From Aquisphaera giovannonii (GTDB lineage: Bacteria; Planctomycetota; Planctomycetia; Isosphaerales; Isosphaeraceae): 64,000 bases of DNA. Shown here piece after piece: positions 1-64,000 of this stretch. A program made the translations under genes and the position numbers. Numbering within the stretch: the first letter of the stretch is position 1; each line of letters begins with the position of its first letter. The notes beneath the pieces were generated by a model. That model made no database searches. It had not been told where the DNA came from and saw only the letters and a list, made by a program, of their open reading frames with translations. The stretch spans positions 6,758,001 through 6,822,000 of the forward strand of contig NZ_CP042997.1 in the NCBI RefSeq assembly GCF_008087625.1, read 5' to 3'.

Positions 1-138
1 CGGCTTGAAGACGGGCTGGCCCTTCCCCACACGCTGCCCGGACAGGAGCTGCATGATCCGCGGGTAGACCTCGGTATCGCGCTGCGGCTCATTCCGCCTG
101 CGGCCCAGCCGCTGCTTGAGGTTATTGAACAGTCCCAT
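1..138 (-). CDS. Portal-like protein, N-terminus only (runs off the window)
   Basis: An ATG at 138 opens a reading frame of 46 codons that continues past position 1. The start reads MGLFNNLKQRLGRRR, a basic amphipathic beginning common in phage portal proteins. It lies 15 bases downstream of the large terminase stop on the same strand, the usual place for a portal gene. The identification rests on gene order, because too little sequence is present to show a domain. Confidence 0.45.
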   Translation of the reverse strand, partial: MGLFNNLKQRLGRRRNEPQRDTEVYPRIMQLLSGQRVGKGQPVFKP

Positions 139-153
139 CCAATGCGGTCTTTC

Positions 154-1713
154 CTATATCGCTGCGAAGTTGAAGCCCGATCCGCCCTGCGCGAAGCACA
201 GGGTCAGGGCCTCGGCATAGTCGGGCGACGGCACGCCGCGCATCGAGAGTTGCTTCTTGGTCTCGATCACGATCTTGCCCGCCTCGTTCCTGAACCACTT
301 CACCAGCGAGACCTGCCCGATCAGCTCATTGCAGTCGGGCAGAAGGATCCATTCGTCCTCCGGGTGCGGCACGCCTTCCTCGTGGCCCTCGAGGTAGCGC
401 ACGTGCTCGTGCGTGGCTTTGAAGGCGTCGCGCATCGCCCACCAGAGCTGGGCCTTGAGGTTGCCGAACCACTCCGTGGCCATGCGGCCGTCGGGCATGA
501 TCGTCTCGGTCGGCGGGATGCCGACGTTGATCGGGGAGACGGTCACGCCCCCGGTATTCGCGTGCACCAGCGTGCTGGTGACGGTGTTGCCGACGCCGGC
601 GGCGTCGTAGTTGATCTCGGTGACGCCCAGCTGCTGGGCGACTTCCAGCGCTGCGTAGGTGGTCTGGATGTTGTCGACGGTCTGCCAGAAGGTCGGCATC
701 AGCACGACGGGCCCGAACTTGGGCACCAGCACGGACTTGGCGCGGCCCGCCCCGACGTCGAGGCCCGCCTTGCCGGGTCCCCGCGGCTCGCGGTTGAGGG
801 CCTTGGCCAGCTTGCGGGACGATTCGACCCATTTGGCCGGGATGCAGATGCCCTCGACGGAGGCTGCGTAGTCGATGTCGTACTCGGCCGCCCATGTGGC
901 GGGCGTCGAGGAGAGTTCCTGTTGCTTCTTTGCCGCCCAGGCGGCGTCCTTGCGCGGGTCATCCGACCAGTGGAAGCGAAAGACCGGTATATGGCCCGAT
1001 TGGCGCTTGCGGAAGAAAACGTTGCCGGTGCCGTTGGCCGAGGAGCCCCAGATGCGGGTGTCGGCGTTCGCCACGATGGCGGCGTCCACCTTCTCGGCGT
1101 GTTCGATAAATGCGCCCTCGTCCACGAAATAGAGCGCGGATCGCCCGCCGCGTCCCATGGCGTCGCCCGCGTCCCCGGTGATGGTGTTCCCGTTGGCCGG
1201 GTTGATCAGGCGCATGTGATTGTCGTGCTCGCTGCGGCTGAATCCCGGCGGCAACTGCCACACTGGGAGCCGGTCGAGCAGGAGGCGGATCTTGCCGAAG
1301 ATGCTGTCCGGGTCGCCGATGCGGTCGACGTAAAACTCCTTACGGCTGCCGAAGGTCGTCTTGAAGCCGGGGCGGTAGATCCACTTGTGCAGGGCATACC
1401 CGCCCGCCAGCCACGTCCAGCCCACGTCGCGCGACTTTTCGACCAGGCCCTCCTCGGCGTTGTCCACCCGGGCATCCAGCCAGCCGATCAGCTCCTCCTG
1501 GCGGGGGAACAGGTCGAACGGCAGGTAGGCCGGCAGGCCCTTGGCGGGGGCACGCGGGTCGTAGGTCCACGCGAAGGTGTTGAACCACCAGGCGCAGTCC
1601 TTGGCCGCCCGCGCCATGGCGATGGCCTGGAGTTCGGGGTCCTGCTCGAGCCGCTCGATGATCTCGAAGCGGCGGATGAGGCTTTGCCTGATGCCCTCGG
1701 CGTCCATCGCCAC
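154..1713 (-). CDS. Phage terminase large subunit (ATPase-nuclease)
   Basis: This 519-residue protein has the length and motif order of a large terminase, the motor that pumps DNA into a prohead and cuts it. A deviant Walker A, EKSRDVGWTW, lies near residues 92-101, with the SRxxG core seen in many phage terminases. Walker B, SALYFVDEG, is at about 192-200. The C-terminal RNase H-like nuclease shows its acidic residues in GLDVGAGRAKS (about 317-327), NYDAAGVGN (368-376) and SPDYAEAL (about 500). The small-terminase-like gene is 6 bases upstream and a portal-like start follows, so this is a packaging operon. All active-site motifs look intact, so the element may still package DNA. Confidence 0.93.
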   Translation of the reverse strand: MAMDAEGIRQSLIRRFEIIERLEQDPELQAIAMARAAKDCAWWFNTFAWTYDPRAPAKGLPAYLPFDLFPRQEELIGWLDARVDNAEEGLVEKSRDVGWTWLAGGYALHKWIYRPGFKTTFGSRKEFYVDRIGDPDSIFGKIRLLLDRLPVWQLPPGFSRSEHDNHMRLINPANGNTITGDAGDAMGRGGRSALYFVDEGAFIEHAEKVDAAIVANADTRIWGSSANGTGNVFFRKRQSGHIPVFRFHWSDDPRKDAAWAAKKQQELSSTPATWAAEYDIDYAASVEGICIPAKWVESSRKLAKALNREPRGPGKAGLDVGAGRAKSVLVPKFGPVVLMPTFWQTVDNIQTTYAALEVAQQLGVTEINYDAAGVGNTVTSTLVHANTGGVTVSPINVGIPPTETIMPDGRMATEWFGNLKAQLWWAMRDAFKATHEHVRYLEGHEEGVPHPEDEWILLPDCNELIGQVSLVKWFRNEAGKIVIETKKQLSMRGVPSPDYAEALTLCFAQGGSGFNFAAI

Positions 1714-1719
1714 CGGGCG

Positions 1720-2190
1720 CTAGGTCTTGAGTTTCTCGGTGAACAGCTTGGTCAGCTCGTCGAGCGACTTGCTTTGAAGGTCTACGGCCACGGCGCCGGA
1801 GTGCTTGGTCTCGATCGGGCCGCCGTTCGGGCCGGTCAATTTCGTGTCGTTCGAGATCCGATTATCCCAGCGGAAGCGGTTCATCATGTGGAGGGCGTAG
1901 ACGCGGTCCTGGAAGTCCTTTCGATCGAGGCTGGTGCGGCCTTTCTTCGTCCACCAGGCCTCGGATAGCGCGCGGCCCGCGCTGATGGTTTCCGAGAACA
2001 ACTGCTCCTCGGCCATCAGCCTCGTCCAGAGATCGTTCGACATTCCGCCGAAGACCTCGGCCCGGATTTCCACGTCGGAAGCGCCTTCGCGGTACAGGGC
2101 CAGCGCCTTCTCGGCCCAGCCTTCGGGCAGATCCTCCAGCGTGACCTTCGGCCTTCCTTCGGGATTCCCTGATTCGCCCTTCTGGTACAT
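1720..2190 (-). CDS. Small-terminase-like protein (GESGNPEGRP motif)
   Basis: The protein starts MYQKGESGNPEGRPK, the N-terminal motif (GxSGNPxGRP) of a family often encoded just before phage terminase large subunits (DUF5681-like). It probably helps recognise or recruit DNA for packaging; this role is inferred from position. An in-frame start at 2247 would give a longer protein but would place an intrinsic terminator (2205-2228) inside the coding sequence, so the start at 2190 is preferred (156 residues). No strong ribosome binding site precedes it. The middle has a helical region (TRLMAEEQLFSETISAG), and the gene is followed after 6 bases by the large terminase. Confidence 0.7.
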   Translation of the reverse strand: MYQKGESGNPEGRPKVTLEDLPEGWAEKALALYREGASDVEIRAEVFGGMSNDLWTRLMAEEQLFSETISAGRALSEAWWTKKGRTSLDRKDFQDRVYALHMMNRFRWDNRISNDTKLTGPNGGPIETKHSGAVAVDLQSKSLDELTKLFTEKLKT

Positions 2191-2204
2191 AACACGGTTC
2201 TGAT

Positions 2205-2228
2205 AAAAAACCCCGCTCGTCGGCGGGG
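2205..2228 (-). terminator. Intrinsic terminator in the leader of the packaging operon
   Basis: Read on the minus strand, a perfect 6-bp stem (CCCCGC/GCGGGG) with a 6-base loop is followed at once by six T residues. It ends 15 bases before the small-terminase start at 2190. No promoter fits between terminator and start, so packaging transcripts must read through it. This suggests attenuation or phage-type antitermination of late genes. Confidence 0.75.
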
Positions 2229-2280
2229 GAAACGCTCCGGAATCCATATTCCGGGCGCGACAAATCGTCTTTGCAAGATC

Positions 2281-2309
2281 AATTTACGATGAATTTATGA
2301 AATCTGCAA
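2281..2309 (-). promoter_or_regulatory. Candidate promoter for the packaging operon
   Basis: On the minus strand TTGCAG (2304-2309) is separated by 17 bases from TAAATT (2281-2286), in an AT-rich patch. Transcription would begin near 2274 and meet the terminator at 2205-2228 before the small-terminase gene. Confidence 0.4.
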
Positions 2310-2327
2310 GCGTTTAGTATGGAAAGC

Positions 2328-3014
2328 TTATGCCGTCTGTGCCTGCTCGGCTTCCTGGTTGATCTCGACCATCGCCTTGGCCACGACTTTGAAGGCTCCG
2401 ACGAACCCATCCTGTTTCGCCTGAAACGCCGCGAGCTGCTTGGCCTTGGGTCGGCTGGCGACGATGCAGTCCATCGCGTCCAGATATTCCTTCCCAATGC
2501 GGTGAATGAGCTTGCTGTAGCGGTCCTCCTTGCTCCATGCGTCGGGGTTGTCGCTCCCCTCATCGCCGGAGCGGCTTGGGTCGAGGCGGGAAAGGAAAGC
2601 CGCCCTCCAGTCGCGGTAGAGGTTCGCGTGATGCTCTGCCCCCTGGTCCAGCAGGTCCAGCGAGATCGCAAGCGACAGGATGGACTGGTTTTTGAGGCCG
2701 GCGCCCACGATCACGCCGTACTTGATCCGAACCCATGCGGTGCCAGAGTCGAAGACGCCGTCAGCCCGGGGGATCTCGATGCCATGCCGTTCCGTCCAGC
2801 CTGCGGGCACGAAGTCGTCTTCGTGGCTGGGGTGCCTGATAACGGGTGGTTGGCCCGATAAGCGTGTCAGACGGCCAACGGTTTCCTTGAGTCGCTTGTT
2901 CTGCCCGAGAACCTTCAGCAGCAGCGTCAGCAACCGCTTCTTCTTCGCCTTGCGCAAATCGGCTACTTTCATCCGCGGCCCGCTATCCCTTGATGGTTTC
3001 CCGGATTTTGTCAC
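2328..3014 (-). CDS. Hypothetical protein of the phage module
   Basis: This 228-residue protein is not recognised. It begins with a GTG at 3014; an ATG at 2972 (MKVADLRKAKKKR) is an equally possible start, and neither has a clear ribosome binding site. The N-terminal 60 residues are strongly basic and helical, the centre is mixed (GIEIPRADGVFDSGTAW), and the C-terminus is acidic and helical. It is transcribed toward the packaging genes and ends about 140 bases before them. Its position upstream of a terminase suggests a phage protein, but no function can be assigned. Confidence 0.6.
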   Translation of the reverse strand: MTKSGKPSRDSGPRMKVADLRKAKKKRLLTLLLKVLGQNKRLKETVGRLTRLSGQPPVIRHPSHEDDFVPAGWTERHGIEIPRADGVFDSGTAWVRIKYGVIVGAGLKNQSILSLAISLDLLDQGAEHHANLYRDWRAAFLSRLDPSRSGDEGSDNPDAWSKEDRYSKLIHRIGKEYLDAMDCIVASRPKAKQLAAFQAKQDGFVGAFKVVAKAMVEINQEAEQAQTA

Positions 3015-3298
3015 AGGATATGGTGCCGCGCAAGCGTTCCTTTATGACGGGCTTATAGGTACGATCGTATTCGACATGGCGGGCTAATGCGGGAAGCTGG
3101 TAACGCTGAAGGATGGACCTGCTCAGAACCCTATCAGCCGCATTCCCCGAACTTCGCATCGACCGCCATCCTGGCAAGTCGGGCGGGAAGGCGTCCCGGC
3201 GCCAGCGGAGGAGTTGCGATCACCCAACCGGGCCGGGACGCTCGGGGGAAGATTAGCCGATCGGCGGCTTTCCGCAAGCGTTAATTTCACCAATCCTG

Positions 3299-3610
3299 CT
3301 CGACAGATGCCCTCGACACAGCTCGACGGATGGTGTGTGTCGAGCTTTTCCCTCGCATCATCAGCCGCTTACTCCGTATTCGACACTCGACAGAGCGGTT
3401 TTTCCCTATAGGACCAACGCGGGCGTATATGCGCCCCCATGCGCGCCTGCTATACGCGCGTTATATGCGCGCGTACTTGCGCCCGCATTACCCTCTATAA
3501 TATTTTGTCTGTCGAGTCTGTCGAGCTATAGCAAGGTACTGAAAAACGCGGGTTTTACCTCGACACACGGCGTCTGTCGAGCATCTGTCAAATAGGCGTC
3601 GTCCGTCGAG
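3299..3610. repeat. Iterated TGTCGAG/CTCGACA repeats in the 3.0-3.7 kb intergenic region
   Basis: Eight exact 7-base copies occur in both orientations: CTCGACA at 3299, 3312, 3386 and 3559, and TGTCGAG at 3338, 3510, 3519 and 3575. Near-matches lie at 3322, 3379 and 3604. Between them is a block of alternating GCGC/TATA-type sequence (3421-3485) and an AT-rich stretch near 3490-3508. The whole region 3015-3697 lacks a credible gene and separates leftward packaging genes from rightward replication genes. Iterons for replication initiation or multiple operators of a repressor would both fit. The region lies directly upstream of a primase-helicase. Confidence 0.7.
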
Positions 3611-3637
3611 TTGCATAAAGGACACATAAAGAACCGC

Positions 3638-3681
3638 TTGACCGGATGGGCGACGCGGTCTAGGGTCTGAAACGCGATCAC
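3638..3681 (+). promoter_or_regulatory. Early promoter with GCGATCAC start element (copy 1)
   Basis: TTGACC (3638-3643), 17 bases, TAGGGT (3661-3666), then exactly 7 bases and GCGATCAC (3674-3681). Copies 2 and 3 upstream of the next two genes have the same spacing. GCGATCAC would lie at or just after the transcription start. The VapE-type gene begins 16 bases further on. Confidence 0.65.
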
Positions 3682-3697
3682 TCCAACCGGTAGCGTC

Positions 3698-6004
3698 ATG
3701 TCCGACATCATCTCCGACTTCCTCTCCGCCATCCGCCAGCTCGGCCTCACCCCGCCCGACCGGGTCATCACCGACGCCAAAATCCACCGCTTCCGCTCCG
3801 GGCCCGAGCATGGCGAGAACGGCTTCTACAGCCTGAAGATCCTGCCTGCCCATAAGGGCGGCGACATCGGCTTCGGCCTGATCGGCTGCTGGAAGCGCGG
3901 TCTCAGCGAGAAATGGTGCAGCCACGAGGCAAACTCCCTGACCGAGCATGACCGCAAGGCCATGGAGAAGGCCCGGGAGGAGCAGAAAAAGGCCGTGGCC
4001 GAGGCGGCGGAAGAGGCGGCCAGGAAGGCGAAGTGGATCTGGGGCGAGGCGAAGACGCCGAACCCCGATCACCCCTACCTCGCTGCCAAGCAGATCGACC
4101 TGCACGGGCTCAGGGAATACAAAGGCCTGCTGGTCGTCCCGATCTACCGGGGCGGCAGCCTCGTCAGCCTCCAGTTTATCGCCCCCGACGGCGGAAAGCG
4201 TTTCCTGAGCGGCGGTAACGTCGAAGGCGGGTACGCGAGCATCTCCGGCGGGGTCGAGGATCGCAGCCGGATCGTGATCGCGGAAGGCTACGCCACCGGG
4301 GCAAGCCTGCACGCGGCCACGGGCCTGCCCATCGTCGTGGCATTCAACGCAGGGAACCTGGTCGCGGTGGCGAAGTCGATCCGGGCGAAGTACCCGGGCG
4401 CCGAGATCGTGATCGGGGCGGATAACGACCAGTGGACGGTGATCCGCGGCAAGCCGGTCAACGTGGGCATCGAGAAGGCCAAACTCGCGGCGGACGCCGT
4501 GGGCGGCAGGGCGTCGTGGCCGCTGTTCGCCGAGGACGATCCCGAGCGGCCGACGGATTGGAACGATTACTACCGCCGGAAAGGCCTGGAGAGGACGGTG
4601 GCGGCGTTCTTCGGGGTCGGGACCGATCCGATATGGGAAGGCCAGGAGGCGCCACCGCCCGATCTCGGAGACCCGCCGGAGTTTCCCCAGGACAGGGAGT
4701 TGGTGGGATCAACCGCCCCCCATCAGACGGACTGGCGGACGAAGCTGATCCCGGGGAAGGAGGTCGCCGAGGGGCACCCGTTCCCTTTCGAAGGTAAGAG
4801 CAAGACGAACGCCTACCTGTTCCTGAAGAACCATCTCCGGTTCGCCGGCTTGCTCTGCTACGACGAGTTCGCCGACCAGGTCATGCTTGTCCGCGAACCG
4901 CCCTGGGGCGAGGCGGAATTCGCCCCACGCGCGATCCGGGATGACGACTTCTTCATGCTCGCGGCCAACCTCGAATACTGCGACATCTCCGTTTCGAAGG
5001 ACACGGCGGCGGATGCGGCCATCCGCGTGGCCAAGGAGCAGGCGATCAACCCCCCGAGGGAATTCCTGTCCCGGCTTAACTGGGACGGCAAGCCGCGCCT
5101 CGATACGTGGCTCACCTACTACCTGGGTGCCGACGACCAGCCGAAAGAGTACCTCTCCCTTGTCGGCGCGAAGTGGCTGGTCGGGGCCGTCGCCCGCGTG
5201 TTCAGGCCGGGCTGCAAGTTCGACAGCGTGCTCATCCTCGAAGGGTCGCAGGGCCTGGGCAAGTCGATGGCCTTGCGGGCGTTGTCCACGTTCGGCGGGC
5301 AGGACTTTTTCCTCGACAGCGTGGGAGACATCCGCTCGAAGGACACGCTGATGACCATGCAGGGCAAGCTGATCGTCGAGATCGCCGAGCTGGCCTCGTT
5401 CCGCAAGTCAGAGAACGAGGAGATCAAGGCATTCATCACACGGCAGGTGGACGTCTACCGCCCGCCTTACGGCCGCACGGTGCTGAAGCGTCCCCGCTAC
5501 TTCGTCCTCGCCGCCAGCACGAACGAGACCGACGAAGGCTACCTGACCGACGATACGGGTAATCGCCGGTACTGGCCGGTGCGGTGCAAGGGCATCGACG
5601 CCGAGGCCGTCGAGAGGGACGCCATGCAGCTCTGGGCGGAGGCAGTGGTCCGGTACCGCGAGGGCGAGCGGACGTGGCTTTCGCGCGAGGAGGCGGTCGT
5701 CTCGGCCCAGGAGCAGAACATGAGGTTCGTCGAGGACGCATGGCAGGACCGTATCGGGCATATCCTGCGGGGCGAGGTCGCGATCCGGGTGGACGACGTT
5801 CTCAACAAGCTCGAGCTGAAGCCGAAGGACATCAACAACATGATCAAGAAGCGGGTGAAGAACTCGCTCAGGAAGCTGGATTGGTACGAGACGCGGCGGC
5901 CCGGCGAAGGCCGCGTGTGGAGGCGGGGCGACGGCGCGCCGCCGGCCGAGGGCAGCCAATCCGAGCCGGGCGACCTGTTCACCGAGACCGTACTCGAAGG
6001 TTGA
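3698..6004 (+). CDS. Toprim and VapE-type primase-helicase for replication
   Basis: This 768-residue protein joins two domains. The first is a toprim-like domain with EGYATG (196-201) and IGADND (239-244), as in phage and plasmid primases. The second is a virulence-associated protein E (VapE/DUF927-like) helicase with Walker A EGSQGLGKS (515-523), Walker B KLIVEIAELA (557-566) and a conserved TGNRRYWPV segment. It probably primes and unwinds DNA at the element's own origin. A lysine-rich coiled coil (about 86-113) links the N-terminus to the toprim domain. The gene follows a repeat cluster and a recognisable promoter, and is the first of a rightward replication operon. Confidence 0.9.
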   Translation: MSDIISDFLSAIRQLGLTPPDRVITDAKIHRFRSGPEHGENGFYSLKILPAHKGGDIGFGLIGCWKRGLSEKWCSHEANSLTEHDRKAMEKAREEQKKAVAEAAEEAARKAKWIWGEAKTPNPDHPYLAAKQIDLHGLREYKGLLVVPIYRGGSLVSLQFIAPDGGKRFLSGGNVEGGYASISGGVEDRSRIVIAEGYATGASLHAATGLPIVVAFNAGNLVAVAKSIRAKYPGAEIVIGADNDQWTVIRGKPVNVGIEKAKLAADAVGGRASWPLFAEDDPERPTDWNDYYRRKGLERTVAAFFGVGTDPIWEGQEAPPPDLGDPPEFPQDRELVGSTAPHQTDWRTKLIPGKEVAEGHPFPFEGKSKTNAYLFLKNHLRFAGLLCYDEFADQVMLVREPPWGEAEFAPRAIRDDDFFMLAANLEYCDISVSKDTAADAAIRVAKEQAINPPREFLSRLNWDGKPRLDTWLTYYLGADDQPKEYLSLVGAKWLVGAVARVFRPGCKFDSVLILEGSQGLGKSMALRALSTFGGQDFFLDSVGDIRSKDTLMTMQGKLIVEIAELASFRKSENEEIKAFITRQVDVYRPPYGRTVLKRPRYFVLAASTNETDEGYLTDDTGNRRYWPVRCKGIDAEAVERDAMQLWAEAVVRYREGERTWLSREEAVVSAQEQNMRFVEDAWQDRIGHILRGEVAIRVDDVLNKLELKPKDINNMIKKRVKNSLRKLDWYETRRPGEGRVWRRGDGAPPAEGSQSEPGDLFTETVLEG

Positions 6005-6020
6005 GGCGGCAATTCGAATT

Positions 6021-6078
6021 AATAAATATATTTATTGACTATGGTTGCAGCCCGTGCTTTCCTGCTCCTCGCGATCAC
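6021..6078 (+). promoter_or_regulatory. Early promoter with palindromic operator and GCGATCAC element (copy 2)
   Basis: A perfect 16-bp palindrome AATAAATATATTTATT (6021-6036) overlaps the -35 box TTGACT (6035-6040). It is followed by 17 bases, TTTCCT (6058-6063), 7 bases and GCGATCAC (6071-6078). The -10 is poor, but the layout matches copies 1 and 3 exactly. The helicase gene starts 18 bases later. Confidence 0.65.
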
Positions 6079-6096
6079 CATTGAAGCGAGGTCAGT

Positions 6097-7287
6097 TTGT
6101 CGGCGGTTCTTTCCAGAGTTCCAGCACTTCCCAGCCCGAATATCATCCCCAGCGGCGAGCAGTCCGGGGCCATCAGCGATATCGTCTCGTGGTACCGCGA
6201 CAGGCGAGGGCGTCAGGAATTCTATGTCGCCGGGTTCGCCGGCGTCGGCAAGTCGGTCACGGCCAACCTCGCCATCGAGGAGCTGAAGGCGACCTGTGGC
6301 GTCCGCAACGTGCGAACGGCTGCCTACACGGGAAAGGCGGCTTCGGTTCTCCGCAAGAAGGGCGTCGAGTGCGCCCAGACCATCCACAGCCTGATCTACA
6401 CGGCGGTCGAGGACGAAGAAACGGGCGAGGTCCATTTCATCCTCTCCGACGACAGCCCGGCTGCGGACGCTGACCTGATCGTGCTCGACGAGGTGAGCAT
6501 GGTCAACAAGGAGATCGCCGACGACCTCCGCTCGTTCGGCAAGAAAATCCTCGTGCTGGGCGATCCGGGCCAGCTCCCGCCGGTCTCGGGGGAAGGCGCG
6601 TTCACGAACCGCGAGCCTGACGTGTTCCTGCGAGAGATCCACCGCCAGGCGGCAGGGTCTCCGATCATCGAGCTGGCGACGCTCGCCAGGCAGGGCAAGC
6701 CCCTGCCCAAGGGATACGAGAAGGACGGCGTGCGGGTCCTGCCGCTGACGAAAGAGTCGCAGCCGCTGATCTACCGGGAGGAAACACAGCCGATCTGCGG
6801 GCTGAACCGCGTGCGCTGGGTCTACAACCAGCGGATCAGGAAACTGCGAGGCTTCGAAGGCGAGACGCCGCAGGCGGGGGAGAAAATCATCTGCTGCCGG
6901 AACAACCGGGATACCGGCCTGTTCAACGGCGGCATGGGGACGACGCTCGCCGCTGCCAGCGAGCACGAGAAGTTACGTGGCGCGTGGCTGATGGACGTGC
7001 GCATGGAAGACCTGCGTGGCCCAAACCTGCAGCTCGCCGTTGACCCGTACCTGTTCCGCCGGAACTTCACGAATGGCCATGCCGAGAAACTGCCCTTGCG
7101 AGGGACGCGGCTCGAGGAATTCGACTTCGGATACACGATCACTTGCCACAAGGCTCAGGGCAGCTCCTGGGATGACGTGACGGTGATCGACGATAGCAGC
7201 GCGTTCCGCGACAACCGGAACCTGTGGAAATACACGGCAATTACTCGGGCGGAACGCGGGCTGACGGTGCTGCTTCGGGAGTCATAA
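6097..7287 (+). CDS. SF1B DNA helicase, RecD2/Dda-like
   Basis: The 396-residue product has the compact size of phage Dda-type 5'-3' helicases. Walker A GFAGVGKS lies near residues 45-52, Walker B DLIVLDEVSMV near 126-136, motif III GDPGQLPPVSG follows, and motifs V (TITCHKAQGSSWDDV) and VI (YTAITRAERGL) are at the C-terminus. It starts at a TTG (6097) with AGCGAGG upstream; no ATG start covers the Q-motif region. It probably unwinds DNA ahead of replication or recombination together with the neighbouring primase-helicase and RecT system. Transcription seems to restart here from a promoter shared in design with the genes on either side. Confidence 0.9.
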   Translation: MSAVLSRVPALPSPNIIPSGEQSGAISDIVSWYRDRRGRQEFYVAGFAGVGKSVTANLAIEELKATCGVRNVRTAAYTGKAASVLRKKGVECAQTIHSLIYTAVEDEETGEVHFILSDDSPAADADLIVLDEVSMVNKEIADDLRSFGKKILVLGDPGQLPPVSGEGAFTNREPDVFLREIHRQAAGSPIIELATLARQGKPLPKGYEKDGVRVLPLTKESQPLIYREETQPICGLNRVRWVYNQRIRKLRGFEGETPQAGEKIICCRNNRDTGLFNGGMGTTLAAASEHEKLRGAWLMDVRMEDLRGPNLQLAVDPYLFRRNFTNGHAEKLPLRGTRLEEFDFGYTITCHKAQGSSWDDVTVIDDSSAFRDNRNLWKYTAITRAERGLTVLLRES

Positions 7288-7340
7288 ATATATTTATTGA
7301 CACCACGGAATAACTCGGGCATTGTCCGAATTGCGATCAC
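7284..7340 (+). promoter_or_regulatory. Early promoter with palindromic operator and GCGATCAC element (copy 3)
   Basis: The 14-bp palindrome ATAAATATATTTAT (7284-7297) abuts TTGACA (7297-7302). Then come 17 bases, CATTGT (7320-7325), 7 bases and GCGATCAC (7333-7340). The operator begins within the last codons of the helicase gene. An AAGGAGG ribosome binding site for the next small gene lies at 7346-7352. Confidence 0.7.
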
Positions 7341-7358
7341 AACTCAAGGAGGCATAGT

Positions 7359-7538
7359 ATGACGCAAGACCAAGCAGATCAGTCGCTCGGTAAGATCATC
7401 CGCGGGGCCATCGCCAAGGCAATGCCGCTGGACTACTCGTCGGCAGTGCAGTTGTATCTCACCGTCGATCTCGAAGGCTTCGGCGTCGTGCTCATCAAGG
7501 TCGAGGTTCTGGGGACGCAGCACGCGGCCAGACACTGA
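7359..7538 (+). CDS. Small hypothetical protein (59 aa)
   Basis: An ATG at 7359 with an ideal AAGGAGG (7346-7352) opens a 59-residue protein, MTQDQADQSLGKIIRGAIAK at its start, ending LGTQHAARH. It has its own promoter (copy 3) and sits between the helicase and the RecE-like exonuclease. The centre (SSAVQLYLTVDLEGFGVVLI) predicts beta strands. Not recognised; a small accessory or regulatory factor of the recombination operon is possible. Confidence 0.7.
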   Translation: MTQDQADQSLGKIIRGAIAKAMPLDYSSAVQLYLTVDLEGFGVVLIKVEVLGTQHAARH

Positions 7539-7551
7539 AATAACCAGCTTT

Positions 7552-7559
7552 GCGATCAC
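7552..7559 (+). promoter_or_regulatory. Fourth GCGATCAC element, without a clear promoter
   Basis: GCGATCAC occurs 18 bases before the TTG start of the exonuclease and just upstream of AAGGAGGAGG. Unlike the other three copies, no TTGAC-type -35 lies at the matching distance. This hints that the octamer may act in the leader RNA or as a protein site and not only as part of a promoter. Confidence 0.4.
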
Positions 7560-7577
7560 CAACACAAGGAGGAGGCA

Positions 7578-8381
7578 TTGATTCGATACGACTTACCAGC
7601 CGGGGAATACCATGCGCATCCGGCGCGCTCGAAATCCTATCTGTGGAAGCACTATTCCGGCACGCCCGCCCACGCGGAATACGGAGTGGCCGAAACGTCG
7701 AACGCCATGGATCTCGGCACGGCGGTGCATCTGGCCGCCCTGGAGCCGGAGAAGTTCGAAACCGACGTCGAGCGGGGCCCGGACGACCGGCGGGGTAACA
7801 AGTGGAAGAACGCTCTCGAAGCGGGGCTGGCCTACGGCAGGCTGGTGCTCACCTCCGGCGACTACGACAAGGCCCGCCGGGTGGGCGATGCCGCCCGCAA
7901 GTTGCCCATCGTGCTCCAGCTCTCCGAAGCTCAGATTCTCCATGAGGCTTCCGCCTTCTGGACCGACCCGGAAACCGGGCTTGAGTGCCGGTGCCGCCCG
8001 GATATCTACTGCCCGGCCTTCGAGATCATGGCCGACCTGAAGACCACCAGCGACGCCTCGGCGTTCACCTGGGCCAAGCGGGCCGCCGACATGGGCTACC
8101 ACGCACAGGAAGCCTGGTACTCCGACGGCTGGCAGGCGGCTGGCGGTGGTGATGTGGACGGGTTCGTCTTCATCGTCATCGAGTCCGACTATCCGCATCT
8201 GGCGGCGGCCTACGAGCTGACGCCCCAGGCCGTGCAGGAGGGCCGCATGGCCATGCGCAAGGCGCTGCTGTCGTACCGCGACTGCCGCGCGGCCGGCTCA
8301 TTCCCCGGTTACCCCGAGACGGTCCAGGAACTTGACCTACCCGGCTGGGCCTACAAGGAAACGAAATTATTGAGTGTTTAA
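7578..8381 (+). CDS. RecE/exonuclease VIII-like PD-(D/E)XK nuclease (DUF3799-type)
   Basis: The 267-residue product has the core of RecE C-terminal-type 5'-3' exonucleases: GTAVHLAAL with His51, CRPDIYC with Asp142, ADLKTT with Asp153 and Lys155, and QEAWY with Gln177. The gene starts with TTG at 7578 behind AAGGAGGAGG. It is followed 15 bases later by RecT. The pair forms a RecET-type recombination system: the nuclease resects double-strand ends and RecT anneals the exposed strands. Such pairs help phages circularise, replicate and repair. Confidence 0.88.
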   Translation: MIRYDLPAGEYHAHPARSKSYLWKHYSGTPAHAEYGVAETSNAMDLGTAVHLAALEPEKFETDVERGPDDRRGNKWKNALEAGLAYGRLVLTSGDYDKARRVGDAARKLPIVLQLSEAQILHEASAFWTDPETGLECRCRPDIYCPAFEIMADLKTTSDASAFTWAKRAADMGYHAQEAWYSDGWQAAGGGDVDGFVFIVIESDYPHLAAAYELTPQAVQEGRMAMRKALLSYRDCRAAGSFPGYPETVQELDLPGWAYKETKLLSV

Positions 8382-8396
8382 CCAACTAGAGAAAGA

Positions 8397-9353
8397 ATGC
8401 CTATGACTGAAGATTTAACCACACAGACCAAACCTACCTCTCGCCAGCAGCTTGTCGTTCAGCGCAAGAACGACATCCAGCTTATGGAAAACGAGCTGAA
8501 GAAGATGCTGCCCCAGAGCCTTCCGTCGGATAAGTTCGTCCGCACCGTGCAGACGGCCATCACCTTGAACCCCGACATCGCCGAGGCTGAGAAGAACAGC
8601 GTCCTGAACGCCTGCATGAAGGCCGCTGCTGATGGCCTCGTGCTGGACGGACGCGAAGCCGCGCTGACCATCTTCAACACGAAAGTGAAGAAGAACGGGC
8701 AGGATACCTGGGTCAAAATGGCCCAGTACATCCCCATGGTCGCGGGGATCATCAAGCGCGTCCGCAACTCCGGCGAGGTGTCCCGCCTCAATGCCTTCGT
8801 CGTCTACAAGAACGACGTGTTCCGCGTGACCTACGGCCTGGAGATGACGCTCGAGCACGTGCCGAACTTCTCCGACCCCGGCGAAGCGATCGGCGCCTAT
8901 GCCGTCTGCCGTTTCAAGGACGGCGAGGTCGATTTCGAGTTCATGTCGACCAAGCAGATCGAGGGCATCCGCGAGCGGAGCAAGTCGAAGGACAAGGGCC
9001 CATGGCAGACCGACTGGTCGGAAATGGCCCGCAAGACCGTCATCCGCCGCCTTGCCAAGCGCCTGCCCGTCGATTCCGACATCGCCCGCGTCGTCCAGCA
9101 CATCGACGAGGATTACGACTTCCAGCCCTCGGGCCAGGCCGTCACTCCGCACGATGAGGATGGGGTGGTCCTCGAGAACCAGGAGAACGCCAAGCCCGCC
9201 AAGGCGCGCGGTTCGGCGGCTGCGAAGCTCAACCCCAAGCCGAAACAGCCCGAGCCCGGTCCGGTGATTGAGAACGAGCCGCAGGACCATGAGGCGGGCG
9301 ACGCCTCCTCGAACCCGCCGGGCGACACCGACGAGCCTGAAGACATCATCTAG
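8397..9353 (+). CDS. recT: RecT single-strand annealing protein
   Basis: The 318-residue protein carries the RecT fold over residues 20-245, including KNSVLNACMKAAADGLVLDG and QYIPMVAGIIKRVRNSG, both characteristic of the family. The last 75 residues are acidic, Pro-rich and probably disordered (ending DTDEPEDII), resembling tails that recruit partners such as single-strand binding protein. It works with the exonuclease directly upstream to anneal complementary strands. The leader before it is short, so it is co-transcribed with the nuclease. Confidence 0.93.
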   Translation: MPMTEDLTTQTKPTSRQQLVVQRKNDIQLMENELKKMLPQSLPSDKFVRTVQTAITLNPDIAEAEKNSVLNACMKAAADGLVLDGREAALTIFNTKVKKNGQDTWVKMAQYIPMVAGIIKRVRNSGEVSRLNAFVVYKNDVFRVTYGLEMTLEHVPNFSDPGEAIGAYAVCRFKDGEVDFEFMSTKQIEGIRERSKSKDKGPWQTDWSEMARKTVIRRLAKRLPVDSDIARVVQHIDEDYDFQPSGQAVTPHDEDGVVLENQENAKPAKARGSAAAKLNPKPKQPEPGPVIENEPQDHEAGDASSNPPGDTDEPEDII

Positions 9354-9355
9354 CC

Positions 9356-9583
9356 ATGCTGCGCCTGATGACATTGGCCGATTGGCGGAAGGCCGAGGGG
9401 ATCTCCCAGGAGGAGCTCGCCTCGCGGCTTTCCGCCACCCTCGGGCGGCCGGTCCACCAGCCAAGCGTCTGCCAGTGGGAATCGGGCAGCGTCATGCCGG
9501 GTGCGGACGTGGCCGAGGCCATCCGAACGATGACCGGCGGGCGGGTGACCGGGGCCAGCTTCGGACGCCGTCCATGCCCGTGA
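9356..9583 (+). CDS. XRE-family HTH regulator
   Basis: The 75-residue protein contains one Cro/C1-type helix-turn-helix: GISQEELASRLSATLGRPV followed by QPSVCQWESGSVMP. It starts 3 bases after the recT stop and overlaps the next small gene. It may regulate the early operon, for example through the palindromic operators at 6021 and 7284, but this link is inferred. Confidence 0.8.
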   Translation: MLRLMTLADWRKAEGISQEELASRLSATLGRPVHQPSVCQWESGSVMPGADVAEAIRTMTGGRVTGASFGRRPCP

Positions 9584-9792
9584 GCCTGAAGCGGATCCGC
9601 CAGAGCGGGGCCCTGATCTTCCTCCACACCTGCGAGGTGTGCGGGGCCGCCGCCTCGTTCGGCTTCGGAGTGTCGATGCGGCTGGCCCTGAATGCCCTGG
9701 AGGCCGGGGACAAGGCTTCCGCGAAGCTCCATCTCGGGCAGTGGTTCTGCAGGGAGCACAGGCCCGAGACGGCCGCTGATACTTCTGCATGA
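9574..9792 (+). CDS. Small zinc-binding protein (72 aa)
   Basis: An ATG at 9574, inside the end of the preceding regulator gene, gives a 72-residue protein with HTCEVCG near residue 18 and FCREHRP near residue 60. This Cys-Cys...Cys-His pattern suggests a single zinc site. Its stop overlaps the start of the helicase gene (ATGA), so the genes are translationally coupled. The function is unknown; similar short treble-clef-like proteins are common in phage replication operons. Confidence 0.7.
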   Translation: MPVSLKRIRQSGALIFLHTCEVCGAAASFGFGVSMRLALNALEAGDKASAKLHLGQWFCREHRPETAADTSA

Positions 9793-11210
9793 CCGGGCTA
9801 TGGCCGTTCCAGGAAGAGCGGATGATGCTCACGCGCACCGCCTTCCGCACCCACCAGGCCGTCGTCCTCCAATCGCCCACCGGCTCCGGCAAAACCCAGA
9901 TGGGTTCGTATGGAGCTAAATCGGCGTCCGAGAAGGGCAACGACGTGATCTGGCTGGCCCACCGGCGCGAGCTGCTGGAGGGCACAGGAAACACCTTCAG
10001 CAAGACGGGTATCCCCCACTCGCTGATGATGGGGGGCTGCCACCACAACCCCCGGCTGCGGGTGACCCTGGCGAGCGTCGGAACCCTCGCCAACCGGCTG
10101 GAGAAGACCCGCCCGCCCCGGCTGCTGATCGTGGACGAGTGCCACCATTCGACCGCCTCCCAGTACGACAAGATCATCCGCTGGGTCGAGGCGAACGGCG
10201 GCAAGGCGCTCGGCCTGACCGCAACCCCGTGGCGGCTATCCGGCGAGGGGCTGGACGACCACTACGACCACATGGTGCTGGGACCGCCGGTGGCCTGGCT
10301 GATCGCCAACGGCTACCTGAGCGATTATCGGGCCTACGCCCCTTCCGCCCCCGATCTGTCCGAAGTGCATACTCTGGCCGGGGACTACGTAAAGAACGAG
10401 ATCGACCAGGTGATGAAGGGCAAGGCCATCGTCGCCGACTGCGTCTCCCAGTGGCGGCGGTACGCGCCGGGCAAGCGGACGATCGGGTTCGCGGTCTCGG
10501 TCGAGCACTCCCAGATGATGGTCGAGGCGTTCCTACGGGCAGGCATCCCGGCTGCCCATATCGACGCCGGGACCCAATCTCATATCCGCCGGCAGCACAT
10601 CCTCAACTTCGCTACGGGGCACCTTCAGGTGCTCTGGAACTGCGACCTGTTCTCCGAAGGCTTTGACCTGTCGGCGGTTGCGGGCCGGGACGTGCCGATC
10701 GAGTGCGCCATCCAGGCCCGGCCGACCAAGAGCCTGACGCTCCACCTCCAGCAGATCGGCCGCGCGCTCAGGCGGAAGCCCTATCCGGCCATCCTGCTCG
10801 ATCTGTGCGGCAACCTCGCCAGGCTGGGTCTACCGGACCACCCTCACGAGTGGACGCTGGCGGGCAGGCCGAAGAAAGGCCGCGGGGGCAAGTCAGAGGA
10901 GGCGGCGCCGCTAACACGCAAATGCCAGTCGTGCGACGTCATGTTCCCGATCGTGCTGCTATCCTGCCCGCATTGCGGGGCGGCTCAGGTGAGCGGCGGG
11001 GGCGGTGGCCGGAAGGTCGAGGAGGTCGCTGCTGAGCTGCGGGAGATCGACCGCGAGCAGGCGCGGCGTGAGCGGCTCAAGGAGCAGGCCGGGGCGAAGA
11101 CGCTGGAGGAACTGATCGAGCTGGGGAAGGCGAAGGGGTACAAGAGCCCCGAAAAGTGGGCGTCCCATGTCTTTACGGCGAGGCTGCAGAAGCAGAACCG
11201 GGCGGGCTAG
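9789..11210 (+). CDS. DEAH-box SF2 helicase with C-terminal zinc ribbon
   Basis: The 473-residue product shows Walker A SPTGSGKT (residues 29-36), a DECH box (IVDECHHS), LTATPWR and motif VI QQIGRALRR. It therefore resembles the phage- and restriction-type SF2 helicases related to UvsW and the type III restriction helicases. A CxxC...CxxC zinc ribbon (CQSCDVMFPIVLLSCPHC) follows the helicase core, and a charged helical tail closes the protein. It may remodel replication or recombination intermediates. It is the last rightward gene of the operon and ends 33 bases before a convergent endonuclease gene. Confidence 0.88.
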   Translation: MTGLWPFQEERMMLTRTAFRTHQAVVLQSPTGSGKTQMGSYGAKSASEKGNDVIWLAHRRELLEGTGNTFSKTGIPHSLMMGGCHHNPRLRVTLASVGTLANRLEKTRPPRLLIVDECHHSTASQYDKIIRWVEANGGKALGLTATPWRLSGEGLDDHYDHMVLGPPVAWLIANGYLSDYRAYAPSAPDLSEVHTLAGDYVKNEIDQVMKGKAIVADCVSQWRRYAPGKRTIGFAVSVEHSQMMVEAFLRAGIPAAHIDAGTQSHIRRQHILNFATGHLQVLWNCDLFSEGFDLSAVAGRDVPIECAIQARPTKSLTLHLQQIGRALRRKPYPAILLDLCGNLARLGLPDHPHEWTLAGRPKKGRGGKSEEAAPLTRKCQSCDVMFPIVLLSCPHCGAAQVSGGGGGRKVEEVAAELREIDREQARRERLKEQAGAKTLEELIELGKAKGYKSPEKWASHVFTARLQKQNRAG

Positions 11211-11243
11211 AACCAATGCAACTGAACCTGCTCCTGGTGATGC

Positions 11244-12287
11244 TCACGGGGCGACAGCAGCAAGAAAGCGGTATCTCGCTTTCATATATTCGGCCCAGGC
11301 GTGCAATTGGGGAAGTCGGTCGAGAGGTATGCCTTGGAATAGCGCTTCGGTCGTCACGCTAACGAAACTGCCCGCGTCACGCAGAATACCTCGCCATGTG
11401 TTAGCCAGGCTATCACCTTCGAGGCCAGGGCATGTGGCGTTTATCGTAGCAAGATTCTCGGACGGGGCCACGTGAATTAGCGTTCCCATCGTGGCACCCA
11501 ATTCTTGGTGCCTTACAGCCTCGCGCACGAGCAATTGCAGCCGAAGAAGTTGGTAAAAGGGCGCGTTAAACAGATCCTCGAATCGCTGGATTACGGAGTG
11601 GTCGAAAGGACCGTCAGCCATGTCGTAATATGAGCGATAGATGTCGGTGACGCGAGTGTCGACTTGGTTAATCTTTCTCCTGCCGCTTCCTCTGTATCCG
11701 CTTTCTTCCTCGGTGTATTTCCATTCAAACACAATGAGCTGGATCGTCCCGTCCGTGTGGCGGATGAGGATGGCTGCGTCGGCGCTGGTGTAATATTCAC
11801 CTCTCGTACGTTTGGCCCCGCTTGACGCCTCACCCAAGTAGTCTCGCCCTCCTATCCATTCAAACGCAACATACTGGCCGTCGATGGGAAGCACTGTTTC
11901 GATAGTGGGGAACAGGGGTCTTAGCATTTCCGTCAGGGCGGCTTGGTCGTTCGCGAAGGGCATGAAAAAGTTGACGCAGCAAATCTGGGAATCTCGCATG
12001 TGATTGCTAGGTCTTGCGTCGAGCGCGACGCCATCATGCCACTTTATCCCAGCCCGTTGAAAGTACTCGACCGAGGCGGCTCTTATCCCTTCATAGAGAT
12101 TCTCCTCGCAGAATTCGGGGGGCAGTACGTAGGGGAACGGGCCGATCGGTTTCAAGTCAGGCCGCCCGGAATCGTCGCGGGTTCTCAAAAAGTACCGGCC
12201 GTCCGCCCTCGCACCGTCCGAGAAGCCAGGCCAGGTCCGCTTGAAATCTGCCTGATTCAAATTCTCCTGATCCTTGAAGCCGCACAT
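11244..12287 (-). CDS. Putative PD-(D/E)XK restriction endonuclease (PGN_0703-like)
   Basis: This 347-residue protein stands alone on the opposite strand. Residues 95-111 (NHMRDSQICCVNFFMPF) and the sequence from 168 (SADAAILIRHTDG, then IVFEWKYTE) give Asp170, Glu188 and Lys190, the D...ExK core of PD-(D/E)XK nucleases. The pattern resembles the PGN_0703 family of putative restriction endonucleases. No methyltransferase is adjacent, so it may be a modification-dependent enzyme, an anti-competitor nuclease or an orphan. Its opposite orientation suggests it was added as cargo. The family assignment is from memory of the motifs and is moderately certain. Confidence 0.65.
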   Translation of the reverse strand: MCGFKDQENLNQADFKRTWPGFSDGARADGRYFLRTRDDSGRPDLKPIGPFPYVLPPEFCEENLYEGIRAASVEYFQRAGIKWHDGVALDARPSNHMRDSQICCVNFFMPFANDQAALTEMLRPLFPTIETVLPIDGQYVAFEWIGGRDYLGEASSGAKRTRGEYYTSADAAILIRHTDGTIQLIVFEWKYTEEESGYRGSGRRKINQVDTRVTDIYRSYYDMADGPFDHSVIQRFEDLFNAPFYQLLRLQLLVREAVRHQELGATMGTLIHVAPSENLATINATCPGLEGDSLANTWRGILRDAGSFVSVTTEALFQGIPLDRLPQLHAWAEYMKARYRFLAAVAP

Positions 12288-12444
12288 TCGCCTGGTTCCT
12301 GGACCGGGATCGAACCATGGACCGCCCGCGACTCGGCCGAAGCCCGGATTATATCAGGGGAGACAGCCAACCTCTAACCCCGAGACAGACTACCCGGCCG
12401 GGCTTCACCTGCGAGAATCGCCCAAGTGAGTCCGTGCTTCATCG

Positions 12445-12828
12445 CTAGCCGATCGGGCTCCGCGAAACGAAGCCGAGCCGTTCGATTGCCGCCCTCATCT
12501 CCATCCGGTTCCTGGCCACAATGTAAACGCCGCCGCTATTCCGCACCACCCGCATGTGGGCACGCTGCTTGGGGCTCTGGCTGCTCTGCCCGGTCTTGCA
12601 CTCGACCTCGCCGTGGATGCCGAAGAGCTGGCCGTCGATCTGCCGAGGCAGGATGACGTGGATGTCGCCGCGGCCGGATTTGCTCAAGGAGACCCATCGT
12701 CCGTTGACCTGGACGGCACGCCGTTGGTTCTCCCACGCGGCAACGCCCATCAGGGCGAGCTCCTCCAAGCATTCCTTGACGAGCCGGTCGTGCGCCTCGT
12801 TGCTGCCGGGTTCGATGGCGCTACTCAC
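12445..12828 (-). CDS. VRR-NUC domain nuclease
   Basis: The 127-residue protein starts with GTG at 12828, overlapping the upstream gene by 8 bases. It contains the VRR-NUC core: SGRGDIHVILP with the metal-binding Asp, HGEVECKTGQSSQS with the ExK pair, and an HMRVVRNSGGVYIVA strand-turn. Stand-alone VRR-NUC proteins of this size are common in phages and probably act as structure-specific endonucleases, for example on Holliday junctions. It is the last gene of a tightly overlapping minus-strand operon. Confidence 0.85.
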   Translation of the reverse strand: MSSAIEPGSNEAHDRLVKECLEELALMGVAAWENQRRAVQVNGRWVSLSKSGRGDIHVILPRQIDGQLFGIHGEVECKTGQSSQSPKQRAHMRVVRNSGGVYIVARNRMEMRAAIERLGFVSRSPIG

Positions 12829-13033
12829 GGCTGACCAGCGCCGCGACGTACCGCTCCCTCGCCGCCTCCTCCCGCTCCTGGGCGTCCGAGAACCGCCGCT
12901 GGTGATCCGGGTTCCTCGCGTCGCTGTGCCTGAGCACCTCCCGTTTGTGTTCCTTGGCCAGCTCGTACTCCTGGGCAAGGGCCGGAAGCCGGTTGTGCTC
13001 GATCTCGAAGAGGCCGCAGATCACACTCGCCAC
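12821..13033 (-). CDS. Small coiled-coil protein (70 aa)
   Basis: This highly charged 70-residue protein is almost entirely helical (EIEHNRLPALAQEYELAKEH, then AQEREEAARERYVAAL). It starts with GTG at 13033, overlapping the gene before by 13 bases, and overlaps the VRR-NUC gene by 8. Not recognised; a partner or dimerising cofactor of the nuclease is a reasonable guess only. Confidence 0.6.
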   Translation of the reverse strand: MASVICGLFEIEHNRLPALAQEYELAKEHKREVLRHSDARNPDHQRRFSDAQEREEAARERYVAALVSRE

Positions 13034-13386
13034 GCCTCGGGCCCGAATTGCTCGAGGCCCATCTTCAACCGGACGCGGTTGGCTTCCTTGACCACCGCCG
13101 CCGTGCTGACGTGCCGCCCGTCGAGGAAGAACCCGGCGGGCCGCTCCTGCAGCCGATTGCCGAGCGACTCATGGGCCATGAAGATCGGGCTGGTGGGCGA
13201 AGGGAGGTCGCGCGGGACCGGTGCGGACTTCGGCGGCGGGGGCATCCCTAGGCCGAGCCGGCGGCGGTGCCGGGTGACAATCTGGGCGTCCATGTTCATC
13301 TCGGCCGCGATCTGCTCGTCGGACATCTTGGCACGAAAGAGGCGGGTCAGGACCGGGTCGTGGACGTGAGCTGAGTAGCGGGTCAT
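13021..13386 (-). CDS. HTH-containing hypothetical protein
   Basis: The 121-residue protein opens with a helix-turn-helix-like stretch, KMSDEQIAAEMNMDAQIVTR followed by HRRRLGLGMP, of the sigma-factor-like or GcrA-like kind. The remainder is Pro-rich and then basic. It starts at ATG 13386 within an ATGA overlap with the upstream gene. A DNA-binding role is likely; the target is unknown. Confidence 0.65.
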   Translation of the reverse strand: MTRYSAHVHDPVLTRLFRAKMSDEQIAAEMNMDAQIVTRHRRRLGLGMPPPPKSAPVPRDLPSPTSPIFMAHESLGNRLQERPAGFFLDGRHVSTAAVVKEANRVRLKMGLEQFGPEAWRV

Positions 13387-13556
13387 GCGGAGACTCCGCT
13401 TTTGGGTCGGAACCGATTCCGCCAACGGCGGGTGGCGTCGCGGCTGACCTGCTCGGCGAGCAGCTTCTCCCGCTCGATGTTCAGCGCCGCCAGCTCCTTC
13501 GTTCCCGTTGCGGGGCAGGCCGTCACCCCGTGCTTCCTGATGAACGCGGCGATCAT
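13383..13556 (-). CDS. Small hypothetical protein (57 aa)
   Basis: An ATG at 13556 preceded by AAGGAGG opens a 57-residue frame starting MIAAFIRKHGVTACPATGTK and ending PKSGVSA. It is coupled to both neighbours by ATGA overlaps, which makes it a real gene despite its length. The middle is helical and charged. No family is recognised. Confidence 0.7.
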   Translation of the reverse strand: MIAAFIRKHGVTACPATGTKELAALNIEREKLLAEQVSRDATRRWRNRFRPKSGVSA

Positions 13557-14251
13557 GTCGGCCTCCTTGTCGCGTCGCTCGTCCCGCCCGACGGCGACGC
13601 GGGGGCTTCCCCCTTTGGCCGCTCCTTTTGCTGGTGGGAGGCGATGAATGCATCGAGGTCGGCAGGATCCTCGTCGTAGTCGCTGGCGATCGCCCTGCGG
13701 GTGCGGCCCTGCTCGAGCATCCGCTCGATCTCGGGCCAGTCGTCGTCCGTGAGCTGGGACTTCCGGCGGGGCTTGGGGATGGTGATTCGGAGGTCGGCCT
13801 CGTCGAACTCGGGGACAGGGTCTGGTTCTTCAGCGACCGCGGGTTCGTCCCGGTTCTCCACAAGCGGTTGCCGGTTGGCCTCACGCTTCCTTTGGTTGAT
13901 GGCACGGATGCGATCGGCCTGTGCCGCCCGCTTCTCGGGCGACCAGTTCCGCGTCTTCCGGGGCTTCTTGACGGAGGTCGACTCGGGATCGGGTTGAGCG
14001 GGAGCTGCCGAATCCGTGGACGATGCCCGGTGAACCTCGGTCGTCTGGGAAAAACCGCCAAAATCATCGAGGACTTCGGAAGACGGCTTCTCTTGAAGGG
14101 GTTCCGGTTCGGGCTGGCCCGCTGCGCTCCCGGCCTTTTCCTCGAAATGGCTGGTCACCCGCTCGATCGCTTGACGGATCGGCTCCGGGATGGACGGCGA
14201 CGCGCCGTAGATGAACCCCGAGAGCAGGATGGCGTCGTCGCGGAGCGTCAT
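13553..14251 (-). CDS. Hypothetical protein with low-complexity linker
   Basis: The 232-residue product has an N-terminal helical domain (to about residue 40), a Pro/Glu/Ser-rich linker, a basic segment NWSPEKRAAQADRIRAINQR near 103-122, and a second small domain with LTDDDWPEIERMLEQG followed by RTRRAIASDYDEDPADLDA. The latter looks like a helix-turn-helix. It is coupled by ATGA overlaps on both sides. A DNA-binding or replication accessory role is possible; no family is recognised. Confidence 0.6.
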   Translation of the reverse strand: MTLRDDAILLSGFIYGASPSIPEPIRQAIERVTSHFEEKAGSAAGQPEPEPLQEKPSSEVLDDFGGFSQTTEVHRASSTDSAAPAQPDPESTSVKKPRKTRNWSPEKRAAQADRIRAINQRKREANRQPLVENRDEPAVAEEPDPVPEFDEADLRITIPKPRRKSQLTDDDWPEIERMLEQGRTRRAIASDYDEDPADLDAFIASHQQKERPKGEAPASPSGGTSDATRRPT

Positions 14252-14481
14252 TCGGCCAGCTCCGCGCGGCCCCGCTTCCGGGCCGTTGGTTGCCGTTCGA
14301 AGCCCTCGGCGAAGGCGGGCTCGATGACTCGGGTCTTCAGGGCCTTCTCGATCTTGCGGGACAGGTAGGTCGTCGCCGCGATCACCTCGTCCGAGAAGTC
14401 GGCCTTGGGCGGACGGCCCGGGTGCTGTTCGGCCCAGATGGTGCGGAGTTCGGTGAGCAGTTCATCTCGTTCAGCGGTCAT
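14248..14481 (-). CDS. Small hypothetical protein (77 aa)
   Basis: The protein starts at ATG 14481 (MTAERDELLTELRTIWAEQH) and is 77 residues long, helical and basic at the C-terminus. Its stop overlaps the next start by ATGA, and its own start overlaps the stop of the DUF1508-like gene. Not recognised. Confidence 0.65.
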   Translation of the reverse strand: MTAERDELLTELRTIWAEQHPGRPPKADFSDEVIAATTYLSRKIEKALKTRVIEPAFAEGFERQPTARKRGRAELAE

Positions 14482-14654
14482 TTCACCTCGACGATCTTTG
14501 CCTTGCCGAGCTGACCCTTCAGCAGTTTGGCGGCGGCCAGGGCGTTGCGGCGGTTGGCGTATGCGATGGCGCTGCGGAATAGAACTTTGCGGTTGCCGGT
14601 AATGACGTCGATTTTCCATTTCAGGTCGACGGTTTGCCAGATTTCGATCTTCAT
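14478..14654 (-). CDS. DUF1508/YegP-like small protein (58 aa)
   Basis: The sequence begins MKIEIWQTVDLKWKIDVITG, followed by NRKVLFRSAIAYANRRNALA. A W-x-W/strand, then a basic turn and an alternating helix resembles one repeat of the DUF1508 (YegP) fold. Translation starts at 14654 behind GGAGG. Homologues of this fold are small and of unknown function. It opens the translationally coupled leftward run that ends with the VRR-NUC nuclease. Confidence 0.6.
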   Translation of the reverse strand: MKIEIWQTVDLKWKIDVITGNRKVLFRSAIAYANRRNALAAAKLLKGQLGKAKIVEVK

Positions 14655-14675
14655 AGTGGGTCTCCTCCCTGTTCG

Positions 14676-14825
14676 TTACTCTGCTTGGCTTTGTGAGTCG
14701 GCCCACTCTGCCAGTATTTTGGTTATCAAATTGTTAACGGAACGCCGGTCATTTGCTGCCCGTTGCTCGATTTTCGCCAGTAAGGGCTTGGGCAATCTCA
14801 CAGAAAAAGTTTTCGATTCCGGCAT
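14676..14825 (-). CDS. Ribbon-helix-helix DNA-binding protein
   Basis: The 49-residue form starting at ATG 14825 reads MPESKTFSVRLPKPLLAKIE and then RAANDRRSVNNLITKILAEW, a classic ribbon-helix-helix: a short strand (FSVRL) followed by two helices. An upstream ATG at 14873 would extend it by 16 residues but would lie in the opposing promoter. The gene faces away from a rightward operon. The shared control region (14848-14893) contains TTGACTT inverted repeats, so it is probably an autoregulated repressor of both directions. Confidence 0.75.
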   Translation of the reverse strand: MPESKTFSVRLPKPLLAKIEQRAANDRRSVNNLITKILAEWADSQSQAE

Positions 14826-14847
14826 AACACAACCTAACACATTGTCG

Positions 14848-14893
14848 TTGACTTGTGTTTTTAGGTATGCCATAGTCCAAACCACTAAGTCAA
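14848..14893 (+). promoter_or_regulatory. Divergent control region with rightward promoter
   Basis: TTGACT (14848-14853), 17 bases, CATAGT (14871-14876) forms a good rightward promoter. On the other strand TTGACT at 14887-14892 could drive the RHH gene. The two TTGACTT arms form an interrupted inverted repeat across the region, a natural target for the RHH protein. Confidence 0.6.
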
Positions 14894-14912
14894 ACGCTTT
14901 ATGGAGACCTTT

Positions 14913-15074
14913 ATGGAGAGCACCACCTACCAGATCATCGACCTGCAGACCGGCAATGCGGTCAGCGGCATCTACAAGTTCGCGCAGCGCAACAGGGCTC
15001 GCAACCGTGCCGAGAAGCTGAACCTCGAATACGGCGCGCATCGCTACACCGCCCGTCCCACCTTTCAGGCGTAG
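14913..15074 (+). CDS. Small hypothetical protein (53 aa)
   Basis: An ATG at 14913 with GGAG six bases upstream opens a 53-residue protein, MESTTYQIIDLQTGNAVSGI at its start. An in-frame ATG at 14901 is possible but lacks a binding site. The sequence alternates like a short beta-rich fold with a basic helix (YKFAQRNRARNRAEKL). It is first in a rightward operon of small genes. Unknown function. Confidence 0.6.
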   Translation: MESTTYQIIDLQTGNAVSGIYKFAQRNRARNRAEKLNLEYGAHRYTARPTFQA

Positions 15075-15083
15075 GGGGCGGCC

Positions 15084-15491
15084 ATGAGCAACTACCCCGA
15101 CAACTTCAATGGAACCCCTCTCGACCTGACCCCGGCACAAGAACGCGCCACCGAACGGCTCGACCAGATTCACGCCGTCTATCGCGACGTGCTCTCGGCC
15201 TTCGTCGGCTCCTGCATCAAGAACCGGGTCATGGTGAGCCGGATTGACATCGAAGTAGCGATGGAAGGCGTCGGCGAGGCTCTGGTTAACGAGGCGGATA
15301 ACGCCCTCACGGTGCTGCCGGCTGCCTCCTACACGCCTCCGGACGCCAAGAAGCTGATCGAGCGGGCGCACGACGCAATCGTCGATGCCCTGCGGCTGAA
15401 GCCGATCGACTACATGAGCGTGTTCAAGGACATCTTCCGCCCTGTGCCGACTAACCCGGCTACACGCGGTTTCGGTGGAGACGGCCAATGA
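15084..15491 (+). CDS. Hypothetical protein (135 aa)
   Basis: The protein starts MSNYPDNFNGTPLDLTPAQE and is mostly helical with a hydrophobic middle (AVYRDVLSAFVGSCIKN). It follows the 53-residue gene by 9 bases and overlaps the next by ATGA. Not recognised; soluble and probably cytoplasmic. Confidence 0.65.
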   Translation: MSNYPDNFNGTPLDLTPAQERATERLDQIHAVYRDVLSAFVGSCIKNRVMVSRIDIEVAMEGVGEALVNEADNALTVLPAASYTPPDAKKLIERAHDAIVDALRLKPIDYMSVFKDIFRPVPTNPATRGFGGDGQ

Positions 15492-15613
15492 ACGGGCTCG
15501 TCGTGTTCGCGGGGTTGCTGGCGTTTGTGGCTTTCGGTGCCTTCTGCTACTTCACCGGCATGGCTGCAGGGTGGCAGGACGCCATGGAACAGAGCCAGGG
15601 AGGCCAGCCATGA
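15488..15613 (+). CDS. Single-span membrane peptide (41 aa)
   Basis: The 41-residue product is MNGLVVFAGLLAFVAFGAFC plus a short polar tail. One membrane helix spans almost the whole N-terminal half. It is coupled by ATGA overlaps to both neighbours. Its length and topology would fit a small phage membrane protein such as an accessory lysis or regulatory peptide, but there is no direct evidence. Confidence 0.65.
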   Translation: MNGLVVFAGLLAFVAFGAFCYFTGMAAGWQDAMEQSQGGQP

Positions 15614-15990
15614 AGTGGCTCATCATCTCCCTTGGCTTGCTGTCCAGCATCCCCATCAGCGATTGGCTCGTGGAGCAGCAAATCCGGAAAGACAGCGATG
15701 AGATTAAACGGGAATTTGCGCCTTTCGACAGAATGGTTGAGGCGCTCGCCGAACAAGAGCGGTGCGCCATTGCGGAGCGAGCCAAGAGCCCTTGTGAACG
15801 CAGGGGCGAGCCGGGCTATACGAAAGAGCAGGCTGCGGCCATGAATGACTTTGTCGCCTTCCAGCTCAAACCCAGCCCGTCGAAGATGGTCTACCGCTGG
15901 GCGAACAAGCGGGCAGCACAGATCGCGGAAGCCTATTCGCTCAGGCCGCAGGATTTGGATAAAACCGTTGACGTTAGGAAGATGAAATGA
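15610..15990 (+). CDS. Membrane-anchored or secreted hypothetical protein (126 aa)
   Basis: The protein begins MKWLIISLGLLSSIPISDWL, a hydrophobic segment that could be an uncleaved signal anchor, followed by a charged helical domain with two cysteines (ERCAIAERAKSPCERRG). The ATG at 15610 overlaps the preceding stop. Not recognised. Placement with other small membrane proteins suggests a common envelope role. Confidence 0.65.
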   Translation: MKWLIISLGLLSSIPISDWLVEQQIRKDSDEIKREFAPFDRMVEALAEQERCAIAERAKSPCERRGEPGYTKEQAAAMNDFVAFQLKPSPSKMVYRWANKRAAQIAEAYSLRPQDLDKTVDVRKMK

Positions 15991-16229
15991 CCCACACCGC
16001 CAAATTCACCACCGAGGATAAGCCCTCGGGCACGGTCTACTATCCGGCCGACCGGTTGGCGGTCGAGCTGGCCGGCGTCGCTGGATGCCGCGCGATCCCG
16101 GAAGAGCGGATGCCCTATATCCGTTCGCTAGGCCGGACGCTCGGCTTCCAGATCACCCTGCTCAACGGCGAGCCGCTGCCCCCGAAGCCAATCCCGCACC
16201 CGCGGCCTCGGCTCGATGTGGAGGCGTAG
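15987..16229 (+). CDS. Hypothetical protein (80 aa)
   Basis: This 80-residue soluble protein (MTHTAKFTTEDKPSGTVYYP at its start) ends in a Pro-rich tail and is coupled by ATGA to the gene before. Its sequence is not recognised. Confidence 0.6.
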   Translation: MTHTAKFTTEDKPSGTVYYPADRLAVELAGVAGCRAIPEERMPYIRSLGRTLGFQITLLNGEPLPPKPIPHPRPRLDVEA

Positions 16230-16230
16230 G

Positions 16231-16770
16231 ATGGCGACCTTGATGGAGAAGCTGGAAGCTCTGAAATATAGAGGAGCCAAACAGGGTTCGCATATGGAGT
16301 CCGGTAATGGCATGGTCGATGCCTGCATCGCCATCGTCCGCCAGCACGAGGCCGAGCAACCGCAGGAAGCGGTGGAGCGGGTGGCCAGGGCCATCAGCGC
16401 CTGGCGGTGGGATCAGAAAACCGACGAGCCTTGGGAGCGGCTGAAGCCATCCGTTCAACAGGCATATCGCGATCAGGCTCGGGCGGCTCTCGACGCTATG
16501 GGAGCGGGCACGGGAAGCGCACCCGATGCTCAGGGCGTGTCTGACGATCCCTTGGGAAACCTGGGGACCATTCCGCTCGGCGGCAACCCCGCCGCTCCCG
16601 CCAGCGAAGCCTTCAGTCGGGTGGAGGAGGCGTTGCGGTTCTTCAAGGGGAACCTGTTGCATGATGGCGACGACGAGAACCCCTATAGCAGCCCCACCAA
16701 GGAGCTACTCGAGGACGGATACGAGCTGGCCATGGAAGCCCTTGCCGCCCTCCCCGCGCTGAAGCCATGA
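16231..16770 (+). CDS. Hypothetical phage-type protein (179 aa)
   Basis: Translation probably starts at ATG 16231. The sequence has GNGMVDACIAIVRQHEAE and ERVARAISAWRWDQKTDEPW, then a Pro/Ala linker and a C-terminal helix. The pattern RVARAI...W...YRDQARAAL resembles short proteins scattered in phage genomes that have no known role. It overlaps the following gene by ATGA. Confidence 0.6.
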   Translation: MATLMEKLEALKYRGAKQGSHMESGNGMVDACIAIVRQHEAEQPQEAVERVARAISAWRWDQKTDEPWERLKPSVQQAYRDQARAALDAMGAGTGSAPDAQGVSDDPLGNLGTIPLGGNPAAPASEAFSRVEEALRFFKGNLLHDGDDENPYSSPTKELLEDGYELAMEALAALPALKP

Positions 16771-17039
16771 GGACGCTCTATTTGTTCGCTCTGGTCGTGC
16801 TGGTCGAGTCGGCAATCGCGGTGGCGATTTACCAGACGAGGTCGCTGGAGGCAACGAAAGCCGCCCATCATTTCGGGTGGCGTGTGGCGGGGCTGTGCGT
16901 CGACGCGGGAAGTACGGTGGCGACGCGGTGCATTGTTACTCCGGGCTTTGAAACGAAAGCACAATGCGACGATTTTCTCGGAAGAGTTCCCGCGAATTCG
17001 ATGATCGTGCGGTATTGCGAAGAAATTCCAAGCAATTAG
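16767..17039 (+). CDS. Small membrane or exported Cys-containing protein (90 aa)
   Basis: The first 20 residues (MRTLYLFALVVLVESAIAVA) form a signal sequence or membrane anchor. The remaining 70 include four cysteines (GLCVDAGS, TRCIV, AQCDDF, RYCEE), which could form disulphides outside the cytoplasm. The spacing of the last two resembles the neighbour at 17066, hinting at distant relatedness. Confidence 0.65.
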   Translation: MRTLYLFALVVLVESAIAVAIYQTRSLEATKAAHHFGWRVAGLCVDAGSTVATRCIVTPGFETKAQCDDFLGRVPANSMIVRYCEEIPSN

Positions 17040-17065
17040 AAGCAAAGATTAAGAGGAGACAGTTT

Positions 17066-17281
17066 GTGAAATGGATGCTCGTGTGCTTTTTTATAGGCGG
17101 TTGCTTCGGCAACGAACCCAAGGCAGAGAATGAGGCCAGCTTCTATACGCAGCAGGAGTGCGCGGCTGCGGCGAAGGCAAAGAACGAGCAGGTTGCTGAG
17201 GAGGAATACTTCAACGGCCCCGTCCACGTCTCATACCTCTGCGTCGAGAATCCCATCTACTCGGGGGTGCGGTATCCATGA
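17066..17281 (+). CDS. Putative small lipoprotein (71 aa)
   Basis: A GTG at 17066 behind AGAGGAG opens a 71-residue protein starting MKWMLVCFFIGGCFGNEPKA. The IGGC sequence at residues 10-13 fits a lipobox. Two further cysteines (QQECAA and SYLCVE) occur downstream. It overlaps the next gene by ATGA. Probably exported and lipid-anchored; the function is unknown. Confidence 0.65.
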   Translation: MKWMLVCFFIGGCFGNEPKAENEASFYTQQECAAAAKAKNEQVAEEEYFNGPVHVSYLCVENPIYSGVRYP

Positions 17282-17433
17282 AGCACCTCTACTGGGTCGT
17301 CCTGGCCGTACTGATCGGCTTCCTCGTCGGGGCGTACACCTACTCCCGGCCGTACGCGTCCCGACCTTGGAACGTCTACCCAACCCAGACGCCGGAAGAG
17401 CAGGACGAGCTGCTCTACTTGAACCGGGTGTGA
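17278..17433 (+). CDS. Single-span membrane peptide (51 aa)
   Basis: The protein reads MKHLYWVVLAVLIGFLVGAY followed by a polar tail (TYSRPYASRPWNVYPTQTPE). One N-terminal membrane helix is obvious. It closes the rightward run of small membrane proteins that began near 15.5 kb. Confidence 0.65.
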   Translation: MKHLYWVVLAVLIGFLVGAYTYSRPYASRPWNVYPTQTPEEQDELLYLNRV

Positions 17434-17658
17434 GCGGCGAGCGGAGCGACACAAGAGGTGGAGCGAGCCGCGAGCAGATGGAGGCGGGAAGTGAGGAAAA
17501 CCTCGGTTTCGGCTGGTTTCTTGAGCCGGTTCAGCCGCTTGCCCCGTTCCATCGGCCGTTGGGCAATCCAGCGGGGAGATGTGTGAAGCCCCCCAGTTCA
17601 GACCCTTCCTTCGGCTTTGCTGCGGCTCCTGAGTCCGACCCCTACCTGACCGGCTCAG

Positions 17659-17688
17659 GATGGGGGCTGGTTTTGCCCGGCCCCCATC
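17659..17688. terminator. GC-rich hairpin between convergent genes
   Basis: A 9-bp stem (GATGGGGGC at 17659-17667 with GCCCCCATC at 17680-17688) lies between the end of the rightward small-gene operon and the convergent gene at 17692. There is no clear T-run, so it is at most a weak bidirectional terminator. The rest of 17434-17691 shows no gene. Confidence 0.4.
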
Positions 17689-17691
17689 CAG

Positions 17692-17943
17692 TCAGGCCGC
17701 TATCTCGCCTGAGGTCGTAATCGGAGCCTTGGTGTCGAGGCTGGCTTGGCTGGCATGCCGCCTGATCTCCTCGCTCAGACGTTGCCGCAAGTAGTCGACA
17801 GGGTGGACGCCACACGGGATCTTCTCGGCGATGGCAAACTGCAGCTCGGGCAGCTTGTCGTTGGACAGGACCGAGCGCTCGACGATCTTGACCGAGACTT
17901 CAAACTTGTATTGCCTGTCGGACTGTTGTTTGGTGAGTTTCAT
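17692..17943 (-). CDS. Hypothetical protein (83 aa) beside the oriT candidate
   Basis: The 83-residue protein starts MKLTKQQSDRQYKFEVSVKI and is a mix of strands and helices with a basic C-terminal helix (RQRLSEEIRRHASQ). It is divergent from the relaxase gene across the inverted-repeat region. Small genes in this position sometimes encode relaxosome accessory DNA-binding proteins. That role is inference only. Confidence 0.55.
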   Translation of the reverse strand: MKLTKQQSDRQYKFEVSVKIVERSVLSNDKLPELQFAIAEKIPCGVHPVDYLRQRLSEEIRRHASQASLDTKAPITTSGEIAA

Positions 17944-17967
17944 GATGCCTTTCCTTCGTGGTTAATA

Positions 17968-18150
17968 GGTTTCAGGACTGGCCGAAGGCCGCGTCCCTGA
18001 AACCCTGCCACGCGGCGAGCGGCGGGGTGTGGCTGCCAAGGGATTGGGCGGCGGAGGGGTATCACCCGGGATTCCCCCTTGGGAATTTCGGGGATACCGC
18101 CGGCCAACGCTTGCGTCCATCCCTTGGCGGCCGAGGGGTTGCAGACCCCT
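17968..18150. other. Candidate origin of transfer (oriT): nested inverted repeats
   Basis: Directly upstream of the relaxase gene lie several inverted repeats. GGTTTCAGG (17968) pairs with CCTGAAACC (17996-18004). GCCAAGGGAT (18035) pairs with ATCCCTTGGC (18119-18128). Inside the latter is a 41-base imperfect palindrome from GGTATC (18058) to GATACC (18098). AGGGGT/ACCCCT follows near 18134-18150. MobF relaxases nick at hairpins of this kind beside their own gene. The exact nick site cannot be read from sequence alone. Confidence 0.5.
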
Positions 18151-18284
18151 GATACTGGTCACCGATCACCTGCCCCCGCTGCCGCATCTATGCGATAGGG
18201 ATCGAAGCCCTTCAGGGCCGAGACGCCCCGCGGCTCGGTTCACGAGAGCCCGACGGCCCTGCCGGATCGCCCTCTTCTATTTGG

Positions 18285-18312
18285 TTGACGTCCCCGGCGC
18301 ACCCTGTAGGAT
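18285..18312 (+). promoter_or_regulatory. Promoter of the relaxase gene
   Basis: TTGACG (18285-18290), 16 bases, TAGGAT (18307-18312), and a GGAG binding site two bases before the ATG at 18331. Transcription would start about 10 bases before the gene. Confidence 0.6.
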
Positions 18313-18330
18313 TCGCCCGCCCACACGGAG

Positions 18331-21096
18331 ATGCCCTTGCTGCGTACCCACTGGCTGACCAGCCCAGCAGCTGCGAAAGCCTATTACAAGTCCGCGGATT
18401 ACTATGCCGCCACCCCCGGCGAGTGGCTGGGACGCGGTGCCGAGATGCTCGGGCTGCAAGGCCCCGCGAACTACGCCGATTTCGAAAAGCTCTGCGATAA
18501 TCTCGACCCCCGCACCGGCGAGCTGCTCCGGCCCCACGCGCGCGACGACGGCCGCGTCGGGATGGACCTGACGTTCAACAGCACCAAGAGCGTCGGCATC
18601 GCCCGCGAGCTGGCCGGGGCCGGTAACGCCGGAGACCCCCGGATCGAGGAAGCCCACCGGGACGCCGTCCGCTATGCCATGTCATTCGTCGAGGCCGACA
18701 TGCAGGGCCGGGTCCGGGTTGGGGGCAAGAACGAGGACCGCACGACCGGGAACATGGTCGCCTGCCGCTTCACGCACCGGGACACGAGGATCTCGGCCGA
18801 CGATGGCCGCCCCGATATGTCTTTGCACGACCACGTCTTTGTGCTGAACACGACCCACGACCCGGTCGAGGGCAAATGGAAGGCCGCCCAGATGGGGCAG
18901 ATCAAGCACGACGCGCCCTACTACGAGGCGATCTACCACAACCGGCTGGCGTCGAACCTCCGCGAGCTGGGCTACGGAATCCGCCGGAAGGACAAGGCCT
19001 TCGAGATCGAGGGCATCTCCGACGACTTGGTGAAGAAGTTCAGCCGCCGACGGGAGTACATCAAGGCCGTGGCGGCGAAGCTCGGAATTACGACGCCGGA
19101 GGGCATGGACAAACTCGGGGCGACGACGCGGCTGGGCAAGGCCAAGGAGCTGGCCGACGACCTGAACGGCTACTATGTCAGCCGACTCACTGGCAAGGAG
19201 CGTCAGGAGCTTGCCAGTCTCAAGGGGCGGCCGTCCTACCAGAGCAACGAGCAGGAGGCGGTCCGGTACGCGATCGGCCACCTGTTCGAGCGGAAGAGCG
19301 TCGTCGAGGAGCGGCGGCTCTACGAGGCGGCGATCCGGCACGGCATCGGCTCGGTGACGCCGGAGGGCGTCAAGGCCGAGGCGAGGCAGCAGGGCCTGCT
19401 GGTGAAGGCTGGCGAGGCGACCACGCGGGAGGTGCTGGCCGAGGAGGAGCGGGTTGTGGCGTTCGCCAGGGAAGGCCGGGGGACGTGCAGGCCGATGGGG
19501 ATGTCTGCGGCTCCGCCTCGTACTCAGCCCACTGGGCAGTTTCAGAGTATCGCCGGACAGCGGGCGACCTCGCTGCCGCAGAGCAACCCAAGCCACCTTG
19601 CCACAGCTTCTTCGTCCGCGCAACCGAAACCGGCGATTTCCGATCTCTCCCCCGAGCAGGCCGCTATCGCCCGCCACGTCTGGGACTCGCCCGACAGGGT
19701 CATCCTGATCCGCGGGGCCGCCGGGACCGGCAAGACGCACACGATGAAGGCGACCATCGCCGGGATCGACCGCCCGGTGGTCGTCCTGGCCCCCTCGGCG
19801 GACGCGAGCCGTGGCGTGCTCCGCAAGGAGGGCTTCGAGGAGGCCGATACCGTCGCCCGGTTCCTGATCGACGAGAGGTACCGCGAGCAGGCCCGGGGCG
19901 GCGTCATCTGGGTCGATGAGGCCGGGCTGCTGGGCATCCGCCAGGTCCGGGCCGTCTTCGACGCGGCGGAGGAGCTGGGGGCCCGCGTCGTGCTCCAGGG
20001 CGACCGGAAACAGCACGGCTCGGTCGAGCGAGGGGCGACGCTCCGCGTGCTCGAGCAGTTCGCCGGGCTCCCCGTGGCCGAGCTCAAAGACATCCGCCGC
20101 CAGCGGGGCCGCTACAAGGACGCCGTGGCCTCGCTCGCCAAGGGTGACATTCTGGCTGGCTATGATACCCTCGACTCGCTGGGCTGGGTGAAGGAGGCCC
20201 AGGGCAGCAAGCCGCTGGTCGACGAATACATGGCGGCGCTGGACGCCGGGCGATCGGTCCTCGTCGTCGCGCCGACGCACGCCGAAGGCGACGGGATCAC
20301 GAAGGAGATCAGGTCGCGGCTCAAGGAACGGGGGATCGTGAGGGAGGATGAGAGGGATTTTAAGACACTGGCTCCGCTGCACTGGACGGACGCCGAGAAG
20401 GGCGACCTCGAACGGTTCGTCGGGACCGAGACCCTCCAGTTCCACCGCAACTCCGGCACCTTCAAGGCCGGTGACCGGGTCCGAGTCGCCGACATCAAGC
20501 GTGGAAGCTCGTACAAAAGCCCTTCGCACTTCTCTGTCTACCAGGAACGACGCTGCGCGCTCGCGGTGGGAGACACTATCCGAATCACAGCCAACGGAAA
20601 AACCGCCGACGGCAAGCACAAGCTCAACAACGGGAGCGTCTATTCTGTCGCCGGATTCACTGAGCAGGGTGACATTCTCCTCGGCAACGGCTGGACCGTG
20701 GCAGCGGATTACGGGCATCTGGCTCATGGGTACGTTGCCACGAGCCACGCATCACAGGGTAAGACTGTTGACCGGGTCCTGATCGCCATGGGCCGCCAGT
20801 CGAGGCCTGCGATCAACGCCGAGCAGTTCTACGTCTCGGTGTCGCGCGGCCGCGAGTCGGCGACGATCTACAGCGACGCACCGAGGGAGGAGCTCCGGGC
20901 GGACATCCAGCGGTCGGATCCGAGGAAGTCGGCGACCGAGCTGCTGGGCAGGCCGAAGCCGCGGCCGCGAAAACGCGACCGACTGCGGACGCTGACAGAG
21001 CGGGTGAAGACCGCGTTCAAGCAGTTGCGCGAGAAGGCCGTGGATGTTATGGGAATCGTACGCGAGAAGGAGCGCGATTATGCACGGGCAAGGTAA
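18331..21096 (+). CDS. MobF-family relaxase-helicase (TrwC/TraI-type)
   Basis: The 921-residue protein joins an N-terminal HUH relaxase to a RecD-like helicase. The catalytic tyrosines appear as AYYKSADYY (Tyr18, 19, 24, 25). The metal-binding histidines are His149 in RFTHRDT and His166/His168 in LHDHVF. Helicase motifs include Walker A GAAGTGKT (about 462-469), Walker B WVDEAG (about 527) and the C-terminal SHASQGKTVDRVLIAMGR with FYVSVSRGR. In conjugation such an enzyme nicks oriT, stays bound to the 5' end and unwinds the strand to be transferred. The coupling protein is 31 kb away. A Ser/Pro-rich linker (about 395-435) separates the two parts. All key residues are present, so it is probably active. 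Confidence 0.93.
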   Translation: MPLLRTHWLTSPAAAKAYYKSADYYAATPGEWLGRGAEMLGLQGPANYADFEKLCDNLDPRTGELLRPHARDDGRVGMDLTFNSTKSVGIARELAGAGNAGDPRIEEAHRDAVRYAMSFVEADMQGRVRVGGKNEDRTTGNMVACRFTHRDTRISADDGRPDMSLHDHVFVLNTTHDPVEGKWKAAQMGQIKHDAPYYEAIYHNRLASNLRELGYGIRRKDKAFEIEGISDDLVKKFSRRREYIKAVAAKLGITTPEGMDKLGATTRLGKAKELADDLNGYYVSRLTGKERQELASLKGRPSYQSNEQEAVRYAIGHLFERKSVVEERRLYEAAIRHGIGSVTPEGVKAEARQQGLLVKAGEATTREVLAEEERVVAFAREGRGTCRPMGMSAAPPRTQPTGQFQSIAGQRATSLPQSNPSHLATASSSAQPKPAISDLSPEQAAIARHVWDSPDRVILIRGAAGTGKTHTMKATIAGIDRPVVVLAPSADASRGVLRKEGFEEADTVARFLIDERYREQARGGVIWVDEAGLLGIRQVRAVFDAAEELGARVVLQGDRKQHGSVERGATLRVLEQFAGLPVAELKDIRRQRGRYKDAVASLAKGDILAGYDTLDSLGWVKEAQGSKPLVDEYMAALDAGRSVLVVAPTHAEGDGITKEIRSRLKERGIVREDERDFKTLAPLHWTDAEKGDLERFVGTETLQFHRNSGTFKAGDRVRVADIKRGSSYKSPSHFSVYQERRCALAVGDTIRITANGKTADGKHKLNNGSVYSVAGFTEQGDILLGNGWTVAADYGHLAHGYVATSHASQGKTVDRVLIAMGRQSRPAINAEQFYVSVSRGRESATIYSDAPREELRADIQRSDPRKSATELLGRPKPRPRKRDRLRTLTERVKTAFKQLREKAVDVMGIVREKERDYARAR

Positions 21097-21529
21097 CAGC
21101 TTTCTGGATGGGCTCCTCAACCCCACCGGACCCAAGCCGGGCACGGGGACAGGGCCCGACGCCGAGGATTCGGAGTTGCCCGCCCCAGGCTCACCGTACC
21201 TCGCCCACGCGAGGGCGGCGAACAAGCCGGTCTACGCGCTCCACTGCCTGCTGGGGGCCCAGGGGGTCAAGTCCTTCGAGTACGTCCAAAAAGATTCCCA
21301 TAGCGAGTTCCTGGCATCTGACCAGGGCCAGGTCATCCGACTCCGGTTCGCGGGCACCAAGATCTGGGAGGTCACGATCGGCGGCCTGAACCTCTGGCGG
21401 CTCTACGACCTGATCGGCCAGCACCGGATGCCGTGGATCCGGCAAAGCGACCGGGGCTTCCCGGCCGGGAAGGACGGTGAGACGCTGATCCAGGCGATCG
21501 CGATCAAGGAGATCGAGAGGGAGCAGTAG
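21080..21529 (+). CDS. Hypothetical protein downstream of the relaxase (149 aa)
   Basis: The ATG at 21080, behind AAGGAG and inside the last codons of the relaxase gene, gives 149 residues. An N-terminal Gly/Pro-rich stretch precedes a compact domain (YALHCLLGAQGVKSFEYVQK, then VIRLRFAGTKIWEVTIGGLN). Similar short proteins follow TrwC-type relaxases in some elements, so it may be a transfer accessory factor. No family is recognised. Positions 21530-21678 downstream hold no gene; a TAGAAT at 21575 could be the -10 box for the protease. Confidence 0.65.
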   Translation: MHGQGNSFLDGLLNPTGPKPGTGTGPDAEDSELPAPGSPYLAHARAANKPVYALHCLLGAQGVKSFEYVQKDSHSEFLASDQGQVIRLRFAGTKIWEVTIGGLNLWRLYDLIGQHRMPWIRQSDRGFPAGKDGETLIQAIAIKEIEREQ

Positions 21530-21678
21530 GGCGGCGAATGGTAGGAGCCCGTATCCATCGGGGCAGCCATCCGATAGAATAAGTCGCCGATTACGCCCGC
21601 CCCCCTGCGGGAGATTGTGGCGGCCGCAAGTCTTGCTGAATATTGGGCTTGCGAAGCGGCGGCGCGGAGAGACTGGCG

Positions 21679-22425
21679 ATGAGTCGGCTGGCGATCTTGA
21701 TTCATTCGGAAAACGCGGACGAGAATTCGCCGCTTCCCGGCCCTCGTAGAGACATCGAGAATTTCACAAGCTTTCTGTTGTCCCCGATGGGCGGCGCCTG
21801 GGATCCACGCGAGTTCGCGACCGAGCCCCATCCGACAATTGACCGGATGCTAGAGCTGATCGATCGTGCCAATACGGTTGATTACACTCTGATCGTGTTC
21901 TCTGGCCATGGGGGGTACTACGGCCGGAAGATGTCGATTCTCCTTTCTTATGGAGACTCGATGCTAGTCGATGACATCTACCGCCGTATCAAGACGAAGG
22001 CCACAATTGTCATCGACGCCTGCCGAAGCACCATTCGGGAAGACGTCGATCTGCGGACGCCGCAAATGGCCCAAGTTTTGACCGAAGGAACCGATCAGTC
22101 TGAGAATTATCGTGCACTCTTTGACGATTCCATCGCACGTTCGACCCAGCGCACCACGGTCGTCTATGGATGCGCAAGGGGTGAAGATGCTGTTGATACC
22201 CCGACCGGGGGATTGTTCATTTCCAACCTCTTGAACGCGGCGAGCGAATGGGCTTCGAGTCGTCGCGGCGACCGACCGCAGGTTCTGACTGGCATCGACG
22301 CAGTCTTTAGAGCTGAGCCCCGAATGAAATTATCGGGTTTCGGACAATCCCCAGCGGTAGACCCAGTCTCGGGATTCGGCATACATCCCCCGTTTGCCGT
22401 GTGGCTTCCCGCAGCCGGTCGGTAA
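21679..22425 (+). CDS. Caspase-like (peptidase C14/metacaspase) protein
   Basis: The 248-residue product has the caspase-fold dyad: VFSGHGGYY with His77 and VIDACRSTI with Cys115, preceded by an N-terminal LAILIHSENADENSPLPGP strand-loop. There is no signal peptide and no fused repeat or TIR domain, so this is a bare caspase-type protease. The start at 21679 follows GGAGAGACTGGCG. Such proteins can execute regulated cell death or process partners in bacteria. As cargo beside a relaxase it may serve in defence, addiction or superinfection control. The substrate is unknown. Confidence 0.85.
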   Translation: MSRLAILIHSENADENSPLPGPRRDIENFTSFLLSPMGGAWDPREFATEPHPTIDRMLELIDRANTVDYTLIVFSGHGGYYGRKMSILLSYGDSMLVDDIYRRIKTKATIVIDACRSTIREDVDLRTPQMAQVLTEGTDQSENYRALFDDSIARSTQRTTVVYGCARGEDAVDTPTGGLFISNLLNAASEWASSRRGDRPQVLTGIDAVFRAEPRMKLSGFGQSPAVDPVSGFGIHPPFAVWLPAAGR

Positions 22426-23205
22426 TCAATCCTCCCCCGGTGGTTGCTTCTCCACGAGTCGAAAGAGCCTGTCCGCCGTTTCCAGCTCAGCATAGTCGAG
22501 CAGACACGGGTCGGAGAGCCCATAGGGGTTGATCTCGATCAGCAAGGGCGTCTCACCGAGCCAAACGTCTACCACAATGTTCTGGACGTGCAGCTTCGGC
22601 AGGATCGATTCGAGGAACGCGAAGCATCGTGCGGCAACCGAGTCACGATCAGCGATCAGTTCCGGGAAGAAATCGCGGTACTGATACTGCGAAACCCCTG
22701 CGATGCGGCCTTCGCGGATGAAGCAACGAAACTCCTCGTGCGCCGGGATGGACCGGAACTCGCGGAGCAGCAGATAGCAGGCCGCGTCGGCGTACCGGTA
22801 TTCCGTCAGGTCGTCGAGGATGCGCATGCTCCCAAGCAGCGCGTTCGTGACCTCCTCGCCGGTCTTCAGCCGGGGAATGCCAGGGTAGTAGAAGTCCTTC
22901 GGGCTTCGTGAGCTAAGCCGGACGAAGCAACCGTCGGGGTCGAAGGCCTTGATCGCCGCATCGAGGCGTTCAGTGAGCCTGGCAAGAGCCGCCTCATCGC
23001 GGTCCCGGTCGAACATGTTCCACATCGTTTCCTGATCAGCCCGCGTCAGCTCGACCAGCTCGGTGCGGAACGACAGGTCCTTCAGAGCCTGCGGCCAGTT
23101 TTCGTATAGGCACGGGCCTACTCGCTTCAACCACTTGGCCGAGGCCGCCTTATGCTCCTCGAGCGTGGGCATACGGAGTTCGGGTATTTTGAATCCGGTC
23201 GTCAT
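22426..23205 (-). CDS. CDC123/D123-like ATP-grasp protein
   Basis: The 259-residue protein resembles the CDC123 (D123) family, whose eukaryotic member helps assemble translation initiation factor 2. Visible family traits are CFVRLSSRSPKD (93-104), EEFRCFIREGRIAGVSQYQY (158-177) and the metal/ATP-binding VVDVW (211-215) with LLIEINPYG (221-229). Prokaryotic relatives are predicted to ligate or modify proteins or peptides in mobile elements. It converges on the caspase gene with no gap between the stops and is followed in its operon order by phage-like genes. The activity here is predicted, not shown. Confidence 0.75.
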   Translation of the reverse strand: MTTGFKIPELRMPTLEEHKAASAKWLKRVGPCLYENWPQALKDLSFRTELVELTRADQETMWNMFDRDRDEAALARLTERLDAAIKAFDPDGCFVRLSSRSPKDFYYPGIPRLKTGEEVTNALLGSMRILDDLTEYRYADAACYLLLREFRSIPAHEEFRCFIREGRIAGVSQYQYRDFFPELIADRDSVAARCFAFLESILPKLHVQNIVVDVWLGETPLLIEINPYGLSDPCLLDYAELETADRLFRLVEKQPPGED

Positions 23206-23738
23206 GCCGCCCTCCCGATCGCCTCGGCGATAGCGGCCTCGACGCTGGGCGAACCGTCCGCCTCGACGTGCAGTTCCGGGTTCCGCACTTTGACGTACTG
23301 GATATAGGCGGACGCCAACTGAAGGGCTTCGAGCGGGTCGGCTGATGGATGAATCGGCCTGGTGCCCGCCGCCTCGGCGATGGCCAGTAGGCAGGCATCG
23401 ACAGCTTCCGCCATAGTGATGCCGTCTCCGACATGTGCCCGCTGCACATTATCGCAGGCCACCAGCAACCTCGCCCCCGCGTGCATCACGCGCAGCCGGG
23501 ACTCCACCTCCTCGTGCGTGCCGAACGGAATTCCGGTGATCCGCTGGAACGTTTCCTCTGTCTCCTCGCGGGAGGCGAAGTCGCCGATCGCCATGACGCC
23601 CTCGCCGGGGATGTGACCGTAGAGCGTCCAGACGTGGGCATCGTGGGGCTCGCAAACCTCGAAGTAGAAGAGGCCCGGCTTGCCGGGTTCCTCGAACCGG
23701 CGGCATGGGCTGATCTCGTAGTTGTCGAAGGGTTTCAT
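23202..23738 (-). CDS. Hypothetical protein (178 aa)
   Basis: The start at 23738 (MKPFDNYEISPCRRFEEPGK) follows AAAGGAATTCG. The N-terminal half has aromatic-rich strands (FYFEVCEPHDAHVWTLYGHI) and ends with a helical region resembling short phage proteins (AGARLLVACDNVQRAHVG). It is coupled to the ATP-grasp gene by ATGA, so the two are translated together. Not recognised. Confidence 0.6.
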   Translation of the reverse strand: MKPFDNYEISPCRRFEEPGKPGLFYFEVCEPHDAHVWTLYGHIPGEGVMAIGDFASREETEETFQRITGIPFGTHEEVESRLRVMHAGARLLVACDNVQRAHVGDGITMAEAVDACLLAIAEAAGTRPIHPSADPLEALQLASAYIQYVKVRNPELHVEADGSPSVEAAIAEAIGRAA

Positions 23739-23938
23739 AGGCGAATTCCTTTCCGTTTTGCTTCGTTGTTCAAAATGACGGCAACCGCGTCGGGGACGGG
23801 CGTCTTGCCCTTCCGCCAGTTCCAGAGCGTCTGCCGCGTGAAGTGGTGCCCGTGCTTCGCCAGGAGGGCCAGAAGCCGTGGCCGCCAATCCTCGCCCCAG
23901 AGGGCGAGGACCAGCTTGTAGAAATCGTCGGCGGTCAT
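23735..23938 (-). CDS. Small HTH protein (67 aa)
   Basis: The sequence contains LAKHGHHFTRQTLWNWRKGK, a helix-turn-helix followed by a helix (TPVPDAVAVILNNEAK). It resembles two other tiny HTH proteins in the window, at 32398 and 45186, in length and layout. The gene overlaps the next by ATGA. A local regulator is likely. Confidence 0.65.
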   Translation of the reverse strand: MTADDFYKLVLALWGEDWRPRLLALLAKHGHHFTRQTLWNWRKGKTPVPDAVAVILNNEAKRKGIRL

Positions 23939-23943
23939 CTGGA

Positions 23944-24618
23944 TTACGAGTGGTAATCGACGGTGACGACCAGCCAGTCATCCTGGGGGACGTGCTTGGC
24001 GGCGTACTCCGGCTTGGCGTTCCTGAGGCGTTCCTTGTGCTCGTCGATAGCCGTCTGGACTTTGCCGTCCCACTTGGCGTCGACAAAGGTCACGCCGTTC
24101 CAGATCGAAGCTTGGAGCATGTACTTGGCTTCGAGCGACCCGTCGTCTTTCCAGCCGGGCCCCGCGATGATCACGTGGGACGCCGTGAGTTCCTTGGGTA
24201 CGTCCTTTAGCGGCATGATGTCCGGGAAGCCGTCGCTGTTTTGGTACTGGTCATTGAAGTGGGCGAAGAACGGGCAGACCTTCAGCGGCGAATCGGGGAA
24301 ATATTCGTTCCATAGCGCGTCGACCATGGGGATCTGGCTGTCGGGTTGAAGCTTCGGCTTTCCTGCTCTAACACCGCTTACGGTCACCTTTCTCTTTTGG
24401 AGTTCGTCATTGAACGCCTCCAACTTCTCTTGGTCGAGCGTTGCTTCCAGTTTCGCACCAGCCCAGCGGCCTCCGATGACGTACCAGTCCCAGAAGGCGT
24501 GGCTGTTGCGGTTGCCATCCTCGTCCTCTCCCTGCTCGTTAAACGGCTCCAAGATCTGCTTCAGTGCCTCCTCGACGTTAGGTACAGGCGGCAGAATTAC
24601 TTCCAAATGATAATGCAT
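23944..24618 (-). CDS. Phage-type hypothetical protein (224 aa)
   Basis: The start at 24618 (MHYHLEVILPPVPNVEEALK) has GGAG at the right distance; an in-frame ATG at 24648 lies inside the leader hairpin loop and is not needed. The protein carries AFWDWYVIGGRWAG, a motif seen in hypothetical phage and plasmid proteins, and a Trp/Pro-rich C-terminal half. It is the first gene of the minus-strand operon that also holds the HTH protein and the ATP-grasp protein. Function unknown. Confidence 0.65.
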   Translation of the reverse strand: MHYHLEVILPPVPNVEEALKQILEPFNEQGEDEDGNRNSHAFWDWYVIGGRWAGAKLEATLDQEKLEAFNDELQKRKVTVSGVRAGKPKLQPDSQIPMVDALWNEYFPDSPLKVCPFFAHFNDQYQNSDGFPDIMPLKDVPKELTASHVIIAGPGWKDDGSLEAKYMLQASIWNGVTFVDAKWDGKVQTAIDEHKERLRNAKPEYAAKHVPQDDWLVVTVDYHS

Positions 24619-24637
24619 AGAATCTCCATCGATTGTT

Positions 24638-24694
24638 GCGGGCTTCATCGCCCGCGTGTTATTGACGTATGGCAAACTGTTTGACAAAGGTCAA
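24638..24694 (-). promoter_or_regulatory. Promoter, operator and 5' RATGAA hairpin (locus A)
   Basis: On the minus strand TTGACC (24689-24694), 17 bases, CATACG (24666-24671). The palindrome TTGAC-AAAG-GTCAA (24681-24694) overlaps the -35. Close to the expected transcription start is a hairpin with a 6-bp stem GCGGGC/GCCCGC and loop GATGAA (24638-24655). Loci B, C and D have the same loop with different stems. Confidence 0.6.
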
Positions 24695-24732
24695 GCGATT
24701 TGTGGGGCGGCCGAATGACCGCCCCAGTCCCA

Positions 24733-25002
24733 TCACTTCGCCGTCACCTGGTCCGCTTCCTTGCGGCCCATGGCGTCGGCCTTCTTCTGCTCGCGGATCC
24801 AGCGGTACGCCTCGCGGAGCAGCTCGGCCATCGGCAACAGATCGTCGCCATTCAGCGAGTCGGACTCCTTCCAGGTGTCGTCGCCGGTTTTGTAGGACCG
24901 CTGCGGGTTGACCGTGTAGTAGGTCTTGCCCTCGGTGCTGGTGTTCCGCCACACGACGACTTGCAGGCATCCGTCGCGGAATTTGATTGCTGGTTGGCTC
25001 AT
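24733..25002 (-). CDS. Conserved small protein, phage/plasmid type (89 aa)
   Basis: The protein starts MSQPAIKFRDGCLQVVVWRN, then KTYYTVNPQRSYKTGDDTWK and a C-terminal helix (LPMAELLREAYRWIREQKK). This belongs to a widespread family of short uncharacterised proteins in phages, plasmids and integrated elements. The gene has its own leader hairpin (locus D) and an AAAGGAA binding site, so it is a single-gene unit. No activity is known. Confidence 0.75.
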   Translation of the reverse strand: MSQPAIKFRDGCLQVVVWRNTSTEGKTYYTVNPQRSYKTGDDTWKESDSLNGDDLLPMAELLREAYRWIREQKKADAMGRKEADQVTAK

Positions 25003-25027
25003 AGTGCGTTTCCTTTCGATTTCCTGA

Positions 25028-25041
25028 ACGCTTCATTGCGT
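25028..25041 (-). promoter_or_regulatory. 5' RATGAA hairpin (locus D)
   Basis: On the minus strand ACGC-AATGAA-GCGT forms a short stem with the AATGAA loop, 26 bases before the ATG at 25002. A TTGACC lies 36 bases upstream (25078-25083), but the matching -10 is poor. The loop equals that of loci B and C; the stem differs. Confidence 0.45.
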
Positions 25042-25318
25042 CGGTGAGAAAACGCCCGAAGCCGCCAGAGACGGGCGGGTCAACCGAAAGGCCGAGGGTC
25101 CACCCCGTGGAAACGGCCTTGGCAGGTTGATCCCGGCCGGCTGCGGCTTCAGTTTCCCATCCCGGACGCATCTCGCTTCAGGAGCGATGGAACGCGGCTC
25201 GCCCTGACCAGCCTGGGATCCGCCGACTGTGCCCCACGTCGCCTGACGCCCCCCCCGGCTACACTGAGGGCTTTGCCGCCTCAGGGAACGAGCGCCCCCG
25301 GCACTGGAAGGGACATCA

Positions 25319-25429
25319 TGGACCCGATCTACTTCGAGACGCCCGCCGAGTACCGGGCCTGGCTGGGGTAGAACCACGCCACAGCGGGATCCCTGCTGCT
25401 TGGGTTCCACAGGAAGGGGGCGGGTTAGT
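25319..25429 (+). pseudogene. Fragment of a YdeI/OmpD-associated family gene
   Basis: The reading frame from ATG 25319 translates to MDPIYFETPAEYRAWLG, a TAG stop, then NHATAGSLLLGFHRKGAG and a second TAG. It matches the first 36 residues of the intact gene at 41128 (MEPSFFETPAEFRAWLAENH), with a stop where that gene has Glu. Nothing further of the family follows. The region 25003-25542 otherwise holds no gene. This is a decayed copy of a host-type gene inside the element. Confidence 0.75.
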
Positions 25430-25542
25430 GGCCGAAGTAAACTCTTGCTTTGACGGGACTTGCTTGATCCAATGAGTCGGTGGGAATGCCCGGTATATCG
25501 AGGCCGCACCCTCCCCCCAATCAGAAAGCGCGGGAAGCTGTG

Positions 25543-28080
25543 ATGAGACCCATAGGCATCGTCACGTGCGTGGTCGTCATCTGCGGAACCCTCTCGCAGT
25601 CTGCATTCGGTCAGAGCGAGCCATCCTACATCGATAAAATCGAAGTCAGACGATCGACGTCGCTCCCCGACGGTACGTCAATGGCGAACGATGAGTCGCT
25701 CGTTGCCTTCAAGGGTGTACCGACAGGTTCTCGATTGATCTGGAATGGAAGCGACTTCGGGCAATTTCGCAAGGCGAGACTCACGCAGATCCGAGACCCA
25801 CGACAGTTTGTCTACCAATTTCAGATCATTCGCCCCGATGGATCCTCGCTCGCAAGAACGATAAACGTAGGTCCTAAAGAATACATCGAAGTGTCTCTGA
25901 ACAGAGTTCTGGCAAAGAAGGTTGTCATCACCCAACTCGACTGTATTCGCCACGACGGGCCAGTATTCGATCGGCCCAGGTTGGTCTACCGAGCGGATAA
26001 GTCTCAGACCGCAAACGCCGTTCAGCAAAACCGAATGGTGAGCGGCGACTCGTGGGCAGTGCGGCTCCCCATCATCATGGAGCACGAAGCGTCGGTCGAG
26101 CTCTGGGATATGGATCGATTGAGCACCCCTGATCATCTGGGAACAATCCGAATCGACGTCGAGTCAAAAGACCGCAGGGGCGAGTTCAATTTTGATCCCA
26201 ATCGCAAGGGTGTCCTGTACAAAGTCGCGTGGCGAATCGAGCCTGACGATACGCTCTCGGAAGCGATGGCGAGGCAACTGCGCGATCTCGATACGAGGCA
26301 AGAATTCGACCAAACGCTCCAAACCCGCGTCGATAACGCTAGGGCGTTGAAAGAGGCCCAAAAGCGAGCAGCCGATCACGCGAAGGACGAGGCGGATCAA
26401 GCGGAAATCGCCGCTCGAAAGGCCCGGGAAGAATACGCAAAAGCGGTGCAGGACTCAGCGGACCGAAAAAGAGAGGCAGACGCCGCCCAGGCTCAAGCCG
26501 CAGCGGATGCAATCACCGCACCAGCGAAACGAGCTGCCTTGGAGACAGAAAAACGCAATAAGAAAAGCGACCTAGACCGCCTGGGAGATGAATTGAACAA
26601 CGCTATTGATGCCGTCAAGGACATCGCGAGGACGTTGATCGGCGATTTGGACGCCGCGAAGAGAACACGTGACCGTCTCCAAGGGAGAGTGGACGCCCTG
26701 AAGGACGAAATCGCACAAATTGACCAGGCACTCGTTGACTTGGACAAGTCCAGGCTGGACGCCATTCACGCAGTTGAGAAGTTTAATGTTGCTAAGGCTC
26801 TAGAGGACGGAAAGAAGTCAACGCAAGACGTAGCCGAGCGAGTAGAAGTCACGGTGTCTCAGGGTTACGAGCAGGCAAAGGACGGAGTCGAGAATGCTGT
26901 AAAAACGGTGCAGACTGCTCTAGAAATCTTTACAGCAAAAGACATTATCGTCTACCGGATCGAGAACGAGATGGCGTTCTCGTTGAACGTGTACACTGGG
27001 GCGTATGATGCCAAGCTGGACCTCGGCTTCGCCGGGGTCGAGATGGACACCGAGGACATCAAAAACCTCTTCCGAGGGCAGTTCAAGGTGCCGTCGGTCA
27101 ACCCGATCAAGCTGATCGCCGCCTCCTTCGGACAGAAGCTGAGTGAATCGAGCAAATACACGGTGTCGCGAGACTCTGCGCTTGGAGCGACCGATTCGCA
27201 CGTGTACGTCGCCTCCGAGAGATTCGTGCGCTGGGGTGGCCCGGAAACCGCAGCCAGGCTGATCGGAGCCAGCATCTTCGATGGAGGTAACCAAGCCCGA
27301 GCGGAAGCGCGGCAAGAACTCCTGCTCGAGTTCGACCGAATCTACTCGTGGGTGGCCCTTCGGGCGAAGGCAGACGCGCCACGACTCAGCCGAGAACTCT
27401 TCGCCGCCGCCTTGTCGAAGGGGTCGGTCGCCGTTCCAGAATTCACTCTGAGGCCGCTCACTGTTCCCTATGAATATCGGGTCGAAGTCATGGGTGAGGT
27501 GCCGTTGCCGGACGGGATCAAGGACATCCTTCGATCACGGCTAAACAACCTGATTCCCGGCGTTAACGGCGGCAATTTCGATCTCGATCACTATGGGTAC
27601 GCTATCGAATGGAAACCTAAAGAAAGCGACACTCATCAAAAGATGCTTGATCGCCTTGAGTCGGAGATGTTCCAAGGAACTTCCGGCGCAAGCGCCGCGA
27701 TGCAAGACGCAATGCGAGAGGCGGTCAGCCGGCTCGGCGGTAGCGATCTCGGAAAACTTGCGTCATTGGTCACCGCTGCTGACTTCGCGGCGGTGCAGAT
27801 CGAGAACGACATCAAGTCGCGGATCGAAGGCCAACTGGCCATCAAGAAGGAAGACCTAGCCAAGTGGTACGTTCCGGGTAGTCCCATCATCAAGCTGGAG
27901 GGAACGCCCCTCGGCCTTCGCTTTAAGGACTTCTTCTCAGGAATCGCGATGGGCAACAAGGGGCGTGCCGAGTTGGTCAACCTTGAGTTTAACGTTGAAA
28001 CCTTCACCTTCACAGGTAAAGCAAAGGTTATCCACGAGCACTCATGGGGAAGCCTCAGCGATCTGTTGTCGAACTTCTGA
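25543..28080 (+). CDS. Large exported coiled-coil protein (845 aa)
   Basis: The start at 25543 gives a signal peptide (MRPIGIVTCVVVICGTLSQS, with AFGQ just after). An N-terminal beta-rich region follows to about residue 240, then a long charged coiled coil (about 260-450) with Ala/Glu/Lys heptads. The C-terminal 400 residues are mixed and carry no motif I recognise. It is followed 84 bases later by an exported phospholipase-like gene in the same direction. Base composition is a little less GC-rich than the phage operons. The protein could be periplasmic or surface-exposed; function unknown. Confidence 0.7.
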   Translation: MRPIGIVTCVVVICGTLSQSAFGQSEPSYIDKIEVRRSTSLPDGTSMANDESLVAFKGVPTGSRLIWNGSDFGQFRKARLTQIRDPRQFVYQFQIIRPDGSSLARTINVGPKEYIEVSLNRVLAKKVVITQLDCIRHDGPVFDRPRLVYRADKSQTANAVQQNRMVSGDSWAVRLPIIMEHEASVELWDMDRLSTPDHLGTIRIDVESKDRRGEFNFDPNRKGVLYKVAWRIEPDDTLSEAMARQLRDLDTRQEFDQTLQTRVDNARALKEAQKRAADHAKDEADQAEIAARKAREEYAKAVQDSADRKREADAAQAQAAADAITAPAKRAALETEKRNKKSDLDRLGDELNNAIDAVKDIARTLIGDLDAAKRTRDRLQGRVDALKDEIAQIDQALVDLDKSRLDAIHAVEKFNVAKALEDGKKSTQDVAERVEVTVSQGYEQAKDGVENAVKTVQTALEIFTAKDIIVYRIENEMAFSLNVYTGAYDAKLDLGFAGVEMDTEDIKNLFRGQFKVPSVNPIKLIAASFGQKLSESSKYTVSRDSALGATDSHVYVASERFVRWGGPETAARLIGASIFDGGNQARAEARQELLLEFDRIYSWVALRAKADAPRLSRELFAAALSKGSVAVPEFTLRPLTVPYEYRVEVMGEVPLPDGIKDILRSRLNNLIPGVNGGNFDLDHYGYAIEWKPKESDTHQKMLDRLESEMFQGTSGASAAMQDAMREAVSRLGGSDLGKLASLVTAADFAAVQIENDIKSRIEGQLAIKKEDLAKWYVPGSPIIKLEGTPLGLRFKDFFSGIAMGNKGRAELVNLEFNVETFTFTGKAKVIHEHSWGSLSDLLSNF

Positions 28081-28164
28081 GACATGCTCTCACCGAGTTC
28101 GACGCGCTGAAATCCAGTGGGCCAATACTCTGATCCTGCCCCCCCCCGTTTTGAAGGGTTCGTT

Positions 28165-28923
28165 ATGAATTCGTCGCGATTTCGATACCTGACGGCGACG
28201 GCCGCGGCCCTCGCCGTGGTTCTTCTTACTTCCTTGACTTCCCAGGTCGCAGCTTGGGACAGCAGAAAGTTTGCCCACCAGCCGGTTCATCCCACCCATT
28301 CGTACTTCACTGAGTGGGCGATAGATTCCCTCAAGGCCGACTTCCCGGAAGTTGAACAGTTCCGCAGGGATCTCGTTGATGGAGCGAACGAGGAATTGCA
28401 CGAACTCAAGGTCACCGGCACTTCCCACGGAATCGATTTGGATGCCGCGCGCATCAAGCATAAAGGCACGAACGAAGGTTGCGACGACATTCAGGGTTGG
28501 TGGGATGATGCGGCCGCCGCTTACAAAGCGGGGGACAAGGCAAAAGCGTATTATCTCTTAGGAATTATGCTTCACATGGTTCAGGACATGGGAGTGCCAG
28601 CACACGCGAACAAGGTCTACCATCAGGGCAATCTTAAGGAATTCGACAACTTCGAGTTTCTTGGTGTGTCGAATTGGAAGCCGAAGTTCGACGACATCAA
28701 TCGCACCGACCCGGCTAACGCAGAGCCGTGGAAGTATTACGCCCTCAGCCAGGATTGGACGCACGCCGACGCACCCAACTACAACGATCGCGACAGTTTC
28801 TCGAAAACCTGGCTTCTTGCCAGCGCCGATGAGAAGAAGCTCTTCAGCAATCGAGAGGGGCGGACCTGTCACGTCACCATGTGGGCGATGAAAGCGGCCG
28901 CAAAGGCTTTCAAGTCGCTCTGA
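28165..28923 (+). CDS. Exported zinc-dependent phospholipase C/S1-P1 nuclease-like protein
   Basis: The 252-residue protein has a signal peptide ending SQVAA at residue 30, leaving Trp31 as the mature N-terminus. That is the hallmark of zinc-dependent phospholipases C, where the terminal Trp binds zinc. Further candidate ligands are His45 (PTHSYF), His137 and Asp141 in MLHMVQDMGVPAHA, and His147. The HxxxD and PxHA pattern matches the family. It probably cleaves phospholipids outside the cytoplasm. The large coiled-coil gene upstream may be its partner. The family call is from motif order; the substrate is unknown. Confidence 0.75.
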   Translation: MNSSRFRYLTATAAALAVVLLTSLTSQVAAWDSRKFAHQPVHPTHSYFTEWAIDSLKADFPEVEQFRRDLVDGANEELHELKVTGTSHGIDLDAARIKHKGTNEGCDDIQGWWDDAAAAYKAGDKAKAYYLLGIMLHMVQDMGVPAHANKVYHQGNLKEFDNFEFLGVSNWKPKFDDINRTDPANAEPWKYYALSQDWTHADAPNYNDRDSFSKTWLLASADEKKLFSNREGRTCHVTMWAMKAAAKAFKSL

Positions 28924-28953
28924 GTTTCCGTTGTGGCGAAGTAAGGACTGGTG

Positions 28954-29082
28954 TCAAAGTCGGAACCGCCAGTTCTCGACCGCCCACAGGCAGAAGAAGA
29001 AGCAGGAGAGGTTGAACCACCCCGGGCCGAGCACGATCGCCAGGAAGAGCCAACAGGCCGCTTCGTTCAGGATGTGGGTCAC
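28954..29082 (-). CDS. Small membrane protein (42 aa)
   Basis: A GTG at 29082 behind GGAGGG opens a 42-residue protein with two hydrophobic stretches (ACWLFLAIVLGPGWF and LSCFFFCLWAV). It ends the minus-strand operon that starts near 30.7 kb. Function unknown. Confidence 0.55.
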   Translation of the reverse strand: MTHILNEAACWLFLAIVLGPGWFNLSCFFFCLWAVENWRFRL

Positions 29083-29129
29083 GCGGCCCTCCGCTCGTGC
29101 CGGTACCGCTGGGGCTTCCCGGCCTCGTA

Positions 29130-29468
29130 TCAGAAGGCCACGCGGGGCGGCTCCTCGAAGCAGGCTACGACGATGGGCTTTGCCTCGGAGTACCGCCGCT
29201 CCGCCTTCCGGAGGGTCGCGCCACTCTCCCGGGCGGTGTCGATGATCAGCAGGCAGCCGAGATGCGTCGGGCACTGTGAGCCGTAGGGGATGAACGGTAC
29301 CCCGAGCAGGTGGGAGGCATAGACGGCCGCTACGGCTCCCGAGCGGCCGGGGCCGGTCACGCTGCCGATCTGGTCCGCGGGGAGGCTGGCGGCGACCTCG
29401 ACCAGGCGGGCGTGGAACTCGGGTTCGGTGACGACGCGAACCGGCACTCTCGGAGAGCCGCCGGTCAT
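29130..29468 (-). CDS. Phosphoribosyltransferase-like protein (112 aa)
   Basis: The protein contains SVTGPGRSGAVAAVYASHLL and LLIIDTARESGATLRKAERR. The second is a good match to the PRPP-binding loop of type I phosphoribosyltransferases (two acidic or polar residues, then SGATL). The length is short for a full enzyme, so it may be a minimal or regulatory PRTase. It could act in nucleotide salvage during phage-like replication. It is coupled by ATGA to the gene before it. Confidence 0.65.
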   Translation of the reverse strand: MTGGSPRVPVRVVTEPEFHARLVEVAASLPADQIGSVTGPGRSGAVAAVYASHLLGVPFIPYGSQCPTHLGCLLIIDTARESGATLRKAERRYSEAKPIVVACFEEPPRVAF

Positions 29469-29719
29469 GGCTGGAACCCTTCCCACGACTCAGGCGGCTC
29501 GATGCTGCCACCCGGCGTCAGGATGCGACGGGAGATGCCCTCGGTGATGAAGAAGGCCGCGACCTCCTCGGGCGTCTGGCCGAGGTTGCCCTCCTCGGCG
29601 ATGGCGCGCAGGTAGTGCATCTGCCTGGCGTCGATCAGCGGCACCGCCAAGACCTTGACCACCTCGCCGGGGCTTCGATTCAGCTCGCGGGCGGCCTTGG
29701 GGCGATGGCGGGCGGTCAT
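29465..29719 (-). CDS. Hypothetical protein (84 aa)
   Basis: The protein starts MTARHRPKAARELNRSPGEV and has a helical core (RQMHYLRAIAEEGNLGQTPE, then EVAAFFITEGISRRI), which resembles an RHH-like or small helical DNA-binding fold. It overlaps both neighbours by ATGA. Not recognised. Confidence 0.6.
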   Translation of the reverse strand: MTARHRPKAARELNRSPGEVVKVLAVPLIDARQMHYLRAIAEEGNLGQTPEEVAAFFITEGISRRILTPGGSIEPPESWEGFQP

Positions 29720-30123
29720 GGGCAAAGCCCCTTGACCTTTTCGATCACAGCCCGGAGTTCTTCCTCGCGAAGCAGCGACTGTCGGTCGACGCCGTATTCT
29801 TGGAGCACCTCGAGGATAGCTTTCTGCCCAGGCCACTCGCCGAGCAATTGGGTGACCCGGAGCATTTCTTCGATCAGCCGCTTGCGGACTGCGGAATACT
29901 CCGGACGGATGAACTCCGAGAGCGGAGGCAACGCAGGAGCAGGTTCGCTCGGAGTTTGGCCGGGCACAGCTCCACCGCGGCGATAGGCGCCGAAGCAGGG
30001 CCTGCACCAGTGCTGGCGGCCGTCTTTGCTGGAGCGGTTGACGGCGAAATTGCTGATCGATTTGGTTCCACCGCATTTCGCGCACTTCTTTTCCGTCTGC
30101 GGGCAAGGCGGGGCGGCGGTCAC
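29716..30123 (-). CDS. Zinc-ribbon protein (135 aa)
   Basis: A GTG at 30123, overlapping the previous stop, starts a 135-residue protein with CAKCGGTKSISNFAVNRSSK followed by HWCRPCF, a two-CxxC zinc ribbon near residues 13-42. This ribbon is typical of phage proteins, sometimes fused to HNH nucleases, but no HNH follows here. The rest is helical. Possible nucleic-acid-binding factor. Confidence 0.65.
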   Translation of the reverse strand: MTAAPPCPQTEKKCAKCGGTKSISNFAVNRSSKDGRQHWCRPCFGAYRRGGAVPGQTPSEPAPALPPLSEFIRPEYSAVRKRLIEEMLRVTQLLGEWPGQKAILEVLQEYGVDRQSLLREEELRAVIEKVKGLCP

Positions 30124-30722
30124 GGCTTCTTCGCTTCCTTCAGAGCGTCCTCCTTGCAGATGCCGCATGAGCGAAGCTTCTGGTAAATCCGACGCTGCTC
30201 CGACGTGAGCAGGCTCAGCTCCGGGTCGGGCAAGCCGCCCTTGCGGTTGTTGGAAGGCAGCTTCGTGATCGAGCCGCCCTTGGCGATAAAGCCCTTCACG
30301 GCCTCTTCCAGGTCTTGCTTCATTTCCTTTGGCATCTCGCTTACCTTGCTGGGTGTTACGCCATACTCGATTTCCTTGTAACGGCGCAGCATCTTCATGG
30401 CTTCTGCCAGCACGAGGTTGTATTGTCCCTGGCTCAGGATCTCCTTGGCTGCGGTGATGAAGAATCGCTCGATTCCGTTGGTGTCCTTGAAAACTTTAAG
30501 TTCCGAAAGCTGAGCCTGAACCACCGCCTTTTCACGGCCGAGCTGCTTCCGTGTCGGATGGTTGGCCGGTAGCTCCGACAGCCGCTTGTCGATAGCGGCG
30601 ATCTTCGTCTTCAGCACATCGCGTTTCTGGTCATCCGTCATGATTTCATCGCCGTGGGCGAAGTTAAACGGATTCCTCGCGTCGGACTGATGCTGCATGA
30701 ACTGGCTGTTTCCCTTATACAT
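30120..30722 (-). CDS. Hypothetical protein (200 aa)
   Basis: The gene begins MYKGNSQFMQHQSDARNPFN with AAGGAGG upstream. It is charged and helical throughout, with a possible coiled coil at 30-75 and a C-terminal segment QRRIYQKLRSCGICKEDALK. It leads the operon 30722-28954. Not recognised. Confidence 0.6.
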   Translation of the reverse strand: MYKGNSQFMQHQSDARNPFNFAHGDEIMTDDQKRDVLKTKIAAIDKRLSELPANHPTRKQLGREKAVVQAQLSELKVFKDTNGIERFFITAAKEILSQGQYNLVLAEAMKMLRRYKEIEYGVTPSKVSEMPKEMKQDLEEAVKGFIAKGGSITKLPSNNRKGGLPDPELSLLTSEQRRIYQKLRSCGICKEDALKEAKKP

Positions 30723-30755
30723 TCAACCTCCTTGCGCCCCTCGGGGCATTGCTGG

Positions 30756-31163
30756 TTACCAAGAGCCCGAATCCGAGCCACCGCACGATCCGCTGTTGAA
30801 ACTCGACCCGGTGTCGTAACTGGAGCCGGTGTCGCAGCTGCTGCTTGTGTCGCTCGGGCTCGAGATCGACTCCGACCTGGAGGTCGATTCGCTCAGGCTC
30901 GCGCCGACCATGCCGCCGGCGAGGCTCCCGCCCGCCGCGTAGCCGAGCAGGGCGCTATCGGTCGCCATGCCCACGGCCATTGAGAGGGCGAAGTTATCGC
31001 TGTCGTCCTCCCGCCTCGTCTGGACAGCGGGTGGGGACCTGCGAGGCGGCCGGATGGCGGCGTCGCGGTGCTTGAGGAGGTCGACCGCCTCCCGCTGATA
31101 TAGCCGAAGCTTCGGCTCCTGCTTCGCTTCTGGCTTCTTCTTCCTCTTGAATAGTCCGAACAT
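30756..31163 (-). CDS. Protein with Ser/Gly/Asp-rich tail (135 aa)
   Basis: The N-terminus is basic (MFGLFKRKKKPEAKQEPKLR). A hydrophobic Gly/Ala-rich segment (about 70-88) follows, and the last 45 residues are almost entirely Ser, Asp, Thr and Gly with repeats of the kind DTGSSYDTGSSFNSGSCGG. Many short proteins of phages and bacteria end in such low-complexity tails. Function unknown; the hydrophobic middle could insert in a membrane. Confidence 0.6.
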   Translation of the reverse strand: MFGLFKRKKKPEAKQEPKLRLYQREAVDLLKHRDAAIRPPRRSPPAVQTRREDDSDNFALSMAVGMATDSALLGYAAGGSLAGGMVGASLSESTSRSESISSPSDTSSSCDTGSSYDTGSSFNSGSCGGSDSGSW

Positions 31164-31194
31164 AGTCTGGCCTCCTTGCCGTTGGTCGGTTGCG

Positions 31195-31581
31195 TTAATC
31201 GGTTATGTCCTCGGGTTTGCCGTCAACTTCGCCCCAGATGTTCTCGTTGTGCCACTTGGCGAACGCCCGGATGAAGTCGAGAGCAGCCCCGGTAGTCTGG
31301 TCGATCATGGCGTCGATCGGCGTCCGGCCGGGTCGCCACTGGTTGCCGGTCTCTTCCCGGAAGGTGGCCATTACGTCGTCACGCGTCAGGGCGTACCGGA
31401 CGCTGCCGACCCAGGCCGAGGCCATGAGCGGATGAACGGGCATCATGTCGGCGAGCGGCGATTCAGGCTCGTCGTCTTGAACCTGCTCCATGAGCTTCCG
31501 CCGCTTGTCCGGCACGACCTTGGCGGGCATGCGCCTCACAGCTTTGGCGACGGGGTTGCGGGGCTTCGGCGGGCGGCTCAT
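31195..31581 (-). CDS. Hypothetical protein (128 aa)
   Basis: The start at 31581 overlaps the previous stop (ATGA). The protein reads MSRPPKPRNPVAKAVRRMPA, then a soluble domain with ASAWVGSVRYALTRDDVMAT and GAALDFIRAFAKWHNENIW. This pattern occurs in uncharacterised phage proteins. No role is known. Confidence 0.6.
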   Translation of the reverse strand: MSRPPKPRNPVAKAVRRMPAKVVPDKRRKLMEQVQDDEPESPLADMMPVHPLMASAWVGSVRYALTRDDVMATFREETGNQWRPGRTPIDAMIDQTTGAALDFIRAFAKWHNENIWGEVDGKPEDITD

Positions 31582-31814
31582 GGCTGCCCGCTCCAAAGAG
31601 TTTCCGACCAGTGCTGCGGCCAGAAAAGGGAAGCGACTAAAGCCTCGAAACGCACCATATCTTCAGAGCACGGGGCGTTCTGGCTGTGCTTACGATCATC
31701 TGCACACTCCGCCCGTTCTTCCGCCCTGAATTGCTTGACCGCGTGGCCGTAGGTGAACGCGCTCATGGCCAACCAGAATGACGCAAGCAGCGCCAGCTTC
31801 TTTCCCGCGCTCAT
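31578..31814 (-). CDS. Small membrane-anchored protein (78 aa)
   Basis: One N-terminal membrane helix (KKLALLASFWLAMSAFTYG) is followed by a charged Cys-containing segment (ERAECADDRKHSQNAPCSED). Coupled by ATGA to both neighbours. Unknown. Confidence 0.6.
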   Translation of the reverse strand: MSAGKKLALLASFWLAMSAFTYGHAVKQFRAEERAECADDRKHSQNAPCSEDMVRFEALVASLFWPQHWSETLWSGQP

Positions 31815-32395
31815 ACCACCTCCGCCGCTGCCTTGGCTGCCGGGGGCTTGGGGAGCGGCATCCAGTGGGTGAACCACGAGGCCGCGTAGTACACCTGCTC
31901 CGTGTCGGCGAAGTCATAGCTGTGCATGGTCGGCAGGCGGCGGATTTTTCTCACATCGCCGTCGCTTTGCAGACCGATGAACCACTCGCTCACGCCTCGG
32001 CAGCCCACGTCCTCGGTGATTTCACCCTTCGGGGCCGTCTCTATCGGCTGCCAGCCGTCATCGTGCAGGGCGGTGGCTCGGTGCTTGGCGAGGGCGGCGC
32101 GGGCTTTTTCGACATCGGCAAACAAGTCCGGCGCTATCCGTTTGTGGACGCTATCTGCTATCTGGTCGTTGTAGGCTCTTGGTAAGAGCAGTTCCAGCGC
32201 CTCGGCAAGCTCCCTTGCCAGCCCGCTTTCGGAGCGGGTGTCTACAGTCCCGATATGCCGCTCGACTGCGGAGCGGATATAGGTCAGGCCAAGCACTTTG
32301 ACGTCTCCGCGAAACTCGCGGGCGTACAACGCCTCCTCGGCGATGTCGACCATGATTCGATTTACCAGCTCCTCGTGTTTCTGTCCTTCAGCCAT
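31811..32395 (-). CDS. DUF551 protein (194 aa)
   Basis: The start at 32395 follows AAGGAAGG. The N-terminal half is helical; the C-terminal half has DGWQPIETAPKGE, EWFIGLQSDG and SWFTHWMPLPKPP. The W-x-P-IETAP start and THWMPLP end are the hallmark of DUF551, common in phages and prophages. No biochemical activity is known. The gene lies in a minus-strand operon driven from locus B. Confidence 0.8.
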   Translation of the reverse strand: MAEGQKHEELVNRIMVDIAEEALYAREFRGDVKVLGLTYIRSAVERHIGTVDTRSESGLARELAEALELLLPRAYNDQIADSVHKRIAPDLFADVEKARAALAKHRATALHDDGWQPIETAPKGEITEDVGCRGVSEWFIGLQSDGDVRKIRRLPTMHSYDFADTEQVYYAASWFTHWMPLPKPPAAKAAAEVV

Positions 32396-32397
32396 AG

Positions 32398-32586
32398 CTA
32401 TCCTTCCTTCCTGTTGCGTTTCCTGAGTATCTGCCGGATGCGTTTCTCCAAGGCAGGGTGAATCTCGGTCGCACCGGCCACCCAGCGGCGAACGGTGCGG
32501 TCGTTGACCCGCATCTCGCGGGCGAGGTGGGATTGCCATCCTCGCCCGTACTGGTCGCCGAGTTTTCTGAGCTCGGCGGGGGTCAT
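32398..32586 (-). CDS. Small HTH protein (62 aa)
   Basis: The protein (MTPAELRKLGDQYGRGWQSH, then LAREMRVNDRTVRRWVAG) is a compact helix-turn-helix. It aligns well with the 70-residue protein at 45186 (GWGWQTMLASHLKVSDRTIR), sharing the W-Q-x2-LA and V-x-DRT-x-RR positions. Its start overlaps the previous stop by ATGA. Probably a local regulator in the style of phage Cro proteins. Confidence 0.7.
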   Translation of the reverse strand: MTPAELRKLGDQYGRGWQSHLAREMRVNDRTVRRWVAGATEIHPALEKRIRQILRKRNRKEG

Positions 32587-32942
32587 GCGGCTTTCGGTAG
32601 CGACTTGCCGATTATCGCTAGAGCGGAGTCTGGCCAGTATGTGCCGGAATCCCAACCGGGCACCTCAGATTCCATGCGAAAGCAGCTGATGACTTCGCCG
32701 TCTATTTCTAGCTGAGGCGTAGCCCAGGTCGAAGCAAGATACGTGTATGTTTCCTCGCGGGGAACGGGTTCTCCGTCTCGCAGAATTTCTCCGCCGGTCC
32801 ATTCCCAATCTTGCGACAAACCAGCGGCTGCCTGCTTTGCGTTTCTTTCCTTAATGATCTGAGCCGCTTTGTCCCAATCGAAAACTTTCAGTTCCTTGTC
32901 ACGGTTTGCTTCACCCATCAAGAATGCCGACATTGAATCCAT
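32583..32942 (-). CDS. Hypothetical protein (119 aa), first gene after leader B
   Basis: The ATG at 32942 has GTGGAG at the correct distance. An in-frame ATG at 32972 lies in the loop of the leader hairpin and has no binding site. The protein starts MDSMSAFLMGEANRDKELKV; residues 40-90 contain GLSQDWEWTGGEILRDGEPV. Not recognised, but of the short-phage-protein kind. It opens the operon that runs to 31195. Confidence 0.6.
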   Translation of the reverse strand: MDSMSAFLMGEANRDKELKVFDWDKAAQIIKERNAKQAAAGLSQDWEWTGGEILRDGEPVPREETYTYLASTWATPQLEIDGEVISCFRMESEVPGWDSGTYWPDSALAIIGKSLPKAA

Positions 32943-32963
32943 AATTTCTCCACAATCTTCGCC

Positions 32964-33018
32964 GGGCTTCATTGCCCTTGCGTGAGGCGACAGTAGGGCA
33001 GGCTGCCCTAATCGTCAA
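32964..33018 (-). promoter_or_regulatory. Promoter, operator and 5' RATGAA hairpin (locus B)
   Basis: On the minus strand TTGACG (33013-33018), 17 bases, TACTGT (32990-32995) is a strong promoter. The spacer holds a perfect 7-bp-arm palindrome, TAGGGCA-N3-TGCCCTA (32994-33010). Downstream is a hairpin GGGC-AATGAA-GCCC (32964-32977). The bases around the -35 (AATCGCTTGAC) are identical to locus A. Confidence 0.7.
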
Positions 33019-33138
33019 GCGATTTCTTATGCGTATCCAAACAAGAACGCCGCACCGGTTGGGCCCTCGCTTTCTGTGCTTCAAGGCAAGCCAACCTCCG
33101 CCAAGGATCGCCCAAACCGGGATTTTACTGTACGCCTG

Positions 33139-33167
33139 TTGACTTCCTGTCGATAACTGGTTCCAAT
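33139..33167 (+). promoter_or_regulatory. Promoter of the DHFR-like gene
   Basis: TTGACT (33139-33144), 17 bases, TCCAAT (33162-33167), reading toward the gene at 33211. It lies in a 268-base region between divergent units that holds no other gene. Confidence 0.5.
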
Positions 33168-33210
33168 CCCCCGAATCCGAGCGGCCCTACGTCTCCTCCG
33201 AGGACCTCTA

Positions 33211-33855
33211 ATGCCCAAAGTCGTAGTCCGCATCTTCGCCTGTTCCCTGGATGGTTTCGGAGCAGGCGTCCAGCAGTCCGCCGACGAACCCTTCGGCAAG
33301 AACGCCTTCCAGATCATGAACTGGTTCAAGCCGACCCGCACCTTCCAGTCCATGATCGGGCGCGAGGGCGGAACGACTGGGCTGGACGACAGCTACGCCT
33401 CCAGGGCCTTCGAGGGCATCGGAGCCTCCATCATGGGCCGCAACATGTTCAGCCCCCTTCGCGGCCCCTGGGAGAACGAGGACTGGAAGGGCTGGTGGGG
33501 CGACAACCCTCCGTTCAAGCACCCGGTCTTCGTGCTGACGCACCATCCCCGGCCCACGCTTGAGTTCGAGAACGGCACCTCCTTCCACTTCGTCAGCGGC
33601 TCGCCGGAAGAGGTGCTGGAGCAGGCCCGGGCCGCGGCCGGCGGCAAAGATGTCAAGGTCAACGGCGGCACCTTCACGGTCCGGTCGTTCTGGAAGGCCC
33701 GGCTCCTCGACGAGTTGCATCTGGTCATGGCCCCGGTCTTCGTGGGGGAGGGCGAGCGACTCCTGGGCGGGCTGGGAGTGGAGGAGGACTACGAGGTGGC
33801 CGCCTTCGAGGCCTCCGAGGCGGCGGTGCATTACCGGATCGTGAAGAAGGGCTGA
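33211..33855 (+). CDS. Dihydrofolate reductase-family (RibD C-terminal) protein
   Basis: The 214-residue protein begins with a strand and loop KVVVRIFACSLDGFGAGVQQ, and later shows ASIMGRNMFSPL, PVFVLTHHPRP and LDELHLVMAPVFVGEGERLL. These are typical of the YyaP/RibD-C type of dihydrofolate-reductase-fold proteins, which bind NADPH. It is not a folate-specific DHFR by sequence. Such genes are common in chromosomes and look out of place between phage operons. It has its own promoter and is followed by two other small enzyme-fold genes. Confidence 0.85.
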   Translation: MPKVVVRIFACSLDGFGAGVQQSADEPFGKNAFQIMNWFKPTRTFQSMIGREGGTTGLDDSYASRAFEGIGASIMGRNMFSPLRGPWENEDWKGWWGDNPPFKHPVFVLTHHPRPTLEFENGTSFHFVSGSPEEVLEQARAAAGGKDVKVNGGTFTVRSFWKARLLDELHLVMAPVFVGEGERLLGGLGVEEDYEVAAFEASEAAVHYRIVKKG

Positions 33856-33880
33856 GACGGGCCATCAAGGAGGCACCAGC

Positions 33881-34315
33881 ATGTCCGTTAAACGGATGGA
33901 TAACGTCCTCATCGTTGTTGACGACCTCGAAGCCACCAAGGCGTTCTTCCTGGAACTGGGTCTCACACTCGAGGGCGAGACGACAGTCGAAGGGGCTGCC
34001 GTCGGCGAACTGATTGGACTCAAGGATGTCCGGTCCACCATCGCGATGCTCCGAACCCCCGATGGCCAGGGTATTGAGCTCGACAAATTCCACGCGCCCG
34101 ACGCGGTCAGGTTCGGGCCCGTCGAAGCCCCGGTGAACGCGATGGGCTACCGCCGCGTCATGTTCGCCGTCGACGGCATCGACGATCTCGTCGCGCGGAT
34201 GCGAACCCACGGGGCCGAGATTATTGGCGAGATGCGGTACGGCGACGCCTACCGGCTGGCCTACATCCGCGGGCCCGAGGGCATCATCGTCGGGCTGGCC
34301 GAGCAGCTCGGGTAG
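33881..34315 (+). CDS. VOC-superfamily (glyoxalase-like) protein
   Basis: The 144-residue protein has the paired beta-alpha-beta-beta-beta modules of the vicinal-oxygen-chelate fold: NVLIVVDDLEATKAFFLELG at the N-terminus, FAVDGIDDLVARMRTHGAEI in the second half, and a final YIRGPEGIIVGLAEQLG strand containing the usual metal-site Glu. Such proteins act as lyases, dioxygenases or antibiotic-binding resistance proteins; the substrate here is unknown. It lies 25 bases after the DHFR-like gene and is probably co-transcribed. Confidence 0.85.
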   Translation: MSVKRMDNVLIVVDDLEATKAFFLELGLTLEGETTVEGAAVGELIGLKDVRSTIAMLRTPDGQGIELDKFHAPDAVRFGPVEAPVNAMGYRRVMFAVDGIDDLVARMRTHGAEIIGEMRYGDAYRLAYIRGPEGIIVGLAEQLG

Positions 34316-34349
34316 AAGACGCTGAGGTATCTCGCCAAGGAGGTTGCAG

Positions 34350-34742
34350 ATGCGATCTGATGAGCAAGCCATCCGCGAGTTTCATGGGATCTGGATCGAC
34401 GCCGTTAACGCGGGGGATCTGGCCCGGTTGCTCGCCATGACGACCGACGATGTCATTTTTCTCACCCCGGGCGAGGAGGGCCTCGGTCGGGATGCGTTCT
34501 CCACCAAGTTCTCTGGCGCTCACCAGCAACTCCGGATTCGCTGCGTTAGCGAGCTGATGGAGGTCGTGCTCGTTGGCGAGGTTGCCTACACGCGCAGCCG
34601 GGACTCGCTCACCGTGTCCCCACGCGCCGTCGGAGAGGAGAGTCGCCTCTCTGGTGATCGTCTCACGATTTACCGCAAGCAGCCTGACGGCCGCTGGCTC
34701 TTGGCCCGCGATGCGAATGTGCTGTCCCCGGTCGAGGGGTGA
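34350..34742 (+). CDS. SnoaL/DUF4440-like NTF2-fold protein
   Basis: The start at 34350 has AAGGAGG six bases upstream. The sequence EQAIREFHGIWIDAVNAGDL, TTDDVIFLTPGEEG and ERLTIYR-like ending (SGDRLTIYRKQPDGRWLLAR) is typical of SgcJ/DUF4440 proteins with the NTF2 cone fold. These act as small-molecule isomerases or hydrolases or as binding proteins. It ends a three-gene cluster of host-type enzymes. Confidence 0.8.
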   Translation: MRSDEQAIREFHGIWIDAVNAGDLARLLAMTTDDVIFLTPGEEGLGRDAFSTKFSGAHQQLRIRCVSELMEVVLVGEVAYTRSRDSLTVSPRAVGEESRLSGDRLTIYRKQPDGRWLLARDANVLSPVEG

Positions 34743-34753
34743 GCCGGAGAACC

Positions 34754-35017
34754 TCAATCCCCGCAGGCGAAGCTGTGGCCTCGGGCAAACTCCCCCGGCC
34801 ACATCTCCAGCCTCGGCTCGTTCCGCCCCGTCTCCGGGTCCGCTCGAGGCACGACGCGGGCGACCAGCCGCTCGCGCTCGAACACGGCGACGGAGCCGAT
34901 CCAGCGGTCGTCCCACCACAGGTCGCGGTATTCGGCGAACGCGGCCGCGAGCGTCGTGGCATCGACGACCAGGTCGAAGGCGGCGGTCGCGGTGGCTGGG
35001 TAGAGGAAGCGGAACAT
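34754..35017 (-). CDS. Hypothetical protein (87 aa), paralogue of its neighbour
   Basis: The sequence starts MFRFLYPATATAAFDLVVDA. It aligns along its length with the 74-residue protein at 35020: FRFLYP/YRFIQP at the start, then LAAAFAEYRDLWWDD/LMDAFTEFVFLHWDP, and LVARVVPR/IVGQVLPR at the end. The two genes are adjacent and probably arose by duplication. No family is recognised. Confidence 0.6.
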   Translation of the reverse strand: MFRFLYPATATAAFDLVVDATTLAAAFAEYRDLWWDDRWIGSVAVFERERLVARVVPRADPETGRNEPRLEMWPGEFARGHSFACGD

Positions 35018-35019
35018 GG

Positions 35020-35244
35020 TCAGATCGCCTCGAAGACGGCCTCCATGTCACCCCGCGCTGAGCTGTAGCGGGGCAACACCTGGCCGACGATGAAATTACC
35101 CTCGTAGATGACCGCGGCGGCCGGTCCGTCGGGGTCCCAATGCAGGAAGACGAATTCGGTGAAGGCGTCCATCAGGTTCGCGGCCTCGATGGCAATCTGC
35201 TTGATGCCGCCGTCGGGCAGCGGCTGGATGAAGCGGTAGGGCAT
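35020..35244 (-). CDS. Hypothetical protein (74 aa), paralogue of its neighbour
   Basis: The start at 35244 (MPYRFIQPLPDGGIKQIAIE) gives a 74-residue protein with AFTEFVFLHWDPDGPAAAVI. It is the tandem partner of the gene at 34754, with a 2-base gap. Both look like a small alpha-beta fold with a central helix and a Trp-rich loop. Function unknown. Confidence 0.6.
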   Translation of the reverse strand: MPYRFIQPLPDGGIKQIAIEAANLMDAFTEFVFLHWDPDGPAAAVIYEGNFIVGQVLPRYSSARGDMEAVFEAI

Positions 35245-35341
35245 GGGCTGGCTCCTGGAGTCGTCTACCTGAATTCTCCTCCGGCTCTCGCCCGCCGTGG
35301 GAACCAAAGGGGCGGGTTGGCGGTCCCCGCCCCGGTCGGCC

Positions 35342-36130
35342 TCAGTTCAAACTGAAAGTTTCCGCCAACTCCCAAAGGCGGCGGTTGATCCGCAGATCGG
35401 CGTCGACGGCTTTCACCGAGCGGGTGGTCACCTTTCGGCCACGCTCGCTCCGCCCCGTCAGACCGCCACGGATGAGGTTCTCCTGCAGGCAGTTCGTCGT
35501 CCGCCAGAGGTCGCGGCGGCCTTCCGAGTCGGTGTAGTCCGCCTCGCGTCGGGCGGTGAGCAGGAACGAGGGCTTGATGCCGTCGATCGGCTTCAGGGCG
35601 AAGGCCTCGGCCGCCATGATGAGTTGGTCCTTGCGGGGCAGGATCGTCTGCTTCCATGCCTCGATCCGGTTCAAGATCGCCGGGGCACCCTCCATGATGC
35701 GGGCCGTCGCCTCGCGGACCTGGGCGAACAGGTCGCGGCTCCCCGAATGGCGGATCGAGAAGCTGCCGAAGTCGGAGGACTGGACGATCATGCCGTTCTC
35801 GCAGACCAGCCGGAACACGCCGCTGAAGACGCGGTAGGCGGAGGAGCGGTCGTGGCTGTTGACCAGCACGACTTCCGGCACCTCGTCGCTTGCGTCGAGG
35901 AAGGAGTCGTGGCGGAGGCGGAGCATGTGGCGGGTGAAGTCAGCTTTGCCTTCGATGCGGCTGCGGGACTGGCGGGCGGAGGTGACGCGGAAGCCCTGGC
36001 CTTCGAGGAGGTCGAGGACGTCGGCGGTTGGAATGAAGCGGTAGGACTCGCTCATGCCCTGCCAGGGAGTGGCGGCGAAGACGGAGGGGGTGAGGGTGCG
36101 GAGGTCGTCGCGGGAAAGGGTCGAGGTCAT
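35342..36130 (-). CDS. DUF932 (phage/plasmid-related) protein
   Basis: The product (262 residues from ATG 36130; an ATG at 36190 would add 20) contains YRFIPTADVLDLLEGQGFRV, then RLRHDSFLDASDEVPEVVLV, VFSGVFRLVCENGMIV and a C-terminal helical region. These are characteristic of DUF932, a family carried by plasmids, phages and genomic islands. No enzymatic activity is known; anti-restriction or maintenance roles have been suggested for similarly placed genes. Its leader has a short GC stem near 36160 but not the RATGAA loop. Confidence 0.85.
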   Translation of the reverse strand: MTSTLSRDDLRTLTPSVFAATPWQGMSESYRFIPTADVLDLLEGQGFRVTSARQSRSRIEGKADFTRHMLRLRHDSFLDASDEVPEVVLVNSHDRSSAYRVFSGVFRLVCENGMIVQSSDFGSFSIRHSGSRDLFAQVREATARIMEGAPAILNRIEAWKQTILPRKDQLIMAAEAFALKPIDGIKPSFLLTARREADYTDSEGRRDLWRTTNCLQENLIRGGLTGRSERGRKVTTRSVKAVDADLRINRRLWELAETFSLN

Positions 36131-36439
36131 GGCTTCGGGTCCTGTCTGCCAATTGAAAGGGCTGGTGATGCGGCACTCGCCGTCATTCACCTGCCTAAAG
36201 GCAAGACCCCAATAGACTTGTGAGCGAAGACACCCGTACTCGGGCGGTAGAGGGCAAGCGACGGCTGCACAAGCGACGCAGGAGCGCGGAAGCTGTCGCG
36301 CGGTCCCTTGTCGAGCGAACCGTCTGGACAGCCCGATCGGGCATTCGCGTCAGCCGGTGCGAGGGCGCGAAGCGGTCGCGTAGCGACGGAACCCCGGGAA
36401 ACGGCGGCCCGACAGGGCGACGCCCAAATCTTTGTTGCC

Positions 36440-36467
36440 TTGACAATCGTTGCCCAGGCAATAGAAT
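36440..36467 (+). promoter_or_regulatory. MarR promoter with two TTG-N6-CAA operators; apparently leaderless
   Basis: TTGACA (36440-36445), 16 bases, TAGAAT (36462-36467), then 7 bases to the ATG at 36475. Transcription would begin at or next to the start codon. Two inverted elements overlap the promoter, TTGCCTTGACAA (36435-36446) and TTGCCCAGGCAA (36450-36461), both of the MarR type, so autorepression is likely. Confidence 0.65.
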
Positions 36468-36474
36468 CTCCGGC

Positions 36475-36933
36475 ATGAAGAACAAGCGGCCCAGTCAGCT
36501 CGAAGACCACCTCGGCTACTGGCTCAGGTGCCTCTCCAACCTCGTTAGCCATTCCTTCGCCGATCGCCTCGAGAAGCACGGCGTCAGCGTCCCGCAGTGG
36601 GTCGTGCTCCGCTGCCTCCACGACGCGGAGGATACGTCCCTGAACGAGCTCGCGGCGACGGTCGGCGTTGATAACGGGGCGTTGTCCCGCATGATGGAGC
36701 GGTTGCTGCAGAAAGGCCTGATCGTCCGAGAGACGGACCCGGCTAACCGGCGAACCGTGCGGCTGCGGCTCTCCGACGCGGGCAAGAAGCTCGTGCCCGT
36801 GCTGGCCAGGGAGGCCGACGAGAACGACGCGGCGTTTTTCGGTGTCATCGGCGAGGGGGAGCGTCGACAGCTCCTGGCGACGGTTCGAGCGTTACTCGAC
36901 AAGAACGGTTTCAAGGGCAAGGCCCTGGAGTGA
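36475..36933 (+). CDS. MarR-family transcriptional regulator
   Basis: The 152-residue protein shows the winged-helix core SVPQWVVLRCLHDAEDTSLN, ELAATVGVDNGALSRMMERL and the wing DPANRRTVRLRLSDAG. MarR dimers usually repress their own promoter and neighbouring genes, and release DNA on binding a small phenolic ligand. The promoter overlaps TTGCC-type inverted repeats. The DUF1398 gene starts 3 bases after its stop and is probably co-regulated. Confidence 0.9.
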   Translation: MKNKRPSQLEDHLGYWLRCLSNLVSHSFADRLEKHGVSVPQWVVLRCLHDAEDTSLNELAATVGVDNGALSRMMERLLQKGLIVRETDPANRRTVRLRLSDAGKKLVPVLAREADENDAAFFGVIGEGERRQLLATVRALLDKNGFKGKALE

Positions 36934-36936
36934 CCG

Positions 36937-37332
36937 ATGGACCCAGCGGTTCTGCACGAGTGCCTGGCGGCGGCTTTCGCCGGGCGGATGACCTTTCCCG
37001 AGACGGTCGGCAGGATGATGGAGGCGGGCGTCGAGCGATACGATGCCGACCTCACCCGGCTGGAGAAGATGCATTACGGGCTCGACGCCTCGACGCATCT
37101 CGAACCGATGCCGCTTGCCGAAGCCCCGGTGGTGCCGGTCGAATTCACGGCCGCAGGGGTCCAGGCCGCGATCCAAGCGATACGGGATCGCCAGATCGAG
37201 TATCCCGAGTTCCTCCGCCGGGTCATGGCCGCCGGGACGGCCAGCTACAGCGTCTACCTGAACGGCCGGAAGGCCATCTACATCGGCCGCAACGGCGACT
37301 TCCACGTCGAGCCTTTCCCCGGTGGGAGGTGA
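36937..37332 (+). CDS. DUF1398 (YbcV-like) protein
   Basis: The 131-residue protein has the DUF1398 pattern: FAGRMTFPETVGRMMEAGVE, ERYDADLTRLEKMHYG and EYPEFLRRVMAAGTASYSVY with a final FHVEPFP. Members include E. coli YbcV, a prophage gene of unknown function. It follows the MarR gene by 3 bases. Confidence 0.85.
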   Translation: MDPAVLHECLAAAFAGRMTFPETVGRMMEAGVERYDADLTRLEKMHYGLDASTHLEPMPLAEAPVVPVEFTAAGVQAAIQAIRDRQIEYPEFLRRVMAAGTASYSVYLNGRKAIYIGRNGDFHVEPFPGGR

Positions 37333-37417
37333 GCCGCCGCCCCGATCACCGGATGACGCCCCTCCCTCTTCCCCGGTAAACTAAAGCCGGCGCGATCAAC
37401 CGGTGGAGGCCAAAGCG

Positions 37418-37828
37418 ATGAGCACGGCAGCTGTCCCCCGCGACAACCTGATCCTTCAACGCTTCCTCGCATTGTTCCTGTTCGCTGGCTCCTGCTTTTT
37501 CGCGATTGGGACCTTCGTTTCAGCCGCGAAGGTCGTAACCGGGGACATGCGTACCATCGGCATGCTCGCCGGAACCGGGCTGCCCACGTGGATGCTCGTG
37601 TGGCTCGGCATGGCCCTTTGGTCCGGTCGCGGTTTACCGAGGTGGTTCATCGCGGCGTTTCTGCTGCTCGTCGGCTTCGGGTCGTTCATCTTGGCGTTCT
37701 TCTGCAACACCTGGGAGGAATCGTTGACCTTGGCCGCCATGGCCATCCCCACCGCGATCTCGATTCAGCCGGTCCTTCGCACTTACCTGGGGAAGCCTGC
37801 CAAGCCGAAGACGTTCGACGAGCTGTGA
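37418..37828 (+). CDS. Integral membrane protein (136 aa)
   Basis: The start at 37418 follows GGAGG. Four hydrophobic segments are visible: FLALFLFAGSCFFAIGTFV, MLAGTGLPTWMLVWLGMALW, WFIAAFLLLVGFGSFILAFF and LTLAAMAIPTAISI. No family is recognised. It may be a host-type gene in the same cargo block as the MarR regulator. Confidence 0.7.
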   Translation: MSTAAVPRDNLILQRFLALFLFAGSCFFAIGTFVSAAKVVTGDMRTIGMLAGTGLPTWMLVWLGMALWSGRGLPRWFIAAFLLLVGFGSFILAFFCNTWEESLTLAAMAIPTAISIQPVLRTYLGKPAKPKTFDEL

Positions 37829-37994
37829 GCGTCAGCGATGCGGAAGGCAGCGCAGCCGGTCCGAAGGACGGAACCCTATCGCTCCGCGACGGCGACGCCG
37901 GGACGCCCGCAAGGCAACGCGATACAATCTTCGCGCCTCTCCTGCGAATCCCCCCTGCGTCGCAACGAGTTCGACGTGTCTCGCGGAGCCGAAA

Positions 37995-38300
37995 ATGAGT
38001 GCCGGTCCTGTGGTGGCCGCCGCCAGGCGGGCGGAACGCCGGTTGGTTGAGTATCTGAGAGAAGCCGGGGCGATGAGTCCAGCCTCGGCCAGCCCAATTC
38101 CCGACCAGAGCTGGATGGGCAGCAAGGCGCTACGCCGCATGCTCGCCGCCGGAGCGTTGCGCGAAGCTGATGCCGGTTACTACCTCGACGAGGCCGCCTA
38201 CTCCGCCTACCGGACAGCGCGTACGCGGAAGATGGCGCTCATCATGGCCCCTCTGGTGATCGCCGCGATCCTAGTCATCTGGTGGGCGGCGATGAGGTGA
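37995..38300 (+). CDS. Small protein with N-terminal winged-helix-like part and C-terminal anchor (101 aa)
   Basis: Residues 10-75 (RRAERRLVEYLREAGAMSPA, then SWMGSKALRRMLAAGALREA) look like a winged helix. A membrane helix (MALIMAPLVIAAILVIWWAA) closes the protein. A TACAAT at 37923 in the 166-base leader may be the -10 box. Function unknown; the design suggests a membrane-tethered DNA- or protein-binding factor. Confidence 0.6.
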   Translation: MSAGPVVAAARRAERRLVEYLREAGAMSPASASPIPDQSWMGSKALRRMLAAGALREADAGYYLDEAAYSAYRTARTRKMALIMAPLVIAAILVIWWAAMR

Positions 38301-38301
38301 G

Positions 38302-38541
38302 TTATTCGATCTCGCGCTGTTTCACCTTCGATAAATTCGCCACATTGACCCGCTCGGGGATCTCCGGATTCCCCCAGTCGATCGTGGCGATTTTCGTGCT
38401 GCCGTAGTCCTTGATCGCGGTCACGGTGCCCTTGGCCCGGGGAAGGTCGCCCGTGTGCGTGCCAGTGGACTGGAGCCACCGGCGCGAGTAGCGGACGGTA
38501 TCGCCAACCTGGATGTCCTTGACGCGGTTTCCCCAGCTCAT
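38302..38541 (-). CDS. Small SH3/KOW-like phage protein (79 aa)
   Basis: The sequence KDIQVGDTVRYSRRWLQSTG and then GTVTAIKDYGSTKIATIDWG describes a small beta barrel with the VGD...V..I turn of KOW or SH3-type domains. It overlaps the gene upstream by ATGA. Short proteins of this type are frequent in phages. No partner is known. Confidence 0.65.
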   Translation of the reverse strand: MSWGNRVKDIQVGDTVRYSRRWLQSTGTHTGDLPRAKGTVTAIKDYGSTKIATIDWGNPEIPERVNVANLSKVKQREIE

Positions 38542-38942
38542 GCGGAGGGCTTTCGAAGTTCGCCGCTGGAGAGCTTGGTGAGGACGTCGCGGGCTTTTTC
38601 TGCCGCGAAATCCTTTGGCGGGTTGCTCAGGAGAGTCATCGGGCTTCGGAGCTTTATCGCCTCGAGTGCCGCCTTCATAGCATCCCGCTCCCTCGTCACC
38701 GCGGCGAGTTCTTTCTGGGAGGTCACCAACTCGGCGATCTTGCCGGCGTAGTAGGCTTCCCTGTCTTCGGGCGAGCGTTCCTTCAGCACGAACTTCCCAC
38801 CATGCTGCACCGCGCCCACGCCGTGGACGATCGGCTCCGTAGGGCTCGGCTGAAAGTCGTGCTTGCCGACCTGCGTCTTGGCCGGATCGACGCCGACGCA
38901 GTCGAGGGGCTTGCTCATCGGCGGAACGGTGTCGCGGCTCAT
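38538..38942 (-). CDS. Hypothetical protein (134 aa)
   Basis: The start at 38942 shares a base with the previous stop (TGATG). The protein has a Pro-rich N-terminal half and a coiled-coil helix (LVTSQKELAAVTRERDAMKA). It is the middle gene of a three-gene phage-type operon. Not recognised. Confidence 0.6.
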   Translation of the reverse strand: MSRDTVPPMSKPLDCVGVDPAKTQVGKHDFQPSPTEPIVHGVGAVQHGGKFVLKERSPEDREAYYAGKIAELVTSQKELAAVTRERDAMKAALEAIKLRSPMTLLSNPPKDFAAEKARDVLTKLSSGELRKPSA

Positions 38943-39604
38943 CACGCGGACCTGCCGCCGACTTCGTAACCTAGACGCTCGGCCTTGCCGCTCATGCTCA
39001 GGGCGAGCCGGTCGGTCATGTCGCGGATCTCGGCGGCATACCCGACAATCTGGTCACGGGTGAGCTCGCCTTCCGGCGGCTTGGGCGGCACCAGGCTGAT
39101 CCACCATTGCTGCTTCCCGCCGTCGTACTGCAGACCATTGGCCATCAACTCGTCGATGTCCGGCTGAGGGGGCTTTTCGAGGAACTGGATCAGCCGCTTG
39201 CGGTTCGCGTAGTCCTCCATCAGGCGGAAGCCCTTCTCCTCGGAGCGGAATATCGTCTTCACGGTGGGCGGCAGGCTGCCGAACTCGACGTGCGAGCGGG
39301 ACCGGGAAGCCTGCGGCTCGTCGATCACCTTGACGTCGGTGGCGACACCGCCGAGGAAGTCCGGCGTCTTTCTGTAGCGGGCCGTACCGACGGCCTGCTC
39401 ACGCTCGCGTTGCCGGGTGAACGCCGCGACGGCTTCGTCGGGCTCGGACAGGGGCCGGTCGGGCTCCAATTGCGTCCTGGCCTCGCGGGCCTCCAGGATC
39501 GCGGCGACCGCCGGGGAGCGGTCGAGGACCTCGGTAACCGGAGTCGGTTCGGTCGCGGTTTCGTGGGCGGATACTTCCTTGGACTTGGTTTTGCGTTTTG
39601 CCAT
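38942..39604 (-). CDS. Hypothetical phage-type protein (220 aa)
   Basis: The 220-residue protein starts MAKRKTKSKEVSAHETATEP behind AAGGAGGCCT. The N-terminal half is charged and probably disordered; the C-terminal part contains NGLQYDGGKQQWWISLVPPK and a helix (DQIVGYAAEIRDMTDRLALS). A GC-rich hairpin (GGCCGG/CCGGCC, minus strand near 39637-39655) lies in the leader. The 283 bases upstream (39605-39887) hold no other gene. Unknown function. Confidence 0.6.
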   Translation of the reverse strand: MAKRKTKSKEVSAHETATEPTPVTEVLDRSPAVAAILEAREARTQLEPDRPLSEPDEAVAAFTRQREREQAVGTARYRKTPDFLGGVATDVKVIDEPQASRSRSHVEFGSLPPTVKTIFRSEEKGFRLMEDYANRKRLIQFLEKPPQPDIDELMANGLQYDGGKQQWWISLVPPKPPEGELTRDQIVGYAAEIRDMTDRLALSMSGKAERLGYEVGGRSA

Positions 39605-39875
39605 AGGCCTCCTTGTGGGTTGGGACGCGGGGGCCGGTCCTTCCCCGGCCTTCCATGCAGCTTATGGCGCATGGCGTCGCTTTGATCGCTCCCCGCGAGG
39701 GATGCTGCGGGCCGGGCTAGCACCGTCTGAGGCGTGGCAATCAGGCACCCGGTGCTCATCCTCCACGCCGCCGCAGCGATCTGACCCTAGCGCCCAACCT
39801 AATAGCCGTCAACGATTTCCGCTTCAGGCACCTTCGTGTCCAGCGACCGGCATCGCCCGTCCGTCCGGGATCGCT

Positions 39876-39881
39876 TAGAAT
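39876..39881 (+). promoter_or_regulatory. -10 box of an apparently leaderless gene
   Basis: TAGAAT (39876-39881) ends six bases before the ATG at 39888. This is the same arrangement as upstream of the MarR gene. No convincing -35 is visible. Confidence 0.4.
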
Positions 39882-39887
39882 CCGCCC

Positions 39888-40433
39888 ATGTCGAAGGCCA
39901 AGACCGCGTACATCCTGCTATTCCGTGGCGTCGGCGGGGCCACCCAACTCCCGACGGCCTCGCTTCGCGAGGCCCTGAGCGAGGCAGGGTTCGAGAACGT
40001 CGCCACGTACATCAACAGCGGCAATGCCGTGCTCCGGAGCGGCCTCGCTCGGGAGAAGGTGATCGCCTCGGTTGCGAAGATCTGCGAGGCGCGTTTCGGG
40101 TTCACCAAGGCGATCCATGCCCCGACGCTGGCGGTATGGGAGGCCCTGATCGCGAAAAACCCGTTCCCCGCGTTCAAGGAGGGGAAGCACCTGCACGCGG
40201 CGGTCCTGGCGGGCGACCCCACTCAGGAGGCAATCGACCGCCTCCGGGGCCACGCGGACGTGGGCGAGGCGATCGAGGTCGTCAGCCGCGTCGCGTACCT
40301 GCACACCCCGAACGGCTTCGGCAGGTCGAAGCTGGGCGAGAAGTTCGACAAGTGGATCGGCGTGGAGAACACCGCCCGCAACTGGAACACGGTGCTCAAG
40401 CTGTCGGAGCTGGCCACGAAGGCGGCCGGATAG
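39888..40433 (+). CDS. DUF1697 protein
   Basis: The 181-residue product has the DUF1697 signature: AYILLFRGVGGATQLPTASL, REALSEAGFENVATYINSGN and IGVENTARNWNTVLKLSELA. The family is widespread in bacteria, mostly chromosomal, with a ferredoxin-like fold and no known function. It is the first of three host-type genes in a row. Confidence 0.9.
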   Translation: MSKAKTAYILLFRGVGGATQLPTASLREALSEAGFENVATYINSGNAVLRSGLAREKVIASVAKICEARFGFTKAIHAPTLAVWEALIAKNPFPAFKEGKHLHAAVLAGDPTQEAIDRLRGHADVGEAIEVVSRVAYLHTPNGFGRSKLGEKFDKWIGVENTARNWNTVLKLSELATKAAG

Positions 40434-40456
40434 GTTCAAGGAAGGAGCGGCCCGTT

Positions 40457-41122
40457 ATGACCGTCGATGAGATCCTCTCGAAGCTCGAGTCCCTCGGCGA
40501 CGACGCCCGGCGTAAGCACAACGCGAAGGCTGGGGCGCCGGAGAACCAATTCGGCGTGAAGCTCGGCGACCTCCGTGCGATCGCCAAGAAGCTCAAGACG
40601 GATCTTGAGCTGGCTCTTAAGCTCTGGGACACCGGCAACGTCGAGGCCCAGCTCCTCGCCACGCTCATCATCATGCCGAAGTCGCTCTCCGCGGATGAGG
40701 TCGACAGGCTGACCCGCTCCACGACCTGCGCCCAGGTGGCCGACTGGCTGAACTCGTATGTCGTCGCGGAACATCCCGAGAAGGACGCTCTCCGCGAGAA
40801 GTGGCTGAAGGCGAAGGACCGCTGGGCCTCGCGGGCTGGCTGGCACTTCACGGCCAGCCGCGTGAACAAGGGCGGTGACGGCCTCGACCTGCCCGCGCTG
40901 CTGGATCGCATCGAGGAGGAGATGCCGAAGGCGGTGCCGGAGGTCCAGTGGACGATGAACAACACGCTGGCCGCGATCGGCATCCACCACCCCGAACTCC
41001 GCGGGCGTGCCGTGGGCATCGGCGAGAGGATCGGCTTGTACCGGGACTGGCCGGTCTCGAAGGGCTGCATTCCGCCCTTTGTGCCGGTCTGGGTGGACGC
41101 GATGGTGAAGAGGCAGGGGTAA
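40457..41122 (+). CDS. DNA alkylation repair (AlkD-like HEAT) protein
   Basis: The 221-residue protein is all helical with HEAT-like repeats. It shows GVKLGDLRAIAKKLKTDLEL, ALKLWDTGNVEAQLLATLII and ADWLNSYVVAEHPEKDALRE, as in AlkD-related glycosylases that remove bulky alkylated bases. The start at 40457 follows AAGGAG. Being beside YdeI- and DUF1697-family genes is typical of chromosomal stress loci, so this block was probably acquired together. Confidence 0.85.
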   Translation: MTVDEILSKLESLGDDARRKHNAKAGAPENQFGVKLGDLRAIAKKLKTDLELALKLWDTGNVEAQLLATLIIMPKSLSADEVDRLTRSTTCAQVADWLNSYVVAEHPEKDALREKWLKAKDRWASRAGWHFTASRVNKGGDGLDLPALLDRIEEEMPKAVPEVQWTMNNTLAAIGIHHPELRGRAVGIGERIGLYRDWPVSKGCIPPFVPVWVDAMVKRQG

Positions 41123-41127
41123 GGCAG

Positions 41128-41712
41128 ATGGAACCGAGCTTCTTCGAGACCCCCGCCGAATTCCGGGCATGGCTCGCCGAGAACCACGCCACGGCGGCCT
41201 ACCTCCTGGTGGGCTTTTACAAGAAGGGCACGGGCCGGAAGAGCATCACCTGGCCCGAGTCGGTCGACGAGGCCCTGTGCTACGGCTGGATCGATGGCGT
41301 CCGCAAGGGCATCGACGCCGAGAGCTACACGATCCGGTTCACCCCGAGGAAGCCGGGCAGCATCTGGAGCAGCGTCAACGTCAGGAAGATTCAGGAACTG
41401 ACCGAGATCGGGCGGATGAAGCCCGCCGGGCTCGCCGCGTTCGAGGCCCGTAAAGAAGACCGGTCGGGCATCTATTCCCACGAGCAGGGAGACGTAGAAC
41501 TGCCCGAGCCGTATCAGGGGCTCTTGAGGGCGAACCCGGCGGCCTGGGCATTCTTCGAGAGCCAGCCGCCGTCCTATCGAAAGACCGCCAGCTGGTGGGT
41601 CACCAGCGCCAAGAAGGAAGAGACGCGACGGAAGCGGTTGGACTCGCTCGCCGCCTACTCGGCCAAGGGCGAGCGGGTGCCGCAGTTCACCTGGAAGAAG
41701 GCGTCGGGTTGA
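41128..41712 (+). CDS. YdeI/OmpD-associated family protein
   Basis: The 194-residue protein starts MEPSFFETPAEFRAWLAENH and includes YKKGTGRKSITWPESVDEAL, CYGWIDGVRKGIDAESYTIR and RFTPRKPGSIWSSVN, the pattern of the YdeI family, which has been linked to cationic peptide resistance. It starts 5 bases after the AlkD-like gene. A decayed copy of its N-terminal end lies at 25319. Confidence 0.88.
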   Translation: MEPSFFETPAEFRAWLAENHATAAYLLVGFYKKGTGRKSITWPESVDEALCYGWIDGVRKGIDAESYTIRFTPRKPGSIWSSVNVRKIQELTEIGRMKPAGLAAFEARKEDRSGIYSHEQGDVELPEPYQGLLRANPAAWAFFESQPPSYRKTASWWVTSAKKEETRRKRLDSLAAYSAKGERVPQFTWKKASG

Positions 41713-41748
41713 GGCACGGACGGTACGCTGGGAAGTCGGCCGGTAGAC

Positions 41749-42543
41749 TCACTCGACCTCCAGCACTCGCTGGACGCACGGCTTGCCGTACACGGCCCCG
41801 CCGGTCAGGACTCGGAGGTTCGGCAGGATCTGAGCCTCGCCGGAGCCGTGGGTGTGCCCGCACAGGACCGTCATCTGCCGGTCGGGGGCTGCGGCCATCG
41901 CCTCGAGGAGGGCGTCGCCGGCCGCCTTGCAGATGAAGAACGGCAGCCAGTTGTCGTCCGACACCTTCCCCTCGTGCCAGCAGGCATCGCGGAAGGGCGG
42001 GACGTGGGTCAGCACGACGACGTGCCGGAAACGCGCCAGAGCTTCCGGCAGAACGCTACGGAAGTGAGCCGCCGCCTCGTCGCCGAGCGCGTGCAGCTTG
42101 GCAAGCCGCTGTGCTGGGTCTTCGTGGAATCCGTCGAACTCCCCGATCAGCGCGAAGTCGTTGAGCATGACGTCCGAGCCCTGGTAATCGCCCAGCCTCC
42201 CGTCGCCCCAGCCGTCATGGCCTACCAGGCAGGTGGACTCGGTGAGATCGACGACCCCGGCGTCGGGCATCCACGCGAGGTTCGGCACCCCTCGGCACAA
42301 CTTGCGGACTTCGGCCCGGACGCTCCCGATCGAGCCTCGGTAGAAATCGTGGTTGCCCAGGACGAAGTACGCCGGTCCCAGCTCCGCGAAGGCGCGCAGG
42401 TGCTCGGCCACGTCATGTGCCTCGCCGATGTCGCCGGTGATGGCGAAGGCGTCGGCCTCCGGCAGAGAGGCAAAGAACGCACTCAGCCCCGCATGGCGGA
42501 GGAAGTTCAGGTGAATGTCGGTCAGCCAGGCGAGGCGTTTCAT
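41749..42543 (-). CDS. Calcineurin-like metallophosphoesterase
   Basis: The 264-residue protein has all motifs of the family: LTDIHLNF (8-15; DxH), [10 protein letters not shown] (GDxxxx), [10 protein letters not shown] (GNHD), [10 protein letters not shown] and [10 protein letters not shown] (GHTH). It probably uses two metals to cleave phosphoesters, possibly a nucleotide or nucleic acid. The stop of the previous gene overlaps its start (TGATG). It is the third gene of the minus-strand operon beginning at 43186. Confidence 0.9.
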
Positions 42544-42785
42544 CAGGCGGGTTCCTTCGATTGCTCCCGCGGAGGGTAGGCCGATCCGGCTGGAGGTGCA
42601 AGCGGTTGTTGCGCCTGTCCGGGGTTGGCGGCGGACCGCGCCGTCAGCTCTTCCTCGTAGAGCCGGTATGCTCGCTGCCGCGTCTTCTCCGAGTCGGGCC
42701 AGCCGCCTTCCTCCCTGGCCTGCTGCACGAAGGCGGCGAAGGCCACGGAGTGGAAGGGGTCGTCCCAGAAGGGATCGGCGGTCAT
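42543..42785 (-). CDS. Small hypothetical protein (80 aa)
   Basis: The protein ([20 protein letters not shown], then [20 protein letters not shown]) is a helical acidic domain with a Pro/Gln-rich tail. It is coupled to both neighbours by overlaps. The N-terminal W-D-D-P-F-H-S-x-A pattern is found in short phage proteins. Function unknown. Confidence 0.6.
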
Positions 42786-43186
42786 GCCGCCTGCTCGCGT
42801 CTGGCTTCTCGCCGGGCAAGAGCATTCAGGCGGCCGATAACGGAATTCACACGCCGATTTAGCTTCCTCGCTATCTCGCTGATCGTCGCCCCACTCGATC
42901 GCATCTCCAGAGCAATCTGGTCTTCTTCAGGGGTGAAACGACGGACCAGGTGATTGCCCCGCTTGGTCACGGCGGGTCCCTTGATCCCGTCCCATGATCG
43001 CCACGCCGATTTGGGCGGTTCGACGCCCAGTCGGCAGCAATGCCAGCTCACGGTTTCCCGAGAGCACCCGAGCTTCTTGCCGATCCACTCGTAGGAATGG
43101 CCAAGCTCCCTGAGTCTCACGATCTCTTCAATCTCGTCCTCTGTCAGGCGGCGTCTGCTAGTCATGATTGTGTTTGCTTTCTTCAT
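42782..43186 (-). CDS. Two-HTH DNA-binding protein
   Basis: The 134-residue protein carries two helix-turn-helix units: [20 protein letters not shown] near 24-43 and [20 protein letters not shown] near 84-103, the latter followed by [20 protein letters not shown], which resembles GcrA-type binding. It probably regulates phage genes. The leader holds a GC hairpin (CCCCGCGGGG near 43212-43221). No recognisable operator can be assigned. Confidence 0.75.
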
Positions 43187-43237
43187 AAATCCTCCGTGAA
43201 TGGTGGGGCGACCCCGCGGGGAGCCGCCCCGGTTCCT

Positions 43238-45208
43238 TTATGCGGCCTTCTTGCCCTTCTTCGCCTTTGCGGGCTTGGGCTCGGGCGCGGCCATGAACGC
43301 CATGCCCTTCGGCAGCCAGTTCTTCACCCGGTCGATCTGCTCCGGCGTCCCGCCGTAGCGATCCGGGTCCGAGAACGCCTTCTGCAGCTCTGAGGCGATG
43401 TCGCCCTTCTTTTCGTTGGCGTTCTTCGCGGCCCACGTCTCGCCACGCTCGCCGCCTATCAGCTCACGCCCGACTTCAAGCAGATGGTCCTTGGTGACCC
43501 GGCTCAGGAAGTTGTCCTTCGTCGGGCGCCAGTGGTCGGCCACGTTCACGCCGGTCTGGGCCAGGGCGACGTCGTAGGCGGTCGGCTGGTTGCCTTCGTC
43601 CAGCTTGGGCTGGAGCGTCATGGCCACGCAGTAGGCCAGCAGCGACTGCTTCTGGTAGTCGGAAAGCAGCTGGAAGGCGAGGAACTGGTCGGCCTCCGTC
43701 CCGGCCTCCAGCCAGCCCCTGGGGAGGTCCTCGGCGGCAGGCTCGATCTGGGCCTTCAGGAAGTCGCGGGCGTCCTTGCCGGTATACAGGGCGAACTCGC
43801 GGCTGAAGCTGACGTTCGGCCCATCGCTCGGTCCTTGCATCGTCAGGGCGTTCTTCGCCACCTTGAAGACCAGCAGGTCGTAGGCGATGGCCGGGTTGGT
43901 GGCGATGGCGACCTGGGCCGCACCGAGGCGATAGGCCGCCAGGTCCCGCTTCAGCGACTCAGGCATGCCCTTGGGCTGCTCGGCGGGCTGGTCGTCGTCC
44001 AGATGGGTGGCGGCTGCCTTGGCGAGGGCCTTTTTCGCTTCCCGCTTCACCAGGCCGCGTTCGACGGTGAACGTCCCGGAGTGGGAGATGTACGCGTAGC
44101 AACCAGCGAGCTTCATCTGCTCGGGGTCGAACTTGGCGTAGGCCGCAATCTGGTTCGCGAGATCGTCGAGCAGGCCATCAAGCTCATCGTTCCGCTTGTT
44201 CAGCCGGTCGAGTTCCTCCTCGTCCTCTGTGGCGTCGATCTGCTCGCCCACGGCAAGCTGCTCCTCCTCCAGTCGCTTCAGCTCCGCCATAAGTTCTTCG
44301 GGCGCATCCACGGGTTCGGCTTCAAGTCGGCTGCAGCCGGACGTCACCCGCCAGTCGTGCTCCTGATCCACCTGGACCCAGCCCCAGCCCTCGGCCTGAA
44401 GTTCCTTCTCGGCCAGCTTCAGCTTCTCGCTGACCAGGGCGTTCAGCAGCTCGGGGTTTTCCAGATAGACTTCCTCGCCAAAGAGGTCGGTCCGCTTCGT
44501 GCCGCCCGCGTCGAGGTAGGTGTTCATCCCGACGAATTTCACCAGCTTGTCCTCAGCCTCCACCAGCTGCTCGGTGAGGATCGACCGGATCTCGCCGGGG
44601 CGCTTCAACTGCCAGTCGTTGAGCGATTCGTAGACCGAGATCTGTTTCTGATGGTCGTCCGTGACGGCGAAGGCCATCAGGGCATCCAGCGTGAGTTCCT
44701 CGGCCCTGTACGCGGCGATCAGCTCAGGGGCGACCCGGGCCAGCGTCATCCGCTGCTCGACGAGCCTTGGGGTGATGCCGAACCGCGTGGCGACCTGTTC
44801 GGCGGTCTGGCCCAGTTCGATCAGCTTGGCGAAAGCCTCGAATTGGTCGGCCGGGTGCATGGCGAGCCGTACGACGTTCTCGGCCAGGCTCTTCTCGTAA
44901 GCCTGCTCCTCGAGTTCGACCCGGCAGGGAACGGCAAAATCCTCGGGTAAGTGCCCTTCGGCCTGCAGGGCCTTCAGGGCTTCGAGGCGGCGGGCGCCAG
45001 CGATGACGAGGTATTTGCCCTTTTTGCCCTCGGTGACGACCAGGTTTTGCAGCAGGCCGTGGGTGAGGATGGACGCCTTCATCTCGTCGCAGGCTGCTTC
45101 GGAGACCGTTTTCCTGGCGTTTAACGGGGACTTTTCGAGCTTGCTTATCTCGATTTCCCGGATGCCGGGTAGCTTGCCCATGGAATCAATTTGCTTGGGG
45201 TTTTTCAT
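43238..45208 (-). CDS. Large ParB-like (ParB/RepB/Spo0J N-terminal) protein
   Basis: The 656-residue protein has a ParB N-terminal domain: LEKSPLNARKTVSEAACDEM, GKYLVIAGARRLEALKAL and the HTH-containing LGQTAEQVATRFGITPRLVE. The last 400 residues, with an acidic coiled coil near 310-365, are typical of the long ParB-like proteins of plasmids and ICEs. These bind DNA and may act in stabilisation or as nucleases. No ParA gene is next to it. It overlaps the HTH gene by 23 bases, so the two are co-transcribed. Confidence 0.88.
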   Translation of the reverse strand: MKNPKQIDSMGKLPGIREIEISKLEKSPLNARKTVSEAACDEMKASILTHGLLQNLVVTEGKKGKYLVIAGARRLEALKALQAEGHLPEDFAVPCRVELEEQAYEKSLAENVVRLAMHPADQFEAFAKLIELGQTAEQVATRFGITPRLVEQRMTLARVAPELIAAYRAEELTLDALMAFAVTDDHQKQISVYESLNDWQLKRPGEIRSILTEQLVEAEDKLVKFVGMNTYLDAGGTKRTDLFGEEVYLENPELLNALVSEKLKLAEKELQAEGWGWVQVDQEHDWRVTSGCSRLEAEPVDAPEELMAELKRLEEEQLAVGEQIDATEDEEELDRLNKRNDELDGLLDDLANQIAAYAKFDPEQMKLAGCYAYISHSGTFTVERGLVKREAKKALAKAAATHLDDDQPAEQPKGMPESLKRDLAAYRLGAAQVAIATNPAIAYDLLVFKVAKNALTMQGPSDGPNVSFSREFALYTGKDARDFLKAQIEPAAEDLPRGWLEAGTEADQFLAFQLLSDYQKQSLLAYCVAMTLQPKLDEGNQPTAYDVALAQTGVNVADHWRPTKDNFLSRVTKDHLLEVGRELIGGERGETWAAKNANEKKGDIASELQKAFSDPDRYGGTPEQIDRVKNWLPKGMAFMAAPEPKPAKAKKGKKAA

Positions 45209-45398
45209 GGTACTGCTTTCCTTTCAGTTTATGTTTAACATACAGGCGAATCGCCTCAGCCTCCGCCGCGGTGATCCGACTGCTGCCGGACACCTTGCGG
45301 CGGATGGTTCGGTCGCTCACCTTCAGGTGGGAGGCCAGCATCGTCTGCCAGCCCCACCCGAGGAGCTCACCTAACTCGATGAGTTCCTGGCTTTTCAT
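45186..45398 (-). CDS. Small HTH protein (70 aa)
   Basis: The start at 45398 shares a base with the previous stop. The protein reads MKSQELIELGELLGWGWQTM, LASHLKVSDRTIRRKVSGSS and a final helix. It aligns with the 62-residue protein at 32398, so both are members of one family of mini-HTH regulators. It overlaps the ParB-like gene, which it may control. Confidence 0.7.
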   Translation of the reverse strand: MKSQELIELGELLGWGWQTMLASHLKVSDRTIRRKVSGSSRITAAEAEAIRLYVKHKLKGKQYHEKPQAN

Positions 45399-46105
45399 CA
45401 GTTGTCGAACCAGAAGACGATGCGGACTTCCTCGGGCTTGCCGAGCCTCAGGAGCTGGGGGATCGTGTCTGACCAGAAGCTGCGGACGGACTTGTAATAG
45501 GGCTGCTCCCATTCGACTCGACAGTGAACGTTCGACAGCAACTCGTGGACTTTGTCCTCTTGGCGATACCAATCGCCTCCCGTGACGGTCTCGATGCGGC
45601 GGCGCATTTCCTCTTCCGAGACCTTTTCGATCTGGGCTCCGAAGATATCCCCGCTGTAGCTCTCCGGGGATTCACCACGTCCACGCCGCCAACGGTTCCA
45701 TTCGTAGTATTCGGCGGCGGAGACATACCCTCGATGCTTCGTGGTTTGCGTCCAGTCGTAGGCAAGCAATTCGGCGACCGTGAACCACGAATGGCTGTGG
45801 CCGTCGCCATCCCATCGATCCGAATCCGCCTTCACCGGCTCGCTCACGTCGTCCGGTAAGCCGCGCGGATCGTCGATCGGGACAAATCCATTGCCTGTGT
45901 CGATCCCCGCGAACCCGCGCCCGTTGCGAACGTCGGCGAGGATGGCGAAGAGGCTGTAGTTTCGCCCGCTGTAAAAGCGATTCTCATACGGAATGGCTAA
46001 TTTCGGCTCGCCCTCGTCGGCGTATTTGTTAGGCTCCCAACGGTCGGCCAACTGCCAGACACCGTCTACTTGCTTTTCGACGTAAAAGTGTATATCACAA
46101 CCCAT
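45398..46105 (-). CDS. Phage-type hypothetical protein (MGCDIHFYVE family)
   Basis: The 235-residue protein begins MGCDIHFYVEKQVDGVWQLA and continues with YSGRNYSLFAILADVRNGRG, a combination found in many phage, plasmid and island proteins of unknown function. It starts behind AAAGGAATCAGT and is the first gene after leader C. The C-terminal part is Trp- and Arg-rich. No activity is known. Confidence 0.75.
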   Translation of the reverse strand: MGCDIHFYVEKQVDGVWQLADRWEPNKYADEGEPKLAIPYENRFYSGRNYSLFAILADVRNGRGFAGIDTGNGFVPIDDPRGLPDDVSEPVKADSDRWDGDGHSHSWFTVAELLAYDWTQTTKHRGYVSAAEYYEWNRWRRGRGESPESYSGDIFGAQIEKVSEEEMRRRIETVTGGDWYRQEDKVHELLSNVHCRVEWEQPYYKSVRSFWSDTIPQLLRLGKPEEVRIVFWFDN

Positions 46106-46123
46106 ACTGATTCCTTTCAGTTA

Positions 46124-46183
46124 GTGCAGGGCTTCATTGCCCTGCACGAATATCCAATTAGGCCAATTTGTCCTAAGTGTAAA
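46124..46183 (-). promoter_or_regulatory. Promoter, operator and 5' RATGAA hairpin (locus C)
   Basis: On the minus strand TTTACA (46178-46183), 17 bases, TAATTG (46155-46160). TTAGG-N9-CCTAA (46158-46176) lies within the promoter spacer. The transcript should start close to a 9-bp hairpin GTGCAGGGC/GCCCTGCAC with loop AATGAA (46124-46147), the longest stem of the family. The AUG in the loop would open a 6-codon frame (MKPCTN) that stops before the real gene. Confidence 0.7.
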
Positions 46184-46231
46184 GCATATATTTGAGGCGA
46201 TGGGGCAGGCTGCTAACCCGCCCCGGGTCAG

Positions 46232-46450
46232 TTACGCCGCTGCGATGTCGACAACGGCGGAATTGTCTTCCACCAGCACGCCATCGTGATACGTCTCGTA
46301 GCGGATCGTGGTCTTACGGTACTGGTTCGCCATCCTGTCATGGCGCCAGCCCTGCGACAGTAAATCGCGATGCTGGTCGAGCGTTGCGCCACCGAGGATG
46401 GTGCGGCGAACGGTGTTGCTGATCTGGTCCTGGATAATCTGCTTAGTCAT
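46232..46450 (-). CDS. Small hypothetical protein (72 aa)
   Basis: The gene starts MTKQIIQDQISNTVRRTILG behind AAAAGGAG, with a 7-bp leader hairpin upstream (46472-46488). The product is a mix of helix and strands ending DNSAVVDIAAA. Not recognised; perhaps another single-gene phage unit like the one at 24733. Confidence 0.6.
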   Translation of the reverse strand: MTKQIIQDQISNTVRRTILGGATLDQHRDLLSQGWRHDRMANQYRKTTIRYETYHDGVLVEDNSAVVDIAAA

Positions 46451-46471
46451 AAACTTCTCCTTTTGGGTTCC

Positions 46472-46488
46472 GGCCCCACCATGGGGCC
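46472..46488 (-). other. Hairpin in the leader of the 72-aa gene; structured gap
   Basis: A perfect 7-bp stem, GGCCCCA/TGGGGCC with a 3-base loop, lies 22 bases before the start codon at 46450. The 371-base gap 46451-46821 holds no credible gene but has further hairpins: ACCGTCC-CGTC-GGACGGT near 46606 and GGCCCT-GTG-AGGGCC near 46642. I see no known RNA family. Confidence 0.45.
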
Positions 46489-46821
46489 TTGTGGGGAATC
46501 GCCCGCACCGTCCACAGACGGGAAGCCCTTGCGGTGGTCCATCGCCGGGTGAGAACGGAATGGCCGCTTTTGGGCGGCTGTTCCGCAACGGAAGCCGGTG
46601 ATTGACCGTCCCGTCGGACGGTGCAGATTCCCACCCTCGAGGCCCTGTGAGGGCCGGGCAGCGGAGGGGGGTTTTGGCTGGGCGGCGGGAGGAGGGGGCA
46701 GATATGCGGCGGTCAGCGTGTCGACGGCCGCTTCACCGTGCCACCGGATAGGCCGGGGTGGTGGGCGGGATATGGGAGGAGGTGTGGAGAGAGGCAGGCA
46801 GGAACCGAGATCACCCCCGGC

Positions 46822-47952
46822 TCAGCCCGGTGCGGCGTCCGTCTTGTCGACGTATTCGAGGATCGCGTCGGTGATCGTCCGAAGTGCCTCCAGGAGCGCG
46901 TCGGTGTCATCGTTCCGCAGGCCGAGCATCTTGCATAGCCAGAGCCAGTCAGCGCCTCCGTCTTGTCTGAACCGCTGAGCTACGCCGCCGTTGGCCGTAT
47001 AGCTGATGAAACTGTCGTCGAGCTTGTTGACATTGGGATTGCGGCTTAAGTCGTCGAATTCATAGAGAGCGGTCCTGAGCCTTGCTCCGGTCTGCTTCTT
47101 CATGGCGAATCCCATGACGGCCAGCAGCAGTTCATTCCTGGACGTCATTGGGACGGCGAATCGAAACTCGTCGTCATTTCGTTCTCCTATCGCCGATACG
47201 CTTTGGTTGTCCGGAATGACCACTTTGAGGAATCGCTCCACGGATTCAACAGGGATCTCACCTCCCTCGATGTCGGCTGCGACATCGAGTAGAAACCTCC
47301 CCTTTCCGCGTATATACCGGTCCAGCGCGTAGCCGCCGATCGGCGAGTATGCGATCGGGTTCTCGCCTCGCATCCCCGACCGAATCCACTGAGCAATTCG
47401 TCCGACCGTCCCACGGACGAAAGGGCTGTCCTCCACGGTTCGGCGGTCGGTGGCCCTGACTTGTTCGATTCCGAGCTCGTCCGAGATCTCGCTGAGAGCC
47501 AGGGCATTCGAAGGCGTGAACGCCACGGCCACGATTGCGGTCATGCCCGTCACCCCGAGGAACGTTATCCTCGCGTTGTCCGGCAGATTCTCGCGCAGCG
47601 ACTCGATCACCGCTGCTGCTAGCGCATATTTATCCGTGGCGGAGTTCGCTGGGCCCAGCGAGATTTCGAGCTTCAGCACCCTCTCTCCGGCGTCGTTCAT
47701 CGAGCCTGAAGGGGTGGCCGAAGGCGACTCGTCGGGCTTGAGCAGCAGCGAGCCATAGGCAACGCCTAGACTCTTGGCAATTTCTGATAGAGTTCTAATA
47801 TCAATATGTTTGCCAGAAATTGCATATTGAATCGTTCTGGGGCTGATGCTCGCCTCGTTGGCGAGGTCATCAATCGTCCAGCCACGTTCCTTGCGCAGGC
47901 TGTCGATCTTCGCCCCGTCCGGCAGAACCGATCTGGCACCCTTCCGCCGCAT
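46822..47952 (-). CDS. XRE-family HTH regulator with large C-terminal domain
   Basis: The 376-residue protein has an N-terminal Cro/C1-type HTH: GWTIDDLANEASISPRTIQY plus SEIAKSLGVAYGSLLL. Residues 80-376 form an unknown domain with LKLEISLGPANSATDKYALA and a GVTGMTAIVAVAFTP strand pair. The same layout (HTH plus unknown sensor) occurs in regulators of islands. It is transcribed divergently from the sigma factor gene across 261 bases. It may control the sigma factor or act as a repressor of the element. Confidence 0.75.
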   Translation of the reverse strand: MRRKGARSVLPDGAKIDSLRKERGWTIDDLANEASISPRTIQYAISGKHIDIRTLSEIAKSLGVAYGSLLLKPDESPSATPSGSMNDAGERVLKLEISLGPANSATDKYALAAAVIESLRENLPDNARITFLGVTGMTAIVAVAFTPSNALALSEISDELGIEQVRATDRRTVEDSPFVRGTVGRIAQWIRSGMRGENPIAYSPIGGYALDRYIRGKGRFLLDVAADIEGGEIPVESVERFLKVVIPDNQSVSAIGERNDDEFRFAVPMTSRNELLLAVMGFAMKKQTGARLRTALYEFDDLSRNPNVNKLDDSFISYTANGGVAQRFRQDGGADWLWLCKMLGLRNDDTDALLEALRTITDAILEYVDKTDAAPG

Positions 47953-48213
47953 GCTCTGACCCCGAGAATGTTTCGTTTAACTTGCGTTGTACTCGCGTCC
48001 AAGTTTCGCAGACTTTTGCTGGCAAACGACTTACGATTCTCTTGCTGCCGACAAAGGGCGTGCGACGGGTGGCTCGAAGTGGGTTCTATCCACCTCCGCT
48101 CGCGGGTCTCGCCTTTATCCAGATGCTCGAGCCCTCGACTTGTCGGCAACCGGGTGCTTTTTCCCGCGCCCGACGGACCGCCCTGAACATACCGAACCGA
48201 CTGGAGGCTCGCC
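47953..48213. other. Divergent intergenic region between XRE regulator and sigma factor
   Basis: This 261-base region has no gene. It should hold promoters for both neighbours; no consensus pair stands out. Two short T-rich stretches occur near 47964 and 48163. Confidence 0.4.
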
Positions 48214-48741
48214 ATGCTCGACTTGGACCCATCCGCGGAGGCCCTCGAACGCGACCGCTCCGACCTGCTTCAAATGCTGATCCGCATGGGTTTCGCCTAC
48301 GCCGTCGCCCAGGACGCGGTCCAGACGGCGCTGCTCAAGGACCAGGAATGGCTCGCCAACGGGCGGGCCTCGACGATACGGAACCGGCAGGCCTGGCTGC
48401 GGACAGTGACTATCCGGGCGGCGCAGGCCGAGCTGCGGCGGCGTCGACGGGAGAGAGCCCTCGAGATGGCCGCGGAACCGTCGATCCTTCCGTTCCCTGC
48501 CATGGTTCAGGAGGAAGAGGACCGGCGTCGCCTCGACGCTCTCCATTCAGCTCTCGGTCGGCTGCCGGAGGAGCTGCGAACGATCCTCCTGATGCACATC
48601 GTCGGGGGGCGCTCGATCAGGAAGATCGCCGAGGACATCGGCTCGAAGTTCGGGAAGGTGAACCATCGCCTCCGGCTCGCCCGGCGCATCGTCCGGGATG
48701 AACTCATGGCTGCCGGATTCGAGCTGCCCGAATCTGCCTGA
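48214..48741 (+). CDS. ECF-type sigma-70 family factor
   Basis: The 175-residue protein has a region 2-like N-terminal half (LIRMGFAYAVAQDAVQTALL, then RQAWLRTVTIRAAQAELRRR) and region 4 (LPEELRTILLMHIVGGRSIR followed by KIAEDIGSKFGKVNHRLRLA). The size and layout match ECF sigma factors. No anti-sigma gene is adjacent. If active it would direct host polymerase to a subset of element promoters. The XRE regulator upstream may govern it. Confidence 0.85.
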   Translation: MLDLDPSAEALERDRSDLLQMLIRMGFAYAVAQDAVQTALLKDQEWLANGRASTIRNRQAWLRTVTIRAAQAELRRRRRERALEMAAEPSILPFPAMVQEEEDRRRLDALHSALGRLPEELRTILLMHIVGGRSIRKIAEDIGSKFGKVNHRLRLARRIVRDELMAAGFELPESA

Positions 48742-48893
48742 CAGCGCACGGGTGCCGCCTCGCGCATCTGCTAACAGCCCGCCTCAATTCGCCGTCCCAC
48801 GGCAAGAACCAGATGCCTGAAGTGCCCGCCTCGCGCGAGCACTGGGGAGCGGCGCGCACTGACTGACCGGAGGATCATTTTAAGGAGGTCATG

Positions 48894-49715
48894 ATGTCCA
48901 AAGCACTTGCGACGGCGCTGACCGCGTTCATGATCGCGGTCAATAAGCTGATCGTCGACGCCCCCAACCTTCGGAGCGACTACAGCGACCAGGACAGGTT
49001 GCGGGCGCTCTGGCGCAGCTTCAAGAACGATCCCGTCCACCCCATCGTCGTAAACGCCAAGATGGAAGTGATCGACGGCAAGTCCCGCATCGTCGGGGCA
49101 ATCCTCGAAGGCGATGGCGAATTCGAGGTCCCGTGCATCGTCCGCGACGACGACGATCCGGTGAAGACGGCACTCAGCCAGTTCGCCACCGCCATCCACC
49201 GGGCCGACTTGCCCCTGATCGACCGCATCAACGCCATGAAGCTCTTCCGCGACAACAGCCCTGGCAAGCCGCTGAAGGAGATCGCCAAGGATCTCCAGAT
49301 CGATGAGACCATGCCGTCGAAGCTTCTGACCTTCGAGCGGTGCGTGCCCGAGGTGCAGGAGGCGATCAGGGCGGGGAAGATCGGCCTGCGCGACATGCTG
49401 GAGATCGCCAAGCAGGAAAAGGGCGATCAGCCTGTGCTGCTGGCTACCAAGCTGGGCGGCGCGACCGCTGACAAGCTCCACGAGGTCGGAAAGAAGCTCC
49501 GCAAGAAGGCCGACACCCCCGCCGTGCGCGTCAGCAAGATCAAGTGCCCGTTGCCGTCGGGCGTCGTCGTCACCGTGTCGGGTGACTCTCTCTCACTGGA
49601 CGACATGATCGAAACGCTGGCTGAGGTCATGAAAATGGCCAAGCGCGCACGCGATCAGAATCTCGATAGCAAGACTGCCGCTCGGGTGTGGGCCGACATG
49701 GCTGCGGCGGGGTGA
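48894..49715 (+). CDS. Short ParB-like protein (273 aa)
   Basis: Two ATGs lie at 48891 and 48894; the second has the better distance to AAGGAGG. The protein shows VVNAKMEVIDGKSRIVGAIL (ParB-like sulfiredoxin-fold motif), RADLPLIDRINAMKLFRDNS and an HTH, KPLKEIAKDLQIDETMPSKL. It is the second ParB-fold protein of the element, again without a ParA gene nearby. It may help to stabilise the excised form or regulate genes. Confidence 0.75.
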   Translation: MSKALATALTAFMIAVNKLIVDAPNLRSDYSDQDRLRALWRSFKNDPVHPIVVNAKMEVIDGKSRIVGAILEGDGEFEVPCIVRDDDDPVKTALSQFATAIHRADLPLIDRINAMKLFRDNSPGKPLKEIAKDLQIDETMPSKLLTFERCVPEVQEAIRAGKIGLRDMLEIAKQEKGDQPVLLATKLGGATADKLHEVGKKLRKKADTPAVRVSKIKCPLPSGVVVTVSGDSLSLDDMIETLAEVMKMAKRARDQNLDSKTAARVWADMAAAG

Positions 49716-49808
49716 TCGTGCCGCGTTCCTAAACCCGTCGAATTCGGCACCTTTAGCCGCCCCGCGTCGGGCGACCTCGTCGAAGGAACGCGCACAGGAG
49801 AATCGCAC

Positions 49809-49904
49809 ATGCAGAAGAACGACAAGCACGAGCCATATTGCGGCTGCCAGAACTGCAAGCGCGAACGCAGTGAGGGTGAGCAGCACTGGCGGAACAAGGC
49901 CTAG
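49809..49904 (+). CDS. Tiny Cys-rich protein (31 aa), possibly truncated
   Basis: The ATG at 49809 is preceded by AGGAG. The product starts MQKNDKHEPYCGCQNCKRER and ends WRNKA at a TAG. The frame continues past that stop without interruption for another 23 codons (AWEVCLKEQEKQTPPKGV) to a TGA. The original protein was probably about 55 residues, with the TAG a nonsense change. The rest of 49716-50140 has no other gene; a GGGCAACCG/CGGCTGCCC hairpin lies near 50004-50027. Confidence 0.45.
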   Translation: MQKNDKHEPYCGCQNCKRERSEGEQHWRNKA

Positions 49905-50140
49905 GCGTGGGAGGTGTGTCTCAAGGAGCAGGAGAAGCAGACGCCTCCGAAGGGTGTCGCTGCGGCTGGCTGACAAACAAAAAGGGCAACCGTTGTAGCG
50001 GCTGCCCTCATCGTGGCCTTACCGGGAGATCCAGGGTCTACAACCCCCAGCTCCCACCGGCTTGGCCTCTTGCTCTCAGGGTTGTATAGGGCACATCCTC
50101 GCCCAGCAATCAATCTATGTCAACTTATTTCGGAGGCGGC

Positions 50141-50320
50141 ATGACGCTCGCCATGTTCGTGCTCATCGCAGTGCTGGTGGTCCTCGCGGTCATCACCTGC
50201 GTGTTCCTGGTCGCCCTCGAGCTGCATCGGGCTGCCGCCACACGGGCGATGGCAGAACGGCGGCTGTTGGAAACGAAACTCGAACTCAGGAGGCTGCGCA
50301 AGGAGCTGGCTGCCAAGTGA
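50141..50320 (+). CDS. Small membrane protein with helical tail (59 aa)
   Basis: The ATG at 50141 has GGAGG at the proper distance; an upstream ATG at 50117 does not. One membrane helix (MTLAMFVLIAVLVVLAVITC) is followed by a charged helix (AERRLLETKLELRRLRKELA). Unknown function. Confidence 0.6.
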   Translation: MTLAMFVLIAVLVVLAVITCVFLVALELHRAAATRAMAERRLLETKLELRRLRKELAAK

Positions 50321-50432
50321 AGGTTGCAGGCGACGGGAGCGGGCTGGTTGCCCGCTGTTCATCAAATCGGTTTTCGAGGAGCGGTCATTTCCCCACTTCG
50401 ATCTCTTTCCACGGCATTCATGGAGGACACAG

Positions 50433-51530
50433 ATGAGGACCCGCATCACAGTCACCACGCCCCGGCGGCGGCTCAAGGTCCTGTTGAGCTCGCTTGGCGT
50501 CATCACCGGCATGGCCCTCGCCGCCGCGGCCTATCACTGGCTCCCCTCGTGGGACCCGATCCGGCTCATGGCCTGGTACAAGGTGCAACCCCGCATCAAG
50601 CAGGCCAACGAGGAGTCAAAAGGAGAGACCGAACGGTCGACCAAGCAGATCACGGAGTTCTTCCGGCAACGCAAGCAGAACGCCCGCGCGTTCGCCGCCG
50701 ACGTCCTCTGCTTCAGCGGGAAGTGGGCCTACGTGAAGGACTTCGTCTACGGGGGGAGCCACGAGAAATACCTCGAGGAGTGCTTCGAGCGGAATCTCTT
50801 CACCTCCGACGAGCTGAAGGCCGTCATCGAGTCCGCCGTGAAGAGCCACGTCAGCGAGGTCCAGGGGCGGGAGAATCAGCTGCTCGTGGCGATCCGCGCC
50901 GACCTCGCCGGGGATGCGATCGCGAGCCCCTCCTATCTCCCGTCCCTCGGCGACGAGGCCCGGTTCCGCCGCGAGTACGAGGCGATGCTGGAACGGGCCC
51001 TCCCCATCCTCCGGAAGGACATGGGCGTCACGGTGACCCGGGAGGTCGTCTCGTTCATCGGGGCGGAGATCGCGGCCAACCTCATCACCGAGCTCGGCAC
51101 CTCGCTCGCCGTGGAGCTTGGCGTCTCCGGCGGGATCCTCGGGGCGGGAGCGTCCTCAAGCGTATTCACCTTCGGGATCGGGATCGTCGCCGGCATCGTC
51201 GTCGACATGGCCCTCGACTGGGTGATCCGCCAGGCGGGCTACGACCCGGAAGGAGAAATCGCGGCCAAGGTCGAACAGTCGCTCAACCATCTCGAAGGCC
51301 TCATTCTCCACGGCGACAGCAAGACCAACGAGCGGTACCGGAGCGCCAAGTGGTACTCGAGCTGGGCCCTCTCCTCGGAATCCCGCGCGAAGTCTCGGGA
51401 GGAGGCCCAGACCATCGAGGCTTCCGGCGGCCTCGGCCTGGTGCACCAGCTGAATCGCATCAACGACATCCGGTCTCGCCTGCGGGACGAGGCCCTCAAG
51501 GGATTGATCCTGAAAGGAGGGGTGCAGTGA
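50433..51530 (+). CDS. Membrane protein upstream of the coupling protein (365 aa)
   Basis: The N-terminus is basic and then hydrophobic (VLLSSLGVITGMALAAAAYH), consistent with a membrane anchor. The middle is soluble and helical. A Gly-rich hydrophobic hairpin (GGILGAGASSSVFTFGIGIV then AGIVVDMALDW) follows near 232-262. It overlaps the next gene by GTGA and may form an operon with it. It could be a transfer accessory or a pore-forming protein; the Gly-rich hairpin resembles membrane-inserting segments. Not recognised. Confidence 0.65.
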   Translation: MRTRITVTTPRRRLKVLLSSLGVITGMALAAAAYHWLPSWDPIRLMAWYKVQPRIKQANEESKGETERSTKQITEFFRQRKQNARAFAADVLCFSGKWAYVKDFVYGGSHEKYLEECFERNLFTSDELKAVIESAVKSHVSEVQGRENQLLVAIRADLAGDAIASPSYLPSLGDEARFRREYEAMLERALPILRKDMGVTVTREVVSFIGAEIAANLITELGTSLAVELGVSGGILGAGASSSVFTFGIGIVAGIVVDMALDWVIRQAGYDPEGEIAAKVEQSLNHLEGLILHGDSKTNERYRSAKWYSSWALSSESRAKSREEAQTIEASGGLGLVHQLNRINDIRSRLRDEALKGLILKGGVQ

Positions 51531-52399
51531 TCCCCCGATTCGCAAGACTCCTGACTATCGGCATCTGCCTGTTCGCCGCCACTTCTGCTCGTGCGGATGT
51601 GGCCTCGAAGATCGCCCAGGAGACGGCCGAGTTCGTGTTGAAGAAGTTCGGCAAGAAGGCCATCACCGAAGGGACCGAGTCGCTCGCCAAGAGGATCGCC
51701 TCGTCGGCCGCACGCCACGGCGACGACGTGTTCAAGGCCGTACGCCGGGTCGGCCCGGGCGCCCTCTCCCTGGCCGACGACGCCGGTGAGCAGGCCCCCA
51801 AGGTCCTCCGCCTGCTGTCCAAGCACGGCGACGACGCGGCCGTGTGGGTCGCCCGCCGCCCGAAGGCCCTCAAGCTGCTCTCCCAGCACGGGGACGAGGC
51901 GGCCGAGGTGCTCATCAAGCACAAGGGGCTGGCGGAGCCGGTGCTCGAGAAGCTCGGCGCTCCGGCCGTGAACGCCCTTAGCGCCGTCGCCCCGCAGGGC
52001 GGGCGCCGCCTGGCCATGCTTGCCGAGAGCGGGGAGCTGGCGGCGATCGGGCGAACGCCGGAACTGCTGGAAGTCATCAGCCGGCACGGCGACGCCGCGA
52101 TGAACTTCATCTGGCGCAACAAGGGGCCGCTGGCGGTCGGCACGACCCTGACCGCCTTCCTGGCCAAGCCCGAGGCCTTCATCGACGGGACCAATCAGCT
52201 TATTGGGACCGTGGGTGAGAACGCGGTGAAGCCTATCGCCGAGGCGGCCGGCACAGCCATCTCCTGCCTGGTCTGGGCGGTCGTGGCCCTCGTCGTCGGT
52301 GTCCCTGCTGCCGGAATCTACCTCGCCGTCCGCAACCCGAAGCTCGCCGCGGAGCTGACGAAGGCAGCCGTCTCAAGGGGCGTGAACGCTCGTTCCTGA
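51527..52399 (+). CDS. Exported repeat protein with C-terminal membrane helix (290 aa)
   Basis: A GTG at 51527, overlapping the previous stop, starts a protein with a signal peptide (about 24 residues ending TSARAD). It then has helical repeats built around the motif KHGDDAAVW/QHGDEAAEV, and finally a membrane helix (CLVWAVVALVVGVPAAGIYL). The repeats suggest a HEAT-like solenoid facing the periplasm. Together with the gene before it, this forms a two-gene envelope unit next to the coupling protein. Function unknown. Confidence 0.65.
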   Translation: MIPRFARLLTIGICLFAATSARADVASKIAQETAEFVLKKFGKKAITEGTESLAKRIASSAARHGDDVFKAVRRVGPGALSLADDAGEQAPKVLRLLSKHGDDAAVWVARRPKALKLLSQHGDEAAEVLIKHKGLAEPVLEKLGAPAVNALSAVAPQGGRRLAMLAESGELAAIGRTPELLEVISRHGDAAMNFIWRNKGPLAVGTTLTAFLAKPEAFIDGTNQLIGTVGENAVKPIAEAAGTAISCLVWAVVALVVGVPAAGIYLAVRNPKLAAELTKAAVSRGVNARS

Positions 52400-52443
52400 A
52401 ACCGGCGGACCGATCACCCCTAGCTCGGGCTCCCCATGGCTTT

Positions 52444-52466
52444 CGGGCTCTGGGCGAGCCCGTGTT
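52444..52466 (+). terminator. Weak intrinsic terminator
   Basis: CGGGCTC-TGGGC-GAGCCCG forms a 7-bp stem followed by TGTT. It lies between the repeat-protein gene and the coupling protein gene. The T-run is short, so termination would be partial. Confidence 0.4.
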
Positions 52467-52508
52467 CGTTATGGCACGAGGCAAAGTAGTTCAGAATGGA
52501 GGAAGAGA

Positions 52509-54260
52509 ATGAGACTCATTCGACTGATCCTGATCGCCAGCGTCCTGCTGGCCGCTTACTGCATCGCACTTCTCGTCTACCTATTCCCGTGGTTCTGGGG
52601 CGTCATCGGGCTCGGCGCGGGCTACTCGGTGGTGAAGAAGGGGCATGCCCTCCATGCCCACGGCACGGCGCGCTGGGCGACGTGGCGCGACCTGCCAAGA
52701 AACAGCGGCCTCCTGATCGGGCGCATGGCCTCGAGGTCGTCGCTGTGGCTGGGCATCGTCGCCCTGGTGCACCGAGGGATTCGCTCGTCGGTGGCCTGCG
52801 ATGTGTTCCTGTCGGCCTTGCGGAGAGACCGGAAGGAACTGGTGAGAGTCCCTGCTATCCACGCGGCGATATTCGCCCCCACTGGGGCGGGTAAGGGCGT
52901 CTCCTGCGTCATCCCGCACCTGCTGACCAACCGCGATTCATGCGTCGTGCTCGACCCCAAGGGCGAGAACGCGCTGAAGACCGCCAATGTCCGGCGGCGG
53001 ATGGGCCACAAGGTCGTGCTGCTCGACCCGTTCAAGGTGGTAACCGAGACGCCCGACCAGTTCAACGCGCTCGACTTCATCCACGCCGATTCGGAGACGG
53101 CCCTGGACGACTGCGACGCGCTCGCCGACTCGCTGGTCATCAGGAATCCGAACGAGCACGAGCCGCATTGGTCGGAGAAGGCCTCGCAGCGGATTGGCTC
53201 CCTCGCGGCGTGCATCGTGAGTTATCAGCCTGGAGGCTGTCTACGGGACGTCGCCGAGGTAAGTTCCGACCCGCAGAAAGCCGCAGGCGCCATTCAGTAC
53301 ATGACCAAATCGGCTGCGTGGGATGGAATCCTCGCGCAGCTGGGGCACGAACTGGGCCAGCCGCTCGAAAAGGAGCTATCGGGCATCCTCTCGACGGTAT
53401 CGCGCCATTTGAAGTTCCTGAACACACCGCTCGTCGCCGCGAACACGAAAACCAGCAGTTTCGACCCGGCGGAGCTGGTGAACGGCAAGATGACGATCTA
53501 TCTCATCCTGCCTACGCAGTACCTGCGCTCTCACGCGGGCCTGCTCAGGATGTGGATTTCCTCCATGCTCCGCGCCGTCGTGCGTTGCGGCACGCAGGAG
53601 GATCGGCTGGTCCACTTCCTCATCGACGAAGCCGCATCCCTCGGCCACATGGAGGCCCTCGACGACGCCCTGGACAAGCTGCGGGGCTACGGCGTGCGGC
53701 TCCAGCTGTACTACCAGAGCGTTGGCCAGTTGAAAGTCTGCTGGCCCGATGGCCGCGACCAGACCTTGCTCTCAAACACGACGCAGATCTTCTTCTGCGT
53801 CAACGACAAGGACACCGCGGAATATGTCAGCGCACGTCTTGGGGAGAAGACCATCCTTGTAGATAGCGGGGGTAGCAGCGGCGGTGTTTCCCACCAGATC
53901 GGCGACCGGACGTATTCGGAGAACTGGAACACCGGGTGGCAACAGGTCGCGCGCAAGCTGCTCAAGCCCGAAGAGGTCTTGCAGCTCGGCGAGCGCACGG
54001 CCATCACATTCCACCCCGGCTGCCCGCCCATCTGCACCACGCTGGTGCGGTATTTCGAGGAACCCACTCTCGGTAGGAGGCCCAAGCGTTTCTGGCCTTT
54101 AGTCAGGACGTGGCTCGATGCGGTGCTCTTGCTGGCTGCGGCCGCGTTCGTCGCGTTCATACTGACGCAGATAGCCCGCGAGGCCAGCCCGCCAGGCGGT
54201 GCCGTTCAGCCGAGCGGTTCGGCTAACACATTTACGTCGGATTTCTGGATGGGGAGGTGA
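52509..54260 (+). CDS. Type IV coupling protein (VirD4/TraG-like)
   Basis: The 583-residue protein has two N-terminal membrane helices (LIRLILIASVLLAAYCIALL and a second near 28-42), Walker A APTGAGKGVSCVIP (123-136), Walker B HFLIDEAASLG and a VGQLK...F-CVNDKDTAEYV sensor region. The T4CP-type GKG replacing GKS/T is normal in this family. It would dock the relaxase-DNA complex to a type IV secretion channel. None of the channel genes (VirB4, VirB6, VirB8-11) lies in the window. The C-terminus carries another hydrophobic helix (AVLLLAAAAFVAFILTQIA), which is unusual for the family. Confidence 0.92.
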   Translation: MRLIRLILIASVLLAAYCIALLVYLFPWFWGVIGLGAGYSVVKKGHALHAHGTARWATWRDLPRNSGLLIGRMASRSSLWLGIVALVHRGIRSSVACDVFLSALRRDRKELVRVPAIHAAIFAPTGAGKGVSCVIPHLLTNRDSCVVLDPKGENALKTANVRRRMGHKVVLLDPFKVVTETPDQFNALDFIHADSETALDDCDALADSLVIRNPNEHEPHWSEKASQRIGSLAACIVSYQPGGCLRDVAEVSSDPQKAAGAIQYMTKSAAWDGILAQLGHELGQPLEKELSGILSTVSRHLKFLNTPLVAANTKTSSFDPAELVNGKMTIYLILPTQYLRSHAGLLRMWISSMLRAVVRCGTQEDRLVHFLIDEAASLGHMEALDDALDKLRGYGVRLQLYYQSVGQLKVCWPDGRDQTLLSNTTQIFFCVNDKDTAEYVSARLGEKTILVDSGGSSGGVSHQIGDRTYSENWNTGWQQVARKLLKPEEVLQLGERTAITFHPGCPPICTTLVRYFEEPTLGRRPKRFWPLVRTWLDAVLLLAAAAFVAFILTQIAREASPPGGAVQPSGSANTFTSDFWMGR

Positions 54261-54263
54261 TCC

Positions 54264-54512
54264 ATGGGAGCGATGAAGAAGCTGGTCGAGAAGATCGAGA
54301 CAAAGCAGAAGGAGCGGGCGAAGGAACTGCCCGGCGAACTCAAGTCCGTCGTGCGCGAGGCCTTTAAAGACATCCGAGGCACCTTGAACGAGGTGTTCTT
54401 CGGCCAGCCTGAACACCCGTCCGAGCCGGGCACACCGCTCAATCCAACGCAACAGATGGTCACGAGGGACATCGACGGGAAGGAAAAGGGAGGCGTGGAT
54501 CTCGAGCGGTGA
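54264..54512 (+). CDS. Small charged protein after the coupling protein (82 aa)
   Basis: The start at 54264 lies 3 bases after the coupling protein stop. The sequence (MGAMKKLVEKIETKQKERAK, then LPGELKSVVREAFKDIRGTL) is basic and helical, likely a coiled coil. It overlaps the next small gene by GTGA. It may belong to the transfer unit. Confidence 0.6.
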   Translation: MGAMKKLVEKIETKQKERAKELPGELKSVVREAFKDIRGTLNEVFFGQPEHPSEPGTPLNPTQQMVTRDIDGKEKGGVDLER

Positions 54513-54670
54513 CACCCGGGGCGGGCCGACCTAACCCGCTCATGATCGATGGGGGCGTCATGCTGTTCGCCCCCATCGACTACCGCGGGCTCTTCACGCT
54601 GGGGGCCATGCTGCTCTCGCTGGTCTCTCGCACGGTGGACCACCACCTCAAGCAGAGGGAGGGGGCGTGA
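54509..54670 (+). CDS. Small membrane protein (53 aa)
   Basis: A GTG at 54509 in an overlap with the previous stop opens a 53-residue protein with one membrane segment (LFTLGAMLLSLVS). Overlapped by GTGA with the next gene. Unknown. Confidence 0.5.
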   Translation: MTPGAGRPNPLMIDGGVMLFAPIDYRGLFTLGAMLLSLVSRTVDHHLKQREGA

Positions 54671-54933
54671 TTTCGACCATGCTCCGGCTCGCCGCCGGAT
54701 TCGCGAGGCGGGGGACCGCCACCCCGCCAGCTTCGAGGAGTGAGGCCATGATCAATCGGTTCGAGCCTTGCGACCCCGCAGTACATGCCTTGGCGACAAG
54801 GCTGGCGCGCAAATGCACGGACATCATCAGGCCGCTTCTCCGTCAAGAGGAGGTCGGGGAATGCCTGCGAGAAATGTATTTCGCAATACGCTGCGAAATT
54901 GAGAAAAAACCAGGGCGGGAATCGGAGGTCTGA
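54667..54933 (+). CDS. Hypothetical protein (88 aa)
   Basis: A GTG at 54667 with AGGGAGG upstream gives 88 residues. An ATG at 54748 (MINRFEPCDPAVHALATRLA) with its own GAGG is an alternative start and begins the better-ordered part. The C-terminal helix CTDIIRPLLRQEEVGECLRE suggests a small helical domain. Not recognised. Confidence 0.55.
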   Translation: MISTMLRLAAGFARRGTATPPASRSEAMINRFEPCDPAVHALATRLARKCTDIIRPLLRQEEVGECLREMYFAIRCEIEKKPGRESEV

Positions 54934-54935
54934 CC

Positions 54936-56264
54936 ATGCCAAGCGACCAGGACCGCCTCCGGGATGTCTTCAAGAGCATCGACCAAATCAAGGCCACCGA
55001 GTACCCGACCATCGTCGGCAGCGAGAAGGGCTACCGGATCGTTGAGCGGCCGTGGAAGGACATGCCCGAGCCCAGCAAACTCGCCCTGCTGCAGGATCAG
55101 GTCGACTGGTCGGGCGTCTCGAACCGTGATCGAGCCACCATTTTGCTGGGGCAGATCGACGTGGGCAAAATCACCGACGTCCAGCGTAATCGTCTCATCG
55201 ATGCGGCGACGCGCGAGGAGCCCGTGGCCGGGGAGAAGCCGCTGTCCGCCGCCCAGGTGAAGGCCCTCGGTGCGGAGATCCGGGCCGACGAGCACGCGGC
55301 CCGCGTCCGGGACTTCGGAGAGGCTGACGCCGCGACGTATGACGCCCGCATGGCGGAGGCCAACCGGCTGCGGAGCGAGGAGCACGGGCCGGTGCAGCCC
55401 CCTTCGCCGCCGATCACCGAGGCCGAGTTGCAGGGAGTCGAGCGGGGGTGGTCAAAGCTGGGCGACCAGACCGCCAATTTCGCCGTTGCGAAGGAACGCG
55501 ACAGCGGTAACGCGGAGGTCAGCCGGATCCAGAACGGGCCACCCGAACCAGCACCTTCGCCACAACTCGAGTCGGTTATGCAGGAAATCGGCTGGCTTCA
55601 GTCGATGAGTTATCTACGCGAAGAGGGCCAGGTACCTCAGGCCGCTTCGGATACCACTCTCCCCTGGTGGGAGGATCTGAGCCGCTCCGAGCAGGCAGCC
55701 GTTCTTCAGGCGAATGTGAACTGGGATGGATTCACCGAGGCTCAAAAGGAAGCGCTCATCGACGTGGTGCTCGAGGGAGAAAGCGCCAGCTTCTTTGAGT
55801 CTGTAGTGGACCGCCCAATCCGGCCACTTACCAAGGAACTGATCGAGTGCTGCAAGCTCGACGTCTGGCCGGGCATGGCCACGGTCGTGGACTTCGGCAT
55901 CGATTCCAGCAGCCACCTCGGCGCGCTCCAGTTCGCCATTCGCGAGCAACTGGTCACGCCGCAGGAACTCGACGCAGCGATGGGCAACGGCGCGAAGCTG
56001 ACCGAGATCGCTCAACGCGGAGAGAATCCGTATCGCGATGTGACGTTCAGGACGTCGTGGGACTTGATGCTGCCGGAGCCCGAGGAACCTCCTCCTCAGG
56101 GAAAGCCTGGCGTCACGCAAGATTTCGGAGAGATCCTCCGGGCCGCGCGCTTGACGCCAGCGGACACCCGCAGCGACTTCCAGCGGATGCTCGACGAGGC
56201 GGGCATGGGAATGAAGACACCGGCCAGGGATAAGGAGCGGGACCGGGGAGGGCCTGAACGATGA
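54936..56264 (+). CDS. Large hypothetical protein with duplicated module (442 aa)
   Basis: Two similar modules are visible. The first, [20 protein letters not shown], lies near residues 49-68. The second, [20 protein letters not shown], lies near 254-273. Both run L-LQ-x2-V-x-W-x-G and are followed by a short helix. The stretches between are charged and disordered, with a Pro-rich linker near 150-160. It follows the coupling protein cluster and precedes the Xis-like gene. No family is recognised; a transfer-related role is possible. Confidence 0.6.
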
Positions 56265-56530
56265 GCGTGGAGGAGCGACTGGAGAGGATCGAGCAGTTGC
56301 TGACCACCCTCATCGAGCGGGAGACGGTGAAGGAGTGGTACTCGGTCGAGGAGGTCGCGACCCGGCTTGGCAAGGCGAGCTTCACAGTCCGCGAATGGTG
56401 CCGCCACGGCCGGATCGCGGCTCAGAAGAGGTCGTACAAGCGGGGGAAGTCGGCCGAGTGGATGATCTCCCACGAGGAACTGCTGCGCGTCCAGAACCAT
56501 GGGCTGCTGCCTCAACTTAAGCGAGCATAG
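56261..56530 (+). CDS. Excisionase-like HTH protein (89 aa)
   Basis: The protein has an N-terminal coiled coil ([18 protein letters not shown]) and then a MerR-like winged helix: [20 protein letters not shown] followed by [20 protein letters not shown]. This is the shape of HTH_17-type excisionases and similar small DNA-binding proteins. With an integrase about 6 kb away it may aid excision. The gene overlaps the preceding stop by ATGA. Confidence 0.75.
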
Positions 56531-56590
56531 GACTTGCGCGTCACCACGCAAGCCGCTATGCTGCCTCCACTATCACATGGAGGTTATATT

Positions 56591-56827
56591 ATGGCAGATA
56601 ACGTTAATCATCCCAAGCATTATAATTCGCACCCATCGGGAGTGGAGTGCATCACGGTCACGGAGCACATGAACTTCAACGTCGGCAACGCGATGAAGTA
56701 CCTCTGGCGTTCCGACCACAAGAACGGGCTGGAAGATTTGAAAAAGGCCCGCTGGTACATCGACCGCGAGATTCAGCGAGTGGAGGGCGCAACAGCTAAG
56801 TCGGTCTCGGGAAATGCAGCCGCGTGA
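56591..56827 (+). CDS. DUF3310 (phage SaV-like) protein
   Basis: The sequence begins MADNVNHPKHYNSHPSGVEC, then HMNFNVGNAMKYLWRSDHKN and DLKKARWYIDREIQRVEG, the full DUF3310 pattern. These short proteins are almost confined to phages and are often next to nucleotide-metabolism genes. The following thymidylate synthase gene overlaps it. Function remains unknown. Confidence 0.9.
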   Translation: MADNVNHPKHYNSHPSGVECITVTEHMNFNVGNAMKYLWRSDHKNGLEDLKKARWYIDREIQRVEGATAKSVSGNAAA

Positions 56828-57515
56828 GGATACGCGGATCGACGTTCTCGATCATGGCTTCGTCCGTCTCGTCGACGCGATGGGCTCCGATTTGTCAGTG
56901 GTGCTTGCGGCCCGCGTTTCGTATGACGCAGCCTGGCGTGCCGGTGAGGATCAGGGCAGCGATGCCCGGCTGATCCGCTACCTCTGGAAGAACCGCCACA
57001 CGACGCCGTTTGAGGCGGTCAGCTTCACCTTCGAGATCAAGGCCCCGATCTTCGTATTCCGCCAGTGGCACCGCCACCGGACGTGGAGCTACAACGAGCT
57101 TTCCGCCCGGTATCGGGAGTTGCCGGAGGAGTTCTACGTCCCCGACCCAGCTCTCATCGGCCAGCAATCGGCGAGCAGCAAGCAGGCCAGGGAAATCGGG
57201 GATACCGACGCGGCGATGCTCGGGCAACGCCGCGCCGAGGTCGAGCACGCGCGCGAAGTGATGGAAGGGGCTTTCGCCCAGTATCGCCGCCTCCTTGAAG
57301 GAGGATGGCCCCGCGAACTTGCCCGCTCCGTCCTGCCGGTGGCGACCTACAGCCACATGTTCGCCACGGTGAACCTGCTTAACCTGCTCAAGTTCCTGAC
57401 CCTCCGCTGCGACGGCCACGCCCAGTACGAGATCCGCGTCTATGCCGACGCCATGCGCGAGCTGATCCGGCCGATCGTGCCGGTCTGCGTCTCGGCGTGG
57501 GAGGAGGCGGCATGA
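56814..57515 (+). CDS. thyX: Flavin-dependent thymidylate synthase
   Basis: The 233-residue protein has the ThyX signature in FRQWHRHRTWSYNELSARY (about 82-100), the RHRxxSxNxxSxRY-type flavin/dUMP motif, preceded by NRHTTPFEAVSFTFEIKAP. It makes dTMP from dUMP using folate, NADPH and FAD. Phages often carry thyX to supply dTTP for replication. The start overlaps the DUF3310 gene and the stop overlaps the next gene (ATGA), so this is a nucleotide-metabolism operon. Confidence 0.95.
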   Translation: MQPREDTRIDVLDHGFVRLVDAMGSDLSVVLAARVSYDAAWRAGEDQGSDARLIRYLWKNRHTTPFEAVSFTFEIKAPIFVFRQWHRHRTWSYNELSARYRELPEEFYVPDPALIGQQSASSKQAREIGDTDAAMLGQRRAEVEHAREVMEGAFAQYRRLLEGGWPRELARSVLPVATYSHMFATVNLLNLLKFLTLRCDGHAQYEIRVYADAMRELIRPIVPVCVSAWEEAA

Positions 57516-58342
57516 ACGCGCGGCCCATCCTGATGTCCGCCCCGATGGTGCGCGCCTCGCTCGACGGCAGGAAGACGCAGACGCGGCGGGTGGTGAAGCC
57601 GGCGTTCGGAAGGAAGCACCCGATCGTGAACCTCCAGGAGCATGGGATCGGCGATTACTCGGGCGAGTTCAACGACCCGGGCTCTTGGGGTTACCCGTGT
57701 GCGGAGGACGGGAACGACATGCCGCTCGCCTATTGGCTCGACCTGTGCCCCTACGGCCAGCCCGGCGACCTGCTCTGGGTGAGGGAGGCGTTCGCGCGAA
57801 ACGGTATCCGCGATGGTGAGAAGGTCTTTTACCGGGCCGACGGCGAGAGCCAGTTCATGGGGGAAATGCGCGAGAGCAACGGCAACGTCACGAGGTATTT
57901 CACCGACCATTGGGAACGGAACGGTGAGAAGCGAAAAGGTGCGGATTGGAAGCCCTCCATCCACATGCCTCGCTGGGCCAGTCGCCTGACGCTGGAGCTT
58001 ACCGGCGTGCGCGTGGAGCGGTTGAAGGGCATCAGCGAGGCAGATGCAAAAGCCGAGGGCTGCTTCTTCACGGATTACGGCCGCCGCTGCTTCCATCAAG
58101 GGCAAGGCGACGTGGACTCTTGTCCCGCGAAGCCAGAGCACCACCCGCAACGGGATGGCTGGATGTGGGCACCAACCCGCTCCAGCGACGAATGCCTCGG
58201 AAGTGCCCGAGCTGCCTTTGGAAACCTCTGGGAGTCGATAAACGGCCCCGGCTCGTGGGTCGCCAACCCGTGGGTCTGGGTCCTCGATTTCCGCGTCTAC
58301 CAGCAGAATGTCGATGCCCTCGTGGCAGGCAGGGCCGCATGA
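57512..58342 (+). CDS. ASCH/PUA-like phage protein (276 aa)
   Basis: The protein begins MNARPILMSAPMVRASLDGR followed by KTQTRRVVKP. It also has CPYGQPGDLLWVREAF and MPRWASRLTLELTGVRVERL. The KTQTRR and the PGDxLWVREAF stretch are typical of a family of phage proteins with an ASCH-like fold, thought to bind RNA or modified bases. It starts in the stop of thyX and ends overlapping the next gene. Its activity is not established. Confidence 0.75.
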   Translation: MNARPILMSAPMVRASLDGRKTQTRRVVKPAFGRKHPIVNLQEHGIGDYSGEFNDPGSWGYPCAEDGNDMPLAYWLDLCPYGQPGDLLWVREAFARNGIRDGEKVFYRADGESQFMGEMRESNGNVTRYFTDHWERNGEKRKGADWKPSIHMPRWASRLTLELTGVRVERLKGISEADAKAEGCFFTDYGRRCFHQGQGDVDSCPAKPEHHPQRDGWMWAPTRSSDECLGSARAAFGNLWESINGPGSWVANPWVWVLDFRVYQQNVDALVAGRAA

Positions 58343-58659
58343 CCCGCGTCCGCTTCCTCGATACCGACTGCACCGTCCAGAAACGCCACTACGGCAACGG
58401 CCGCGTGGCCCTGAGCCTCGTCGACGAGGAGGGGCCGGTCGCTACGGCCACGGTGAACCTGCCGACCGCGACTCTGGGTTGCAACCAGGTGCTGATCAAG
58501 TCTTACGCTGAAAACGAGGGAATGCTCGAGGCCTTGGTCGCCGCCGGCGTGGTGAAGCCGACCGGCCAGACGGTCCGTTCGGGGTTCGTCGAGCTGCCGG
58601 TCTGCGATCTCCAGCCGCCGTTCCGGGAGCCGGAGCAGGCAAAGGGGCGGGCGAGATAA
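58339..58659 (+). CDS. Hypothetical protein (106 aa)
   Basis: The start at 58339 overlaps the previous stop by ATGA. The protein has a beta-rich start (VRFLDTDCTVQKRHYGNGRV), a conserved-looking GCNQVLIKSYAENEGMLEAL and a C-terminal strand (GFVELPVCDLQPPF). It resembles other small phage proteins near thymidylate synthases. Not assigned. Confidence 0.6.
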   Translation: MTRVRFLDTDCTVQKRHYGNGRVALSLVDEEGPVATATVNLPTATLGCNQVLIKSYAENEGMLEALVAAGVVKPTGQTVRSGFVELPVCDLQPPFREPEQAKGRAR

Positions 58660-58732
58660 TTCCGACCCGATCCAAGCCGAACCCTCGTCACGACGAGCGT
58701 GTCGAGCAGAAAACGAAAGAATGGAGGCACCC

Positions 58733-59794
58733 ATGCGCAAACTAGCCAGCATCCAGACGGTCAACGCCGTTGAGCCGATCCCGAACGCCGACGCGATCGA
58801 GAAGATCCGCGTCCTCGGCTGGTGGGTCGTCGTGAAGAAGGGCGAGCACCAGCCCGGCGACAAGCTCGTCTACTGCGAGATCGACTCGTTGTTGCCGGAG
58901 CGGCCGGAATTCGAGTTCCTGCGCGCCAGCAGCTTCAAGCCCGCTCAGACGGACGCCACCGGGGCGGTTACGCTCCCGGCCGGTTTCCGGATCAAGACGG
59001 TCAGGCTGCGCGGTCAGGTGTCCCAGGGCATCTGCTTCCCGCTCTCAATCCTGCCGCCCGGGGCCCCGACCGAGGAGGGGGCCGACGTCACCGATCTGCT
59101 CGGGGTTATCAAGTGGGAGCCGCCGCTTCCGGTCGGGATGGGCGGGAAGGTGAAGGGGCAGTTCCCCGGCTTCCTCCCGAAGACCGACGAGACCCGGGTG
59201 CAGATCCTTGAGCCGGTGCTGGAGCGGAACCGGGGCAAGACGTTCTACGTGACCGAGAAGCTCGACGGTACGTCGTTCACCGCCTTCATCCGCGAAGGCG
59301 AGTTCGGCATTTGCAGCCGGAACCTCTGGATGGACGAGGCCGACGAGTCGAACGTGCTCGTTAGGGTCGCGAAGGGCCTGAAGCTCGAAGAGAAGCTACG
59401 GGCCGCCCGGGAGCGGCTCGGCCACGACCTGGCCATCCAGGCCGAGGTCATCGGGCCGGGCATCCAGAAGAATAAGTATGCGCTCCCGGCGGTCACTCTG
59501 CGGGTCTTCAGCGTCCTGAACGTGGACGCCTACCGGCTCGTTGACCACGGCGTGAAGCTCGAAGTGCTGAGCGAACTTGGGCTTGAACCGGTGCCCCAGC
59601 TCGGGACGATCGTGCTCGACCACACCGTCGACCAACTCGTGGCGTTCTCGGAGGGGGTAAGCGCCCTCAACCCGAAGGTCCAGCGAGAAGGGGTGGTGCT
59701 CAGGCCGCTCGCGGAGGAGTATGACGAGGACATCGGGGGACGGCTCAGCTTCAAGGTCATCAACCCGAAGTTCCTGCTCAAGTACGACGAGTAA
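58733..59794 (+). CDS. ATP-dependent RNA ligase (DRB0094/Rnl5-like)
   Basis: The 353-residue protein has the nucleotidyltransferase motifs of RNA ligases: TEKLDGTSFTAFI (motif I, Lys176), QAEVIGPGIQKNKYAL, REGVVLRPL (motif IV) and LSFKVINPKFLLKYDE (motif V). An N-terminal OB-like domain with KIRVLGWWVVVKKGEHQPGD fits the DRB0094 type, whose known member seals 3'-OH/5'-phosphate nicks in RNA:DNA hybrids. The start at 58733 follows GGAGG. The gene may repair RNA damaged by host nucleases during infection. Confidence 0.88.
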   Translation: MRKLASIQTVNAVEPIPNADAIEKIRVLGWWVVVKKGEHQPGDKLVYCEIDSLLPERPEFEFLRASSFKPAQTDATGAVTLPAGFRIKTVRLRGQVSQGICFPLSILPPGAPTEEGADVTDLLGVIKWEPPLPVGMGGKVKGQFPGFLPKTDETRVQILEPVLERNRGKTFYVTEKLDGTSFTAFIREGEFGICSRNLWMDEADESNVLVRVAKGLKLEEKLRAARERLGHDLAIQAEVIGPGIQKNKYALPAVTLRVFSVLNVDAYRLVDHGVKLEVLSELGLEPVPQLGTIVLDHTVDQLVAFSEGVSALNPKVQREGVVLRPLAEEYDEDIGGRLSFKVINPKFLLKYDE

Positions 59795-59870
59795 GGCAGG
59801 CCAGATGACGGCTTCCTTGACCCTTCCTTTGGAAGACAACGCCGTCATCTCGGCCTGTGGCCGCTACCGC

Positions 59871-60830
59871 TCAGACGCTCGGTCGAGTTATCGTCCTGAC
59901 GGTAGTGCCATCCGTCCATAGCGTGTAATGGAGATTCTGGTCGGTCCTCAGCCAGTTTGTGCCTGGTATGCTGCTCGGAAATTTGCCGCCGCAATTGTGC
60001 GAATCGAGCAAGTTTGCCACGTTCGCGTCCGGGTGGCCATGCGGTTGCGGATGGCAACTCGCGGCAAGCATAGGCGTTACCGACGCCTGCGCGGCATGCA
60101 GTTGATGGATTTGGTCCAGCATGGGGGTGCCATTTGCAGAGTCGAACAGACCATTCTGCGCGCCGTGATGGGGCACCTGCACGAATTTCAGGTGCTGGGA
60201 GGGTAGTGGCACTTTCCATGCTCCTCCACCAGGCTGCCTTTTCCAGTTATCCGCCTCGCAGTCCCCTGTTGTCACGATGACGACGTCTTGCAGCTTGATC
60301 GCCAGTACCAAAGAGTTGTTGTTTTCGTTATTGCGATCATTTGGGTCGTTTGGGGCGCCTGCAGATGGGGGAGGTGGCCATAGCACGCTGAACTGAGCGG
60401 GCCCGAAACTGAAGGTGTCGGGGTGAGCTAAATAGCGTCGGTTCGCCGTGACCGGCACGCCGTTCTGAATGTGCGAACTTGCCCAATTTACGAGCCGCGC
60501 GAAGGCCGCGCTTTTTGCGTGATTGAAGCGGGGGAAGTAGAACCAGTCGGCTCCGTATAGCCTGAGGATGCGCTTCAGGCCGGAGATGTGGTCGGCGTGC
60601 GCGTGCGTCGCCACCACGAAATCGAAGAGTGGATATGGCAGTGTCCCGATGGCGGGCCGGGCGGCATAACGTTCTAGATGCCGCTTCAAATATCCATATG
60701 AGTTCGGCCAGTTGGTTGTGTCATTCGAGTCGATCAGCCCGAAACGATGATTGGGAGTCCCGTCATCCAACTCCAGGAGGATGGAATCTCCCCAGCCCAC
60801 GTCGATGAATGTCACCCATAGCTGTGGCAC
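59871..60830 (-). CDS. MBL-fold metallohydrolase (ComEC/Rec2-like)
   Basis: The 319-residue protein carries the metallo-beta-lactamase core: VATHAHADHISGL with His76, His78, Asp80 and His81, then VVIVTTGDCEADNW and VQVPHHGAQNGL. The motif set resembles the ComEC-type MBL domain. It starts with GTG (60830) and is second in a minus-strand pair. No signal peptide is present. The adjacent gene has unknown function, so the pair could form a defence or signalling unit near the integrase, where element cargo often lies. The activity is unknown. Confidence 0.8.
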   Translation of the reverse strand: MPQLWVTFIDVGWGDSILLELDDGTPNHRFGLIDSNDTTNWPNSYGYLKRHLERYAARPAIGTLPYPLFDFVVATHAHADHISGLKRILRLYGADWFYFPRFNHAKSAAFARLVNWASSHIQNGVPVTANRRYLAHPDTFSFGPAQFSVLWPPPPSAGAPNDPNDRNNENNNSLVLAIKLQDVVIVTTGDCEADNWKRQPGGGAWKVPLPSQHLKFVQVPHHGAQNGLFDSANGTPMLDQIHQLHAAQASVTPMLAASCHPQPHGHPDANVANLLDSHNCGGKFPSSIPGTNWLRTDQNLHYTLWTDGTTVRTITRPSV

Positions 60831-60854
60831 GGGATGAGGTCCTTTTGCGGTGTC

Positions 60855-61466
60855 TCAGCCAATAATCGATCCGGCCACCTGGGCGATGGCCCAAGCCTGA
60901 ATCGACCGGGTTTCTTCGGGGGAATATGTGAGGCCTGCGGCGAGTCGGTCGCCGTCGAAGTAATCGAGCACGCGATTGGCATAGTTCACGAAATCGGTGC
61001 CATCCCTTGCCGCCCTCCACGCCTCAAGGAAGAGCTTATGGCCTAGCCGGAAGACCTCACCCCTCACGGCAAGCCCATTCGGCGATTCGTCTCCGGGTGG
61101 ATACTGCCCTCTGGCGCGATCGAGAAGGGACACGGGAACCCAGAAATATTCGAATTCGACGGAGAACCCGTCCTGCTGCTCTATAATGGTGACGAGTTCG
61201 TTCCAATCATCGGGTGTGACAAAGAGCCCCGATTGCCTTAAGGGAGAGCGGAAGATAATTCCCTGCAGGCCGAGCATCAAAAAGGGGATTGTGACGTTTG
61301 GCAGGCCAAGGAACCAGGGCCTATTCGGTTCATCAGCGGTGATAGAGAAGTAGACACAACGCGCAAGGCGTGGCCCCGGGCCGCTTCGGGGGATGCCATC
61401 CGTGACGATGGGAATCGTGACCTGTTGCTGGCTGATCTCTTCAGGGTCGGTATAATAGTCGTCCAT
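60855..61466 (-). CDS. Hypothetical partner of the MBL-fold gene (203 aa)
   Basis: The start at 61466 follows AAAGG. The protein contains ARCVYFSITADEPNRPWFLG, IEQQDGFSVEFEYFWVPVSL and a helical C-terminal half (RLGHKLFLEAWRAARDGTDF). It is cytoplasmic and ends 24 bases before the MBL gene. I do not recognise the family. The pairing and location suggest a single accessory unit. Confidence 0.65.
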   Translation of the reverse strand: MDDYYTDPEEISQQQVTIPIVTDGIPRSGPGPRLARCVYFSITADEPNRPWFLGLPNVTIPFLMLGLQGIIFRSPLRQSGLFVTPDDWNELVTIIEQQDGFSVEFEYFWVPVSLLDRARGQYPPGDESPNGLAVRGEVFRLGHKLFLEAWRAARDGTDFVNYANRVLDYFDGDRLAAGLTYSPEETRSIQAWAIAQVAGSIIG

Positions 61467-61563
61467 CGTCCGGCCTTTCTGGCTCTGCAACTGTCGGGCA
61501 CTTAAGGTATCAGCACAGCGTCCGACCTCTGAATCGTTCTGCCCCCGACTCGGTCATAGCCGC

Positions 61564-61662
61564 CTACTGCATCCGCTTCATCCGCTCCGACGGCGAGGCC
61601 ATGTACTCGGGATCGTGACGCACCTGGCGGTAGACCTTCGAGATCATTGACGGGTCGCGGCA
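61564..61662 (-). pseudogene. C-terminal fragment of a second tyrosine integrase
   Basis: Thirty-two codons read CRDPSMISKVYRQVRHDPEY then MASPSERMKRMQ and a stop. The DPSMISKVY...DPEYM pattern matches the very end of many phage-type integrases, just around the catalytic Tyr. The frame is closed upstream by a TGA, so nothing longer is expressed. It lies 38 bases beyond the end of the complete integrase. This is probably a scar of an earlier insertion at the same tRNA gene. Confidence 0.6.
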
Positions 61663-61700
61663 CCCTCAGATGGGCCAATCGGACCACGTCCACGCCCATT

Positions 61701-62942
61701 CTACTCGAACACCGAATCGAGGGCCGTTTTCGCCACGTTCGGGATCAGGTGGGCATACCGCCTGGCCATCTCCTCGGTTTGATGCCCTAGCCAGGCGTTG
61801 ATCAGCCGCTGGTCGACGCCCCTCGCGGCGCAGTTCGACGCGAATGAATGCCGGAAGCAGTGCCAGCCGGGGATGACCTCCCATTTGCTGCCCGCGATCG
61901 TCGCGTTGAAGTGGTGGTTGCTCTCGTCGACCGTCACGGGGACGTAGTCGGCCCTGCTCTTCCGGCTCTTGAAGATCTTCAGCGGCTGGCAGATCGAGTA
62001 GACGCCGCCGGGGTGGGCGTCGAACCACTCCCGCATCACCTTCGCCAGAAAGGCCGACAGGGGCACCCGGCGCGTCGTCCGCCGCCCCTTGACCCGCTTC
62101 TTCTCGCGGATTAGGACGCTCTTGGCCTGGAAGTCGAAGTCGGCGATCCGCGACCGCAGGATCTCCGACCGCCTCGCCCCCGTGTGGGCTGCGAAACAGA
62201 ACATCGGATAGATCCAGTCGTGGCGGGCGGTCTCCTGGACGTACCCGAGGAATTCTGCCACCTCGGGCAGTGTGAGGAACAGGCTGTTCCAGAGCTCCCG
62301 CTTCTCGTCGTCCTTCAGGCCGCCGCGCTTCAACTGCTCCTCGATCTCGGCCCGCGTCTGGAAGGGCGGCTTCTCGGAGGTCTTCGGGTAGACCAGGCCC
62401 TTGTTCGGGAAGGGGCCGGTCACATGGCCCATGCGGACCGCCCAGGACCAGATGCCGGAGAGGCTGGCGATCTCCTTCTTGATCGTGGTCGGGCTGAGCG
62501 GCTTTCCGCCCCGGCCTTTCGCCTTCGCCCGCCGGTCGACGTGGCCCTGCAGGTCGGAGGTCGCCAGGTTCTGGACGGCGAAGTCGGCTCCGAGCGACTT
62601 CTTCAGGTGGTTCGCATGGATGCGTGCGGTGTAGATCGTGTTGCTCTCCTGTGCTCCCGAGTGCGCTCCCAGGTAGAGGTTGACGAGCCCGCCGAGGGTC
62701 ACGACGTCGACCACCTCGGGCTTCGCCGTCAGCTTGCCGCCGGAGAGCAGGAACAGGGGCAGGTTGGCCCCGCGGGGCAGGTCGAGGACGCCCTCCTCGA
62801 GCAGCCGAAGATTCCGCTCGACGAGCGCCAGGCTCTCGTCGGCCTCCTTCTGCGTCTCGACGCCGAGGGAATGGCGGAACATTCTGCCGTCGTAGCGGAA
62901 GGAAAGCCGGAACTTCTTGCCGCGTTGCTCGACCCAGCCCAT
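61701..62942 (-). CDS. int: Tyrosine recombinase (integrase)
   Basis: The 413-residue protein starts at ATG 62942 with GGGAGG upstream (a TTG at 62978 would add 12 residues). Residues 1-25 have an arm-binding-type start. A SAM-like domain follows, then the catalytic domain with Arg257 in AAHTGARRSEI, His361/Arg364 in HCFRHSFASN, His387 in WLGHQTEEM and nucleophile Tyr396 in ARRYAHLI. The gene points away from tRNA-Leu, 131 bases from its 3' end, the classical layout of an element integrated into a tRNA gene. It should catalyse integration and, with an Xis, excision. Confidence 0.95.
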   Translation of the reverse strand: MGWVEQRGKKFRLSFRYDGRMFRHSLGVETQKEADESLALVERNLRLLEEGVLDLPRGANLPLFLLSGGKLTAKPEVVDVVTLGGLVNLYLGAHSGAQESNTIYTARIHANHLKKSLGADFAVQNLATSDLQGHVDRRAKAKGRGGKPLSPTTIKKEIASLSGIWSWAVRMGHVTGPFPNKGLVYPKTSEKPPFQTRAEIEEQLKRGGLKDDEKRELWNSLFLTLPEVAEFLGYVQETARHDWIYPMFCFAAHTGARRSEILRSRIADFDFQAKSVLIREKKRVKGRRTTRRVPLSAFLAKVMREWFDAHPGGVYSICQPLKIFKSRKSRADYVPVTVDESNHHFNATIAGSKWEVIPGWHCFRHSFASNCAARGVDQRLINAWLGHQTEEMARRYAHLIPNVAKTALDSVFE

Positions 62943-63031
62943 TGCGAGACCTCCCGGTCCATCGCAACGAGAATCCAATTCGGGTGCAACCCTGCTCCCA
63001 ATTTGCTCCCATTTTCGGGGAGCGCATGAAA

Positions 63032-63064
63032 AAAGGACTTACGCCTCATCGACGTAAGTCCTTT
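63032..63064 (-). terminator. Terminator of tRNA-Leu
   Basis: On the minus strand a perfect 12-bp stem (AAAGGACTTACG with CGTAAGTCCTTT) with a 9-base loop is followed by T residues. It lies 9 bases after the tRNA 3' end. It falls within the integration region and may derive from the element or be duplicated at the other end. Confidence 0.85.
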
Positions 63065-63072
63065 CCTCATAG

Positions 63073-63159
63073 TGCCGAAGAGAGGACTTGAACCTCCACG
63101 GGCATGGTTAGCCCACTAGGACCTGAACCTAGCGCGTCTGCCAATTCCGCCACTTCGGC
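63073..63159 (-). tRNA. tRNA-Leu (anticodon CAG)
   Basis: The 87-base gene has a 7-bp acceptor stem (GCCGAAG/CTTCGGC), an anticodon stem CTAGG/CCTAG with loop TTCAGGT (anticodon CAG), a long class II variable arm and a T arm with GGTTCAAGTCC. The 3' CCA is not encoded. The 3' end faces the integrase, so this is the integration site. The anticodon stem and T stem are perfectly paired, so the gene is functional. Confidence 0.97.
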
Positions 63160-63271
63160 TTGATGCATCTACTATGAGATCAGAGGCATCGGGAGTCAAG
63201 AGGTTCGCGCCTGTTTGCCGGGCAATCCGGATGGATGGGCTCGTCGGGCGGGCGATGGAACCCGGCGAGCA

Positions 63272-64000
63272 TCAACGGGGCAGGACGAGGACATCAAGGT
63301 GCGTCGGGGAGGACTGAGAGTGGAAGAGGCGTTGGGTCGCCTTCCGGAAATCGGACTGCTTCGCGGTGGGGATGTCGACAAAGGTCTGGGGGTTGCGATC
63401 CACGAGCGGGAACCAGGTGCTCTGGACCTGGAGCATCACCCGGTGGCCCGCCCGGAACGTGTGGGCGATGTCGTTCATCCGGAAGCGGACCGGGGTGACC
63501 TGGCCGGGGACGAACGGCTCGGGCTTCGACAGACTGTTGCGGAACCTGCCCCGCATCACGTCGCCCCGGACGAGCTGCTGATAGCCGCCGAGCGGCACGT
63601 CACCCACGCCCCTCGCCGAGAGGTCGTCGGGATAGACGTCGATCAGCTTCACGATCCAGTCGGAATCCGTTCCACTCGTCGAGACGAACAACTTCACGTC
63701 GATCGGGCCGACCAGGGTGAGGTCGGACTCCAGCACGGGCATCTCGTAGACCAGCACGTCCGGGCGGCGTGCGGCGAACCGCTGGTCCTGGATCATGTAG
63801 TCGCCGGGCATCCTCGTAGTCAACGTGTTGAGGTACTCCACCGGATGCGCGGGGTCGCTGACATACTCGTCGAAGCCGTCGGGCGCATCGTCGGCGTCCG
63901 GTCCGACGGGCGGCGTGGGGGACAATCGCCCGCCGGATGCCGGGTAGAGGCTCATCGGCGTCGCCTTCCGGGGCGGCCAGGCATCGAAGGAGCGCCACTG
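63272..64000 (-). CDS. CocE/NonD-type hydrolase, C-terminal part (continues beyond the window)
   Basis: The frame is open to the end of the window (243 codons) and its upstream codons read QWRSFDAWPP directly before MSLYPASGG, so the Met at 63955 is internal. The sequence includes EYVSDPAHPVEYLNTLTTRM, DVLVYEMPVLESDLTLVGPI and FRAGHRVMLQVQSTWFPLVD, typical of the X-Pro dipeptidyl-peptidase C-terminal jelly-roll domain of CocE/NonD hydrolases. The catalytic part is outside the window. This is host chromosome flanking the element. The 112 bases between it and the tRNA show no gene. Confidence 0.85.
   Translation of the reverse strand, partial: QWRSFDAWPPRKATPMSLYPASGGRLSPTPPVGPDADDAPDGFDEYVSDPAHPVEYLNTLTTRMPGDYMIQDQRFAARRPDVLVYEMPVLESDLTLVGPIDVKLFVSTSGTDSDWIVKLIDVYPDDLSARGVGDVPLGGYQQLVRGDVMRGRFRNSLSKPEPFVPGQVTPVRFRMNDIAHTFRAGHRVMLQVQSTWFPLVDRNPQTFVDIPTAKQSDFRKATQRLFHSQSSPTHLDVLVLPR

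Follow-up and report, generated by a model that had tools for sequence, protein, structure and literature searches.

Stabilising stem-loops at the 5' end of bacterial mRNAs are exemplified by that of ompA, with others in papA, recA and vacA, and they have so far been known one gene at a time. Phage RNAs furnish further hairpins: CUUCGG hairpins lie in the intercistronic regions of T4, operators of the MS2 coat type have the start codon of the gene in or adjoining the hairpin, and the elements of terminator readthrough comprise lambda boxB, with boxA beside the hairpin, and HK022 put, with two stem-loops. As far as the consulted sections of the following papers go, slower decay is reported for mRNAs with stem-loops at or near the 5' end, upstream of the Shine-Dalgarno (SD) sequence (PMC7509114), there are accounts of standby elements situated close to the 5' end (PMC3936740, PMC7708055), and the T4 gp43 leader hairpin has the loop UAAC in T4 and RB69, UAAA in RB49 and CAAC in a SELEX variant (PMC3014915).

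Hairpins in the leaders of the window

The window analysed here is a stretch of 64,000 nt from Aquisphaera giovannonii (GCF_008087625.1, NZ_CP042997.1, positions 6,758,001-6,822,000 of the forward strand). A first-pass annotation had claimed four minus-strand leader stem-loops in it, and all four are present (sites 1-4 below); a fifth hairpin had been missed. The promoters listed are putative and were read from the sequence.

24638..24655, minus strand: site 1 hairpin, GCGGGC-GATGAA-GCCCGC, 19 nt before ATG
24666..24694, minus strand: putative site 1 promoter, TTGACC, 17-nt spacer, CATACG
23944..24618, minus strand: gene behind site 1, 224 aa (MHYHLEVILPP...)
25028..25041, minus strand: site 2 hairpin, ACGC-AATGAA-GCGT, 25 nt before ATG
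24733..25002, minus strand: gene behind site 2, 89 aa (MSQPAIKFRDGCLQVVVWRN...), a widespread small planctomycete protein
32964..32977, minus strand: site 3 hairpin, GGGC-AATGAA-GCCC, 21 nt before ATG
32990..33018, minus strand: putative site 3 promoter, TTGACG, 17-nt spacer, TACTGT
32994-33010: site 3 spacer palindrome, TAGGGCAGCCTGCCCTA
32583..32942, minus strand: gene behind site 3, 119 aa (MDSMSAFLMGEANRD...)
46124..46147, minus strand: site 4 hairpin, GTGCAGGGC-AATGAA-GCCCTGCAC, 18 nt before ATG
46155..46183, minus strand: putative site 4 promoter, TTTACA, 17-nt spacer, TAATTG (outside the TANNNT filter)
46159-46175: site 4 imperfect palindrome, TAGGACAAATTGGCCTA
45398..46105, minus strand: gene behind site 4, 235 aa (MGCDIHFYVEK...), phage family phrog_10141
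46472..46488, minus strand: fifth hairpin, GGCCCC-ATGGT-GGGGCC, of the type of the commonest leaders of the site 2 gene family
46232..46450, minus strand: gene behind the fifth hairpin, 72 aa (MTKQIIQDQISN...), no Pfam family

The distances to ATG agree within about one base with those given earlier (18-21 and 26 nt), and the frames assigned to the loop AUG from the sequence were likewise recovered: in frame with the gene at sites 1 and 3, out of frame at site 2, and opening a 6-codon frame at site 4. The window holds 3 matches to GGGCRATGAAGCCC with at most one mismatch, against 0.09 expected from shuffles, and 5 matches to GCRATGAAGC against 0.50, the fifth lying at 12436. On its two strands together, the window has 108 hairpins that combine a 6-nt loop with adjoining GC and a stem of 4 pairs or more; no loop in this set recurs other than AATGAA and its reverse complement. 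The leaders of site 1 (-17.7 kcal/mol, z -2.43) and site 4 (-23.6 kcal/mol, z -4.26) fold better than shuffles, that of site 3 as a whole little better (z -0.93), and for site 2 there is no gain over shuffles (z 0.27). Matches to model R1 scored 29.2, 24.9, 40 and 30.3 bits at sites 1 to 4, with sites 1, 3 and 4 themselves among the sequences of the model.

The gene at site 1 has no Pfam family and only a weak match to phrog_10079 (E 0.0038), those at sites 2 and 3 have neither a Pfam nor a PHROG family, and that at site 4 matches its phage family with an E-value of 3.3e-65. Homologs of the site 2 gene occur in 96 of 297 genomes, the window's own included (E <= 0.001); its hairpin belongs to the leader family of that gene, where other loops are commoner, the commonest being AUGGU. 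Planctomycete orthologs of the site 4 gene are present in 2 of the 297 genomes, again counting its own, and the one in genome G040, 77% identical, has another hairpin in place of the AATGAA form. Likewise, the viral homologs of the site 1 and site 4 genes had no AATGAA hairpin in 27 distinct leaders, drawn from 33 loci (32 of the site 4 gene and one, L557, of the site 1 gene).

Copies in other planctomycetes and in viral contigs

The absence of further copies from related elements had been named in advance as the result that would count against a selected RNA structure; copies were found both in related planctomycetes and in phages. In viral contigs, GGGCAATGAAGCCC ahead of an SD and ATG was found in 117 stretches, compared with 9 for a scrambled loop and 3 for the reverse-complement loop, which argues against both chance and a symmetric DNA operator. 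At least 10 other planctomycete genomes carry such leaders, at least nine of them with both promoter boxes at a constant distance; these are lower bounds, among the matches listed, counted after the context was read. Messages of mobile genes in planctomycetes and some other bacteria probably often begin with an AAUGAA hairpin, and the spread exceeds one phylum: the loop also occurs in a Paracoccus phage, which carries the element (one of four BLAST matches read), in Rhodobacteraceae and ahead of three fasciclin genes. Some contigs have several copies: a Sulfitobacter genome has three in a span of about 6.3 kb, a Roseovarius genome has three in about 12 kb, and L056 and L361 have three apiece. 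A Proteus phage, one of 12 records, has GGC-AATTCA-GCC before the SD, with a different loop, and BLAST matches in a Vibrio phage and in Sinorhizobium proved on reading not to be the element.

Model R1 matched 91 of 118 genomes, the window's own included, at E <= 1; many of the low-scoring matches that were read look coding or due to chance, and matches were counted only if their context had been read. Many GATGAA matches in relatives also look coding. A looser core, CAATGAAG with AGGAG and ATG, gave at least 119 non-redundant sites in viral contigs with stem lengths near chance (a single pair in 85 of 119, among the matches listed); it was too weak, and the GC-closed core was used instead (among the matches listed).

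The hairpin is real and uncatalogued. In an Rfam 15 scan of the window, the sole match at or above gathering score was a tRNA, and the L360 leader gave two matches at E <= 10, both far below gathering score. The 14-mer was absent from the searched literature, where the papers containing a shorter spelling seem, from their titles, to be unrelated, and topic searches returned, among the matches listed, no such hairpin in titles and abstract openings.

Position relative to promoter and start codon

Outside the window, 12 of 24 planctomycete sites have TTG[AC] at -43 to -47 and TANNNT at -20 to -25 from the loop; L418 (stem TGC), with boxes at -44 and -18, was left out of this count. Given these constant distances, the stem is expected to start about 5-7 nt into the message, and the earlier proposal that it falls within the first transcribed bases gains backing from this geometry. 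The accompanying statement that three window loci have a good promoter holds fully for site 3, the only one with both boxes at the distances of the relatives. Sites 1 and 4 have a weaker second box (at site 1 the first box stands at -45, as in relatives, and CATACG falls outside the TANNNT filter), and none is visible at site 2; a simple promoter scan of 23000-34000 did not pick up the promoters of sites 1-3. Among 86 non-redundant viral leaders, 40 have a -10-like box (27 of the 40 at -21 to -17) and 8 stand behind a CTTCGG hairpin; hence some copies may lie elsewhere than at the 5' end.

The distance to the gene is narrow: the search pattern allowed 17-33 nt from loop end to ATG, and 68 of 97 viral leaders have 23-25 nt. 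Second copies with no visible promoter (L057, L063, L089, L102 and L148) still have 20-23 nt from stem to ATG. The promoters often have spacer palindromes as well, which may resemble the KorC operator; a search with the KorC operator sequence gave 0 occurrences among the ten matches listed, and we treat this likeness as a lead.

Pairing of the stem and variation of the loop

Stem covariation had been claimed from the four sites. Inside the window it is weak, GGGC being common to three of the four stems, and the real evidence comes from outside. At viral noncoding sites with the core pattern the third stem pair is formed in 31 of 51 cases against 15.1 expected, with a smaller excess at coding sites (20 of 54 against 13.6). 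Set A6 comprises 17 leaders, namely the window's fifth hairpin and 16 leaders found by protein homology; the latter, which have a 5-nt loop, were picked by eye from the 25 of the site 2 family (A4, of which L404 was found by motif and the others by homology), and the remaining nine were seven leaders whose loops have 6 nt, L512, whose loop has 4 nt, and L501, which lacks a clean hairpin. In A6, double changes occur at 6 of 7 pairs, and its covariation score was reached by 0 of 500 shuffles. A covariation analysis of set A3 was set aside as biased, since nearly all of its 40 sequences had been pre-chosen for a stem of at least 4 pairs. The leader of viral contig L109 as a whole folds little better than shuffles (z -1.00). 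Together with the further copies, these compensatory changes bear out the proposal of a selected RNA structure.

The loop is mostly AAUGAA, with the consensus RAYNAM, 6 nt long and closed by G-C and C-G. Its supposed constancy holds roughly for the mobile-gene form and breaks down across orthologous leaders: even with differing loops, a strong hairpin is kept at the equivalent place in 18 of 23 leaders of one set (shuffle mean 2.96, maximum 7), and a second set retains one in 16 of 28 (mean 1.98, maximum 6). Orthologous fasciclin leaders keep a hairpin, with widely varying loops.

Possible functions of the hairpin

Our preferred reading, which we hold tentatively, is that of a cis-acting hairpin at the mRNA 5' end of mobile genes, probably both stabiliser and insulator. 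Its carriers would be phages, prophages and integrated elements. Transcription would start 3-7 nt ahead of a stem mostly of 4-9 GC-rich pairs, which ends about 20 nt ahead of the start codon and thereby just short of the ribosome-binding site. The hairpin would most likely block 5'-end-dependent decay (RppH/RNase E or RNase J type) and insulate the SD region from upstream sequence, leaving the ribosome site open, with the outcome that small single-gene units would be expressed more strongly in new hosts. Loop constancy is more than a pure stabiliser would require, yet mobile genes show a constrained loop; this bias may reflect either a loop that folds compactly and stably or one in contact with some conserved part of the host. 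Host machinery may read the loop. A rival reading, in which conserved host machinery (the 30S platform or a ribosomal protein, RNA polymerase, or an RNA-binding protein of a general kind) recognises the loop and the hairpin enhances translation or serves as a standby element instead of stabilising passively, is somewhat unlikely; it would account for a loop shared by planctomycete genomes, viral contigs and Rhodobacteraceae, for variants that fit RAYNAM, and for the narrow distance to the start codon, kept even by second copies with no visible promoter, but a receptor would not tolerate the very different loops of the orthologous fasciclin leaders. A protein encoded by the phage or element and controlling a set of accessory genes, which we rate as improbable, would suit the several copies per contig in Sulfitobacter, Roseovarius, L056 and L361, and has a precedent in the T4 gp43 leader hairpin with its defined loop, in the consulted part of that account (PMC3014915). 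However, one protein would have to be shared among unrelated phages and planctomycete elements, and the hairpin also stands in three fasciclin leaders; the occurrence of the loop in planctomycetes, a Paracoccus phage, Rhodobacteraceae and these fasciclin leaders weakens the earlier suggestion of a phage-specific protein target.

The start-codon decoy, also suggested at first, or a short upstream frame beginning at the loop, draws on the AUG within AAUGAA, GAUGAA and AUGGU loops, present in 9 of 18 strong hairpins of the site 2 gene family against 4.7% of shuffled hairpins. However, the frame of this AUG relative to the gene is random (25/24/21 over 70 leaders) and loops lacking it occur at the equivalent place (AACGAA, AACAAC, AATCAA), so the AUG is not essential; nor did leaders read by eye have a well-placed SD before it, and we disfavour this reading as very improbable. 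Equally hard to credit is a site that acts as DNA, an operator or another, and has inverted-repeat arms by happenstance: GGGC/GCCC arms greatly predominate (85 of 86 viral leaders, a figure due to ascertainment) and spacer palindromes are frequent, but the reverse-complement orientation is almost missing before genes, some copies have no visible promoter, and the arms covary. Chance likeness of unrelated hairpins might be argued from the coding look of many GATGAA matches, from site 2, which is unlike the other three, and from the loose-pattern matches, most of which are chance; for the GGGC-AATGAA-GCCC form it is refuted by the window shuffles, viral controls and planctomycete promoter geometry, and overall it is scarcely conceivable.

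If the stabiliser and insulator reading is true, mobile DNA carries its own message-protection signal, sequence-defined and strand-specific, across phyla, and the hairpin could be used as a portable expression tag. An unlikely but further-reaching possibility is that the AAUGAA hairpin works as a portable 5' cap made of RNA: a conserved bacterial component would recognise its loop, and phages and integrated elements in planctomycetes, alphaproteobacteria and other groups would have come to exploit it independently, gaining stable, translatable messages in any host. The small size (14 nt) makes direct tests possible, and the hairpin separates two usually confounded things, a stabilising structure and a recognised loop.

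Comparison with known systems

Operators of the MS2 coat type are set apart by position, the ATG in the window lying 18-25 nt downstream of the stem and the loop AUG having a random frame. The T4 gp43 operator shares a leader hairpin upstream of the ribosome-binding site with a defined loop; in the consulted part of the source it is a gene-specific autoregulatory element about 40 bases upstream, with sequence overlapping the ribosome-binding site (PMC3014915), whereas the present hairpin precedes many genes in different phyla and has another loop. The CUUCGG phage hairpins are likewise short, stable GC hairpins between phage genes, and 16 CTTCGG hairpins occupy the equivalent position in the viral loci that carry the AAUGAA leaders; the RAYNAM loop differs from C(UUCG)G, and many CTTCGG hairpins lie, by eye, directly behind the stop codon of the preceding gene, while a -10-like box precedes nearly half of the AAUGAA leaders. 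With the ompA type the hairpin shares a place upstream of the SD and a paired stem with compensatory changes, though GGGC arms are very common in the mobile-gene form; judged by promoter geometry, it would also lie at or near the leader 5' end. It differs from that type in its strongly preferred loop, RAYNAM and mostly AAUGAA, and in its recurrence before unrelated mobile genes in different phyla.

Features of the window and recurrence of the hairpin

Four minus-strand hairpins with a shared loop had been marked by the first-pass annotation, and reading of the sequence placed all four at the coordinates it gave, each shortly 5' of a gene start. These and the other relevant features are listed below.

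Features of the window
24638-24655, minus strand: hairpin of site 1, before gene 23944..24618
25028-25041, minus strand: hairpin of site 2, before gene 24733..25002 (89 aa)
32964-32977, minus strand: hairpin of site 3
46124-46147, minus strand: hairpin of site 4, before gene 45398..46105 (phrog_10141)
46106-46121: second hairpin predicted by RNA folding in the site 4 leader, ACUGA-AAGGAA-UCAGU
46472-46488: fifth hairpin, GGCCCC-ATGGT-GGGGCC, of the site 2 family type, before a 72-aa gene
32994-33010: spacer palindrome of site 3, TAGGGCAGCCTGCCCTA
46159-46175: spacer palindrome
42782-43186: HTH gene adjoining the ParB-domain gene
43238-45208: protein of 656 aa, close to phage family phrog_7783 and with a ParB domain at its N terminus
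22426-23205: 259-aa protein with a D123 match; ATP-grasp R2K families below the cut-off

AATGAA and its complement were the only recurring loops among the hairpins of the window that combine a 6-nt loop, adjoining GC and a stem of 4 or more, and GGGCRATGAAGCCC with at most one mismatch occurred three times against 0.09 expected from shuffles. The exact 14-mer has six copies in the 10.5 Mb genome; three lie in the window, and the other three look coding. The second hairpin predicted at site 4 would hold the Shine-Dalgarno in its loop and end at the start codon. By eye, the leader of the fifth hairpin (46448-46488) and those of the site 2 gene family have GGAA-C and AAGGAGAA in common. The ParB-domain gene and its HTH neighbor suggest that the window contains an integrated element.

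Distribution in planctomycetes and promoter geometry

The exact 14-mer was detected in 34 of the 99 genomes searched, its own included, and the majority of the 29 loci read in relatives looked coding by eye. At L007, L008, L009 and L018, promoter, hairpin, Shine-Dalgarno and ATG follow in the same order as in the window. The search for copies in relatives was widened to 297 genomes of the class with a pattern and to 118 with a model (own included in both); when contexts were read, it yielded hairpin leaders in at least 10 genomes besides that of the window (G018, with the loop AATCAA, G019, G039, G040, G041, G055, G070, G091, and G141 and G255, each with several copies). TTG[AC] at 43–47 nt and TANNNT at 20–25 nt 5' of the loop were found together at 12 of 24 non-window sites spread over nine genomes (L007, L008, L009, L018, L405, L407, L409, L412, L413, L469, L471 and L472), and these distances therefore place the predicted transcription start about 5–7 nt before the stem. 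Good promoters had been assigned to three window loci; site 3 passes this two-box filter, while the other window sites fail it.

Copies in viral contigs, phages and other bacteria

Copies also occur in viral sequence: among 2.9 million viral contigs, 117 stretches have GGGCAATGAAGCCC with GGAG and ATG downstream at the spacing of a leader. The same pattern in the same contigs gave 9 stretches with the loop letters reversed (AAGTAA) and 3 with the loop's reverse complement (TTCATT), and the element is therefore specific in both sequence and strand. A three-frame stop test classed 84 of 103 distinct matches as noncoding, and 98 of the 103 are followed by an open frame of 40 codons or more; since the contexts of the AAGTAA control are similar (5 of 8 distinct matches noncoding, all 8 before such a frame), the difference in number is a stronger contrast than that in context. 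The distance from loop end to ATG is 23–25 nt in 68 of 97 viral leaders, where the pattern permitted 17–33. A -10-like box is present in 40 of the 86 non-redundant leaders and lies at -21 to -17 from the loop in 27 of these; 8 of the 86 have a CTTCGG hairpin upstream instead. At these viral loci, CTTCGG hairpins also lie 24–32 nt ahead of start codons (L592, L603, L605, L620, L643 and others), by eye often directly 3' of the preceding gene's stop codon.

One isolated phage, Paracoccus phage vB_PkoS_Pkon1, bears a copy before a small gene adjoining an XRE regulator gene. Proteus phage PM 93 (L423) has a hairpin GGC-AATTCA-GCC before the AGGAG and ATG of an unnamed gene, the same place with a different loop. 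On the 31-kb viral contig L579, four leaders read GTATAATAG...GGGC or GGGGC, and their loops are AACGAA or AACAAC; these are a sister form of the element.

Only 38 stretches in 84,980 species genomes matched the exact leader pattern; those that looked genuine by eye are mainly alphaproteobacterial, several in phage-like stretches. Genomes picked for holding one copy have more nearby, such as three in about 6.3 kb in Sulfitobacter. A contig binned with Candidatus Altiarchaeales (L428; contig C245 of genome G306) has four matches within 8.5 kb to R1, a model whose sequences include sites 1, 3 and 4; it may be misbinned, because its leader style is bacterial or phage-like. Zavarzinella formosa DSM 19928 has nine R1 matches at E <= 0.1.

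Leaders for a secreted fasciclin-like protein contain the exact GGGCAATGAAGCCC hairpin at three apparently chromosomal loci (L449, L458 and L459), for which reason the fasciclin leaders of Rhodobacteraceae were examined. Strong hairpins with diverse loops were present in 16 of 28, versus 1.98 in shuffles; the loop AUG in 3 of these 16, against 5.8% of shuffled hairpins, decides nothing. In Pararhodobacter and Rhodobacter, an ECF-like TGAAAC promoter lies upstream of the exact hairpin.

Conservation of stem and loop

By two tests on sequence, one unselected for pairing beyond the core and one starting from protein homology, the stem is selected as a structure. In the first, viral sites were taken by the core GCAATGAAGC with GGAG and ATG; among the matches listed, the next outward pair can form in 31 of 51 noncoding sites, where 15.1 would be expected (22 of 42 against 10.9 with GGGC/GCCC sites removed), with a smaller excess in coding sites (20 of 54 against 13.6). 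All of GC, CG, AT and TA occur at this position. In the second, 16 leaders reached through homology to the site 2 protein, together with the fifth hairpin, show double-sided changes in 6 of 7 pairs, and 0 of 500 shuffles attained their covariation score; these 17 hairpins were cut by eye, with 5-nt loops only and two misaligned rows retained. Compensation also occurs within one contig, L056, with AGGC/GCCT twice and GGGC/GCCC once. The covariation originally claimed is thin within the window, because three of four stems share GGGC, and is borne out by leaders outside it.

The loop of the mobile-gene form is nearly, though not completely, fixed. The 222 hairpins with 6-nt loops at leader distance in the 117 viral loci comprise AATGAA (97, search-ascertained), CTTCGG (16), AGGGCA (6, mostly the same site read in a shifted register), AATGAC (4), AACGAA (3), AACAAC, AATCAA and AACAAA (2 each), GATGAA (1) and others at most twice each. 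These variants therefore give the consensus RAYNAM, of which AUG is the commonest instance and no requirement. In the site 2 gene family, 18 of 23 leaders have a strong hairpin versus 2.96 in shuffles (the short stem of site 2 itself lies under the cut, and so is not among the 18). Nine of these 18 loops contain AUG, compared with 4.7% for shuffled hairpins; AUGGU and AAUGGU are commonest and AAUGAA is a minority. Strong hairpins with differing loops in orthologous leaders indicate that the position of the hairpin is more general than its loop.

Palindromes in the promoter spacer

Between the -35 and -10 boxes, palindromes with arms of at least 5 were seen in 32 of 88 leaders (three being CTTCGG hairpins). 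The corresponding figure is 10.8 for shuffles, which reach at most 18, and 19 for the upstream control stretch. One of them, TAGGGCCAATGGCCCTA, is found in several phages. They resemble operators that serve different repressors, with a possible likeness to the KorC operator.

Possible function of the element

The element does not follow gene families: it was not found in leaders of viral homologs of the site 1 and site 4 genes, nor in the leader of the site 4 ortholog of the planctomycete genome G040. From viral homologs, phage contigs and clustering, we infer that its carrier genes are mobile. Its strand specificity, the inferred proximity to the 5' end, the narrow distance to the start codon and the copies with no visible promoter argue that it acts in the message rather than in DNA. 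A DNA operator is disfavored, the orientation control having given 3 stretches versus 117, and so is the start-codon decoy offered by the first-pass annotation, given that the frame of the loop AUG is random and that loops lacking AUG occur.

Our tentative reading, held at slightly less than even chances, is that the element is a 5'-end stabilizer and insulator of mobile genes: an RNA hairpin near the 5' end of the message would stabilize and insulate their mRNAs. The main rival, which we regard as rather unlikely, is recognition of the loop by the ribosome, by the polymerase or by an RNA-binding protein of the host. Stabilization alone leaves the loop preference unexplained, and a receptor alone leaves the free loops of orthologous leaders unexplained. 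Because no Rfam family matched in the window or in one leader scanned permissively, and the 14-mer was absent from the literature searched, we treat the putative stabilizer as uncatalogued, though of a general kind already known. Its predicted layout is the same as that of known 5' stabilizing stem-loops, and CTTCGG hairpins occupy its place in the same viral loci.
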